Shown here one piece after another: positions 1 through 64,000 of a stretch of 64,000 bases of DNA. The position numbers and the translations under genes were made by a program. The notes under the pieces were generated by a model. That model ran no database searches, had not been told where the DNA came from, and worked only from the letters and a program-made list of their open reading frames with translations. This DNA comes from Utricularia gibba (Eukaryota > Streptophyta > Magnoliopsida > Lamiales > Lentibulariaceae), in NCBI GenBank assembly GCA_002189035.1, contig NEEC01000021.1, positions 1,240,001-1,304,000 of the forward strand, in the 5' to 3' direction. The number at the start of each line of letters is the position of its first letter. Positions within the stretch are counted from its first letter, which is position 1.

Positions 1-172
1 CGTGAAGGGCTACCTGACATGGACGCTGCTGGACTGCTACGAGCTGATGGGCGGGTTCTATTCGGGTTTCGGGTTCTACTACGTCGACCTCCATGACGAA
101 CTCAAGAGATACAAGAAGCTTTCAGCGGGATGGTACTCCCAGTTTTTGAAGGGGAAAAGCTCTGATAAATGA
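1..172 (+). CDS. Beta-glucosidase (GH1), last exon only; gene cut by window edge
   Basis: The open frame from base 2 to the TGA at 170-172 encodes the C-terminal end of a family 1 glycoside hydrolase: a VKGYLTWTLLDCYELMGG core, then SGFGFYYVDL, then LKRYKKLSAGWYSQFLKG. In GH1 enzymes this segment lines the sugar-binding pocket and closes the (beta/alpha)8 barrel. It matches the last exon of the complete copies downstream, so it is the 3' end of a first array member whose body lies to the left of the window. As in the neighbours, the usual Trp of the NFEW motif is Leu. Substrate cannot be judged from this fragment. Confidence 0.93.
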   Translation, partial: VKGYLTWTLLDCYELMGGFYSGFGFYYVDLHDELKRYKKLSAGWYSQFLKGKSSDK

Positions 173-630
173 TCCTGTTAAATAATATTTTAATGCATTA
201 TAATTTTATATTTTAAATATATGATATAATCACATTAAAAATAATGTGTATAAACTGTGTCTAATTAACGGTTCAAGTAAGATGAATTATCGAAATTATT
301 ATAAAAATATAGTTTATAAATTATTAATGGGCATAAATTTATATACGTCAATAATTAATAAATATTTTAAAAATTGTATAATATAAGTAATATTTAAATT
401 TTGTGATCATAATTAAATATATTGCGATATTTTTTTATTTTACTGAAAAAATATATACCGTTAATAAATATATAAATAATTCGTTGCTCGTAGTTGGCTA
501 TATTATATATATATATATATTGTACCTGTAACCGTCAGAGTTACGCGCGGCTGCTTCTTAGCCGTCCAGGTTCGTCGCGTTCAGCTTCACTTTGCTGGCT
601 CGCGGCGGATAGGACGCCAGAGGCTGCAGA
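173..630. other. AT-rich spacer and probable promoter of beta-glucosidase copy 2
   Basis: No gene is visible. The stretch is very AT-rich up to about 525 and includes a short TA run near 505-522. Base composition turns GC-richer at about 530-630, which is probably the core promoter and 5' leader of the next gene. Confidence 0.6.
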
Positions 631-3601
631 ATGTTTGGTTTCAGATTTCTAGCGCTTCTTCTTCTATTGTCTGGGGCAATAGAGGCGGCTGGAAATGGTT
701 ATACTAAAGCTGATTTCCCGCCGGGATTCGTTTTTGGGTCGGGAACTTCGGCTTATCAGGTCAGGTTTTCTATCTCACTGCTGTGTCTATTTCCAGGAAC
801 AAAAACTGATGTGGGTTTTTCTTTCTTTTAGTATGAAGGGGCTGCGTTCGATTATGGGCGGAATCCCAGCATCTGGGACACTTTTGTTCACTCAGGTTTC
901 TTCTTTCTTTCCTCTGCTCTGCCTATGCTGCGAATTGGCGGGGTGAGCCGAAAATTAAACCTTGTTCATTTGTTGATATCCTGGAGGAGATAGATATGAT
1001 AATGGGGATGTTGCGTGCGATGGATATCACAAGTTCAAGGTGCAAATATGTAGTATATTTTACGTTTAAAGCAAATGTTGTGCTTATGATGACAATTTCT
1101 AAATAAGGAGTTGTCATTTATAATTCATTTTCTTCAGGATGATATAAATTTGATGTCTGAGATGGGGCTTGAAGCTTTTAGATTCTCCATATCATGGTCA
1201 AGACTGATTCCAAGTATACCATGACCCCTTTATCACGGTTTAGACTAGAAACTGATTTTCTCCCTTTTATTTATTACGTGATCCTATGGTTTACTTTTCA
1301 GATGGGAGAGGAATGGTGAATCCACTTGGACTGCAATACTACAACAATTTCATTGACGAGCTTTTAAGCCATGGTAAGTACCAGTGACAAACATTCTTCA
1401 CAATTTCTGGCCTTGGCCACAAGTTTATCTCATGTTCATCTCCTCGGGTAAAACTCCAGATATTGAACCTCATGTTTCACTGAATCACTATGATCTTCCC
1501 CAAGCACTTCAAGATGAGTACGGGGGATGGCTCGACAGAAGAATTGTGTACGAATCTCTTACCATTTTATAAATATCACCTGATTGGTTATGCTATTTCA
1601 TATGCAGTATCATCAACATCTGATGGAGTGATACACTCTCTGAAATCAGGAAGGATTTCACAGCTTATGCAGATGTATGCTTCAGGAAGTTTGGCAATAG
1701 GGTAAAGTTTTGGACAACTATCAATGAGGGAAATGTGTTCGCTATTGGAGGTTATAGTGCTGGAATAACTCCTCCTGGTCGTTGTTCTCCATCCTTGATA
1801 CCGGGTTGTGTTGGAAATGCATCCACTGAACCGTATATTGCTGGACACAATATGTTGTTAGCACATTCTGCAGTTTGGATGCTCTATCGGGATAAATTTA
1901 AGGTACAATGTTTTTTCCATACGGACTGTTGTATATCAGATGATTTCTCATGTGAGATGAAACTAATCTGGTCTGATTCACCCTGTTTTTCTATCTACAA
2001 AAACTAAGTTTTTTTGGGACCTTTATGGGTACATTAAATGCACATGACGCAGGCAACACAAAAGGGTGCTGTGGGATTTAACCTCTTTGGATATGGAATA
2101 CGCCCTTCGACAGATGCTAAAGAAGATATAATCGCATCCCAAAGAGCTATGGATTTTTACCTTGGTTGGTAAGAAGAAAGTAGTCTACTTTTTTCTTTTA
2201 GCTTTCAGTGATTGCTTTCTTGATGCATAAAAATTCTGCAGGTTTCTTAGTCCCTTGGTATTCGGTCAGTATCCTGAGACTGTCAGCAACAGGACACGAG
2301 GAAGAATCCCTGTCATCTCTGAGTCTGAATCAGAGCAGCTTAAGGGCTCCTTTGACTTTTTGGGGTTGAACCACTACTCTTCACTTGTAGTGAAGAATGA
2401 CCCCAGCAGTCTTGATGTTAACAGATGGGGTTTCATGGCTGATGTTGCCATTAAATATGCATGTATGACTTTGCTATCAATCCAATTTCTGCTTTTCATG
2501 GAAATAATGTACAGTATCAGATGGATGACATTTTCATTTCTTTCTTAGCAGTTGAGGAGCCCACAACAGCAGCCAACCTATTCCCAAAGGTGTCTTCAGG
2601 TTTGCATTCTCTCACAGTTGGAGATTGTAAAAGGGCACACTTGCTTGGTTTCCCTTTATTTACATCAATGAGAAGAGAAGCTTACACTTGCTTGGTTTCC
2701 CTTTGTTTTTTCAGCTTCTGGCTTGAAGAATCCCTTCATACCAGCAGATGGATTTCCCATTCTGCCTTCAGGTTTTGTTTCACTGCTGGAGTATATAAAA
2801 GACACTTACGGCAACCCTCCTATCTACATCCATGAAAATGGTACCTTCACTTCACCTTGAAGCTCTCTCTACCTTGCTACAACTGACTAGAGTTGCGATT
2901 GGTTTCGAATCGATCGGTTTCAATTCAAAATCTAATGGTTTTTTTGAATCATTGGTTCATAAATCATGGTTTACTATTCAGTTCTAGTATTAATTTACAA
3001 TCAAATATTGAAACTTTAAATTGCAATTCTACGGTTCCAAATATCTGGAACCGACCTCAAACCATACATACAGCTGTTGTGGTTCAAATTATTGAACCGC
3101 AATCGATTATAACTCTAGAGTCCGCATCATCTTCTCTAAATGCTCGTTTCCTGCTACCCCTTTTTCAATGTGACTGTTGTGAATCTCGCAGGTCAGATGC
3201 TTCCGCGGGGTGGAACCTTGAACGACACACTGCGAGTGCAATACCTGGATGCCTACATTGGTGCAACGCTTGCTGCAACAAGGTAACCACCTCTGTGTAG
3301 CTAAAAGACGCACCTTTTAGATGGTTCCTGATGAGCATTGCAATGCAAATCTCTGTTTTTCTGAAGAAACGGCTCCAACATCAAAGGCTACATGATTTGG
3401 TCCTTGTTGGATTGCTTCGAGTTGCTGGACGGGTACGGATCCGGGTTCGGGTTGTACTACGTCGACTTGGATGACGAAGAACTCAAGCGACACAAGAAGC
3501 TGTCTGCTGGATGGTTCTCTGATTTCTTGAAGGGGAGAAGAAGCACTCCAAAGATCACCCCAACAGTTCTGGGTAAAGAAGATGATATTTCCACAGTTTG
3601 A
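631..3601 (+). CDS. Beta-glucosidase (GH1, BGLU11-like clade), copy 2, intact, 12 exons
   Basis: A retaining beta-glucosidase that would release glucose from secondary-metabolite or hormone glucosides; it is probably secreted or vacuolar, with a hydrophobic signal peptide at residues 1-19. Exons: 631-759, 832-895, 987-1039, 1138-1213, 1302-1373, 1460-1547, 1650-1902, 2053-2168, 2242-2462, 2715-2840, 3192-3282, 3367-3601. They join in frame to 507 codons, the normal family length. The acid/base Glu is about residue 187 in TTINEGN (usual TxNEP, with Pro replaced by Gly). The nucleophile is about Glu398 in YIHENG (usual TENG). The last exon has [20 protein letters not shown], with Leu in place of the Trp of NFEW. 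The 12-exon layout and exon lengths equal those of copies 3 and 4. Intron 10 holds a dispersed repeat (about 2887-3120). The second G of exon 3 is ambiguous (987 or 990), both in frame. Natural substrate is unknown. Confidence 0.92.
2887..3120 (+). repeat. Dispersed repeat copy inside intron 10 of beta-glucosidase copy 2
   Basis: The sequence starts TAGAGTTGCGATTGGTTTCG and continues through GATCGGTTTCAATTC and TGGTTTTTTTGAATC. Divergent relatives occur in opposite orientation at about 25430-25625 and 28770-28960. None encodes a protein, and the family is not one I can name. Its ends are blurred by divergence. Confidence 0.55.
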
Positions 3602-4839
3602 GGCCACAAGGGGAAGTAATAGTTTAAATTTATGATGTGTGATTATAGTTTGTATTAAAAAATTATGTAAAAAAATTTAATATTTGATAGGTTAATATAA
3701 TTAATTTTCATTTCTTAATATAAATTATATGATTAATTTCTAAAATTTGATGTGTTAACTATAATTACTTCATAAATTTGTATATTTTAAATGCTTTTAT
3801 TCTGCCACTTTTTGAATATTGAACATAATTAATTTTTATTATTTAATAAACTAGCTACAATTAGTTGGAGATTAATTTTGTTAATTTTTTAAACAATTAG
3901 ACACCACTAAGTACTAATATCAATTATTTCAAATATTGAAGATTTATTACATTAAAATCATAAATAGTTAATTATTAAAGATGAATTTTGTCATTATTTT
4001 GAAATATTGAGAACTAATTACATTAAATTTTTAAATAATGGGAATAATATTAAAACAATGGAAACCATTTTTAATAAATTTTAAAAACAATAAAGATCAT
4101 TTTTGTAAATTTTACAAATAATAGATCAATTATATCAAGCACCTTAGTTTATGTCCATCTTAAAATTTTAAATTTCTATTTTTACATGGATTTAATGAAT
4201 TAATGTACCAAATAACCTAATTACATATTTCCATTCATTCAAACATGAGCAATGCAACATTTGTGGGATTGTGTATATGAGAAAAAATTGTATGAATAGT
4301 TTAAATTTTTTTATCTGAATGATATAATTGATTATTCAAAATTTATTGTTCCATCTCTGATGTTTAAAAAAATTGGTTCCTATTGTTTCAAAATAGAACT
4401 TCACTATTTTTCATAATGAGAAAATAAATCTCATCTTGAAACCTCAATATTATTCTGATTTCGAAACCGTCGACCAATCGTGGCGTGCCACCTGTGCTCC
4501 ACTACCCACCCAATGACCATGCTATCCACGTACTCTTAAGCTGGCGTAAATAGACCTAAGGGTGGAGATCAATTTTATTAAATAATTAGATAATATGAAT
4601 TAAACATGATCGATTTTTAAATAATTATACAAAATTAAAACGATCAACCTATTTACTCGTTCTTCATTGATGTGGGATTTCAATCCATTTTAATTTTTTT
4701 AAAAATAAAACAAACATAACGATTTTTTATAACGAATATTTCCATTTTCGTATTACAAAGAATGTAATGAAATGTGAATCATGTCTTAGATCGGAGGGTC
4801 GGATGCCAAAATAACATAAAATCGTCCGTCTGCCAATTT
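3602..4839. other. AT-rich intergenic spacer
   Basis: I see no gene or RNA gene here. It is long AT-rich sequence downstream of beta-glucosidase copy 2 with only short chance open frames. A GC-richer patch at about 4460-4560 shows no recognisable coding content. Confidence 0.6.
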
Positions 4840-5125
4840 CGTCGGTTCCAAATTTGAAATCCGGTCTAATTTCTATTTCGAGTAGGGACACGACCTGCCG
4901 GCAGATCGCTTTCCGTGTGGTAATAAATGGAAGCTTCTTTGTGATCAGCTCTGCGCAGAGAATCTTCCCCAGTCCCTTCAGTGTACTCTCCTCGTTGCTG
5001 CGGCGGCGGCGGAGGAGGAGGAGAATTACAGTCGCGCCGATTTTCCGGACGGATTCGTCTTCGGCTCCGCCGCGTATTAGGTTGGGCTCTTCCTTACTGA
5101 TTCTCGTTGCATTTCACATACTATT
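4840..5125 (+). pseudogene. Beta-glucosidase fragment: promoter, exon 1 and start of intron 1 only
   Basis: The sequence aligns by eye with the upstream region and first exon of copies 3 and 4: GTCGGTTCCAAATTTGAA, then GTGTGGTAATAAATGGAAGC, then GTGATCAGCTCTGCG, then the exon-1 core coding [16 protein letters not shown]. About 55 bp including the start codon is missing at about 4986-4993 compared with copy 3 (6165-6219). Two codons are lost in the conserved SGTSAYQ block, and the last exon-1 codon CAG has become TAG (about 5076-5078). Homology stops early in intron 1, and no other exon follows before copy 3. This is a dead, truncated duplicate. Confidence 0.85.
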
Positions 5126-6195
5126 CCAATGAGAACTTAACATACTGTTTTAATTAAATAATGATAATTAAATACCTTATTTAGACAAAAAAAAAAAATA
5201 GGTGTCTTTGATGTAAAATACTTGATCTATGCAGCACATGCTGGTGCTAACACTTTGCAAGCATATAACATGAGCACCTTTCGATCTAGCTATCATATGT
5301 TTCAAACCGTTTGGATCTGTAATATGCATTTTTACATCGTTTTGAAATTCTTTCCAAACATAATACATTCCAAAACCTTATGACGCTCAAAAAACTTGTT
5401 GTCATTAGCATCATATAGTTAAGATACAAAAACATTGTGATTTTGGACCTTGGTGTTAATGCGAAGGAGACGCATGGTTCAAAGGACACGCGATTACGAG
5501 ATACTAAACAATGATACGCTATATAATACAAGTTCCAAATAAAAAAAAAACCCATTGGTGAAAAGGGCTCCATTACGTTTCAAGACAAGCTTTGTGACGT
5601 CACTGCAAACGTTGGTTGTCATTTGTCAAGGATAAGAACACCTAACAAAAAGAATAAAAAAGCTCGATTACTCGAATATATAAATATAATATGAAATAAT
5701 TTTCATTATTTTATATCTTTTTGGACAAAACTAGTTTTTGGATGGGAGCGAAGATCCAACTACCATAATAAATGTCACATGCTTTATTCATTAATTAATC
5801 TGTTTTTGTAAAAATTTTGAAATTTAGTTTGTTCGTATTAAATATTCAATTCTGATGGTTTATTTTTTTTTGAAAGAAAAATCTTGTATAAGATTAAATT
5901 ATTTTTTTTATTTACACATAAAATCATCTAATTGTCAACTTCGTCGGTTCCATAATTTGTAGTTTTGCTGGTTTCAAATTTTGAAGTCCGTTCCCCACAA
6001 ATAAAAAAGGAGAAAAAACGAGGACCGGTACCTGTTTCTCTACCTGAATAGGACACGTTAAGCGACTCGCAACCGCGGGCAGATGCGTTTTCTTGTGGTG
6101 ATAAATGGACGCTTTTCGTGATCAGCTCTGCGTGGAGACTCTTCCCTGGCCTTTCGGTGTGCTCTTCACCAGAGTGAAGTAATCATAGCAGAGTC
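5126..6195. other. Spacer ending in the promoter of beta-glucosidase copy 3
   Basis: No gene is seen at 5126-5935. From about 5940 the sequence becomes alignable with the upstream regions of copy 4 and of the dead fragment, including GTGGTGATAAATGGACGC near 6095-6112 and GTGATCAGCTCTGCG near 6118. This is the conserved promoter and leader of the young copies. Confidence 0.6.
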
Positions 6196-8959
6196 ATGCC
6201 AGTCCTACCGCTGCTACTGCTCCTCGTCGCTGCGGCGGCAGCGGAGAATTACAGTCGCGCCGATTTTCCGGACGGATTCGTCTTCGGTTCGGGGACTTCG
6301 GCGTATCAGGTGAAGCACTTTCTTACTGATTCTCGTTGCATTTCACTGCGCCGGAGCATGAGATCGCGGTGCCTGAATAAAAATGTGCCGTGTTTTTTCA
6401 GTACGAAGGGGCGGCGTTTGACGACGGCAGGAGCCTCAGCATCTGGGACACCTTCCTGCACTCCAGTTAGGGATTTCGAATCTCTTCCCCTTTCTCGCTG
6501 GATTGATGGAGGATTAAAAAAATCATGATTCAAATTGCAAATTAGATTTTAAATATTTTAAATTGATTATCATGTGCGGTACAATTATTGAGTACCTAGA
6601 AGTCACATTTTTAATTGATTTTATTATATTTTAGCATGTAAATTGATTTTATTACAAAATTGTAATTAATTAATTTACACGATTTTCACATGTGTACTGC
6701 ATTTTCGTGTTGGTGTGTCAGGAGGTATGCCTACTGGGGACGTTACTTGCGATGGGTACCACAAGTTTAAGGTACACATTTATTCGTGCATTCGTTCATT
6801 CATTGGTCGCCGCCGTCTAGTCCATCATCCGGCCCACCGGACGGGATGGTGGGATCTGTATTGTCGCTCTGTTTGGCAATCGCTCAGGCGAAGGCTAAGC
6901 AGTGCATGTGCTGTGCAAGTGTCGTTCAATTTTTACTTCAAAGAATTTCTGCACAGACGGCTTTCACGTTCGAGTGACTGGTGATGTTCTTGGGTTTTAG
7001 GATGATGTAAAGTGGATGTCCGAAGTGGGATTGGAGGCCTTCAGATTCTCGTTCTCATGGTCCAGACTCATCCCAAGTACATATCAGCAGTTACTTCCAT
7101 AATGCTGTGTCTCTTTCTCCTTACTAAAGAATGGTTTTCTGGCTTTTGACAGATGGGAGAGGGCCTGTGAATCCCCTGGGGGTGCAATTTTACAATGACT
7201 TCATTAACGAACTCGTAGCTCATGGTAATGATCTCTCCATTCTTGTCTTTGATTCCTTGACATATTTCAGGTTTTTCTTTTTCTGTATTGAGGTTAAATT
7301 TTTTTTCTGAAACCCCTTTGAAACGTAGGCATTCAACCTCATGCTTCATTGACCCACTTCGATCTGCCGCAAGTTCTGGAGGACGAGTACGACGGATGGC
7401 TGGATAGGAGGATCGTGTACGGATTTCTTCTATGGTTTAAGCTATTGAGTGCATCTTTGAAACTGCATGCTGAGTTGTGTTTCACCTCAGGGAGGACTTC
7501 ACGGCTTATGCAGACGTGTGTTTCAAGGAGTTCGGCGACAGGGTGAAGTTTTGGACCACGGTTAATGAGGCGAATATATTCGCCATGGGAAGCTACAGTC
7601 AAGGTATTACACCTCCCGGTCGTTGTTCGCCGTCCGTTCGACTGGGATGCATCGGAAATTCGTCCACCGAACCGTACATTGTTGGGCATAATATCCTGCT
7701 AGCGCATTCAGCAACTTGGAAACTTTACCAAGACAAGTACAAGGTAGATAAAAGCATGAAATCATTTTTCGCTTGCCTGTTCTAAAAGAAACTATCCAAT
7801 CAAAAAAAAAAAAAAATGTAGGCAGCTCAACAGGGCCAAGTGGGGTTTAATTTATATTCCTTTGGGATGAGTCCATGGAGTGATGAACAAGAAGATGTTA
7901 TAGCTACTCAGAGAGGTTTGGATTTTTATGTTGGTTGGTAAGTAGCATTCTATGCTCAAGAACAAGATTGTGGGTTAGACAAACTCTACACTCCATTCAT
8001 TTTGAGCAACATTCTGCAGGCTACTTGATCCCCTGGTGCACGGTAGGTATCCCGAATCAGTTAGCGAACGAGCTCGAGGTCGACTACCGATTTTCTCTGA
8101 GGATGAATCGAAACAGTTGAAGGGTGCCTTTGACTTCCTGGGAGTGAACTATTATGTGGGAGTCCAGGTTTCGAATGATCCCACCATTGTTGATGCCAAC
8201 AAATGGGACTTACAAGCTGATATTGCTGTACAAGTTTCAGGTCCCTCTTTGAAGATCAGTAGTTTGATCAATCGCATTGTGCTTCCACTAATCCAACCTT
8301 TCATTTAATTTTTGCAGTTCCTGGCTTTGCAGCAGGGCAGTTACCAGCTGATGGATACCCTTTAGAGTCTTCAAGTTTTATTTCATTCATGGGGTATCTT
8401 AAGGACTCTTATGGGAACCCTCCTATCTACATCCATGAGAATGGTAAGCATCTCTACCATTCTCAAGACATAGATAGGTTCCAAACACTTGTTACATCTA
8501 CATTCTCTAATGTGGATGTTATGCATCATCTTCAAAGGCCAAACGGGACCACGTACTCAAAACCTGAGCGACACTGCAAGAGCAGAGTATATTGATACCT
8601 ACATTCATGCAACACTCAGTGCAATAAGGTACAATTCCAAAGTTTTTCTTTTTTTTCCCACTGGGGTGGCTCAATTTAGTAATCTGCAAACTTCTTCATT
8701 GTCTTGGTTAAGGAATGGCTCCAACATCAAGGGCTACATGTACTGGACTTTCATGGATTGCCTTGAGTTGTTAAATGGATATAGCAGTGCTTTCGGGTTA
8801 TTCTATGTCGATCTGGATGACAAAGATCTCAAAAGATACCCAAAGTTTTCTGCTAGATGGTACTCTGATTTCGTGAATGGAGGTAGTTCTAGAACATCAT
8901 ATGTGATAACTGATAAGCCAAGCCAAGGTAGAGAAGAAGGGCTCTCCACCCCTGTGTGA
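6196..8959 (+). CDS. Beta-glucosidase (GH1, BGLU11-like clade), copy 3, intact, 12 exons
   Basis: Same enzyme type as copy 2. Exons: 6196-6309, 6402-6465, 6722-6771, 7001-7076, 7153-7224, 7329-7416, 7491-7743, 7822-7937, 8020-8240, 8318-8443, 8538-8628, 8713-8959. All have GT-AG borders and join in frame to 505 codons. A Leu/Ala-rich signal peptide ([16 protein letters not shown]) precedes the ENYSRADFP start of the mature enzyme. The acid/base Glu is about residue 181 in TTVNEAN and the nucleophile about Glu392 in YIHENG. The last exon has [21 protein letters not shown], again with Leu replacing the Trp of NFEW. The gene, its promoter and its 3' flank are closely matched by copy 4, so the two arose by a recent tandem duplication of a unit of about 3.3 kb. 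Substrate is unknown. Confidence 0.93.
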
Positions 8960-9471
8960 GGACATGCCAACCCAAGCCAAATCAACTTCTGGTGTGCCTT
9001 TCCATCTTTGCATCAGGTATTTAGAACCCAAAGTTTTCTGTTTGTTTACATTATATAGTACTGAATTCACACTTGTACACCATGTATAAATACATGAAAG
9101 AAATGAAATGGGGAATGAATGATATACTTCAAGAATGGAGTACCTGGAAACCTACATAGATTCCATCTTTGATGTTATAGGATGAACATTGATCATGTAT
9201 AAGTTGTTCAGTCTGAAGATCCATTATTTGTAGTTTCGGTGGTTCAAATTTGACATCCCGTCTGATTTCTCCTCCTCCACGAAAAAAAAAGAGGGAAAGA
9301 ACTGGGACCTTGAGTAGGGACGCGTTTGGGGACACGCGACTGGCGGCGGATACGTTCAGTGTGTGGTGATAAATAGAAGCTTTTTGTGTAAGATTTGCGC
9401 CTATAATTGGTTTCCCCTCCCGCCCTGGTCCTTTCAGTACGCTCTTCAAGTATAGTAATCATAGCAGGATC

Positions 9472-12400
9472 ATGCCAGTCCTGCCGCTGGTACTGATCCT
9501 CGTCGCTGCGGCGGCGGAGGCGGCGGAGAATTACAGTCGCGCCGATTTTCCCGACGGATTCGTCTTCGGCTCCGGGACTTCGGCTTACCAGGTCGGGCTC
9601 TTCCTTACTGATTCTCGTTGCATTTCACATCCCGAGCATCGGATCGCGGTGCCTGAATAAAACTGTGCCGTTTTTTTCCAGTACGAAGGAGCGGCGTTTG
9701 ACGGCGGCAGAAGTCCCAGCGTCTGGGACACCTTCGTGCACTCCAGTTAGGGATTTCGAATCTCTCCCCCTTTCTGGTTGGATTGTCGAGGAAGGAGGAT
9801 TAAAAAAAAAGTTAAATAAATAATGATGCAACTACTTAAAAAAGTGATTTTCATTATTTTAAAGTTGGTGATCATGTGCTTCACAACTGCCGAGTACCTA
9901 GAAATAATATGGCTAATTGATTTTTTAATTGATTTTTACTATATTTGTTTGGTATGTTTCAGAATATTAACAATTAATTTTTAGTATATTTTCTCTGTAT
10001 ATTTCAGAATATTAATAATTGATTTTAACATGTTTGTTCGATATGTTTCGGAATATTATCAGTTGATCTAATTATATTTTAGCATAGCAATTGTGTTTGG
10101 TATGTTTTTCAAATATTATCAATTGATTTTAGTATATTTAGACATAGCAAATAAATTTCGTAATTCTTGATAAAAAGATATATTCTAATCTATATTTTTC
10201 ATAAAAAAATTTAATGACACGATAAATATTATAAAAAAATTGTAAAAAAATAAATTAATTAATGAAATTTACACGATTTTGACATCTGCAATCTATTTTC
10301 TTGGTGTTGTCCCAGGAGGGATGCCGAATGGGGACGTTACTTGCGACGGCTACCACAAGTTTAAGGTACAAATTCATTCACTCATTGGCTGCCGCCGTCT
10401 AGTCCGCCTTCCGTCCCACCGGACGGGACGGCGGGATCTGTTTTTCTCATCCGACGTCGCCTTATTAGGCAATCGCTCAGGCGAAGGCTAAGAAGTGGGC
10501 ATGCGCGAGTGTCTGGATGTTTTTGTTTAGTTCTTTACGTTTGAGTGACTGATGATGTTCTTGGGTTTTAGGATGATATAAAGTTGATGTCGGAAATGGG
10601 ATTGCAGGCCTTTAGATTCTCGTTCTCATGGTCGAGGCTCATCCCAAGTACAGATCAACGTTTAATTCGACAGTGTTGTATCTATCTCTTTCTCCTTACT
10701 GAAGAAGGGTTTTCTCTGCTTTGGACAGATGGGAGAGGGCCTGTGAATCCCCTGGGGTGCAATTTTACAATGACTTCATTAACGAGCTTGTGGCTCATGG
10801 TAATGATCTCTCCATTCTTGTTTTCGATTCCTTTACATGTTTCAGGATTTTCGTTGTATCGAGGTTAGAAAAAGCTTCTGAAACCCCTTGGAAACGTAGG
10901 CATTCAACCTCATGCTTCGTTGACACACTTCGATCTGCCGCAAGCTCTAGAGGACGAGTATGGGGGATGGCTGGATAGGAAGATGGTGTACGGATTTCTT
11001 CTATCGCTTAAGCTATTGAGTGCATCTTTGAGGCTGCATGTTGAGCTGTGTTTCGCCTCAGGGAGGACTTCACGGCTTATGCAGACGTGTGTTTCAAGGA
11101 GTTCGGCGACAGGGTGAAGTTTTGGACCACGGTTAGTGAGGCGAATATATTCGCCATGGGAAGCTATGGTCAGGGTATTTCTCCTCCCGGTCGTTGTTCG
11201 CCGTCCATTCAACCGGGATGCGTCGGAAATTCGTCCACCGAACCGTACATTGTTGGGCATAATATCCTGCTAGCGCATTCAGCAACGTGGAAAATTTACC
11301 AAGACAAGTACAAGGTAAATAAAAATACATGAAAGAATTTTTCACTTGCATGATCGACTAGAAACTATCCAATCAAAAAAAATTACAGACTTCTCAGAAG
11401 GGCCAAGTGGGGTTTAGCTTGTATTCCTTCGGAGTTAGTCCATTGACTGACGAGGAAGAAGATGTGATGGCTGCTCAGAGATGTTTGGATTTTTACATTG
11501 GTTGGTAAGACATATTCTATGTTCAAGAACAAGGCTGTTGGTTACAGAAATTCTACACTCCACTCATTTTGAGCAAACAATCTGCAGGCTATTTGATCCC
11601 TTGGTGTATGGTAGGTATCCCAGATCAGTTAGCGAGCGAGCTCGAGGTCGAATACCCATTATTTCAGAAGACGAATCGAAACAGTTTAAGGGTGCCTTTG
11701 ACTTCGTGGGATTGAACTATTATGTGGGACTCCATGTTAAGAATGATCCCACCATATTTGATGTCAACAAATGGGGCATTCAAGCTGATATTGCCATACA
11801 AACTTCAGGTGGCTCTTTGAAGGTCAGTAGTTTGATCAACCGCATCATGCTTCGACTAATCGAAACTTTCATTTTATTGTTGCAGTTCCTGGCTTTTCAG
11901 GAGGGCATTTACCAATTGATGGATACCCTTTAGACCCTTCAAGTTTTGTTCCATTCATGGGGTATCTTAAGGACACTTATGGGAATCCTCCTATCTACAT
12001 ACATGAGAATGGTCGGTTTCTCTGCCACCTTCAAGACATAGATAGATTCCAAACACTTGTTCCGTTATCATTTTCTAATGTGGATGTTATGCATCATCTT
12101 CGAAGGCCAATCAGCACAACGTACTCGAAACCTGACCGACACTCTGAGGGCAGATTATTTAGATGCCTACATTCATGCAACACTCGATGTAGTAAGGTAC
12201 AATTCCGAGTTTTTTTTCACACTGGGGTAGTTCAATTTAATGGTCTACAAGCTTCTTCATTGTTTTGGTTAAGGAATGGCTCCAACATCAAGGGTTACAT
12301 GTACTGGACTTTCTTGGATTGCCTTGAGTTGTTAAATGGATACAGTAGGGCTTTCGGGTTGTTCTATGTGGATCTGGATGACAAAGATCTCAAGAGATAC

Positions 12401-12520
12401 CCAAAGTTGTCTGCTAAATGGTACTCTGATTTCCTGAATGGAGATAACTCAAGAATATCATATGTGATAAATGATAAAACAAGCCAAGGAAGAAAAGAAG
12501 GGCTCTCCAACATTGTGTGA
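9472..12520 (+). CDS. Beta-glucosidase copy 4, one-base frameshift in exon 5 and Asn-to-Ser in the NE motif
   Basis: Close duplicate of copy 3. Exons: 9472-9591, 9682-9745, 10316-10365, 10572-10647, 10729-10799, 10900-10987, 11062-11314, 11389-11504, 11588-11808, 11886-12011, 12106-12196, 12274-12520. Every splice site is kept, and each exon except the first and fifth has the same length as in copy 3. Exon 5 is 71 nt rather than 72: a run of five G in copy 3 is four G here (10754-10757), so the frame is lost after LG. The acid/base motif reads TVSEAN instead of TVNEAN (AGT at 11135-11137); that Asn normally contacts the 2-hydroxyl of the bound sugar. The nucleophile motif YIHENG is present. 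Intron 2 is swollen by tandem repeats. The gene is either a very young pseudogene or an active gene with an assembly error at the G run; the Ser change would still matter. Confidence 0.85.
9946..10150 (+). repeat. Degenerate tandem repeats in intron 2 of beta-glucosidase copy 4
   Basis: About four imperfect units follow the pattern TGTTTGGTATGTTTCAGAAT, then ATTAACAATTGATTTTA, then GTATATT. They begin near 9946, 9995, 10030 and 10090. Intron 2 is 570 bp here against 256 bp in copy 3. Confidence 0.6.
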
Positions 12521-12798
12521 GGATATGCCAAACCAAATCAACTTCTGGTGTGCCTTTACATCTTTGCATGCAGGGATTTAGACCCCAAAGTTTCGTGTTT
12601 GTTTACATTATACATTACTGAATTCACACTTGTACACCGTGTATAAATACATTGAAGAAATGAAATCGGGAATGAATGATATACTTCTAGAATGGAGTAT
12701 CCTTGATGCAATAAAGTAAACAATGCCCATCCATTGTTCTGTTCAGCATGATAACAATATCTGAATCCGTTCTAGAAGAATGTACCTTTTCTGTCAAG

Positions 12799-12999
12799 GA
12801 GTGGCTCCGCCTACACGTCTGGGGCATTCTTAGAGTGCTCTGAGATGCTAGGAGGATACAACTCAACCTTCAAGATGAAGTATGTGAACATGGATGAGAT
12901 TTACAGAGTTCTCTGCTAAATGGTATTCTGATTTCTTGAAGAGGAAGAAGTCTGGGGAGTCTTCTGTGGCTGCACAAATCATGGGAGAAAAGTCAGGTT
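12799..12999 (+). pseudogene. Eroded last exon of another beta-glucosidase
   Basis: After an acceptor-like CTGTCAAG the sequence reads, with one frame change at about 12900, as GSAYTSGAFLECSEMLGGYN, then STFKMKYVNMDE, then [20 protein letters not shown]. This is the GH1 C-terminal pattern of the intact copies (GSN..GY..W.f.DClELL.GY...FGL.YVD and FSA.WYSDFL). No upstream exons are recognisable between copy 4 and this point. It is more divergent than copies 3 and 4, so it is an older relic at the right edge of the array. Confidence 0.75.
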
Positions 13000-13153
13000 C
13001 TTCATTTAACATCTTATCTGGGATCACTCCTCGCCATGTACTTTTCTGTAGCTCTGCGTAGTTCCATAAGAAGCTGTTTTGTGTTTGACGCCTACCACGT
13101 TTACCAGAATTTTCTGTTGGTAAGGCGTCAGTGTAACTTCTCATGATGCATTC

Positions 13154-14643
13154 TCAGGCAACAAGCATGGCTTTCTCAGAACTAGGCACCACCACATCTT
13201 CCCTCATGATAGACCTGTACTTGTCTCCAACTTCAGCCCCAGCTTGCACAAATAGTTCAACGACCGCCGGAAGCATTCCGTAGTAACTCTTTAAAGAATC
13301 CACAAGAAGTTGATTATTAAGAGAAGAGACATGCCAGACATATACCGGAGGGACGATGTCATCGAACATTGCCTCCTGCCAAGCATGCTGCCCGTCCCTC
13401 ATCTGGTGCTTGAAAGCTTGGCATTGCCTCACTCTGTGACCCTTTGGTCCTACTTGCACTTCCAAGCAGTAGCCACAAGTTTGCACTTTGTACTTTTCCA
13501 TTAGTTTAATCGTCCCAGCTTGCAGGTTCTCCCAAGCTCGCATTCCCATCTCAGCAAAACCTATTTAAGATGATCGATGTAAAATTTACAACTTCAAAGA
13601 TGAAAACAGAAGAGAACAGATCTTGCTCTCCATAATTCACAAGTTCAAGCACTAAGGAAATACCTTTAACATCTCTAGATTGCAAGTTGAAACACTCTTG
13701 TCTTTTGTTCCAACTTTTAGACATTTCCCAAAATCCATAAGGTTGTATACCATCTCCAGAGGGATCAACTTTCGGATATCTCTTTTCGAAATCAAATGTT
13801 TTTCCTGCTACACGGTATATTGGGAATTCCCGTCTTCTAGTTGGATATTCAGTGATGTCTACGCCAGCCTGAATGCAGAGCTCCAAGATGGCTGGAATCC
13901 GATCAACTTGGAGTCTCTCGTCATGAGATACTGCTCTTCCTAGCCTGTCATACAGATGAAACGACTCTGTTTCTGGAAACAAGTGATCAACACCCCTCTA
14001 ACCCAGGCATGCTCTATATACTTTCCCCCAAAACACATGTTCTGATTTTATGTGGGGGGTTCCCCACATGCACATCTCCACAAACACTGCATTTTTATGG
14101 AGACCCACAGTTAGCTCTGGGTACCAATACGTTCATAAGATCTGAAGCATATGAAAGAATGTATTATCACCTACAGACGAAAATGGGGATGCTCTCAGCT
14201 ACCCTTGTGAGACAAGTCAGCAACTTGGCTCTAGCAGCCATAACCTTGTGAGCAACAGGGATCAGATGTTTCACCAATAGCCCATTTTCTGGAGGTTTTA
14301 GCGTGACTTCCTCCACCAGTCTTCTCTCTCGACTCTCCAATCTTGACTTACGCTTAACTTCGGTAATATGAGTCACCCACGGCTTTTTCTCAAACCTTTT
14401 CAGCTTCCTTGGTAGCTCTCCCAAACCAGTACCTCTAGAATACAAGGCGCCGGCACAAACCCGCAAATCCCCAGAGTTTGACATGGCGACTGTGCTGCGC
14501 CCCCTGTAGAATCCCCAGCACAGGTTCAATAGCAACCGGGATCGACCAACGGGCATTGACGAAGCGAAAAAGCTCGAATTTCGCCGGACTGATTCAGTCA
14601 GGAATTTCATCGAAGGCGTTTCAAGCGAACTCCACAGTATCAT
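13154..14643 (-). CDS. APO3: APO3-like organellar RNA-binding protein (APO family), frame broken twice in exon 2
   Basis: APO proteins are plant-specific, zinc-binding, organelle-targeted RNA-binding proteins; APO1 acts in chloroplast group II intron splicing. Exons in transcript order: 14643-14171, 14086-13664, 13560-13154. Exon 1 carries PPENGLLVKHLIPVAHKV and ends in FVC, which splices to SVCGDVHVG to form the first CxxC. HKIRTC, EHAWVRG and ESFHLYDR follow, then LELCIQAGVDI. Exon 3 carries the second APO domain: VQTCGYCLEVQVGPKGH, QCQAFKHQMRDGQHAWQEA, then YVWHV. Exon 2 needs two extra bases to stay in frame: one G near 14034 (after IRTC) and one in the C run at 13993-13996 (after AWVRG). 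Both are G/C shortenings. The ATG at 14643 is my choice because codons further up begin with TTG; later Met codons are possible starts. Similarity is closest to Arabidopsis APO3 as I remember it. Confidence 0.8.
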
Positions 14644-14973
14644 CGAAGCAGGCGCTGCAAATAGAAACGAAGAGCGTGGTGGGCCCGGCGGCAAGTAGGC
14701 TATAGTAAACAGTTTAATGAGCTTCTATTGAACCCATTATGATGGGCCACGCGGGAAGGCCCATTATCGCGATTCGGAGCTTCTATCAAATATATTTAAA
14801 ATCTAAAATTATATAACATATTTTATCTTAAATTATATAATTAAAATATTAATTCAACTACCAAATGAGTGTAAAAAGTTATCACTTTTCGAGACATGGA
14901 GGAATAAATAGTTATTCTTGGGCTTGTTCAGGGCAGCCTTTGCGCAGGAGTTCAAAGTTGGAAAAACAGCAGA

Positions 14974-15790
14974 TCAATGCTTGTTCTTGGGCTTCTTCAC
15001 AATCATCACAGAGCAGTGTGCATGGTGAGAGCAGTAATCACTTACACTGCCCAGAACAGTCCTGCGCAATACCATCAACAGAAACAGAATCGATCATGGA
15101 GTGCATAAGGGATTTGAGTAAAAAAGGAGGTTCAAGCATTCAAACAATGGTGGTTTCACTGTTTGCTGACAAGTTACTGCAAGATGAAAGGCAAACAAAC
15201 AGCAGATACCTCTTGAGGACTCCATAGCCATGGCTACCAACAACAAGGATAGAGGCTTGTTGACTCTCCACGGCCTGGCAGAGAACATGTCTGGAATCAC
15301 CTTCGATGATCAAATAGACCGCATCATTGACCTGCAACAGAGCATGAAGCTAATCCTTTAATGGGAATTGATCTTGGAGAAGGGTCTAAATCGTTTTACA
15401 GAGTGGTTATTTTTACCGATTTGGCTTCACAAACTGCTCTAGCCTTCTCCAGAACCTTTGCAGCCACCTTCTGCAAATCCTGCTCCACAGCTGGGAGCAG
15501 ATCTGCATTAGCTGCAAATCACATGTGCACAAATGACGATCAAGAAAAGGAAACCATCTGACCACAATCGGAGCCCAATTGAAGTGCAATAAACCCTAAA
15601 TTAAACCAAAAAATCTAACTGTGCAAAAATCCGCGACTAGCGGAGGCTGCCGCCGGCTTCGCGTGCACTACAACAAGCCTGAACGGGGAATTTGCCAGAG
15701 CGGGGGGAACAAGTGATCCAGAGTCCACTCCAAAGCGTAGAAACTGCGGTCGCTATCATCAACGCCCACTACAACCACCGATCTCTCCAT
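14974..15790 (-). CDS. Universal stress protein A-like, four exons, one-base loss in exon 1
   Basis: A small cytosolic nucleotide-binding stress protein of the UspA family. Exons in transcript order: 15790-15620, 15511-15417, 15331-15210, 15061-14974; about 158 residues, the family norm. It starts MERSVVVVGVDDSDRSFYAL, with the usual strand-1 VGVD motif. The ATP-binding pattern G-x2-G-x9-G-S is present across the exon 3/4 junction (GSHGYGVLKR then TVLGSVSDYC), and the C-terminal strand reads CSVMIVKKPKNKH. In exon 1 the frame slips at a run of six G on the + strand (15702-15707): before it the protein reads LDHLF, and one base out of frame it reads FRLVVVHAKPAAAS, the expected second strand. 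Exon 1 is 171 nt, and the downstream phases require 172. Everything else is intact. Confidence 0.85.
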
Positions 15791-17152
15791 AGATTTCTCT
15801 GAAAACCAGAACTGCTTCTGAAACTGCAGCGATTCCGAGCATCTTTATAATGGCGGAAAAAGGTCGAGCCCCTCGTGGAGCACGTCAGCAGCCATCTTTA
15901 TCGTGCGAAGCTCGAAGACGAAAACGCTTCTTCGTCTTCAAAAACAGACGTGAACGCTGCAAATTATTCACCTTCAGTGACCAAAATACCCTTCCTTCCC
16001 GCCAGTTTAGATTTCCTACCCCCATTTGTACTTTCTATTTTGGTATTTACCTTTTTTCCATTTAATAACGCTAAATAATTCTGATTAATAAAATTTATAC
16101 CATTATTATCAAATACAAATAATTTTATTTCAATAATAACATAAATATTCATTATTTTCTTAAGAATATGTAAGGATATAATTTTCAAGAAGAAAAATCA
16201 ATAATCTTAACAATATCTAAAAAAAGCAATAAAGCTTAGTTTATCTTTAAAGATGAACCGTTCATCCTTCTTTCCAGATCACACCACTATTCTGCACTTT
16301 TACCAAATTGCCCACTAAAAATATCGTCATCATTTTATTCACATTTTTATCCTAAAGTTTTTACTCATTAATCTATTTTCCTTATTTAGAGTATATAATA
16401 GGTATGTTCTATAATTTGACACAGTGATTCACATTATGTAAAATATAATTAACTTTAAAATTATATGAATAATTTTAAGATTGTAAAAATGTTTTATGGA
16501 ATTGTATAAATTATATTATAAAATAATATATATATATATTAAATATTAAATTTTTATAATTAATATATTATTTAAGATTTAATAAACTCAATAACTTATT
16601 AAGTTTATCACAAAATATGAATTTAATTTTATTATAAAACAATAAAATATTAATATTTTCAAATACTCAAAAGAGTCACCTTAGTAAATTATTAACACAG
16701 AACAAGATCAATGTCATGTGTGAGATGATTCCAACATTACAAATGCTCGTAAATTGATTTATTGAAGGTCGATTATATATACATTATTTAAATTAATCTC
16801 TTAATTTATCTTATGATAAATAATATATGCTAATAATAAGAAGTGATATTTAACATTGTATATTAAATATTTTAAAAATTTAGCTAATTATATTGAAATA
16901 GATTCACTTAGAAAATATTATTTATTTATTATGAAATAGTTTGATATTTTGAAATATTATTTTTCTATTAAATATATTTATACTTAAAACGTACTATTAA
17001 ACAAAATTCTATAAAAAGACGTGACATAAATTGATAATTTTCGAAATAAATTATTGCAGAGAAATGATGAGAATGAACTGATCACCATCGGCATCCTTCC
17101 TGCCATGGCAACCTGGAGCAGAGTTCAGCATCTCCTCCGCCGTGGACGCTGA
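15791..17152. other. AT-rich spacer between USP and ABCC genes
   Basis: No gene is seen. The first 250 bp would be the promoter and leader of the - strand USP gene. From about 16050 to 17050 it is featureless AT-rich DNA. The last 100 bp is the 3' UTR side of the ABCC gene. Confidence 0.6.
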
Positions 17153-20100
17153 TCACAGCTCTCCAGATCGGTTAGCGTATTCTTCAACGAGGGCGCCGAA
17201 GAGGGACGGCTGCTGCAGAAGCCGCGCCGGTTTATCGAACTCCTTGGCCTTTCCGGCGTCGATGACCAGCACCCTGTTGCAGTCCATCACCGTGGGTATC
17301 CTATGCGCGATGCTTATGATGGTGCAGAGGGCGAACTCCTCGCGGATGATCTTCTGGATCACCCCGTCGGTGTACGAATCGACGGACGCTGTGGCTTCGT
17401 CCATGAAGAGAAGCCTGCTGCGCTTCAGCATCACTCTGCCTAAGCAGAGGAGCTGCCTTTGGCCGACGCTCCAGTTCTCGCCGTTGTCGACAACTGCAAA
17501 AGGAGTAGCGTGTTGGGGTGTTTGCGGTGGAGGGATGGAGGTAGTTGAGATGAATTACCGGCGGAGTCGAGCTTCCCCGGCTTCCCGGAAACTGCGTCTT
17601 TGAGCTGGCAGCGCTCTAGGCTCTTGGGGAAGAAGGATAGGAGAAGAAGAACGTTAAGCATGAGGCTCTTAAACCAGGAAAAAACGAAGAGCTTTCAGAG
17701 GTGATCTGCTACCTTCCATATCTCTTCATCGGAGTAGATCCCCGTGGGGTCGATGTTGCTTCTTATTGTCCCTTCGAAGAGAACAGGTTCCTGGGGAATG
17801 ATTCCGAATCTGGACCGCAGATCATGAAGCCCCAGATGGGAGATGTCCACGCCGTCGATCACTATTTTCCCTCCCGATGGCTCCACCAGCCGGAACAAGA
17901 CCTGGATAAGAGTCGATTTCCCGCCGCCGGTGCGACCCACAATGCCGATCTTCTCGCCGCCGGTAATGCTCAGTGTGATTCCTTTGAGAACCAGGGGAGT
18001 ATCTGGGCGGTACCGAACCTGACATTTGTGAAAGGATTCAGTCAAACCACCGTTAAATTCGATTGCTCCGGTAAGAAATTTCGAATCATCACCTCCACGT
18101 TGTCGAGATCAATGTTTCCATGAGTCGGCCAGTCGGGAGAAGGGAGGCAGTCCTTCTTCCTCCATGCTGCCTCAGAAGGTATCACTGTGAACTGCTTGAT
18201 CCTCTCAACTGAAACCATCCTGTTTTCCATGAGGCAGCTGATGAAGATTGTCCAACACAGGGATGAGTTCAGGGACAAGCCGTACGACAGGGCTAAACCG
18301 ACGTTCTCTGGAAGACAATCAACCAGAAACTTCAGCATCGCTATGGAAAACTAATGAATCAGATTCATTCATGGCTAAAAAACGCACCTGGCTTGATGAT
18401 GCTGCTCGGCAAAACGATCATGAACATAGTAGAAATACAGAGGATGAAGCTTCCGATCAGCTCCAAACGGAATCCCAGCCACTCATTCGCTGCATTGTTG
18501 TGGAAATCCATTCGTATATTCGCGTTCACTCGTTTGATATTGTCGAAGGAGAAGGCTTCCTGCTTCCTGAAACATCTGATGGTCATAACTCCGGTGATGC
18601 TCTCGGAGAAATGATGAATGATCGGCGCTTTCGTGATCGAATCCAAGCGTGTCAATTCACGGGAAGTCGCAAGGTAGTAGCCCTGAGACAACCAGAAGCA
18701 GCATGAGGTTAGTTTCCTGAAAACAGAAAACCAGAAGCAATGGAGCACAGAGAGAGTACCCTGGCCCAGAAATTGAGCCACCCAGTGGAATGAGGAGGAT
18801 AATTGTAGGCCACGAATATTGGCAGGTGATCACGATGATGCTCGCTAGAGAAATCACCATCGCAATCGTTAGATTCATGAAGAAAGGGATCAAGATATCG
18901 ACATTCGTCTGATCATTTGATGCCTGCGGAAAACGAAAGGTGTAAGACTCAGCAACCATCTCCAAGTTTCATGAAGCACAGGGAAGCATGCATCCATGGC
19001 ATTACTTACCCTTGTGAGGATTCTACCAGAAGGCGTGGTGTCAAAGAACGACATGGGAGCATGCAGAATACTCTGAAGTATCTGTCTGAAGAAAATCTGG
19101 GATGTCTTTAACCCCATCAGGGTGATCAGTAAGCTTCTTAGGATGATCAGGACGAAGGCAACCAGAGAGATCAAGGCATATACTTCAATAAACCAGGAAG
19201 GATTGAATGATTCTGCATTTTTCTCAGAGGTTTCATAAGCAAGCCAATAATCACTTAGCATCAGAGTCACTTGCCAGATCACGGAAAGGAACAAAGCTGC
19301 TGCAACACCCCACCAGCCAAACGATTCAGTAGCATATAACTTGTAAACTCTCAGACTCACTTTCCCAGTAGCTCTTTCTTCTTCTTTGATGAGTTTGGAT
19401 TCCTTCTTTGATTTTGATCCGGATCTGGATTCCAAATCCCCTGAGGTGTTGTTTTCTCCATTTTCAGCACCATGCTTGAAAGACTCCTTTTTGGATAAGG
19501 TAGGTGCAGGTTTCGCCTCATTTTTGTTTTCGACATCGACAAGCTCCATGGAAGCTTCATGCGCCAAGACTAAGGATTTGAAATCCATTCCAGAATCCAG
19601 TAACTGATCATACTTCCCAGATTGAACTATCATGCCGTCCCTCATAACCTATTTTGATGATAAAAACATCAGTAACAGAACTTCAGACGCTGTGAATTCT
19701 TACAGAATTATATGAGCATACCAGGATTTGATCAACATTGTGCAGGAAGTCGACTTGATGAGTGACCAAGATGATTGTTTTGCCTCTGAGAGCCCCTCTA
19801 ACACACTCCTGAAAGAAGAAAGAAAGAATAAGAGGTGTGCCATGTTCGAAAACAGTATTCGGCTTTTAAGCACCTTGAAGATCTCAGATCCAGTGTGAGC
19901 ATCAACTGCACTGAATACATCATCAAGGAGATAAATATCACAATCTTGATAAACTGCTCTAGCAAGCTGAATCCTCTGCTTCTGGCCACCACTCATATTG
20001 ATACCACGCTCTCCAATCTCGGTTTGATCTCCGAATTCCATCATTTCCAAGTCTTTCTCCAAGCAGCAGACTCTAACAGCCTTGTTGTATCGATCACGGT

Positions 20101-22378
20101 CCATTGGAAGGCCAAACAGTATGTTCTCCTGTATTGTCCCATTCTGGATCCATGCTGTTTGCGCAACATATGCTGTGCTGCCACACACTCTAATCTGCAA
20201 AAGTAACAAAAGCAAGAACCTTTATACATGATCCAGGTATGATGTTTGTTGTTGCAGGGAAACTGATGATTTGAAAAAATGGTACCTTCCCCTTTGACTT
20301 GTTCATCTCCCAAGAATTGCAGCCAGCAGAGAAGATTTACCAGATCCCACTGTTCCAACAATGGCAGCAAGCTCCCCTTTTCTTATCTCAAAATCCAGAT
20401 TTTTCACAGCTTCATCTCCACCCTCATCATCCCAGCTGAAAGCTGCATCTTTCACTTCCACAGCGATATTCCCATCACAGCCGTGGACACGCTCAACTGA
20501 TGTATCCGCCAACTCCTTGCTGATCATGAACTTGTCCAGTCTTTCAAGAGATATTATAGCTTGGGAAAGTGAGATCATTGCCTGAGGAAAAGTTCTGATT
20601 GGCTCCTGCAGCATCCTTAAGATAGACGTTGTGGTAAAGACAGTTGCAACTGAGAGAGGAAACTTAAGCAAGATAGCCATTCCAAATGTGATAGTACATA
20701 TGACTGCTGGAGTGCTCCAAAAAACCACAATATTTGCTGCCACTGCGTACATAAACTTAGAAAGCCATCCGAATTCGGTTTCGCGAAATGCCTGGATTCT
20801 GTTGTTGAAGTGTTCTTCCCAGGCCTGAAATTTAATAACTCTCATGTAGTTGAGCATCTCATTCACTGCTTTCATTCTAGCATCACGGTTGCTCATGATC
20901 TTGAACTGGAAGTTGTTGTTTCTCTTAGTACGAATAAGCACGAAAACGATAACAAATGCAAGTCCCAACAGTGTTGCAATGGTGGAAGTTCCCAAAAACT
21001 GATAAAGAATCACCAAGGCCACAGCTATCTGCAAGGGCATCAACCACAAGTTATGCAACTGCAGGATCATATCACCAAGCTGTTGAGTATCAACAGCCAT
21101 GTAGTTTACAATCTGCCCGACACCATGATCTTGTCTAGCCGAGCCTGTCAGCCTCAAACCCTTCTGGTATAAAGAAGTAATGAGAACTGATCTGATGCGC
21201 ATTCCCAGTTTCTGTGTATTGAAGTTGAACTGGTGCCCGCTCAGACCTTCAACAAACTTTGCAACTAACAGAATGATCACAAGATAGTATCCTTCATAAG
21301 GAGAAGTCCGCTTTCCTGATGTGAAATCTACAAAACGCTGGATCAATGACGGTCCTACATACATCACACACAGCCTCACTATTGCAAGAAAAGCAGTGAA
21401 AAAAAATTCTTTCCAAAAACATAAGATTAATGTTTTAGCAAGAGGGTGCTTTGCGCTCTCCCCGGGCCAGTTTTTCTGGAAGAGCTCACACAACCCTTCA
21501 GCTCTGTCATTCGGTGAAAGGGAAGGCACATCATCGAGCTCCAGAGGAGATCTGTATCCTTTCTTCAGAAGGGGATCCATCCAAATCCAAAAAGCTTTGG
21601 AAAAGATCGAAGCTGAAGCAAATCCAGTCACATTGGACTCACTTGACATTGTCTCATCCTCATCTTTGCCATTTGAAGCAGTTACTGCTTCGGAGACCTT
21701 GATGACTTGAATCCCTGTCAAGCCCTTAAATGCAGGAATGACAAGAATGGTGGACAAAGCGAAGAATGCCATCATTGCAACATCATCTAAACCCAAACTG
21801 GAACCTACTTCATGGTATAAAATCAAACGTACAAGGCCTGTACCAAAGAAAAATGCTAAAATGCAGAACTCCGCAGTCCAATATAAGCGAAGAACTAAGG
21901 GATGTCTCAAGGCTTTGAATCTCTTCTCATGAGCAACCAACACAACAATCACCGCATGAGAAATAGCTAGCAGCAGCCAACACACGCCATCTATGGTCTT
22001 CCAAGGGAGCTCACCTCTTCTAACAAAAACCAATGCGCACAAAACCGCTGAAGACACTGTCAGAAGCAAGCTGACGATGAAACTGAATTTAAATAGTGCA
22101 TTCGTTTTCACCACAACACTCTTCTCAGCAATCAAAGGGCTGGTAATTTCAGTATCAGAACTGCGACTTGATGCGAATCGAGACAAAAGCCTTTTGCCAG
22201 CTAAAACAAGTAAAGACACCAAGAAAAGAGCATTCACAGCAGACAACAGGACTCTCTGAGGGCAGGGGGAGAGGAAAATGAATCTCAGCCAAAGAAAAGC
22301 ATCTGAAACCGGGTCCCCTAACGGTTCCACCACAGAAGGAGAACACGAAAGTGTGGTAAACCAAGAAGCCGGTGCCAT
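17153..22378 (-). CDS. ABCC4: ABC transporter subfamily C (MRP type), ABCC4/ABCC14-like, ten exons, two one-base losses
   Basis: A full-size MRP-type ATP-driven pump of about 1,508 residues (family about 1,500) for organic anions, conjugates or folate-like substrates, in plasma or vacuolar membrane. Exons in transcript order: 22378-20286, 20194-19874, 19808-19722, 19648-19010, 18923-18760, 18682-18388, 18307-18093, 18018-17713, 17622-17559, 17493-17153. N-terminal and core membrane segments fill exon 1. NBD1 has Walker [10 protein letters not shown], signature MSGGQKQR and Walker [13 protein letters not shown]. The second membrane domain is in exons 4-7. NBD2 has Walker [10 protein letters not shown], signature WSVGQRQ, Walker [13 protein letters not shown] and H-loop IAHRIPTV. 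Two frames slip by one base: at LAAILGE in exon 1 (C run 20309-20311) and at [12 protein letters not shown] in exon 5 (18781-18783). Exon 5 is 164 nt where phase needs 165. Start: ATG at 22378, giving [13 protein letters not shown] as in relatives; upstream in-frame codons have no ATG. Confidence 0.92.
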
Positions 22379-22427
22379 TTTAGCAATCAGCAGGTGCACG
22401 ATCTGGAGCAATCTAACTTCTTCTGCT

Positions 22428-22454
22428 TCAAATATTCAGCAAACTCCCTCCCAT
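22428..22454 (-). other. Short upstream ORF in the ABCC leader
   Basis: An ATG at 22454 opens an eight-codon frame (MGGSLLNI) that ends in TGA at 22428, 49 nt before the main ATG. Whether it lies in the mature leader depends on the unmapped transcription start and on a possible 5' UTR intron ending near TGTCTGCAG. Confidence 0.4.
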
Positions 22455-24206
22455 TCCGTGACGTCTGTAAACCCTGCAGACAAACTACAAGAACTCAGAA
22501 AACATCATCAGAGAAGCAAAGATTAGATTTTTAGAAACTGAAACCCAGAAAAACCTTTCAAACTAATCCCCAAACGGAAACCCACGAAGAACTCCTATGC
22601 GGGAACTAAGTAGTAGATTCGAAGAAATGAAAAATCAAGTCTTTAACAGACAGAAACCCACAACGTGATTCATCTGCCTGCAAAGAAACGAGACGAGCGA
22701 GACATATCGGTGACAGAGGCGCTAAGAAACGAGACGAGCGAGACAGGGCTCATTAATGACGAGAAGAGAAGCAGATATAGAAGCAATGGAGACGAATTCC
22801 AGCACGTCTCATGGAAGTGAAAATACTCCTAAAATGTTGCCTCAAGACTATTAATTTTTTTTCGCTCTGGTGAAAACTCCACCACAAAAACAAACAAGCT
22901 GACGAGCCTCCATCTCCATTCCCATGATGAGAGGAGAGGAAGCTTTCATGGTTGAAAAGTATGCTGGGGCTTCTTCTGCCAACGCTGTCGTCTCTTACAC
23001 ATTGTTATTAAGTTGACGGCAGGGGCAATTTCTGTCACAGTCTATTTATATTCTTAAAAAATAATATCAATATTATATTCAATTATTTTAAAAAAATAAA
23101 CCTGATTTCACTCATTATTAAAAAAATTCAATTATAATCTATGATATTGAAATCATTAGTAAAATAATATAGGATAAATCATAAGCCCAATCAAATGACA
23201 CCTAACATGCTAGAAGATTGATTGGTTGATGGTGCATTTTATTTGGATTTAAATAAATTTTATGTATTGAGATTAATTTTTTTAAGTATTATGTTAGCTA
23301 TAGGGATTAGAAATGATATCAAATGGTATTAAGTAAAATAAAAGAGGGATGTAATTTTAAATAAACCTATGTACATGAGATTAAAAAAAGATTGTATAAT
23401 TTCAGATTTATTTAAATCTATCAACTAAACATCTTATAATTTATAATAATACTTTAAACTTTTATAATCCAATAAGCCAAATACACCCTTACAATTCCAA
23501 TCATCCAATAATTTAATCAATAGTAACTATCACTTATATTCATTATGATAAAATAATTGATATAGGAATAAATCCAATTGAATGATCTATTTGGATAAAT
23601 CATATAATTATTCACATTTTCAAAATTCCTATAATAATCATAATAGAATTATAAAGAATATATATACTTATGTATAATAAATTACAAAATGTTTAAGCTA
23701 ATATTCACGATGCTGTGAACCAACTATATCTTCAAATTCAACAAAATTTTGTGATAAGATTTTTGTTATTTGTACCTAAAATTTGGCAAATATAATGATA
23801 CTTTTGCTAGGATTATATTAAGTTCGTATTTTGTATAATTTGAAGTGACGATTATTACACTGTATTAACATCTCACATGATTCTAAATAACGCTGCTCCT
23901 ATCGCGTTTTATATGATGCACCGTTATAACGGTCTTAATGTCAAAATCAGTTAGTTTTAGTAACAAGAAAAGATTAAATATGAAATTTCATAAATTTGAA
24001 GGTAAAATGTTTACAAAAAATAAGTTAAAGAATATATGACACAATTTTAAAACATATGAATTAAACCAAATCGTACCCCCAAACTCAGTTCACCCCAAGA
24101 TAGATAAATGATGCACCGACGAGGTATGCAAAATAAATAAGGAATGAGGTGGTTGGGCTGTGATCACTGAGCTCATGCTGCTGCTTTCCTGTCCACAGCT
24201 ACTCCA
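22455..24206. other. ABCC leader/promoter and AT-rich spacer
   Basis: 22455-22990 is the likely 5' leader and promoter of the - strand ABCC gene. It contains a perfect 22-bp direct repeat (22683-22704 and 22724-22745, core GAAACGAGACGAGCGAGACA). From 22990 on I see only AT-rich spacer without a gene. Confidence 0.55.
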
Positions 24207-24292
24207 GGAATGAATGAATGAATGAATGAAGGAATGAATGAATGAATGAATGAATGAATGAATGAATGAATGAATGAATGAATGAATGAATG
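24207..24292. repeat. (AATG)n microsatellite
   Basis: About 21 copies of the tetramer AATG occur with one internal variation (GAAGG near 24229). Open frames through it (FIHS repeats on the - strand) are composition artefacts. Confidence 0.95.
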
Positions 24293-24499
24293 GCCACCAC
24301 AGAACCAGCTGCTGCTGCTGCAATAATTAAATATTGGATTGGTGGTTGTAGACCTGAACGGTAGTTGGAGGAATGCTGTTGGTATTGGTATTGGTGTTCC
24401 CCAAACCCCTCCTTCATAACCAACCGCTGCCCTTTTCGTGACGTGTGTGCCTCATTATCATATCCAACACAAATGTAAACCTATGATTGGCCCTCCACC

Positions 24500-24970
24500 G
24501 ATCCGGTTTCGAAACCGCTTTGACCGGTCGATATATAGATATATTATATTAAAATTTATATTATTATTATTATTATATAATAAAAGTACAAACATAATAA
24601 CTTAAATCATTATTTGTCATCTATAGATATAAAGATTATTAAACATTATTATTAAGTTTTTATTAAATCAAACATTGAGCATAAAAAACTGAAAAATGCA
24701 TTGATTTTAAAAATCATTTACATACAATTGCAAGAACAAAACAAGTATTGAAAAATTAGCAAATTAAGAATTGATAGTGCGCAATATTTATTCAAGAGCT
24801 ATAAATAATACTAAAATCTATAAATAAACAATATTTGATAAAAGCAATGGCAGTACTGCTTTTAATTAAAAAATGCTAAAAAATTGGTATCTGATTGACC
24901 GGTTAACCGGTAAAACAAGAAAAACTGGTTAACCGGATTGACTCGCCGGTTAATCGGCCGAGCCACAATC
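24500..24970. mobile_element. Possible degenerate non-autonomous transposon with ACCGGTT-rich ends
   Basis: The left side has CCGGTTTCGAAACCG and TTGACCGGTC (about 24502-24532). The right side has ATTGACCGGTTAACCGGTAA, including a perfect 14-bp palindrome ACCGGTTAACCGGT at 24898-24911, then CTGGTTAACCGGATTGACTC. The interior is AT-rich and non-coding. No clear target-site duplication was found, so the assignment is tentative. Confidence 0.3.
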
Positions 24971-26395
24971 ACAGATGTGAACCACTACCTAGACGCGTAA
25001 TTGGTTCCCATTCAGATTCAATTCCAGAATATGAGCATACGATTGGGTCGTTTTGATATATTTGGCACTGTCAAAACCGACCGGTTTACGTTGAAAACCA
25101 TGAATCATACGATTGTATTAAAATATTAAAAAAAATCAAAATATTCATTAAAATATGAGACGAATTAATAGATTTGATAGTTATTTATGATTATATCATT
25201 GCATCATAAATCTTGAACATCGACAATGTATCGTTTTTTATAATGTATTTTCTAGTCAATCATGATTCTTAAGAATAACTAGAATCAATTTTAGACATTC
25301 ATAACAATTGTTAAATATGTATAAAAGCAGTTTTATAAAATAAAAATTCATTCACAAGCACTCATAACATCTAATGTGAGTGCCTGGAAAACACATTAAT
25401 AATAATTGTTTGGTTTTCGATTTCGATTTGGTTCCAATTCCGAACTGAAATCATTGGGTTCGATTTCAGTTTTGATCTAGTTCAAGGTTTAAAAATTTGA
25501 TTCGGAACCAAAACTAAAACTGTAATCTACAATGAATCACGATTTAAAAAAACCGTTCGATTGCGAACCTAAACCAAACAATTTGTAATCGATTGCACTT
25601 GTAACTCTATCAGTACCCTGCGTAACAGACTACAAAAACCATATTTTGAAATGATCATAGTTCATTCTTTCAAAATATTTTATTAATGAGTAAAATTACT
25701 TAATTTTAAAAACCATGTTTTGAATCGATGATAGTACATTCTTTCAAAATGTTAAATTAATAAGATTACTTAATCTTAAACTCTGTTTTGATATAAGTTT
25801 TATTTAACATAATTTCTCAAAAAACATGTTTCTAGAAAAGTATTTTTAAAAATTAAAAATCAAGATTTTTAGCATTTAAAATTAAAATATTATTAAATTT
25901 TTTAGACTATCAACATTCTCTATTTATTCAAACAAAGTCAGAAATTTTCAAATTATAAATTATATAATTTTAAAAACATAATAATCACACCTTAATATGT
26001 GAACTTTTTAAAATAAAAAGCATCCATAACTTTTACTCTAATTGAAGTGATTATTTTTTTCAAAAACAACTCTATTATCCATTACGCACAAATTCTATCA
26101 ATTAACTTTTATTTTTTTCAAAAATATTTTTCGAAAATACGTTTTGAAAAACTGTGCTAAACTAACTGAATACTAATAGATCCGACAAGGAAGAAGAGCA
26201 AGAGGAATCGGTGAGAAACAAAGGAGAGTGACTTGACATCAGATAATGTGCAAGATGGAACAGGGAACCTAATGCTCATGATAGATGAGATTGTCATCAA
26301 CCCCGTGAATGAAGAATCTGGTTTCAGGCAGACATGAACAAGAGTCGTAATGTTACCAGGAAAAAGCCTCCAGTCACTGGAATGTGGTTCTGGGC
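24971..26395. other. AT-rich spacer with a dispersed repeat
   Basis: No gene is seen. About 25430-25625 (on the - strand) is a relative of the repeat in beta-glucosidase intron 10. The last 230 bp is the 3' UTR side of the p23 gene. Confidence 0.55.
25430..25625 (-). repeat. Dispersed repeat copy (same family as 2887-3120)
   Basis: Read on the - strand it contains TAGAGTTACAAGTGCAATCG, GGTTTTTTTAAATCGTG and GGTTCCGAATCAAATTTTTA, in the same order as in the other two copies. It is non-coding. Confidence 0.5.
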
Positions 26396-27831
26396 TTAGC
26401 TTGTTGCAGGCTTGGCATCGCTTCCGGAGTGTTCTCCCTTCACTTGCTCCTCGTCTTTCTCGTCTGGCTTGCTGATCTCTGCAACCCAAAGATCATACTC
26501 ATCAGACTCATTCCCTTCCCTTGATGAGGGATTGAAGCGGAAGATGTTCCTCAGGGAGTAGTGAATTTAATGATCTAGGGGTGTTTGTTTCTCACAGAAG
26601 CTGGTTTAGTTAACTGACTACCTTCGTTATCATCGCTGTCCTCAAGTTCATCTCCCATGGCGTCGTCTCCAAGCCCACCCATGTCACCGAATTTCTGATG
26701 GGAGACAACATGTGAGTATTTCTAGGGGAGGAGCTTGTGAAGATAAACTAGGAAGAGAAAAATGTTACCGAGAAATCCATTCCACCCATATCGAAATCAC
26801 CTGCTGCTCCTGATGAAAATGGAAGGCATTGTGTTTCTTATGCAAAGGCACGAGATGACAAACAGTTCGAATCCACATTGTGCGTACCGGCATCGTCGTC
26901 CTCATCCACCCACTTGTCCCAATCCACCTTCACGTAATGAGGGGCCTTTCCATCACCACGCAGTAGCTTCTTCCACCACTTCTTCTCTGCTTTCTCCAGA
27001 ATGCAGATGATGCTTCTAACGCCTATGTTTATTTTGCTCTCCTGGTGAATGCAAAACCAGATCAAAAAAAGGAGAACAGGAGCTATAAATAATGTCAAGC
27101 CAGACCAGATGACATTCCACACAATTTGAAAAGGCTGGAGATAGATAAAGTAGAAGAAACAGAGAAATGCTTAGTATTCATCACTGCATCACGGCCAAAA
27201 AAAGAGACCTAGCCATAGCATAGCTACGCAAAAGCTTGTTTGGCATCCCATTTTAAAAGATATCCCCTACGATACACGTGTCAGACATCACGAACACTTC
27301 ATCAAACTTGGCACCATTTGGATTTCCAAATGGCCTAAAATCAAGAAAGGCGTAGCATTTCGAGCCTGTGCACTACAAAATGACACAAGGAGGTATCTCA
27401 CCTCGGCATTGATTTTTTCCAGAAGAGTTAGATTGAGCTCATAGAGATGGCTGTCGGTGCCAGCAGTGGCAGAAAATGTGAACGTCCCATCTGGGTCCAC
27501 ATTGACCTTTGCGTTTTTAGTATCAGGAAGCAAGATAGTAAGATATACAACTTCCTCCCTTTCTGCCCACTTCACCTCAGGGTGCCGGCTGCAAAACAGG
27601 TGTAAAGCACAAGTCTTTCAGTCTTCCCAAAACTCCCAATATCAGAAAATCAGTTTCCCCAAGAACTAGCACCACAAGGAGCCTAAACAGATACAGTCCA
27701 ACTAGATTCTGAACAGTTTAATGCAGAAGACACGAGTAAAAATCATAAACCACTCAGTTTTCTCATAGAAGGTGGCGTATCGGGAACATCAACAACATAA
27801 CAAGGCACCAAATTACCTCATTCTCACGCTG
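26396..27831 (-). CDS. p23-like HSP90 co-chaperone (CS domain), six exons
   Basis: p23 binds the closed ATP state of HSP90 and tunes its cycle in cytosol and nucleus. Exons in transcript order: 27831-27827 (only ATGAG), 27588-27402, 27041-26888, 26800-26769, 26694-26622, 26478-26396; 177 residues. The protein starts MSRHPEVKWAER and has the CS-domain strands VVYLTILLPDTKNAKVNVDP, TFTFSA, YELNLTLLEKINAEESK and VRSIICILEKAEKKWWKKLL, then HYVKVDWDKWVDEDDD. The tail is Gly/Met/Asp-rich (DMGGMDF, FGDMGGLGDDAMGDELED) and ends DAKPATS, as in plant p23 proteins. The 5-nt first coding exon is supported by phase and by the conserved MSRHPEVKWA start. The gene looks intact. Confidence 0.92.
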
Positions 27832-28145
27832 TTTGACGAAGAGTTGGAGGCGAGGAGAGGCAGCGCGAGTGATTCTGGAGAACCCTAAAAGCAGCAGATG
27901 GCCTTTTTCAATGGGTACAAAGTAGAATTACGATTATGCCCTCCCCTGGAAACCTATTATAATAATATTTTTTATTACGGCGGAGGAGGAACCGTTCTGA
28001 TCCTTCGGAGGAAGATGACACCTGCGAATTGCAGAAGAAAAATTGGTTCTTTGTACCAATGGATTGGTTGTACGGAGTTTGCTCATTTTGATCTCCCGCG
28101 GTTCGAGGATGGGAGTGCTGTAGTCCACTGGATGCATCATGGGTC

Positions 28146-28322
28146 ATGCGTTTCAGCCACGGCGGTTATCAGATAACGGCGAAGATTCCAGTTCTTCCGA
28201 CGCCGGAATCTTTGGTACGGTTGCGTGATGTGGGGCAAGGCATCATTGGGTCGCAAATCTGGGATGACGAAGAAATCTCCAAAAGAGCATTGGAAGTTTG
28301 CGACGAACAGCAGCGCTCTTGA
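28146..28322 (+). CDS. Short ORF of unknown function (58 codons)
   Basis: A GC-richer open frame begins MRFSHGGYQITAKIPVLP, continues TPESLVRLRDVGQGIIGSQI and ends QQRS. Its composition is more coding-like than that of the AT-rich flanks, and it lies about 0.3 kb upstream of the divergent p23 gene. I do not recognise the family. It could be the first exon of a longer gene, a gene relic or chance. The next 240 bp (28323-28560) is also GC-richer and rich in Lys/Arg codons, but has no clear exon continuation. Confidence 0.3.
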   Translation: MRFSHGGYQITAKIPVLPTPESLVRLRDVGQGIIGSQIWDDEEISKRALEVCDEQQRS

Positions 28323-29559
28323 CTTACAGTCACACTTCAGAGTTTGATTTACAGAGAGGCCACAAGACGAAGATGACCCCTTGTTTCTGCTTCAATGGCA
28401 CACGAGCCTGACATTGAAAGCAGCAAGAAGAAGAAGAACCCATAGGAGGCACGGCTTCACCGACTCATCTTCGACAAAGCTCTGGAGCACGCGACTGGTA
28501 CACCTAACAGCGAGCCACACCATGTGTAGTGTAGCGAACGTTATGGTTTCAGATCTATTTTTAAATCAATGAACTATGATGTTATTATCGAAGTTTGGAA
28601 AAACATTTAAAATAACGAACTCCACAATCTCAAACAACTAGTGATTGGAAAAATATTTTTTAAATTTATATAAATTTAAAAAATACTTAAAAAATGATAT
28701 ATTTCGTAAATAATCACAACGGTTTATATAAGTATTTAAAAATTAATTTTTTAAAACACCATCTAATTTTAATTCCACTTCTATTCAACATTTTCAATTT
28801 CGATTTCAATTCGATTCAAAGTTTAAAAATTCGATTTTGATTCGAAACCAAAAACAAAATCAACATTAAATTACAATTCATGAATCCACAATTCAAAAAA
28901 ATCATTTGATCCCGAATTAAAATCGATCATTTGAAACCGATCGCATCTCTATTCTGGATGTTTTGAATAATTTATTTTTGAAAAATTATAAGTTATTTTT
29001 TTTATAAAAATTTTAATTTTTTTGAAAACTTTATTAAATAAAGGCTAAAGTTTCTTTGGCAACAAAAGAACACATTGGATTCTCCAAAATCTGCCTCATT
29101 CTGCAAAAAATTTATTCAAATCTACAAAATGTACCTTCTGTTGGGGATAAATGAAGTTTGATCTCCAACTCACTTCAACTTACTTATAACAGAGGAATAA
29201 TTCACACAAAACTCAAGGATGTACATGTTATGATCCTCCCAGATTTAGTTAGCTGAAGACAAGTAAGGACTGGTTGGGTCCCTTGAGGGGCAGAATCCAC
29301 TGTGAGCAACAGAACCTGGGATGGAATATGAAAGTCATGTACAAGCAACTGCAGATCAAGAATCCATATGCGGCAATGGAGAGCGAATGTTACCTGAGGG
29401 AGATGGTGAAGCTCGCTTCGAGCCAATGGCTGGATTCGATCCCGTTTGCATATGAAACAGCTCATGTATAGTTTGAACTCATCGACCCTTGAAAGTGTCC
29501 ATACAGAATGCAAGGTATCTTGAGTTGCAACTGCACAGATGCTTTCTGTGATGCTGGCA
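28323..29559. other. Spacer; 3' side of the CW gene
   Basis: No firm gene is seen. About 28770-28960 holds the third copy of the dispersed repeat. The last 400 bp is likely the 3' UTR of the - strand CW-domain gene. Confidence 0.5.
28770..28960 (-). repeat. Dispersed repeat copy (same family as 2887-3120)
   Basis: On the - strand it reads TAGAGATGCGATCGGTTTCA, then GATCGATTTTAATTC, then TGATTTTTTTGAATTG, then GGTTTCGAATCAAAATCG. It is collinear with the copy in beta-glucosidase intron 10. Confidence 0.55.
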
Positions 29560-32500
29560 TCAGCTATTGAGAGCTTCCATGGCTAGTCGAACAAGACGAA
29601 GGAAGCCTTCGACATCTAGGAATGTATAGTCAAGAGCCTTCCTGAGGGAAGACAGCGCCTCTTCATTTGAGGTTTCTGATAATCTTGACAAAGCAGTTGC
29701 GAACGCGAGCCTTGATTTCTTTGAAGCTTCCATTGCAAAGTTAACATTTTGTGCCTGTAGCTCATGACCATGAGACTCAAAAAGGCTATATGAAGAACTC
29801 CAGAGAATGATTACACACCGAGCTGCACTTACAAAGTCCAGAAGATGCGTGAAACATGCGCGATTCCGTGAACTAATAACATGGCCCCCGGAAACATGAG
29901 GAGAACCTCCAACCCTCGCCAAAGTGCCTTTTTCTGGGGCACCAGCACTTTGATGGTTCAGGTTGTCAACATCAGAGGCAGATGAGGAAGGTGACTCCCC
30001 TGAAAAGGGTGAAAGAGAAATGTAAATAACACTCCCAAATACATCACTGATTTGACAAATAAAACTACCCAAATAATTATATCAGACCATGGGTGCAGTG
30101 CAGATGAACACTAAGAACAGGAAAGAAAAAATAAAACTTTACCAGGGGCAGCTATCTGTAGAGCAGATTGTAACTCATTTCTGTCCCTGCTTGCACTATG
30201 ATTATTAGAATACACCACTCGCATGTAGGCAACTTCAACACACTTATAGGCCAAAGCAGCAGCAGCCATGTCCTCTGATTTCTCATATTCACGTGCACAA
30301 TATCTGAGAGTGAAATATTCCAAAAATCTTAAGTGTATCATTCAGATATTAGAAATGCATACTTGGGAGTAGTAGACCTGGAAATTACTTTTTCGGAGGA
30401 AAAAGACTTTTACATGAAATATTAACCTACATCAATAGAACAAAGGACACTTCGTTCCTCAGAGTAACTTACTCGCAGAGCTTTGCAGTGGAACTGTATA
30501 TATTCATTGAGTTCATGAGCTCATTATGCTTATTGGCTTCCCTTCCCGTTAATTCCATCAATGACGCACCATGGAGAAACTTGAGGGAGGCCTGAATGTA
30601 TAAGCTAATGCCTTCAAGAGATCCAGAATTCTGAAAAAAAATCAAGTTGTGTCACACAGTGTGATGAAAAAGACAAACTCGAAACTGAATTAACAGGATG
30701 TGCACAAACCTTCATACGATCTGCTGTGTGTTTGAGGACCGTTGCTTCTTTCACAATACTATTAGCAACATGACTGGAAGATTCTCTGCGAACGGGACTT
30801 GAACCATCAGCATCCCGAACCTTGTGAGAATTTGGATTAGAGAGCCGAAAGGGTGGACAGTTTGAATTTTCAACATTTATCTTCTCGCCTTGAGCTTTCT
30901 GTGTATTACCACTCTCAGAGGCGTCGGCTGCTGAAATATTTACAACCTTATCTTTCTGAGACTCAGAAACATCCACATGATTGATAGCAGTTTCAGTGTT
31001 AATTCTTGCCAATGGAGGAAGCGGGTTTGACATGGTATTCCCATGGACTTCACTAAATTTACTTTTCTGGGACAGCTTCTCAGTATCATGTTCTCGACTA
31101 CCAGGTCCTTTATCCAGGCGTTTCATAGCATCTTGCCCATCATCAACAATTCTCCGGCCTTGTACTTTGGTATTGTCATTTGGTGTCCCACCAGCAGCCT
31201 CCTTACGCGTAATGGACTTCTCACCCCTGCTGGTAGTGCCAGACTTATCATCGTGCTTGTTTTTTCGGCTCTTTGATTTTTCCTCATATGATTGGTGACG
31301 ATCCATGGAATCATGTGAAGAATCCAAAACCCTGTTGCTAACCCTTTCAAAGTCATGATCAGAAGCTTTAGATGTTGCTTTGGAATGTTTCCCCGATTTT
31401 TTCAAGTGCAATCCAGTGTGCTGAGATTGACCGGTATTTGTGCTCCCATCGACCTTACGTTGATCAGAAAGGTTTTGTGCAGCAGACACCTGGGCATTTC
31501 TACTTAAGTGGCCATTAAAACCAGAGAGAGTACCAGCACATGCAAGAGCCTCATTTTTTCTCATCTCTGTTTGACCATTGGATCCTCCATCATCCAAAAG
31601 CCTTCTCGGAATTACAGCAGTCAGAGTCCTGCTATCTTCAACATCAAACTTTCCAACCAAGTTTTTAACTGTTGATGAGACTTTACCAGCATCAGGATAC
31701 CTTAGAGGTGATGAAGAGACTGATTCCACGGGCGAGCCCTTAGCTTCCTGCCCACCAGCACTATTTTTGTGAGAGCCAGATACCTTGGATGAGCTAGAAT
31801 TCGCAGCGGCGAGAGGCTGTAGTTGACCCATTTCACTTTTCAAATAATCCGATGCCTGATTGTTATCTGCATATGCAGCATGGAGCTCATGCTTGGGAAC
31901 TTCACTTTTCCGACCAGTTTCCACATTAGAGCCTTTAGTTGACTTCGAAGCTCTGAGTTTCTTTTCTAAATGAGTTTCAGGATCACGATGTTCCTTTGAT
32001 TTCCTCTTCCTTATAGTGTCTTTCTCATTACGTTTCGCAGAATGAACTGAAGCATTATTTTCAGTACCAGGGGCATATGCTTCTGTCTGCACATCAGAAA
32101 CTAGATTCTTCTTATCCACGGCTGAAACATGGTTTCGGATCTTGTGGCGCTCATTTTCTGATATAGAGGCCTTGCCTCCTTTTAATGAAGACCCCTCATT
32201 GTTACCTACCATCTTTTCATCGTCAAAATGCCTCTCCTCACTCCTGATTCGTTTAGAAGCTTTAGAAGCGTCTACATCATCACGTTTGCTTTTTAAACTG
32301 ATATGTATCCCTGAACAAGACAATCACGCCATTATCTTTATAATTTCATAAAAAAGTATTAGTGTGGTTTGATTTAGATGCTAGTTTGTTGATGTTAAAT
32401 CAAGAAAACCAGTGGCGTACCTCTTTCAGGACAGCTGACAACTGACAGTTTTCTTTTCCTATGTTCAAATTTCTCAGTTCCAGAACTTGATCGGCCCGAG

Positions 32501-35321
32501 AACTGATATCTGCCTGCATCAGTGGAAGGAGAACTATTCCCGCCACTCAAATTACTTCCCTTTCCAGTTGTAATTAGGGTCTTCTTCTTCGAGCTTGAGG
32601 AACGAGTAGAACCATCCACCACAGTTGAATTGGTTGCCTTCGTAGAACCATTCTTTTTCTTTCCATTACTTGTTGTTTTCACAGCAATGCTTGGGTGCTC
32701 CTGATCAGGATATCCAGCAGCAGCTCCCATTGGCGTAACTTCAGAAATTGGGCCAGGAAGCACCACAGAAGGCTGATAAAGGGCTCTTAAGGCATTAGTT
32801 GTATGTTCCTCGGGGATGTAACAGCGATTCATTCCAGGCCTGAGGGAAGCGAATTCAAAAATTATCCATTTTTCATGTATACAGAGATTTGCATATGTAT
32901 TTTGATATCAGAGAATTTCTTCAGCGGTCACCATACTTAAAAGCAATACACATGGAAAGCATGAAACCATTACAAGTGGTAGTTCATTTCAAAAAAAAAA
33001 AAAAAAAAAACTGTACCCAGCAATCAGAAATAAATGTAAACTTACAGCCAGGACAGCATGCTGCATGTCCATTTTTCAGGAAGACTTTTGGGGTCCGTAC
33101 CCAGAGGAAGAAGTCTCCATATATGGCATAGATCACAAGAGACCCAATCTTCATTGACCATGGGCTTTAATCCTGTTGGAGCATCAGTGCTAATCCCATT
33201 CACAACAGGATTGGCTGGATGAGAGCCAATTCTAGGATATTTTTCTTTAGATTGGGGATTCCCCTCCTTGGACATATTATGGTCTTTACTAAAGCTTCTT
33301 CTTACAGGAAGATGATGTTCTTTTAACCTTCCCGCAGATGTCAATTCCCCAGATAGTGATTCATTGTCATCTTCATCATCATCCAATTCCTCATCTCCGA
33401 AAAAGTCTTTGTATCTGTTGGCTGTTTTTTCTTTCTCCTTCTTTGGCTCATGTGAATCATTTTTCAGATCAGCAAAGCAAGCATCAGCAGACTTCTCATC
33501 TTTATGAGCCATGGCCAACCCAACTGCTGACTCATCTTTTCTAGAGCATGCTCCTTGAGAACCTGCAGCCTTAGCTGCCTTTAGCTTTTTCTTGTCCCTT
33601 TGTGATAATTCAACAGAAGGTTTGACATCTTCAGTTCGCACAGATCCTCTGTTATGAAAAACTAACTGCTTTGACATGTCAGGCAGTTCAGCACCACTGC
33701 AAGTTTTCTTCAACTTGGAGCCACTGACTTCAGGCTGATCCAAAGGATGAGGTACTTCAGCTATTTGTGAGACAATAGACGGCGCAGTTGCATTGGCACT
33801 CAAACTTTTGTGCTTGTCATATTCAGAAACATTGCATGATGAACCCAGAGACCTAGCCGAGTTTCCAACTCTTCCATCTCTTAAACTAGGTGCAAAAGGC
33901 ATCTCCTTTCCAGGATCTCTACTAAAATATTCAGAACTGGAAAAACGCCGAGGTTTTAAAGCATTAGAGGCGTCTTCACATAACAAATCATCATCATTAG
34001 TCTCCTGCTCCTTTCTCAAAGGCGTAACAATCTTATCCTCAATACTGTTGATCTGATCGGCTATTTCAGTGGCAGAAGACTTCTTTTCCTGTGGAGCTTT
34101 CTCATTGCTGCTACAAGAATGAAACCCATTGATTAACAAGGCCGACTTCTCTGTGCTCATACGTGTCCTAGCTGTCCTTTGGCTTTCGTGCTTTCCTCCA
34201 CGCATTGTATTCAAGTGAATAAGATCTTCCGATAAAGGGGACAAAAGCACATCTACCGGAAAGGATGTCATCATCTGTCCAAACAACAAATTGGTAAATT
34301 AGATATTTGAAAGATAAGTGCAAACATATAGCAAGTATCACCAGCGTTCACTATTGACCTTAAGAATGCTGGTTGGTGATTCATCTGGCATATTCGTGAT
34401 CTTATGATGTCCCCGTTCACTGGTGGCCGGACTCCCATCAAGTGAAGATGACGGGGAGACAAGACCAAGACCATTGTAGATATCAACATTCTTCTTTGTC
34501 AACAAATTTTCTGAGCCAACCTTGATACGGAGCTTTAAACTATTTATCGGCTTCTCATTTCTTCCACTTTTTGCGGTCGACTTATCAGCATTTCCAGACT
34601 GCAACTTGTCCCTTATGCTAGACACACGTCGTGTAGATGCAGGCTCCCCAGAAACAGCATTTGACTTCCATGCGGGTGAAGCAGCCACAGAAGAAAGTGC
34701 ATTCGGCTTACGCTCCTATAAGAAATGAGAAAAGCAAGATGAGATCCCCTGTTTCCTATGCGCACATCGGTTACATGTGAAAGCTGTTTGTAGATCTCAT
34801 GAAACTATCCAGTTATACCTTTCTAGGAGATTTTTGTGAGCTGTGAACCGCCTCTGGTGGACGCTGATATGTTGGCAAGAACGAACCATAATCACCAAAT
34901 TTTGCCCCTATTGATATTCAAAGATAAGCTGAGTGATCAAATGCCGAACAATGATATATCTTTCAACTAGGTATAAATAGTTTAATTTCCTACTTACCCA
35001 AGTTTTCCACTGAGACTAAACCTTCAAAATCTTTCTGGAGATGGCCCAAAACACTTTGAACTTTCTCACCCTTTTCACAAAGAGTGACACAGATTTCAAT
35101 TGTTGAAAAAACTGACAATGTAACAACAGACAAGTGCAACAACAGACAATATCACAAAGACAACTTACAATGTAAGAGAGAGAATTGATATCAGGGTAAA
35201 CCGCTGAATCCTCATTGCCCCTGTGGTAATTACGAGCCTCCCCTTCTTCAAGTTCCGTCTCTTCCATCTCTGGTACCGGAATCGATCTGTCCCTCCAATC
35301 TTTTCTACTCACGGATATCAT
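29560..35321 (-). CDS. CW-type zinc-finger protein, about 1,533 residues, eleven exons
   Basis: A large nuclear plant protein whose CW domain belongs to a fold that reads methylated histone H3 Lys4. Exons in transcript order: 35321-35169, 35070-34998, 34907-34819, 34715-34359, 34274-33046, 32839-32421, 32310-30710, 30630-30473, 30303-30143, 29999-29833, 29754-29560; phases agree throughout. The N-terminus has acidic MEETELEEGEA, then HLQKDFEGLVSVENLGAKFG and YGSFLPTYQR. The CW domain at about residues 596-642 reads DWVSCDLCHIWRLLPLGTD, then LPEKWTCSMLSWLPGMNRC, split by intron 5. The middle (exons 6-7) is Ser/Lys-rich and probably disordered, with RKRK and KSRKNK nuclear-signal-like clusters. 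The conserved C-terminus includes FLHGASLMEL, YCAREYEKSEDMAAAALAYK and VEGFLRLVRLAMEALNS. ATG at 35321 is used (the codon before is TTG). It is intact. Confidence 0.92.
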
Positions 35322-36975
35322 CAAACGAATATTCCCAAAAAATCACCCCCTCTTCACCCTTTCTCCAAATAACTATCTCAAACTCTGAAACCCAGAAATA
35401 TCCCGCAATTCCCTCTCCGATCAGATGCACTAATCGCAATCTTCATCCTAAAAGATGACACAAAGGAAGAAATTCAATGATTTCATCAACGCGCCAAAAT
35501 TCAGATAAAAGAAAATCCGGATTCTCCAGAGTCTATTTTCACCAGAAATCGATCATTTATTTGGGATGTCCGAAGCCGGAAACAGGCACGAAAACAGGTC
35601 CGTCGGAGAGAGACAACGATGCGAAACGCAGTCTCCGGTTCTGGTGTACAACAGCCGCGTTTTTCTTCTCTCTCTCCCCCTCCCTGTCTGTTTTTCATTC
35701 AATTACATTATAAAATATATTATTATCCCCTGAATATTTAGATTTCGGGAATTCAAAAAACAAATCCAAAATATTCTCTTCGCGGCGGAATTTCGTTAAA
35801 TTCGGTTATTCTTTTTCCGGAAAATCAAAAAATATGATTTAATATTTATGAAAAAAATAAAAATTGGATGCACTTGAAATTTGGAAACCACTTCCTGTGG
35901 GCCGGGTAGAAATTTAAATAGAGCCCGTACATGGCCCACTCGATTTAAGCAGAGGCCTAATGAACGAAAAGCCCAAAAGTGTTAAAAGAAGAAATATTCT
36001 AGTCTTCTAGACAAGTATGCATGGTTTTTTTTTATCAACAAATATTTTTTCAAAATAATTAATTTTCAGTGTCAAATAGAATTAGTTTTAAGATTATATG
36101 AATAAAATCAGTTTGAAATTATAAAAATGTTTTATGGAATAACATAAAGTATTTCATAAAGTTTAATTAAATAAACTATATTAAATTATTATATAATTTA
36201 ATGTTATGATATAATGTATTTTTATAATAGATAAAAAGTTAATAATATAATTTTTTATATAATCTCTTATTTAATCAATAAAAAATAGATTTAATTTCTA
36301 AAGTTAATCATAGAATTTGAATTTTTAATTTTATTATAAAAATATCTAAAAATTAGAATTCTCAAAAATTAAAAAAATTACTTTAATAAATTATAAAAAT
36401 AGAACAGGTCCCCAATAAATTAGCTCATTGTATCCTATCTATTGTAGTTCATAAATTATATTGTTTTTACAATAATTCATATATTGAATATTCAATATAT
36501 TTGAAATTTTTATCATTTATTTCATTTCAAATAAGTTAGAATATAATATATGTAATGATTTTTAATTCTTTTAAATTTTGATAGCATCTTTATACGAAAA
36601 GGTGTGCCTCATGTATATTTCTCATTCTGATTACATACTTATCATGAAATATTCTTAACAAGTATGTAAGACATTAAGGATGTAAAAACCCTAATCTAAT
36701 AACCAAATAAAATATTGCTAAAAACTCATTAAAATCCAAGTAATTGATTTTTTTATATTTGATAATAAAAATATTTATGAAATTAAAATTCAATTGTTAT
36801 AAACTCAGACGCCTGTTATCGTGCATTCGAATTCTATCAGGTTGTGTAAATGACTACGAGTACAGTATTTTTTTTCTGCCTTCTCCTGTCAGCAGTCCAA
36901 AAACAGGATCTTGAAGCTGATCCGTCGCTTCTTCCCCAAAGTTTCCAAACAATGAAACAAAGATCATCTAAATAT
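35322..36975. other. CW gene leader, then AT-rich spacer
   Basis: 35322-35700 is the probable promoter and leader of the CW gene. 35700-36900 is AT-rich, and I see no gene. Confidence 0.6.
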
Positions 36976-37168
36976 CTTTAAGGTTTCAGGTTGAATCTCC
37001 ATGGGGTAGCAGCAGAGTGATCCGGAGAAAGAAAACCATTTTCAGGGTTTTGGTGCTCAAGCAAAACCATACCTTTAAGATTTCGGGGTTGAATCCCCAT
37101 AAGGTAGCAGCAGAGTGACCCCGAAAAAGAAAACCATTTGCAGGGTTTTGGAGCTCGAGCAAAACCCT
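36976..37168. repeat. Two-unit tandem duplication (97-bp unit) with hairpins
   Basis: Units start with CTTTAAG at 36976 and 37073 and share TTGAATC, GGTAGCAGCAGAGTGA and AGAAAACCATTT. Each ends in a hairpin: GGTTTTG/CAAAACC (37046-37052 with 37062-37068), and GGGTTTTG/CAAAACCC (37043-relative position in unit 2: 37143-37150 with 37160-37167). No open frame spans them. The function is unknown. Confidence 0.75.
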
Positions 37169-38065
37169 AGTTTGTCAAGCTAAGCATCCGGCCCTTTCTT
37201 GTAGGAATGCAGAGACACGACATATAATCGGCTGGACAGAGTTTGTGTTCTTGCTCTGTAATACACATCCTGGACAACAATAACGTAACCATTATGCAAA
37301 ATGGTCGACTTTACTTTTTGTTTCAGATTCGTTCTTGATCACCATGATCCTGAAAGACACCCCACAAAGCAAAACCCATCCCAGGATGATCTCAGGGTCA
37401 GATTGGCTTCACCAGGAACAAGGGTTCATTTTTTTTTCTGGCCTGTATTTCTTGACAGCCAATAAAAATATTGATTCCAAAGTAGGAAATGCGTAATAAG
37501 ATAAGCTTCTTATCCTCTTACACATTCTTAAGAATCTCACGTCATAACCAAAAGGGAGAATAAAGCTGTGGATTTTCAACTCCCCCGGGATTTTGAGTTG
37601 AACGACGGGATAAGTCTGCATCTTGCTGTGTGTACTCAAGTCATCAAACAGTAATGCAGTGTTGTTTTCTCTAACTAGTGGATGGATGATTGCCTTCTCT
37701 CTCTCATCGATAGACAGCAGAATCGATTCGGGTTCTTATCGCCATGCCTACATCAGAATAATCATCTTTGCTGGTTGACATTAGAGAACCACTACACTGC
37801 TCGGATGAATGTTCTTATTCCTCAACACAACCCCTCAAATCATACATCTGATGCAGAGAAACTGAGTAGTGAGGAATTTCAGATCCAATCCTATCTACTC
37901 AGATTTTTCCTTCTTTTTTCACACAGTGCCACCCACCTTACAAATTTAACAGAATACCAAGATCTAGCCTAAACTTTTCAAACCAGTCAAAGAAGAAAGA
38001 CAGGTGAGAGATATCTCTCTCTCTCTCTCTGTGTGTTTTCTTTTTCTTTTTTTCCAACCGCTCCC
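37169..38065. other. Upstream region of the first glutaredoxin gene
   Basis: No gene is recognised. The stretch is less AT-rich than other spacers and carries GATAAG elements (AAGATAAGCTTCTTATCCTC near 37498-37517) and a CT microsatellite at about 38013-38032. It reads as promoter DNA. Confidence 0.45.
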
Positions 38066-38073
38066 TATAAATA
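38066..38073 (+). promoter_or_regulatory. TATA box of glutaredoxin gene 1
   Basis: TATAAATA lies 96 nt upstream of the ATG at 38162, with a CT-rich stretch just before it. This leaves a leader of about 60 nt. Confidence 0.65.
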
Positions 38074-38161
38074 ACGACATCAGTTTCTCACATCCAGCAC
38101 AGAAACCCAATACATATACATCACAGGAATCCGATCTCTTCATCTGGGAGGAGCCATTTCA

Positions 38162-38470
38162 ATGGAAAGAGTGAGGGACTTGGCATCCAAGAAAGCTGCA
38201 GTCATCTTCACCAAGAGCTCATGCTGCATGTGCCACAGCATCAAAGCATTGTTTTACGAGCTCGGTGCAAGCCCTGCAATCCACGAACTCGATCAAGAAC
38301 CAAGAGGCAAGGAAATGGAGTGGGCCTTGAGAGGGCTGGGATGCAACCCCCCCGTCCCCGCCGTCTTCATCGGAGGCGAGCTCATCGGCTCCGCCAAGGA
38401 CGTCATCTCCCTCCATGTTGACGGATCTCTCAAGAAAAGGCTCATCAGTGCCAAGGCCATTTGGCTATAG
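38162..38470 (+). CDS. CC-type (ROXY) glutaredoxin, CCMC active site
   Basis: A single-exon, 102-residue plant-specific glutaredoxin. It has the redox motif SSCCMCHS at residues 20-27, the glutathione-binding VPAVFIGGELIGS block, and ends in KAIWL, close to the ALWL end that class members need to bind TGA bZIP factors. It would therefore act as a redox-linked co-repressor of TGA targets in nitrate, defence or floral programmes. Intronless structure and length are normal for the class. A second member lies 2.5 kb downstream on the same strand. Confidence 0.95.
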   Translation: MERVRDLASKKAAVIFTKSSCCMCHSIKALFYELGASPAIHELDQEPRGKEMEWALRGLGCNPPVPAVFIGGELIGSAKDVISLHVDGSLKKRLISAKAIWL

Positions 38471-40906
38471 CCGCTGAAAATGCAGCATATTTGGCTATGA
38501 AGTTCCTGAGTTTGTTTCATACAGGGCTTCATTTTCTGAATTCTGTGAATGTTCTCGTCAGGTCCACTTCGCCAGACCTTGGCATAATGTGAAAAAAAAT
38601 ACACTACACCAATGTTTATAACTTGTGCGGAACATTAAACTCGAAGACGTATGTTTTTCTACGCCAAGTTGAGAGGAAATTCTAAGGAATTTTGGAAACT
38701 TTACACGAATTTAAAATTATTATTTAAATATAAATATATACGAAATATATTTTAAATCTAAATTTATAAATTTCGAGAATTGATTCTGATAAATTAGAAA
38801 CTAGGATTCTACAATTTCTTAAAAATAAAAAATACTTCTAGGATCCCTTTAGTTGGATGCAATGGAATATGTGGATTTATTTTTTATTTGGAATAAAAAA
38901 AATCTTCCTCAAAGAATTAAAAAAAACCAACATTTCTTTCCGGTTATTTTATTATTTATTGAATGATTTCAATAGATTATTCTTTTTCGACATAATTTAA
39001 CCACAAACATATAAATAATATTTAGTTTCTTACCAAAACCCTCCCTATCCATCCAACAAAACACTTCATTAGATTTTTGAATATTTTGTAGCATAAATCG
39101 TTCGTATTTAATATACAAATCCGCTTCTTTGGTGCACTTCTTCGCAAGGTATGTAATTTAGATAGAATTAGGCATTTCCTCCATAAAAAAAAGAGAGAAA
39201 TTTTGGAAACCATTATTGGTTATTTAATAAAGTAATCGTCTTATAACATGTATGATAAAAGAACACATCCGGTATTAATTTTTTTATTTTATTATATATA
39301 TAACATACTAATGGATTATTATTTTTCTAAATTATCCCTATCTTTGATCTCAAACTCAAACTTTTCTAAATTAATTTTTTCAAATTTTATTTAAAAAAAA
39401 CACTTTTCAGGTTGGTGAACCGGGTTAAACCGAAAATCGCCGAGATGGCGGTTTGCCCGGTGACCGGACGGGCCATCCACATGAACCGTCGTCTTCTTCC
39501 ACCTTGGGCGCACGAGATTTGCATCCAGAGAGACGAATGGGACGTTTAAAAAGAAAACAAAAAAGGTATTGGGGGCCATGGCCCCTACCTGTCCACATTT
39601 GAGACAACGAGGGCGCATCGAATCCCTGTCCAAAACAATTCTCTAAACTTTTTTCTCACAGGGTATAAAGTTTTTGTAATTAAATATTATAATATATATA
39701 TATATTATAATATTCTTTAAATAAAAGATCATTATTTGAAAAAAAAATCTTGTTTTCAAGGGCACCAATGTCCCATGGATCCTCATGGATGGTGGTGCAA
39801 GTATGGATGACTTCTATTTTTAGAAAATTTTATATTAAATAATTATTTTAGTATAACAAACAATCTAAATCAATGTTCTTAAAAATGTTTGAAACATATT
39901 TTTACTTTTTAAAATTATTTTAGAAAAATAAAAACAAAATTAAAAGTAACTAATTATTTAATTTTCTAAAAATAATTTTTATAGTATAATTTTAAAAATG
40001 TTTTTAATTAAATTATTTTTGTAATTAAAAATATTTTAGAAAAAATTATTTTTACTTTTGAAAAATAAAAATAAGTTTTAAAAATTCTCAAAAACATTGA
40101 TTAATATCAATTTAAAATTGAAATAGTTAATTATATAAAAAATTATAAATCATAAATTATCGATTAGACTCAATATTTTCTTATATGATTTATATTTATT
40201 ATGTAGATAGATTTCACCTATGGTCATCTGACTCAAAATTTTAATTTCAACACATCAAAGCATTTGGTTCATGACACAATTTAAATGACCGACATACGTT
40301 TTGTGCTGTTTTGAATTCCAATTAACAAAAAACACAAAAAGATGTATTGAATTTAAATAATAAAAATTAAATTGACCTATGAACTGAGTAATATATACAA
40401 TTACACCTAAAAAATTAAATTAGTTTGAATTTTAATTCATTTTTTTATATTTTAAAACTATTTAAATATAATTCAATGATGGTTTGGGATTCAACTTAGG
40501 TTTTATATCATAGTATTAAACACATCCATGTGTTTTAGAAGTTTTTAATTTCCACCGAAACATATACTTTTGGAAGCGTTTTCTCTTAAACCTACGTCCT
40601 GTTTATCGTGAGCAGGAGGTAATCAATCATCTGTAACAAAAGGACACAATCTTGGTTCAAAAATCTCAGTTTTGTTTTGAATATACTCGGTACAAACGCA
40701 CTGGGGTCCGACCAACCCTGGTGGTCTACAACTAGATTCATCACCGAAAGCAAGATTCTTTGGAAATTTGCCCCCCTACAGATTCTAGTTATCTCCCAAG
40801 ATAGATTCCTGATGAATCTGCTGCACTGATTTCCAGAAAATAGAGAGAAACCCTGCGATGTCTTGGGAAGAGCCAAGCACAGACACTTCTGGCAGCCTCT
40901 TCCCGC
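38471..40906. other. Spacer between the two glutaredoxin genes
   Basis: Mostly AT-rich with no gene. A GC-richer island at about 39405-39640 includes a - strand frame starting MRPRCLKCGQVG, but I cannot assign it. Confidence 0.55.
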
Positions 40907-40914
40907 TATATATA
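40907..40914 (+). promoter_or_regulatory. TATA box of glutaredoxin gene 2
   Basis: TATATATA lies 45 nt upstream of the ATG at 40952. With usual TATA-to-start spacing the leader would be only about 10-20 nt. Confidence 0.6.
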
Positions 40915-40951
40915 GCCCTGGGTCGCCGTTAAATCTCACCCACACCGGAGA

Positions 40952-41263
40952 ATGGAGAAGATACTGGAGCTGACATCCAAGAACGGGGTGGTGGTCTTCA
41001 GCAAGAGCAGCTGCTGCATTAGCTACGCGGTTGTGATACTCCTCCAGGAACTGGGCGTCCACCCCATGATCCACGACATCGATAATGTCCCGGAGGAGAA
41101 GGAGATCGAGCGAGCTCTGAGCGGGATGGGCTGCAGCGGCCCCATCCCCGCCGTCTTCATCGGCGGCCGGCTCGTCGGATCCATCAACGAGGTCATGTCC
41201 CTTCATCTCAGTGGGAACCTCATCCCGCTCATCAGGATGTGCCCGCGTCCAGGGCTGTCTTGA
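40952..41263 (+). CDS. CC-type glutaredoxin, CCIS active site
   Basis: Single exon, 103 residues. The motif SSCCISYA at residues 20-27 places it in the CCxS subgroup, which lacks the second resolving Cys. The glutathione-site block IPAVFIGGRLVGS and MSLHLSGNLIPL are conserved. The C-terminus is CPRPGLS and lacks the ALWL/AIWL end seen in the neighbour, so it may not bind TGA factors in the same way. Identity to gene 1 is moderate by eye, so the pair, if a tandem duplication, is old. Confidence 0.94.
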   Translation: MEKILELTSKNGVVVFSKSSCCISYAVVILLQELGVHPMIHDIDNVPEEKEIERALSGMGCSGPIPAVFIGGRLVGSINEVMSLHLSGNLIPLIRMCPRPGLS

Positions 41264-42409
41264 AATGCAGAGCGCAAGGCATGAAATCTATTAAGTTGTT
41301 TGCATTTCTGAGTTCGTTGGGAAGCTGTGGCATCATGTGTCCATGTGTATTATCAATAACGGTGGCTGGGTGATGTACCCAGAAAATGATTATTTCCATA
41401 TCTTACGGATTTGGTTCATTTCCAGGCATTTTTGTCCAAAGGAAAACAATCACGTCTACTGTTTGTCTGAGTCCTCTTTTTCATCTTCTTCCTCGTCTTC
41501 TTGTTCGAAGCAGTGCTTCGCAACAGATACTGTTCTCAACCCAGAATTTTTGAGGATCACTTACAAAAGTGATCATCTTCACACACTCTTTTACACAATA
41601 AAAATTTTTTAACTGAGATGACCAATTTTTTTACATACTTCATCAAAGATGGTTAAATTTATAATACACTCCCTAATTTTAAGTGTTTTGTTAGGGTTTA
41701 CTTTGCTATGTTAATGCCACATTGATTGATATGATATTAAAAAAATGATGGGAAGTAAAAAAAAAATTAAAAATACTTAATTTTGATATTTATTTAATTC
41801 TACTTAGGCACACCTATGCACACATGGGTTCTTTGACTTGTCAATTGTACTAATTGGGAGTAGATGGCATATGATTTAGGTGGTTAGAATGAATAATATT
41901 ATATAAGGTAAATATGAATCATAATATATAAATAAAAAAACTATATGAAATATTACGCTATAATTAGATTTAGAAATAAAATATTTTTGGTTCAAAGTTT
42001 TTTTTGAGTGGGCCTTAAATTAAATGCAAAGAAATATATTTTTAGTTTTTTTGCGAATAAAGAGTTTCATAATAGTTAAAATATGAGAAAAATATACAAA
42101 AATTGATACATTTAGGGGATTTAAAATAATTTAATTCAAATTTTGTTGATTTAATTTTATGTTTTAAGATTGAGAGTATTTTTGAGTGCCGCCCAAGACG
42201 AAGCTTCTGGTGAGGAGCCCAGCCTCGAGGAAGCTTCCATAGATCAGCCACAACCACACATCCTTTTTTTAATTAATAAAAAATATTGGAAGGAAAAGGA
42301 TAAAGCGATGCCGTTTTGACGCGCGGAGACTGTCCTTCCCACAGAAACTCCGGCGAGTTCAACTGTTGACCTGTTGTGGAATACATTCCGCCGAAGAGCT
42401 ACCGCCGCC
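41264..42409. other. Spacer and B-box gene promoter
   Basis: A 3' UTR and AT-rich spacer without a gene. The last 100 bp is GC-richer and leads into the CONSTANS-like gene, whose start has a good context (GCCGCCATGA). Confidence 0.55.
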
Positions 42410-43668
42410 ATGAGTTTACTTGTAAAGGAAACTAATCCTTGCTTCGGCGACCGTCTCTGTGATCTGTGTAACTCCTCGAAGGCCTTGCTTTACTGCCGCG
42501 CTGATTCCGCAAAGCTTTGTTTCCACTGCGATCGCGAAGCGCACTCCACGAATCAGCTCTTTCGAAAGCACCTCCGTTCTCTTCTCTGCGATGCGTGCAA
42601 TTCCGCTCCTTCTTCCATCTTCTGTTTCACTGACAACGTCGTTCTGTGCCAAAATTGCGATTGGGAAATTCACTCTAATTTGAGGGGTGTTCACGATCGG
42701 AGGCCGATTGAGGGGTTTAGTGGGTGCCCTTCGGTCTCTGATCTTTTGTGCTTTGTTGGGTTGGAGGATTTGGGGAAGAAAAGCCCGGTTTCTGAAGATG
42801 TTGATAACCTAGATCTTGAATGGATGGATTTGCTTGGTTGGGAAACTCCTTCTGTTCTTTGTCTTGAGGATTTGATCGTTATCAATGATGATTTTCCGAT
42901 TCCTGAGCATAGTATCCAGTCTATGACTCTTCCTCCCTTGCCCAAGGTTTGCTTCCTAGCTTCTGTGTTTCCCTGTTGCGATTTTCATGAATTTTTGTTC
43001 GGATCCCGAATCTGATGAATTCCTTCTGTTTAACTGTGAAATCCCAGAACCGGAATGCATCCTGTGGTAAATACAAAGAAGAAATACTAACCCAGCTTCG
43101 CCAAATGGCAAGAACCGATCCTGAATTTGATGGTTGTCTTCAAGATCTCGAACCCACCTCTGAACCACCACAAGCTGACAATAGTTCTGATCAGCAGCAG
43201 TCCACAATCTCCATCCCGGTAACACAAGGCATTCTCAGCTCATTCCTTGCTGAAAGAGTTCAATAATTTGTGGCCACCCATTTGCAGATAAGTTCATCTG
43301 ATGTTGGTGATGGCACTTTCGATGAACTATTCGACTTCACAAGCTTCATTGAGATGAACCCGGAGATCCTAGATGTTGGTGTTCCTCCAGATGTTCAAGA
43401 GGCTGTTTCTGATTCCCCATCTGTTCCCAAGTCAGGGAAGACTGATCTCAACACCCCGGAAAGGGACTCCGCACTCTCACGTTACAAAGAGAAGAAGAAA
43501 AACAGAAGGTGGGATAGCTCTGACTGTTCATCAATGGCCATTTTTTGAGACCTCTGAGGTTTCAAGTTTTTGTGCAGGTACGACAAGCTGATAAGATATG
43601 AAGCAAGGAAGGTTAGGGCCGAGGCGAGAACGAGAATCAATGGTAGATTTGCGAAGATCGAACGGTAG
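42410..43668 (+). CDS. CONSTANS-like transcription factor, two B-boxes and CCT domain (COL13/14 type)
   Basis: A nuclear zinc-finger regulator of light or flowering responses, 339 residues. Exons: 42410-42946, 43048-43218, 43288-43508, 43578-43668. B-box 1: LCDLCNSSKALLYC, D, LCFHCDREAH, H. B-box 2: LCDACNSAPSSIFC, D, LCQNCDWEIH, H. All Zn ligands are present. GFSGCPSVSDLL follows, a segment typical of the COL9-COL15 group. The C-terminal CCT domain is ALSRYKEKKKNRR in exon 3, joined to YDKLIRYEARKVRAEAR and GRFAKIER in exon 4. An intron splits the CCT domain, as usual in the group. ATG at 42410 is chosen because an upstream in-frame codon at 42374 is TTG. It is intact. Confidence 0.92.
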
Positions 43669-44244
43669 TTGTGACATCGTTGGAGATATCCCTTGTGGAA
43701 TGACAACAGATGTAATAACTTCAATATCGTTTGATATTGTACGTTTTGATTATCCAATCTATCCGATGGATGTCGGGTTTTATACAATATTTTTTTTATC
43801 AATTTAGAAGAAATAAAAATAATTTCAAATCTTGAAATTTAAGGAATAAAAACCAATAGGTTTTTAAATTCAAAAAACCTTATAAATATTTTTTATTAAA
43901 AGAATGATTATTCGGGGAAATTAATGTTGGAAAAAGAAATGTTATTTATTGGTCGGAAGCTCGAATTTGATATATTATATAATAATAGAATAAAAAATAG
44001 AAAATCATGAAGGTTTTGCCACGCCTGAAATTGATGAGTCAGAGGGAGCAATCACAAACGAAATTGAGCTCCTCTAGGGCTGGGAAAAGAGGGCTAGACG
44101 GCGTCGTTTTCTCTGATACCCAGGGATTCGTCGTCGCCAAATTGGAGCGACTATGAATGCAGATTCTTCCGCGTTTCGTGTCTCTACAGTGCATTGATAA
44201 TCTGTGCTTGGATCGGAATTGTAGGGTCAACTGGTGGGAAACTG
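43669..44244. other. 3' UTR and promoter between B-box and carrier genes
   Basis: About 130 bp of 3' flank, then AT-rich DNA to 44000, then a GC-richer leader of the carrier gene. The carrier reading frame is open for some codons upstream of its ATG but contains no earlier Met before a stop. Confidence 0.55.
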
Positions 44245-45731
44245 ATGGTTTCGCCTTCAGATGTTGCATACCACTTCGGTACGAGTGGAGTTTCTGTCGC
44301 CGCTGCCACTGCGCTCACTCATCCTCTAGGTTTTTTTCTCGATTTATTTCGTATGATTCTGCCTTTGTAAGCTGTTTCTTCATTGATTTTTTCAAAATCG
44401 TAGAATTTGATGGGCTAAAAGGTTTGAAATTGTATTTTTTTGTTTTTTGTGGTAAACTAGCTTCTATTGTATACAGATGTTGTCAAAATTAGGCTGCAGA
44501 TGCAGCTTGTTGGCCGGAAAGGTCCTTTGATTAGCATGGTAACTGAACCTTGGATTTCGTTTCTGTTTGATTGCTAAATTTACATTCCAGGGCCGTTTAT
44601 GATGATACTGATGCTTATGATCATTGTATCTTTGTAGAGTAGGCTTGCCCTGCAGATGGTTAAAAGTGAAGGATACAGGTCCTTGTATCTCGGAATGACA
44701 CCCGCATTAACTAGGTCAGTTCTTTATGGAGGTCTCCGTTTAGGCTTATATGAACCATCAAAATATGTATTTGAATTGGCTTGTGAGTCCACCAACGTGT
44801 TCGTGAAGATTGCATCTGGAGTATTCTCCGGTGCAATTGCTACTGCATTCACAAATCCAGTAGAAGTTGTGAAGGTAAAGGAAACGATGGAGACCCAACT
44901 CAAGGATGTCTTTTACCCTCATGCTTCATTTTCTCATAGGTACGACTGCAGATGGATACCAAATCCAGGGGCCCGATTTGGGAACTCAAGAAAGTCGTTT
45001 CAGAAGAAGGGGTGTTAGCCCTTTGGAAGGGTGTTGGCCCTGCAATGGCTAGAGCTGCTGCATTGACTGGATCACAATTGGCAACCTATGATGAATCCAA
45101 GCGTGTTAAGTTCAACTACCCTCCTTATATTCTGATGCCCACATGCACATTACGCTGAAATTCTGATGCCCATATGCAGATATTACAGAAGTGGACTTCT
45201 CTACAAGAAGGATTTTATCTGCATCTCATGTAATAACAGCTTCCCTTTTGCTCTTGCTATTTCTTTCTGAGATCCCTCCCACTAAAACCATCTCCATTTC
45301 AGGTCGAGTACTATAGCAGGTGCTGTGAGTACCATCGTGACAGCACCGGTGGACACTGTGAAGACCAGACTTATGCTGCAGAGGCAATCCAAAAGCCTTG
45401 GAGGCTACAAAAACGGGTTCCACTGTGCATACCAGGTGCTTACATTTCCTCCACAGATACCCCAACTACTACTACTCGTGCGCATTGTGCATTATAGTGA
45501 TTATAATCATATTTCCTGCATTTGAATCCAGATTGTTCTTACAGAAGGTCCTCTAGGCCTTTACAAAGGGTGAGTGCTGTTTTTCTCTACATCTTTGAAT
45601 CGAAAACTGCGTATTCATCTCCAAAATCATGCAGGGGCTTCGCGGTTTTTGCAAGATTGGCTCCCCAGACCACAATAATCTTCATCCTGTGTGAGAAGCT
45701 TCGGTTTCTCGCTGGACTAAAGGCAATATAA
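44245..45731 (+). CDS. Mitochondrial substrate carrier (ucpB / At4g03115-like), eight exons
   Basis: An inner-membrane solute carrier with three repeats and six helices, about 285 residues. Exons: 44245-44329, 44477-44538, 44638-44874, 44940-45104, 45189-45229, 45303-45435, 45532-45569, 45635-45731, all in phase. The three signature motifs are HPLDVVKIRLQ, NPVEVVKVRLQ (across the exon 3/4 junction) and APVDTVKTRLMLQ. Other conserved stretches are HFGTSGVSVAAATALT, LTRSVLYGGLRLGLYEP and GGFAVFARLAPQTTI. The N-terminus at MVSPSDVAYHF is slightly shorter than that of relatives, so a further 5' coding exon cannot be excluded. The transported substrate is not known for this subgroup. Confidence 0.9.
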
Positions 45732-48700
45732 GATGAACATTGCAGAGATCAGTAATCTTTCCATTTATAATTTGGATAGGTTTCAATATGCTTTAGTTTT
45801 TTTAAAACTAATAAAATATGTTACCCGCATGTATTTTTTTTTAAAAAAATACAATTAAATAATTCCAATTTATTAAAATACAACAAAACCCATTAATGAA
45901 TAATTTAAAATAATTTGTTATAAAATTGTCACACATTACAATATTTTTGTCGTAATTACTACTCGAGGTTGTTCCTTGAAGATTAACATAAAGCCATACT
46001 TAAAGAACCAAATTTGATTGGACGATCAAATTTTTTTGGTTCAACATAATTGATTTGGAACGAGTTTCGAAATTGTATGTTATATGTAGTAAGGATTATC
46101 AAGATTTCTAAAACATCCTAATATTTATATCATACTTGTTAAGGGGTATCTTCTTAAGGCTAACACAACTCCATCCTTCGAGATCCAAACTTTATCAAAA
46201 TACCGACCTTTAATTAACACAACCGAATCGAAACTCGATATAATGCGTACACACATAATCATCATTAATTAAAAAAAAAGTGCAACGTCACCAAAAGTGC
46301 CTTGTTGTGCGATTGACGAGGTGGACCGGAATAGAAAATGGGTCCCACACCACCGCAGAAACGGAACTGGAGATCACGTGACGTAACACGCAGCTATTGG
46401 AAAGCAAAACCGCTATTTACTAAAAAAACATTAAAAAAAGAAAAAAAAATTAGTAGGAGGTGTGGGCCCCGTCGGCCGAGTCGTGACAAGAGACATGCCG
46501 TCAGGGTCAGGCCACTACGCGACAAAAAGAGTCGATGGATGGGCTGACCTTACTGTGTATACTGCCACGCGAGGACCGGACAGTAATTTCAGATCACCCC
46601 CCCGCGGTGTCCCGGACGGGGACGCGGACACGTTCCCCCTTGGAATTTACTTCCAGAGTCCTGATCCAGACGCGTCCCCCAAACCCCCCACCAATATAAC
46701 CAAATAAAAAAGGACAAATAAAAGCGACGCATTGGGCTTTTTCGTCCTCTTAGTAATTAATATTACAATAAATACGAATTATTGATCTCAATTGCATGTT
46801 CATAGAACATGAAATATTATTTTATATAATATTAGTAGATATTTTAATAAATTAATTATTTAATTAAATAAATTATTTTATATTAAAATTAATTTAAAGT
46901 TAAACTATTGATTTTAGTTTGAAGTAACTTTTAAATAGTGTTTGGTAGTTGGTGTAATAATGTTTTTAGAGTATGTTTTATTAAACACGCATATTTGATA
47001 AAAAAATTATAAATTTGATTTAAAATAGATTTAAGATAAATTAAAACCACGTACAGTGTTATCGAAAATTGAGAGGATGATATGTTTATATATTAAATCA
47101 CATATTTATTTCTAATTTAACCATATTTTTACTTCACTTCTAAATAAATATGAAATTCTATATTTAAAAATCTTAATTAAAACATCTTTCCATTACAAAA
47201 TATAACACATTCCAATAATATTATAACCCTAAAACCATAAGGGTGCATATAGTTGGTGTATATAATGTTAAACAGATTTTATATTTTTTAAACTTAAATA
47301 ATGTTTTGAATGCATGTATATTAATATATTCATCCTAAATAAATATTTTATTAATATTACGACAGCCGCATTCAACAAGACATGAAACTCCCCTAAAAAC
47401 TTTTATGTCGCCCATAATACACAAAAAAAATCAGAGATGTGAACACCACTAACAAAAAAAAAACAATTTTAAAATTACTAAATCAACTATAATATCTAAG
47501 ATCCATTGGTGGTGGAGAAAATCCAGGAAAAAAACATACAATATGGGTTTTGGTGCACAAGCATTGGTCAATTTTATGTTTAGTTGCATATAAACTACGT
47601 ACCAAACGTGAATTTATTATTAAACTCGCATGAAAATATGTGTAAATCGTCCAACCAAATGCATCCGAAAATACATTTTATCATACACCATATTGTCAAA
47701 ATCATAAATCATATGCAAAACACAACACTTGAAGTTTGGATGGAATTAGGATACTTTCATCGTGAGGTGTACGTGGAAGGGGGGTTGGCGGAGGAGATGT
47801 AACCACGTACGGAGTACTGCATTCACTCCCTTTTCCATAAGCGCTAATAGCGACACCAACAACCCACTGGGTGGATCCCTTTGGACTCTTTCTATCAAAT
47901 AATAATATTACAATGGTGACGTCACCATGATGCAAGCATCTTCATACATCATTAATCAAACATTTGATCATTGTCTTGTAATATATGTATGATTTCATGA
48001 GTTTTTATTTTCTCTTAATTTAAGATTAAATGTATCAAAATTTTTAATCGATATAATATTAAAAGGAATATTTATCACCTCTATCAAATTATCATGATGA
48101 TCCTCATGGGGTAAAATAGACTAAATTCCTGTTGAAATTAAAGAATCAATAGACTAAGCGATAACGCATATGAAATCCAAGTATATAAAAGATATAGATT
48201 ATTTTATGAAGATAAACATATTTTCTCGATTTAGAGTTCTCAAAGTACTCAACATTGATAGAGTATCCATTTCTTCAATAAAGCTTTAAAAAAATTGCTC
48301 AAGAAGTGTGTATGGTATAAGATTTCAAATGTCTACCATCCTTAAACCAATGGGTAAAATGAGTTATCAAATCATGAGATCAAACAAATATTAAAAACAA
48401 TTATCAATATATTAAGAAAAAATTTAATTTTTCGATATGAGATTGTTTATTTTAAAAAATTCTCGATTTTCTTATTTTTTGGGTTTTCAATGCGTGGATG
48501 GAACTATGGGTTTATGGGGACTTCTTGTTGGGTAGCGACTTAAAAGTTGAGCAATATTTTTGATGAGTTGGGTAGGTATTATTTATTATATAAGGTCATA
48601 TAATGACCTAAAACGGTGGGGGTGGTGGCTACGCGATTTATGGTTATGGAGTCCGGCCCCCCGTTTGTCGTTTCTGTGGCCTCATCTCCGTCTTCCCCTC

Positions 48701-49144
48701 CGTTGGGTTTTGGCGTTTCTCTTTGACCCTTCGGTATCTGAAATGTCTCCACGCGCCACGCCATCACCATAATTTGCTTTACTGTTTTTTTCCGCTTTAT
48801 AAAGTGCCGGTGGCAGCACAGAGGGGGAAAAAAGATATTATACCAGTCCTTTTTTTTTTGGTTTCTGATTTATCTTCCCCTCGGTTTCTGTAATTGCGTG
48901 TTTGGGTGTTCCTTGTTTTCCCTGATCTGTTGGTGAGGATTGAGTAATCTGGACTCACCCGCTTCCCTTTTTTGCGTTACCTGTTTGGCCGCTGCTGCTT
49001 TTTCTGCGTTTCTTGTTCCGCGGAAAAAGCGCCGATTTGGGGAGGAGATGCGGAAGGGGGGGTCTGTAATTGGATGCCTAGGATGAAGAAAGGCGTGTGC
49101 TTGAGACTGGGTAGCTGAAGATCAGGCACAGCGAGGCGTCGGGG
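45732..49144. other. Long spacer and GID1 promoter/leader
   Basis: No gene is seen. 46320-46710 is a GC-rich island with a G-box/ACGT cluster (ATCACGTGACGTAAC at 46373-46387), but no convincing exon. 46730-48550 is AT-rich. From about 48600 the sequence becomes GC-richer, consistent with the GID1 promoter and leader. Confidence 0.5.
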
Positions 49145-50469
49145 ATGGCGGGCAGCAGCGAAGCGAACGCGAATGAGTCGAAGGTAAAGAAAGGGGAACC
49201 AGAAATCGGCTTTTTGTTGGCCGGCATTTTGTGGGTCTTGTTGTTTTGGCTGCAATTCTCGATTTGGGTTTCGATCTCTGGCGAAAAAGTTGGAGTTTTG
49301 GGTTATGGGTTCGTTTTGGTTCATGGTGATGGTGATTTAGCAGTCCGAGAAAGAGGAGTTTGTGTTTCTCTGCTGGGTTATTTTGGGGGTTTTCTTTTCT
49401 CCCCATTTCCCCATCCCTTGGCTTCTTCAGGTTTCTGATTTTGGTTTTGTTTTGTTATTTGCAGAGAATTGTTCCACTCAACACATGGATCTTGATTTCA
49501 AACTTCAAGCTTGCTTACAACATGCTCCGGCGGCCTGACGGCACTTTCAACCGCGAATTGAACGAGTTTCTGGACCGGAAGGTCCCGGCGAACGCTATTC
49601 CGGTCGACGGTGTATACTCCTTTGACGTGGTCGACCGGACAACTAATCTCCTGAACCGCGTGTATCTCTCGTCTTCGCCGGGGAACCAGTCGCGGTGGGG
49701 GCTCGTTGAGCTGGAGCAACCGTTAAGCGAAACCGAAATCGTACCGGTGATTCTATTCTTTCACGGCGGAAGCTTCGTTCATTCCTCCGCCAACAGCGCG
49801 ATCTACGACACCTTCTGCCGCCGTCTTGTCCGGACCTGCAACGCCGCCGTGGTATCCGTCAACTACCGCCGTTCCCCGGAAAACCGTTACCCCGCCGCCT
49901 ACGATGACGGCTGGACCGCCCTCAAATGGGTCCACTCCAGATCATGGCTCCGCAGCGGAAAAGGCGAGAACGCCAAAGTCCACGTCTACCTCGCCGGTGA
50001 CAGCTCTGGCGGCAACATCGCGCACCACGTCGCCGTCCGCGCCGCCGAGGAAGAAATCGAAGTCCTAGGAAACATCCTCCTCCACCCCCTCTTCGGCGGC
50101 GAGGAACGCACGGAATCCGAACGCAGGCTCGACGGCAAATTCTTCGTCCGAATCCAGGAACGCGACTGGTACTGGAGAGCTTATTTGCCGGAAGGCGAAA
50201 ACAGAGATCACCCTGCCTGCAATGTCTTCGGACCCAGATCCCCCAGTCTGGAGCCGCTGAAGAATTTCCCCAAGAGCCTGGTGGTCGTCGCCGGCCTCGA
50301 CCTTCTCCAAGACTGGCAACTCAGGTACGTCTCCGGATTGGAGAAATCAGGGAAGCAAGTGAAGCTCCTCTACCTGGAAAAAGCAACCATTGGTTTCTAC
50401 TTCCTGCCGAACAACGACCATTTCCAGTGCCTGATGAAGGAGTTCCAGAGCTTCCTCCACTCATGCTAA
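49145..50469 (+). CDS. GID1B: Gibberellin receptor GID1, B clade
   Basis: A soluble nuclear and cytosolic gibberellin receptor that binds GA and then recruits DELLA proteins for degradation. Exons: 49145-49183 (MAGSSEANANESK) and 49465-50469; 347 residues, the family norm, with the intron at the conserved place before RIVPLNTWILISNFKLAYN. It is a hormone-sensitive-lipase fold with HGGSF (oxyanion hole), GDSSGG (Ser) and the Asp in AGLDLLQDWQ. The catalytic His is replaced by Ile in KATIGFYFLPNNDHF, as in receptors rather than esterases; the FLPNNDHF wording fits the B clade. Exon 2 is clearly more GC-rich than the rest of the window. It is intact. Confidence 0.96.
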
Positions 50470-52269
50470 CGGAGGAGCACTTTAGTTACAGTGGTAGAAA
50501 AAAAGTTGCCGCCTTTGTCCATACTTTCTCCTCCTCCCCAGGGGAGTTGCAGTTGCAGGTGACGAGACGCAAGGTAAAAAGGGTGAAGTTGTCAATTTAC
50601 TTAGGCTGTCGATCCACCCCCAAACGTGGGTAATTATCGTCATTATTACCGTGGGTTATTACTACTATTGATGTATTAGGATCAGCTTCTACCTACGTGA
50701 TTTACTAAATGTATATCAAATACTTATTATTTCATTTCGATCCCTTAGAGTTAGATATTCAATTTTCATGGTTTTACTTATCTCATTTTTGACAAAAAAA
50801 AACTTTTATAATATTTGAAGTATTATTCTATTAAGTACGTATCAAGATTGTAAACTAATACAGTATACCTTTTTGAGGAATCGTGTTGTATCAAATACCT
50901 GATTATTATTTTATTTCAAATCCTTTGAATTCCTCCTGTTGTATTTGTTTTTTCATATTTTCGTACTCTTTAAGTAAATCACACCTTGTTTACTAACGTC
51001 AAAAAAGAGGAATAGATTAAAATATACAAGTCATGAACCAATAGTGTGAACATGGTAGTAAGAACTTATCACATTCTAAATAAAATATATCATATAAGAT
51101 TAAGATAATCTATTTATTTAATTATATTATTTTTTCTGTGGGTAATCCATGTAGTATATTGTTACTAGACCCAAAACAAATAATATCGTACAAAAAGAAT
51201 ATGAATTAAATCATACAATGCAAACTAGAAAAAATCGGAAGATCGAATTAGTTTTTTTTAAGCCGATACGAAATAATGGGTTGGATTGGATTGAATGTGG
51301 TTTAGGTTTTTGAAGTTGTATTAGTAGGTGATTAAAGAATAAGGATGGGGGGCAATGGGGATGGATGCACTTGTCAACCCAACGACGGGGGCGGCTTTGA
51401 ACCATTTGTGGCTACGGCGTAGCGCATTCATGGTGGGCGCAACTCCGCCACATTCCCACGCTGTCTATTTCCCAGGGAGCAATCAATATTAGAGATGAAT
51501 GAATTAGAAAATATGGTCGACCACTTTGTAATATATCTCTAAAAAGAATGGGTCAACTCAAACTTCATCAATGTGTGTTTATATTAGATGTGTAAAACGG
51601 ATCATTTAGAAATCCGATCATTCTTCGTATTTCTTTCACATATTAGGTCAAAGTTTTTCCATTGAATATGTCAAATTGTCTCATATGATGAACAACTTCA
51701 AAATATATACTTGTAATATAAACTGATTATGATTGCACATTCATTTTTTCTTTTTTTTTTCATGTATCACTTAGATAATCTTTAATGATTTCCAAAAATG
51801 CTGACATGAATTTCTGAAAATCACTTTTATTTTTACGAAAATGATTTATTTGAGTAAATTTTAGACTGTGGAAATCATTTTTAGGAAATTCTGTTTTCTT
51901 ATGAAAACTCAATAAAGAAAATCATGTCATTATTTTCGAAAATCAGTAAAGATGATCTTAAATGATGTTTGATAATTGTATAATCAAATTTATATATATT
52001 TTTGTTTGATTAACTAGTATATCGTACATATCAATCTTATATTACTATATCATTCATATAATCATTTTTTAAGCATTTGAGGGGTATATATAAATAGAGG
52101 AGTAAGGGGAGGTAAGCTAATTATAATCTATATTGTTTACATACTTAAATTTCTATTTTTGTATATGAAACGTTATATATAATTGAATATACATATTACT
52201 ACCGAATCTTACAAAAATGGTGACTTTAGTATGATAATTCAATTCAATAATTCTATTAATATTCCTGGG
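50470..52269. other. 3' UTR and AT-rich spacer
   Basis: About 200 bp of GID1 3' flank is followed by AT-rich DNA in which I see no gene. A small GC-richer patch at 51335-51480 has no clear coding content. Confidence 0.55.
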
Positions 52270-52695
52270 TTCAACCAAACCCAGAAACGAGAAGAGTGAA
52301 GACAAAGGCGAGCAGCATGGCTGGAAACATCGGGGACTTGGGGTGGCGAACCAGAGCGTCGTTGTCGGGGAGGAGGACTTTCTGCTCGCTTTCTCTTGTT
52401 CCTTTTCTTTTGGTTGCTTCTTCCTGTTAGACACTCTCTCCTTTGTCTCCTTGGAACGAGTCAATTCCTGCCCTATTTTGTCCGCGCCATCCGACGGCCA
52501 GGATTCGCCGCCGGAGCTTGTGTGTGGCTCCGGCAAGCCCTCAGGATTGGGCAGTTTTGTTCTCCACGACTTCCTGCGTGTCCCCGTGTCATCCATGACG
52601 ACTCGCTCCGTCACCAAAGCAGATGCTTCCAAAATTAGATTCAATGTCTCACATGTTTCTAGAGGAAGCATGTTGCTGAAAAGCATTGACGTCAT
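52270..52695 (-). CDS. Hypothetical protein, GC-rich ORF, strand uncertain
   Basis: The - strand frame opens with ATG at 52695 and is coding-like to about 52270; the frame itself runs on to a stop at 52153 through AT-rich DNA. It has a mixed N-terminus (LPLETCETLNLILEAS), a charged middle (SKETKERVSNRKKQPKEKEQ) and a hydrophobic, Cys-containing end (RCFQPCCSPLSSLFSFLGL). The + strand also holds a 122-codon frame (52343-52711). I recognise neither product. The sharp composition change from the AT-rich flanks is the main reason to list it. Confidence 0.35.
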
Positions 52696-52736
52696 TGATC
52701 CCAGTATTTAATAACTTAATAATAAAATTAATTTCC

Positions 52737-53342
52737 CTTGTTTAAAAAATTAAGTTTACCTATGTTATTATTTTGATATAATTAATCTTTAATATTTGAA
52801 ATAATTGACATAAACAGTCCATAATTGTTTAAAAAATTAAGTTTACCTATGTTATTATTTTGATATAATTAATCTTTAATATTTGAAATAATTGACATAA
52901 ACAGTCCATAATTGTTTAAAAAATTAAGTTTACCTATGTTATTATTTTGATATAATTAATCTTTAATATTTGAAATAATTGACATAAACAGTCCATAATT
53001 GTTTAAAAAATTAAGTTTACCTATGTTATTATTTTGATATAACATAAACAATTGACATAAACAGTCCATAATTGTTTAAAATTTAATTGTTTACAACAAT
53101 GTTTAGACGTGGTTTACCTACTTTAATATTTGAAATAATTGACATAAACAGTCCATAATTGTTTAAAAAATTAAGTTTACCTATGTTATTATTTTGATAT
53201 GAAATAATTGACATAAACAGTCCATAATTGTTTAAAAAATTAAGTTTACCTACTTTAATATTTGAAATAATTGACATAAACAGTCCATAATTGTTTAAAA
53301 AATTAAGTTTACCTATGTTATTAAGAAATAATTGACATAAGT
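52737..53342. repeat. 87-bp minisatellite array
   Basis: Eight units carry TTTAAAAAATTAAGTTTACC or a close variant, starting at 52741, 52828, 52915, 53002, 53075, 53162, 53231 and 53294. The first spacings are exactly 87 bp and nearly identical. Later units are internally shortened (73, 69 and 63 bp). Each ends with TTGACATAAACAGTCCATAA. The array is non-coding. Confidence 0.93.
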
Positions 53343-54410
53343 TACAACTAATTGGTAGTTTATAAAATAGTGGAGATTAATTATACTCGATATTCAAATA
53401 ATGAAGAATAAAAATATTTAAAACATAAAAGTTAGGGATTAAAATATGAATTATAATTATAGATAGGTAAGGATCAAGAATATGAAAATATTATAAAACT
53501 ATAAAAGTTGGGGGGAGTATCCTATCCTAATACCGCACACTGAGCCACACCTATTGGACCCTAAGTGGGCCTACTGGGCTAGCAATGTTGACCAGAGAGG
53601 TATGGATTCACACGCCCAATCCCTCCTAATTGAGCCTAACATCTAGAGATGGAGGCTCAATGTATTTGTTAGAATTATCTTTCAGTAATAATTTTTTTTA
53701 ATAAAAAATTCAAAATTATTCTCTTAATGGAATTAACAAGAGATTTGAGACGTGGTCACAAGTTACTAACTTAGGAACGATATCAAAAATTAAAATAAAC
53801 ATAAGAGCTATCTTGTATACAGTATTCTAAGTTATTTACAATCGAAATTATGACAAATGTTTCAAATAAATTGAATATCATTATTGGAGGTACTATTAGA
53901 ATTACAATCTATGAAATATTAATGAATATTAGTTATTGGAAAATAGTCTATTTAATTTTTTGTAAATTAATGTACAAACCCATCATTTGGTATATATATC
54001 ACTTTTTTATTTTTAAAAAATAAAAAAAAATTAGGGATAAAAAAAATATTCTGAAATTATTAAATAGTTACACGAAAATGATTTATTTTAATATAACGGT
54101 TTGCCTTTTCGTGGCGTACCGCGATCACGCTGCTTGCAGGCTTCAGAAGCTGTTGCTGAAAGAAAATCGCTTTTTGCTTTTGAAAAAGCGACTTTTGCTG
54201 CCTTTTTCGGTTCTTGGTTCAATTATTTATTTCTTTCTTTTATAAATGCAGAAAATTGTTTTCTTTTTTTAAAATTAATAAGGAGAAATATTATTGCCGG
54301 ACGGTACAAACGGTAAAGCCTTGAGTACAATAAGCAAAAACGTGTCTTTTTTCAGTAATTAAAATGGATTATCGACAGTATTAAAAAAATGAGAGAAATC
54401 CAGACAGAAA
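53343..54410. other. AT-rich spacer with a GC patch and hairpin
   Basis: No gene is seen. A less AT-rich patch at 54100-54215 includes a 9-bp perfect hairpin (54167-54191). The last 60 bp is the 3' UTR side of the LRR gene. Confidence 0.5.
54167..54191. repeat. Inverted repeat / hairpin
   Basis: TCGCTTTTT (54167-54175) pairs with AAAAAGCGA (54183-54191) around a 7-nt loop. Allowing one bulged base extends the stem to 13 bp. It may be a transposon end or a chance low-complexity palindrome. Confidence 0.5.
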
Positions 54411-55591
54411 TTACGCTTTCTTCCACTGGGAGCACTGCTGAGTTGGCCGTGTCTTCTGATTCCCAGCTTTGAGAGGACACGGCGTCGCCACAGGGAGCAC
54501 CATGCAGTTGTACTGCAAACACAGCGATGTGCTCACGGGAATCTCCGCCGTCGGATTGATCTCGATCCCGGTTAGATAATTGTGTTGCAGATACAGAATC
54601 TGAATGCTCGCTGACAGAATGCGGTCCACGAAGCACCCTGGAACCTCGCCGGTGAACCGGTTGTTGTTCATGTACAGAACTTGGACCGTCGCGAAGGCAG
54701 GGGATAGCTCGCCGGAGAAGCGGTTGAAGCTTAGGTCGACGGTGGGGATTCTGACGGCGCCCACCGGTTTCACGTGGCCGGAAAACTGGTTCCTCTGTAG
54801 TTGCAGAGTTGTTATGGGGAATGTAAAGAGGACCGCTGGGATTCCGCCGTTGAATCTGTTCATGCTCAGATCGACGTAGTTTAATTGTTTTAGACGGGAA
54901 AGGATCCGGCCGACCGGGCCGCAGAGACGATTCGAGGATAACGAGAGGTACTGGAGAGACGGCGGAAAACCCTGCCGCGGAATCCAACCGGTGAGCTGAT
55001 TCTGCTTCAAATCAAGACGCGCTAATGTAGTCGATACGAAAGGTGGGATTTCCCCGGCGAGATGGTTGTGACTGAGAATGACGTTCGTCAACGCCGGTAA
55101 CGTGCCCAGGGAGTACGGAATCGATCCATTGAGCTGATTGTAACTGAGATCGAGCGTCTGCAGAGCTCGGAGACGCCCGAATTCAGGGGGATCTCGCCGG
55201 AGATGTAATTGCGACTGATTGCTAAGAACCGGAGGAATTTCAATTGCGAGAAAGAGTGGGGTAAAGAACCCATTATCCGCCCAGGAACGACGGTGAACTC
55301 CGCCAGAGCGGAGAGTTTCCCGATGGAGGGATCCAGTCTACCCATCAACCCAGAGGAGCCCGCACGGGGATCGCCGAGATTGAGCGCGATTACTCTATCG
55401 GCGGCGCAAGAAACCCCGGGAAAAGTACATGGGTCGGCCGTGAAATCCCAGGAGGAGAAGTAACCGGAGCCGGGCATATCCTTAATACTCCTCTTGATGG
55501 ATTGGAGCACAAGGAAATCACTGGGGTCCAAAATCGCGCCGGCGACGAAGACGTGGAGCACGAAAATGAACCCAAAAACACTGATACTCAT
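54411..55591 (-). CDS. Secreted leucine-rich-repeat protein (LRR-only), single exon, one-base loss
   Basis: An extracellular LRR protein of about 393 residues without kinase or transmembrane domain at its end, related to polygalacturonase-inhibitor-like and LRR-receptor ectodomains. Signal peptide: MSISVFGFIFVLHVFVAGA. An LRRNT-type cap follows with SSWDFTADPCTFPGVSC, then about ten LRRs of the plant LxxLxLxxNxLxGxIP type (for example LSYNQLNGSIPYSLG and LDLKQNQLTGWIP). The end carries four Cys (LCLQYNCMV, ATPCPLKAG, QQCSQWKKA). The frame slips by one base at a G run on the + strand (55186-55190): upstream reads SGEIP and downstream, one frame over, EFGRLRALQTLDLSYN. The predicted join PEF fits the LRR spacing exactly. 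ATG at 55591 is chosen because it begins the signal peptide. Confidence 0.85.
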
Positions 55592-58500
55592 TCTCCGATC
55601 ACCGGGAGACTCCACACGAAAATGGCAAGCAGGCAACAACCCTTTTCTGTAAATGCTTTCAGCTCGTGGGAGGAGGCGGGGCCAGGCGGCTATGGCTATG
55701 GCTGAGGCTATGGCCGGAGAAGGGACTGCGGATTCATTGCACACAGCTACCGGGAATTCCAATGATCGGAAAAATAAGTACAACTCAAGCACCACGATTC
55801 ACGAGTTACGAGGACAAAGGCGCATCATCTTTCCAACCCATTAAAGCATCAAAAATATTAGAAAAATGTCATCTTTATACCATTTCATGTTTTGAGAAAA
55901 CGCAACCTTTTAAAAAATATGTTCAATATATTTTTTATTCAAATTTTAAAAAAATGAATTAAATCATTTTAATTATACATTGAATCAAATTCATTAATTT
56001 CTAATTATATTTATTACAAATATAAAATAGTAAAAAGAGTATGAATGTTAGGCAGTTACTTGTAATAGTATTATTGAATACAAATAGGGTAAAAAACATA
56101 TTTAAATGGAATTAACCTCTTAATTTTGTATAATAATTTTTTTCAAAAATATAGAACGTAAAAACGTGAGAATTAATTGATCAAAACGAATAATATGGTA
56201 CGATGAAATTATGATTTGTGATATTTGGAAATATTTTCTGTTTTTTTAGGAGTAATTTTGAAATCAACCATAAACAAATTATATATTAAAAATTCCATTC
56301 ATATTTTATTATAAATATTTTATTTTGATTATGTAGAAACTATCATTATACCTCCCTGAGTAAGGAGGCTCGGGTTTGGTTAGGGAAAGTCCGAAGCAAG
56401 GGTTTGGGCGTCCGAGGCTGTAGGTGAGGTTCGGGAGTTTATGGGAACATGGAGCTTCTACGGGGTTCCATGTGACGGCGCGACTGATCGGCGTCGGAGT
56501 TTCGATGTTAGGTGATGTGGGCCCACCACTTCGGCGGTCTAGGACAGTCAGTAGTATTCCTCTGCTTCGCAGTCCAGGGAAATCATCTGGGGAGGAAGGA
56601 TTGTAATTTGTGGCTCCCTCAAAATAAATTTATATTGGGAATACATTTAATAATAATAATACTAATAATGATAAAGAATTGTAGCTCCCTTAGGAAAATG
56701 AATGATTCTTTAATTCAAAATAATCAAATAATCATGCAATTTTAATGATTAAAAAAAATAAAAACAAAAGATTTATGTCACTATCATGAAGTATTTAATA
56801 AAATATAAAATATTAATTTATTATAAATAATATATGTAATTAAATGTTTGGCAAGAATTCATATAATGCATTAAATATATCAATAACTTTTAATTGAATA
56901 TATAAAAATTAAAATGAAACATAATTTGATTTGTCAGGTGGATTTCATTACTCTTATACTCCAAAAAATACTATAACTTCTTAAAACATTTTCCTTAAAT
57001 TGTCACTTTTTATTTAAAAATATTATAATTAATACATTCTAATTTTTTTTATCAAATGCATTTTAAGCAATAATCTCTCAAATGACACATTATACCAAAA
57101 AAATACTTCAATTTAATCCAAAAACTTTCTTTATATGCAAAATGATTTTAATTACAAATAAATTAAAATATTCTACCAAAAAAATTCAAATGCTCATTAC
57201 ATCACAAAATATTAGTCTACAATGAAGTCCCCCTCAAAGTATTGTGAAGTTTTCCACCAACACTAGTTTATAATAAAGTCTTTTTTAAAAAAAAAAAATC
57301 ATAACCAAGAGTAGTCTATGGATTGTGAAATTTCATTGTAAATGCAGACTTTTTTTATTATATTGTTGGTGAAGATAGGAAGGTCCATAGCCTATGGATA
57401 AAATGATGATACTAGACATGGAAGCAAAACAAGAGTAGTCCACATTGCACCAGTGACAACATAACTAGAGATCTTTAATGAAGAGGGCTATAAACAGAAT
57501 ATTGCTTTATGGTGGGGGACCTTCTTGAGTTATTGAAACTAAACAAGGACCAGATGGCAATTAACCTCCTCCAACATCCCATCCCATGCTGCTATGAATT
57601 CTTCAAGTGATTAGGTGTCTCATCCAAGACCTCCAAGCTTGCAGATGCTTAGGAGATTTTGTCACCTTTGTGTGTTTTAGTGTCGGTTTAGTGTTTTCGA
57701 ATCGACAAATGTTTGTTTGTGATCAATCAATTTTAATGATCACTAATTTCGAATTATCATAAAATTTTGTAAAATAGTGTAACTTCACCTTGATTAACTG
57801 AAACTTTCTTTGGGAGCTTTTTAGTTCAAGTTTTTTTCAACATGTAGATTCAACTCATTCATAAACGATTGTCGATTTTATTCTTCTATCATCTAAGCTC
57901 ATTATCAACTTAGATCATAAAATTTTGTAAATAGAACTTCATAATCGAAGTTCAAACTTTAGAGATTATATTCAAGTTTTTTACAAGATTCATCATTTAA
58001 ACGATCTATTTATCTCATAATATTTTACTATTTATTAGGTTCAATTTTATACTGTCGTCACATATTTAGATTTAACTATGATATCAAATATCACGATTCA
58101 TGTTTACAAGATTGGAATGATTACTCTCGTCGCGTTCATAACTACCGACACTCTCTCGGCCTTTAAACTTTGAAGAGGATGATACATATGATACCAAAGG
58201 CGTCCAAAAAATTTAAGCTCGAGGTAGAGCCAAGGCATGGGGATGGGTGGAGTGGGTAGCTGTGAGGTCGCGATCATCTCCGGGGTGCCCCTTGAATGCA
58301 CTAATGGAGTATGGACAAAACTGCCCACCTCCCAGCTCTGCTCATTTCCATTTTTGCCTCTCTGTTTCTTTCCAAAACTCCAAGCCCCTAATGGACTCCC
58401 AACGGAGCATGTTCCCCTGCCCTCGCCTGACTCCAAAAACAAACTGTCATTTCGTGGGCACAGTCACATGCCCCAGAAAGCCATCACCTCTTGCTGCTAG

Positions 58501-58925
58501 TTACTCCCACACACAGTTACTCTGGTTCACTGATGGAGTAGATCTTCATGTCTAGTTTAGACCGGCCAGGCCTAAAACGGTTTAGAGTCTTACAGCTCTG
58601 ATAGTGATGGTAACAACACAAGGAAAGGTGCTTTGGGGGGGGAAAACGATAAAATGGAGGACTGAACAAGATGGAGTAATGAAAAGAGTCTACAGGCATC
58701 CAGAGGCCTAGAATATGTACTTACCATGTAGCTTCCTTTTCTCAAAAGGATGGGGATCCAAAGCACAGAGAGAAAGCTAACTAATGATGAACGTGCCCTG
58801 TGATATGTACAACTGACATTACAGTACATGAGAAGCTATGGTGGGAAGGATTCGGGTGATAAGGAGATTGCAATTGCTTCATTCAAAGGGGATGAATGAA
58901 TCACTGTACACCGAGGAAGGCCATA
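55592..58925. other. Long spacer between LRR and ATG18 genes
   Basis: 55592-55830 is the LRR leader and promoter. 55850-56330 and 56650-58100 are AT-rich with no gene. A GC-rich island at 56345-56610 and a moderate one at 58120-58560 contain open frames that I cannot link to any family. The last 300 bp is the 3' UTR side of ATG18. Confidence 0.5.
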
Positions 58926-61900
58926 TCAACCTACAAGGTAGGGAAAAGATGCTGAATCCAGGCATATGAAACAATTTGGTTCACATGATTAATACCTACC
59001 TTCTTCAGAGAAGTTGAACATCCCACCAATCCACCCTTCATCTTCATGGCTTCCATCTCGGTGTGTATCACCATCTGTATCGATCTTCTTGCTTGCAGGT
59101 TCGGAATGATTCTCATGGGACTCCATTGAACTACAGTAGCCCTCTTCACATAGTCGTCTGAAATCCACTTTTTTGTCTAAGTCAGTGTTCAAAGGTGGAC
59201 TGCTATTTCCCACAGAGGATGACTCGCTGATGGCTGCATTCTCATAAGAATTTTCGAAATGGTCCTTTGGGGAAACCTTAAAAACATTATTGTCGCCAAA
59301 ACACATGTCGTTCACATCCATTGCAGATCTGTCACCGGTCAAATGATCCAAATCGATCAAATTTCCACTTATCCTTGAAGAACCTGATGAAAATGCCAGC
59401 AAACTGAGGTTGGTCAAAAAAATGAGGTGGATTCAGGGATCCAATCTATGCAAGGTGGAATTGCAGGCATGAATCTGGATGAACATGTAATACTGTTCTA
59501 ATGCAAAAGAGCGGGTGGTTTACCTCCTTCTGAGCTTTCCGTGGAGCTACATGAAGGTGGCTTTGAATGACATATAATGCTTGCTTCATTGACCTTCTGT
59601 CTAGTTGGGCAACAGATGATGGAAGCAGCATGCTTTCTATCAGAAGGTAAGAATCTGCACAAGCATCAATCAGTATGTCCTATTAACAGGCTATCGATTA
59701 CACAAAGCAAAAACCTGATAGGAGCAACAGCTAAACTAGGATGTCAGATAACATCGGAAAGAGTACTCACCCATCAACTGATGCAGGTTGCATTCTCAGA
59801 AAATTCTCAAAAACTGGCAGCAAATCCTTGTGCCTTATCTCTACTTCATTTGCAGAAGCCATCTCTATTTCAAATTCCCCGTCTAAATCATATCCAATTA
59901 GTGGAGTTTCCAGAACATGAAAGTATATCTGGATTAAAAGCATATTTGTTAAATGGAAACAGCGTGGGTTACACGCATCAATAATCTATGTTTTGATTGA
60001 AAAAAAAAAGATCTCGGGTAGTTACCATTGACTTTTGCCATATGGGCAGCCGGCAAGATTTTACTTGAACTTCAGCATTGGACAAATACATGTGCGAATC
60101 TGGAAACCTCAGGGAGCCTGATTTTCTCAGTCTCTTTTCCCAATCATTTGCATTAACTTGGATGGTTATTTTGGGATCATCATCTTGCCCATTTAATCCA
60201 TCCAAGATACACCCAGAGAAAGAGTCCTCTCTCTCCGTATTATCATACCTTCTGCACACATCCCACCATTGCAGAGGTTCAACTTTCACCTTTAACTCAG
60301 CAGCCTCAGTGCTGGCTACAGGAGCTACCGAACATTCCGCTGTTCCATCAGACACATCAGATCCGAATGGGAGCTTCAATTCATGTTGAACCACAAATCC
60401 TGCTGGGGTATATACTAAGATGTGCTCCAGACGTCTACAGTTTGAATTAACTTCCACCCCAGAAGAGCTAGAATTATGAAAAACTGCTGCAACAGGACCT
60501 GATGGCATCCATTTCTTGCCTGCCACTGAGGCAGCAGCATTGCTTACTGAATTCAACAAGCCTGAATTGCACTGTATCCTTGTAACAACAGAGAGGGTGC
60601 AAGTAGGTGGAGGCAAAGAATGCTCTTTGCTCAGAGAAAATGATGAAGTTGACCACCATGGAGAACTAGAAGCTAAATATTGCGAGTTTCCTTGAGCATG
60701 AGCATGTAGATTCTGAAGCGCATCATTACTCCCAAAGGGAGACAAGACGAAGATATGACAGGTCCCTCTCGTTGTTACAATAGCAATCCACTGACTGTAT
60801 TGACTAAAACAGATATCCTGAATGACCTGATGAATCAGTAAAAGAAAACAAAAGGGAAAAACTCAAGCACTTAAAAACAAAGTACATACAAAAACGTGCA
60901 AAGACTGAACACGATGAGCTTACAGCACTAGTTACTCCACGATGAAGTTTGTAAAGATGAACATAAGAACTGCTCCAGTCCCCACAAACAGGCCCACCAC
61001 ATCTGTGACTAGGCATAATTCTGAATACATTTATGTTTTTCCCATCTGTGGAGGCTGTAACAAGAAGAGTCCCGCTTGGATCAAAACAAAGAGCAGATAT
61101 TGGACTTTCATGAGCCTTAAACTGTGATATAACCTCTGAGGAAACAAGGTCCTTCACAACAACCTGCACTTTGAAAAATATAGCTTGTATATATTTGAAA
61201 AACATAAGTGGAACAGCACGGCTCACTTACCATTCCGGCATTCTCAGGTTCAGATGCCATACAACCAAGTCTATCTGGAAGCAACTCCGGGTAGTGCTTG
61301 GACAGTTTTTTGTACCCCACGTCACCCAGTGTGAGCAATCCAACCGCTAGATGCTTGGTGGACTCCATTGCATAGCGAGCCATCATGGTTCCACTTCCTG
61401 GAGATGTTGATGGACTAGCACCAGCAGATAGGCTCCTTGGGCTTACTCTACCCGTATTGAATAGGAATGCACGACTTGGAGGGTAAGCCAACCACCTTTC
61501 TCCTATAGCCATTGGGCCATATCCAGTGTTGATGCCAACTTCTGCCGGTTGTCCAAGTTGGGGCACAGGATAGGTCACAACCATAGCTTTCTTATCCAGG
61601 GTCAGGGTATCAAAGCAATAAATCTGTTCAAGTTGATACCTTGAATTGTTTCATTACACCAGCGATATGCTATTCAGATTCAGGTTAAGATTCATTGTAA
61701 AATGATGCCCATGTAACTCTCGATGTGTGCAATTTATAGAATATTCTGTAATAGCTTTCTTATCGGTAACTTGCATTGTTAAGAATAGTAAGATCAAAAG
61801 TCACACTTGGCAGCAGGCAAAGGGAGAAAAAAAAACTTGAATAAAATTACTTCCAAGTTCAAATGAGAAAAACGCACAACAGCAGTAAAAGAAGACAAAT

Positions 61901-63263
61901 GATCGTATTTATCTTCTAAAAGGGCCATATGATGCATGCCTTTTGAATCGAATGATATGCTCATATGAAATTAGAGATTCCTTCTTCTCTTCACTCACCC
62001 CTAACCATATGTGTTCCCTCACTTGTGCAAAGTAAATTCTGAACTCAATCGAGAGATACTTACTTGCTCTTGAAGTCCAATAGCTACTGTTCTTGAACTG
62101 CACCTGACCATCAGCACTGCTGATTTGAAGCTAATAACCTTAACATACTTGTTTGAATTCATCGAATAAAACCGAACTGTTTTTGGGGAGTGAAAACTTT
62201 TTCCACAAGGTGACTCGGCTGAAACATGCTGAGCATGCCCCGAGCCAGCTTGGTGAAATGGAGTGATCTTATCTTCACCATAGACCCCGGCAATAACAAC
62301 CATGGGATGTGCTGATTCATACTTTCCAGTAACAGTGCCGATCCCTGGATACGGAAGCATCTGTAAGAATGTAGCTGGTCCATCACGTAGGGAAACCAAC
62401 TCACTCAAAGTAGATGCATCGTCCACATCAAAGATCTGAAAACCGGTCAGATACCCAAGGAGTAGCACATGCCGGAAAGATGTTGGACAAAGCGCCAATT
62501 TATCAAATCCAGCCCACAAGACCTGATTAGCACATTAGTTGGGGAACATGAGCGCCAAATCGCTAAGTCTAGATGAAAGCAATCGTCAATACTTGATCAT
62601 TGCTTGAATATTGTCTAGTTCATAGATAACAATGTTTACAAGGATATATCAATACTAAAATCCTGCATACACATCAAACAGGAAACTAGTCATAACATGA
62701 TGATAGTGGGACTCAACATTGCTAAAGGAAAGATTGAGAACAATGCACTCTACGCTGCATTTCATGCATAAGAAAACAAGATGATGAGAAGGGACAGAAA
62801 ATATAACTGATTCAAATTAACTTTTATTATACAAGGTACACTGAAAAAAAGAATTACGTAATTTCTCCAAAGTTAGGATTTTACCTTGGCCTCCATATCC
62901 CACTTCCAGAAAGATCAAATTTTTAAATACCCTCATCTCTATATGTATAGTATATCATATAACCCAACACGGCTCAGAGAATTGTGCTCATGAAATATGA
63001 TCAACTCAAAGACATAAAAGAATTCCACGAACAAGTGATTAACCATGTGCACTGCCAGAAAGAAATTAAAAAAATAAGATCAGCAAACAGAAGTACGGAA
63101 CCTGCTCCTTCCGCTCATCTCCATTTGAAATCGAAGCAGCGACAGTTGCGCTAGCCGATCGTACAGCCGTGCCCGCATTCGTGGATATCGTCTTGATACT
63201 AGACGAAATGACCTTCAAAGAACTCGGCAACAGTTTGCCGTTTCTCCCCTTGGCCTTTTTCAT
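58926..63263 (-). CDS. ATG18H: Autophagy-related protein 18, g/h type (WD40 PROPPIN plus BCAS3 domain), nine exons
   Basis: A phosphoinositide-binding beta-propeller protein acting in autophagosome formation, 910 residues (g/h members are 900-960). Exons in transcript order: 63263-63102, 62522-62064, 61623-61231, 61163-60924, 60826-60026, 59928-59771, 59654-59524, 59383-59000, 58930-58926; all phases agree. The N-terminus MKKAKGRNGKLLPSSLK matches g/h members. WD40-type stretches include FRHVLLLGYLTGFQIFDVDD and FKAHESPISALCFDPSGTLL, then VTASTDGKNINVFRI. LYKLHRGVTSAVIQDICFS is the region equivalent to the lipid-binding RRG loop. The BCAS3-type part includes EFEIEMASANEVEIRHKDLL, and the end is EDEGWIGGMFNFSEEG. 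The last exon contributes only 5 nt, completing Gly and the stop. ATG at 63263 is used. I cannot separate the g from the h paralogue with certainty. Confidence 0.93.
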
Positions 63264-64000
63264 CACGAACAATTCTTCTCTCACCTTTCCCCTCGATTAC
63301 ATCCTCTCTCAGCCCTTCACCACCGCCTCCGACACAAAAAACACTTCCTCATCCACTCCAGCGCCTCCACGCACCGACGCGCGCACCGCTACTCCCCTGA
63401 CCATCGAATAAAAAGATCGTCCAAAAAACAGCAACAATCTCAAGCTTTCCTCAAATCAATTCGAACGAATCGTTAAAGAATTTGGGACTTCGACTTGAAG
63501 CGAAAATGGATATCTGCAGTAACTTGCAACAACGGTCACAAGCATATATCCATCGAAGCTCTGTTTCTTCTCCAAGTTGCGTACGCAGTTAAAAAAAAGA
63601 AATTAATTACAAAAAGGAAATAAAGCGTCAGCGTTTCCGTACACGCCACATAGGTGTGTTTTGGGCCCATTTGGGCCTGATATTCTCGGCCCAATAAACC
63701 GAACCCAACGAGCCTGGAGTGTTCAAATCCGTTCGTGAAGGATTTTGAATAAAAAATAATATTTAAACAATACTACTAAGTTATATTCATATTCTTTCAA
63801 CTAGAAAAAAATATACATTTAAAAAATCATTCGAAATAGATATATCAAAAGATTGAACCTGACGAGCCCTAAAGTCTTCACATTCCTTGGTTAAGGGATT
63901 TGTATATATTCGAATGAAAAATAGTATTAAATAATCTACATTAAGTATGTGTTTGATAATATAGTATAATTAATAATGTATTTGAGTTATTTGTATTTAA
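63264..64000. other. ATG18 leader, promoter and AT-rich spacer
   Basis: 63264-63600 is the likely 5' leader and promoter of the - strand ATG18 gene. The rest to the window edge shows no gene. Confidence 0.6.

Follow-up and report, generated by a model that had tools for sequence, protein, structure and literature searches.

Seven frame breaks beside G/C runs in five otherwise complete plant genes are very probably errors of the assembly

When several genes are complete except for a shift of reading frame, the genes may have been lost or the sequence that records them may be wrong. We faced this question in the window, by which we mean the whole 64-kb stretch analyzed here (G000:C321:1240001-1304000). 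The plant assembly to which it belongs comprises 516 contigs and 100 Mb, and we read the entire window. An initial annotation had described seven frame breaks in five otherwise complete genes. All seven are present in the window sequence, and each amounts to a net change of −1. The genes and their breaks are as follows, in window coordinates:

9473-12520, plus strand: beta-glucosidase copy 4, otherwise complete
10754-10757, plus strand: frame break in beta-glucosidase (GH1) copy 4, net −1, at a G run of 4
13157-14670, minus strand: APO3-like gene, otherwise complete
13993-13996, minus strand: frame break in the first APO motif of the APO-like gene, net −1, at a run of 4
14025-14029, minus strand: frame break in the APO-like gene, net −1, at a C run of 5
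15100-15795, minus strand: universal stress protein (USP) gene, otherwise complete
15702-15707, minus strand: frame break in the USP gene, net −1, at a run of 6
17156-22376, minus strand: ABCC transporter gene, otherwise complete
18781-18783, minus strand: frame break in the second transmembrane domain of the ABCC transporter, net −1, at a run of 3
20309-20311, minus strand: frame break in the ABCC transporter immediately past the Walker A motif (14 protein letters, not shown), net −1, at a run of 3
54414-55590, minus strand: LRR gene, otherwise complete
55186-55190, minus strand: frame break in the LRR gene, net −1, at a run of 5

Each of these breaks adjoins a G/C run of 3 to 6 bases in a gene that is otherwise intact. 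Six of them were placed by frameshift-tolerant alignment against paralogues or against the gene's own repeat. Beta-glucosidase copy 4 reads GGGG at 10754-10757 where copy 3 reads GGGGG. Both APO breaks were placed against the gene's own intact second APO motif; the second of them is the C run at 14025-14029 and had been annotated at about 14034. The USP break was placed against a paralogue (L002), the ABCC break at 20309-20311, in the nucleotide-binding domain, against two paralogues (L005 and L011), and the LRR break against two paralogues (L087 and L088) that are both intact at the site. The remaining ABCC break, at 18781-18783, shows as one open frame giving way to another, and any base would fit there; the ABCC paralogues are too distant in that stretch to identify the base lost at 18781.

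The initial annotation also held that every lesion is cured by adding a single G or C. This is true at each site, but the cure is not unique, as other bases restore the frame as well. Indeed, most window breaks fall within codons for Gly or Pro, where the frame returns whichever base is added, and paralogue DNA directly shows the missing G only at 10754. Because the cure by G or C is not unique, the claim about G and C rests on the run context. In the window, seven of seven breaks lie at a G/C run of at least 3, compared to 22% expected for random deletions of similar location uncertainty (p = 2.5e-5).

The window has further features of its own. Its beta-glucosidase genes form a tandem GH1 array in which two decayed remnants stand beside three full copies, and the acid/base motif, usually NEP in GH1 enzymes, reads NEG, NEA, and SEA in copies 1, 3, and 4 (window positions ∼1720, 7567, and 11137). 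A GAAT microsatellite occupies 24200-24290, and an AT-rich tandem repeat with units of roughly 100 bp occupies 52730-53340.

We surveyed frame breaks elsewhere in the same assembly through Pfam searches of long-exon families, counting a break wherever neighboring parts of a single gene were in different frames. The stretches around the breaks, along with other loci, were aligned to intact paralogues to resolve the sign of each change. In the GRAS, HSP70, KCS, and exostosin genes the frame change was −1 nearly throughout. Over the whole analysis, all 28 breaks that were resolved against intact relatives were −1, with no +1 among them. Two genes (L047 and L064) carried two −1 losses each. A net change of −2 in a GRAS gene (C244:1855) proved on paralogue alignment to consist of two separate −1 losses. 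The single apparent +1 in a GRAS gene (L061) looks like an intron. Three exostosin breaks without a close reference (L069 to L071) read, by table coordinates, as two changes of −1 and one (C4:2798) that is either +1 or −2 with a stop. The counts exclude a cluster of losses at C316:33599-33952 and the breaks in L058 and L059 (at the end of C414 and the start of C416), all of which lie towards contig ends, as well as the decayed genes L060 and L067. With coding lengths estimated by eye, the rate was about one break per 3 kb of coding sequence, from 13 in about 40 kb of GRAS genes and 7 in about 23 kb in the window. The breaks occur genome-wide and independently of gene function. The pattern first described in the window is therefore real but not local: the shortening of G/C runs is a fault that runs through the whole assembly, and the window is not special. 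The 5.8S rRNA, sought in the assembly as a non-coding yardstick, was not found there.

One HSP70 break is common to contigs C241 and C304 (L072 and L073; C304:2234-2238.5 kb), so it is reproducible rather than random, a point against undercalling. The two contigs are identical there for 3.5 kb, break included, and then diverge, so as independent assemblies of one locus they were uninformative.

The run context was then examined over all tested lesions. Among these 27 lesions, 23 lay at a G/C run of at least 3 (22% expected; p = 5e-12), 16 at a run of at least 4 (5% expected), and 11 at a run of at least 5 (0.9% expected; p = 4e-16). The same 27 showed no enrichment for A/T runs. Within the GRAS genes, the shortened fraction of G/C runs was 2 of 3128 (0.06%) at length 2, 1 of 602 at length 3, 1 of 164 at length 4, 2 of 32 (6%) at length 5, 1 of 7 (14%) at length 6, and 5 of 5 at length 7. 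This assignment takes the lost base to have been an extension of the run; in L056, among the five at length 7, the lost base could also have been an A. Of 61 A/T runs of at least 5 in these genes, none was shortened. The lesions therefore lie in homopolymer runs at a rate that rises with run length. The comparison of G/C with A/T runs in other genes of the same assembly, which had been proposed along with the initial annotation, gave the result predicted for undercalling when it was made by Pfam searches and paralogue comparison. Three lesions (L045, L047a, and L064a), at runs of only 2, count against undercalling.

Paralogues allow run length to be compared with breakage at one and the same site. 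Four GRAS genes (L047, L048, L049, and L056) all break at a PGGPP motif, with G/C runs of 4 to 6 left behind, and a fifth (L050) breaks at this motif also, although the exact base is unclear. Their close paralogues L024 and L035 encode the same PGGPP motif with codons that give runs of only 2 to 3, and both are intact. The LRR genes echo this pattern, in that runs are short in the intact paralogues L087 and L088 where the window gene is broken; another LRR paralogue (L086; G000:C2:440600-441800) has a −1 break of its own in a different C run. On these sequence comparisons, gene breakage follows run length and not the role of the gene.

A second contig covering the same locus offered a different kind of comparison. 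The 38-kb contig C316 duplicates part of C412 as an unpurged alternative copy (L081 to L084, L033, and L034; C412:832-856 kb), with 99.6 to 99.7% identity in two blocks (about 15 kb) and a more divergent stretch between them. In the well-matched blocks C316 is one base short at five G/C runs (C2, G2, C4, C5, and G4) and C412 at none; C412 has single-base losses there only in one run of 9 T and one of 11 A. A GRAS open frame of 615 amino acids in C412 is reduced to 412 in C316. One-sided differences at short G/C runs are not what real alleles would be expected to show, although five events by themselves are weak evidence, and the two contigs may be allelic, in which case some of the differences could be real. 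Multi-base losses in C316 cluster at 33599-33952. When we looked in the same assembly for a second contig carrying the window genes, none turned up for the genes tested: the part at 13-23 kb was matched only distantly, and the LRR gene matched only itself and its paralogues.

The broken genes show signs of purifying selection. Measured against intact paralogues in the surveyed genes, pN/pS was 0.02 to 0.36 in 15 of 17 broken genes, and the HSP70 copies with a break fell at 0.02 to 0.06. The two higher values (L045, 0.59; L055, 0.64) were measured against a distant reference. Constraint was equal on either side of the break, with pooled pN of 0.14 and 0.15 and pooled pS of 0.60 and 0.61. The relaxed constraint of pseudogenes, with pN/pS near 1, is thus not seen in the surveyed genes. 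The mixture of stops, changes of both signs, and lost splice sites that marks pseudogenes is not seen either, in the surveyed genes or at the window sites.

These observations make it very unlikely that the genes are recent pseudogenes inactivated by true one-base deletions. The breaks do stand in the deposited sequence, they interrupt open frames as in true plant pseudogenes, and the beta-glucosidase array does hold true decayed remnants (window 4980-5090 and 12780-12990). True plant pseudogenes, however, also have stops and larger deletions as well as changes of either sign, and the breaks here come without these; a GRAS copy that has truly decayed (L060; G000:C244:2105500-2106200) looks different, as it has several frame changes, lacks segments, and contains a stop. 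Real inactivation would further require that about 30% of the GRAS genes, several HSP70 genes, and members of other conserved families were each killed solely by one or two −1 events, with no +1 among 28, with the same motif struck in several paralogues, and with pN/pS still low on both sides of the break.

Slightly less probable again is that many conserved genes of the plant truly have shortened G/C runs, through a genome-wide mutational bias that is tolerated or is rescued by slippage on the run at the level of the RNA or the ribosome. In an assembly alone, the bias itself, its dependence on run length, and the retained selection would all look alike under this reading. Against it, an error mode that is known and common predicts all of these features with no need for a new mechanism, the alternative contig C316 shows one-sided losses, and long runs are in some cases intact, as is a C run of 7 in the glutaredoxin gene near window position 38350. 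The faintest of the alternatives is that the gene models have been misread and a short undetected intron or an alternative splice site absorbs the frame change. Plant genes do have many introns, and the frame change in L061 is of this appearance, but the two frames meet or overlap at the window sites, leaving no space for an intron, and the paralogue alignment is continuous across the window sites that were placed by alignment.

Homopolymer undercalling in the assembly, the reading preferred in the initial annotation, is instead supported by the exclusively −1 sign of the resolved breaks, their position at G/C runs, the dependence on run length, the purifying selection on broken genes, and the one-sided losses of C316. 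Judging from the sequence, we put the probability that the seven breaks are base-level assembly errors of this kind, and not biology, at about 0.96; the true window genes are probably intact. Under this reading, base calling and consensus would have dropped one base from G or C runs, the probability climbing steeply with run length, and later polishing would have left the shortened runs unrepaired. We infer that a long-read platform was used and that the true DNA would carry the longer run.

Errors of this kind have been described before. Homopolymer errors in long reads are mostly deletions, and accuracy is lower at C/G than at A/T homopolymers (PMC8486125); deletion errors are most frequent after four to five identical bases, and they fragment genes (PMC12007338). 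The breaks described here resemble nanopore and other long-read homopolymer errors in that deletions dominate, scale with run length, are worse at C/G, and fragment genes. They differ from such errors in general in that the resolved coding breaks fit G/C runs while A/T runs are clean. In an Illumina-polished nanopore assembly of rice, 1,475 gene annotations were wrong, at 1.06 errors per kb (PMC7736813). There too, single-base deletions broke annotated genes, but the errors clustered where short-read coverage was poor, whereas here they appear in every family surveyed.

The consequences reach beyond this window. Annotators of the assembly would label about one-third of the genes in conserved families such as GRAS, along with several HSP70 genes, as pseudogenes or split models. 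Where an otherwise clean gene lacks a single base at a G/C run, assembly error should be the default explanation, and claims of gene loss drawn from this assembly would be unsafe until it has been polished with accurate reads.
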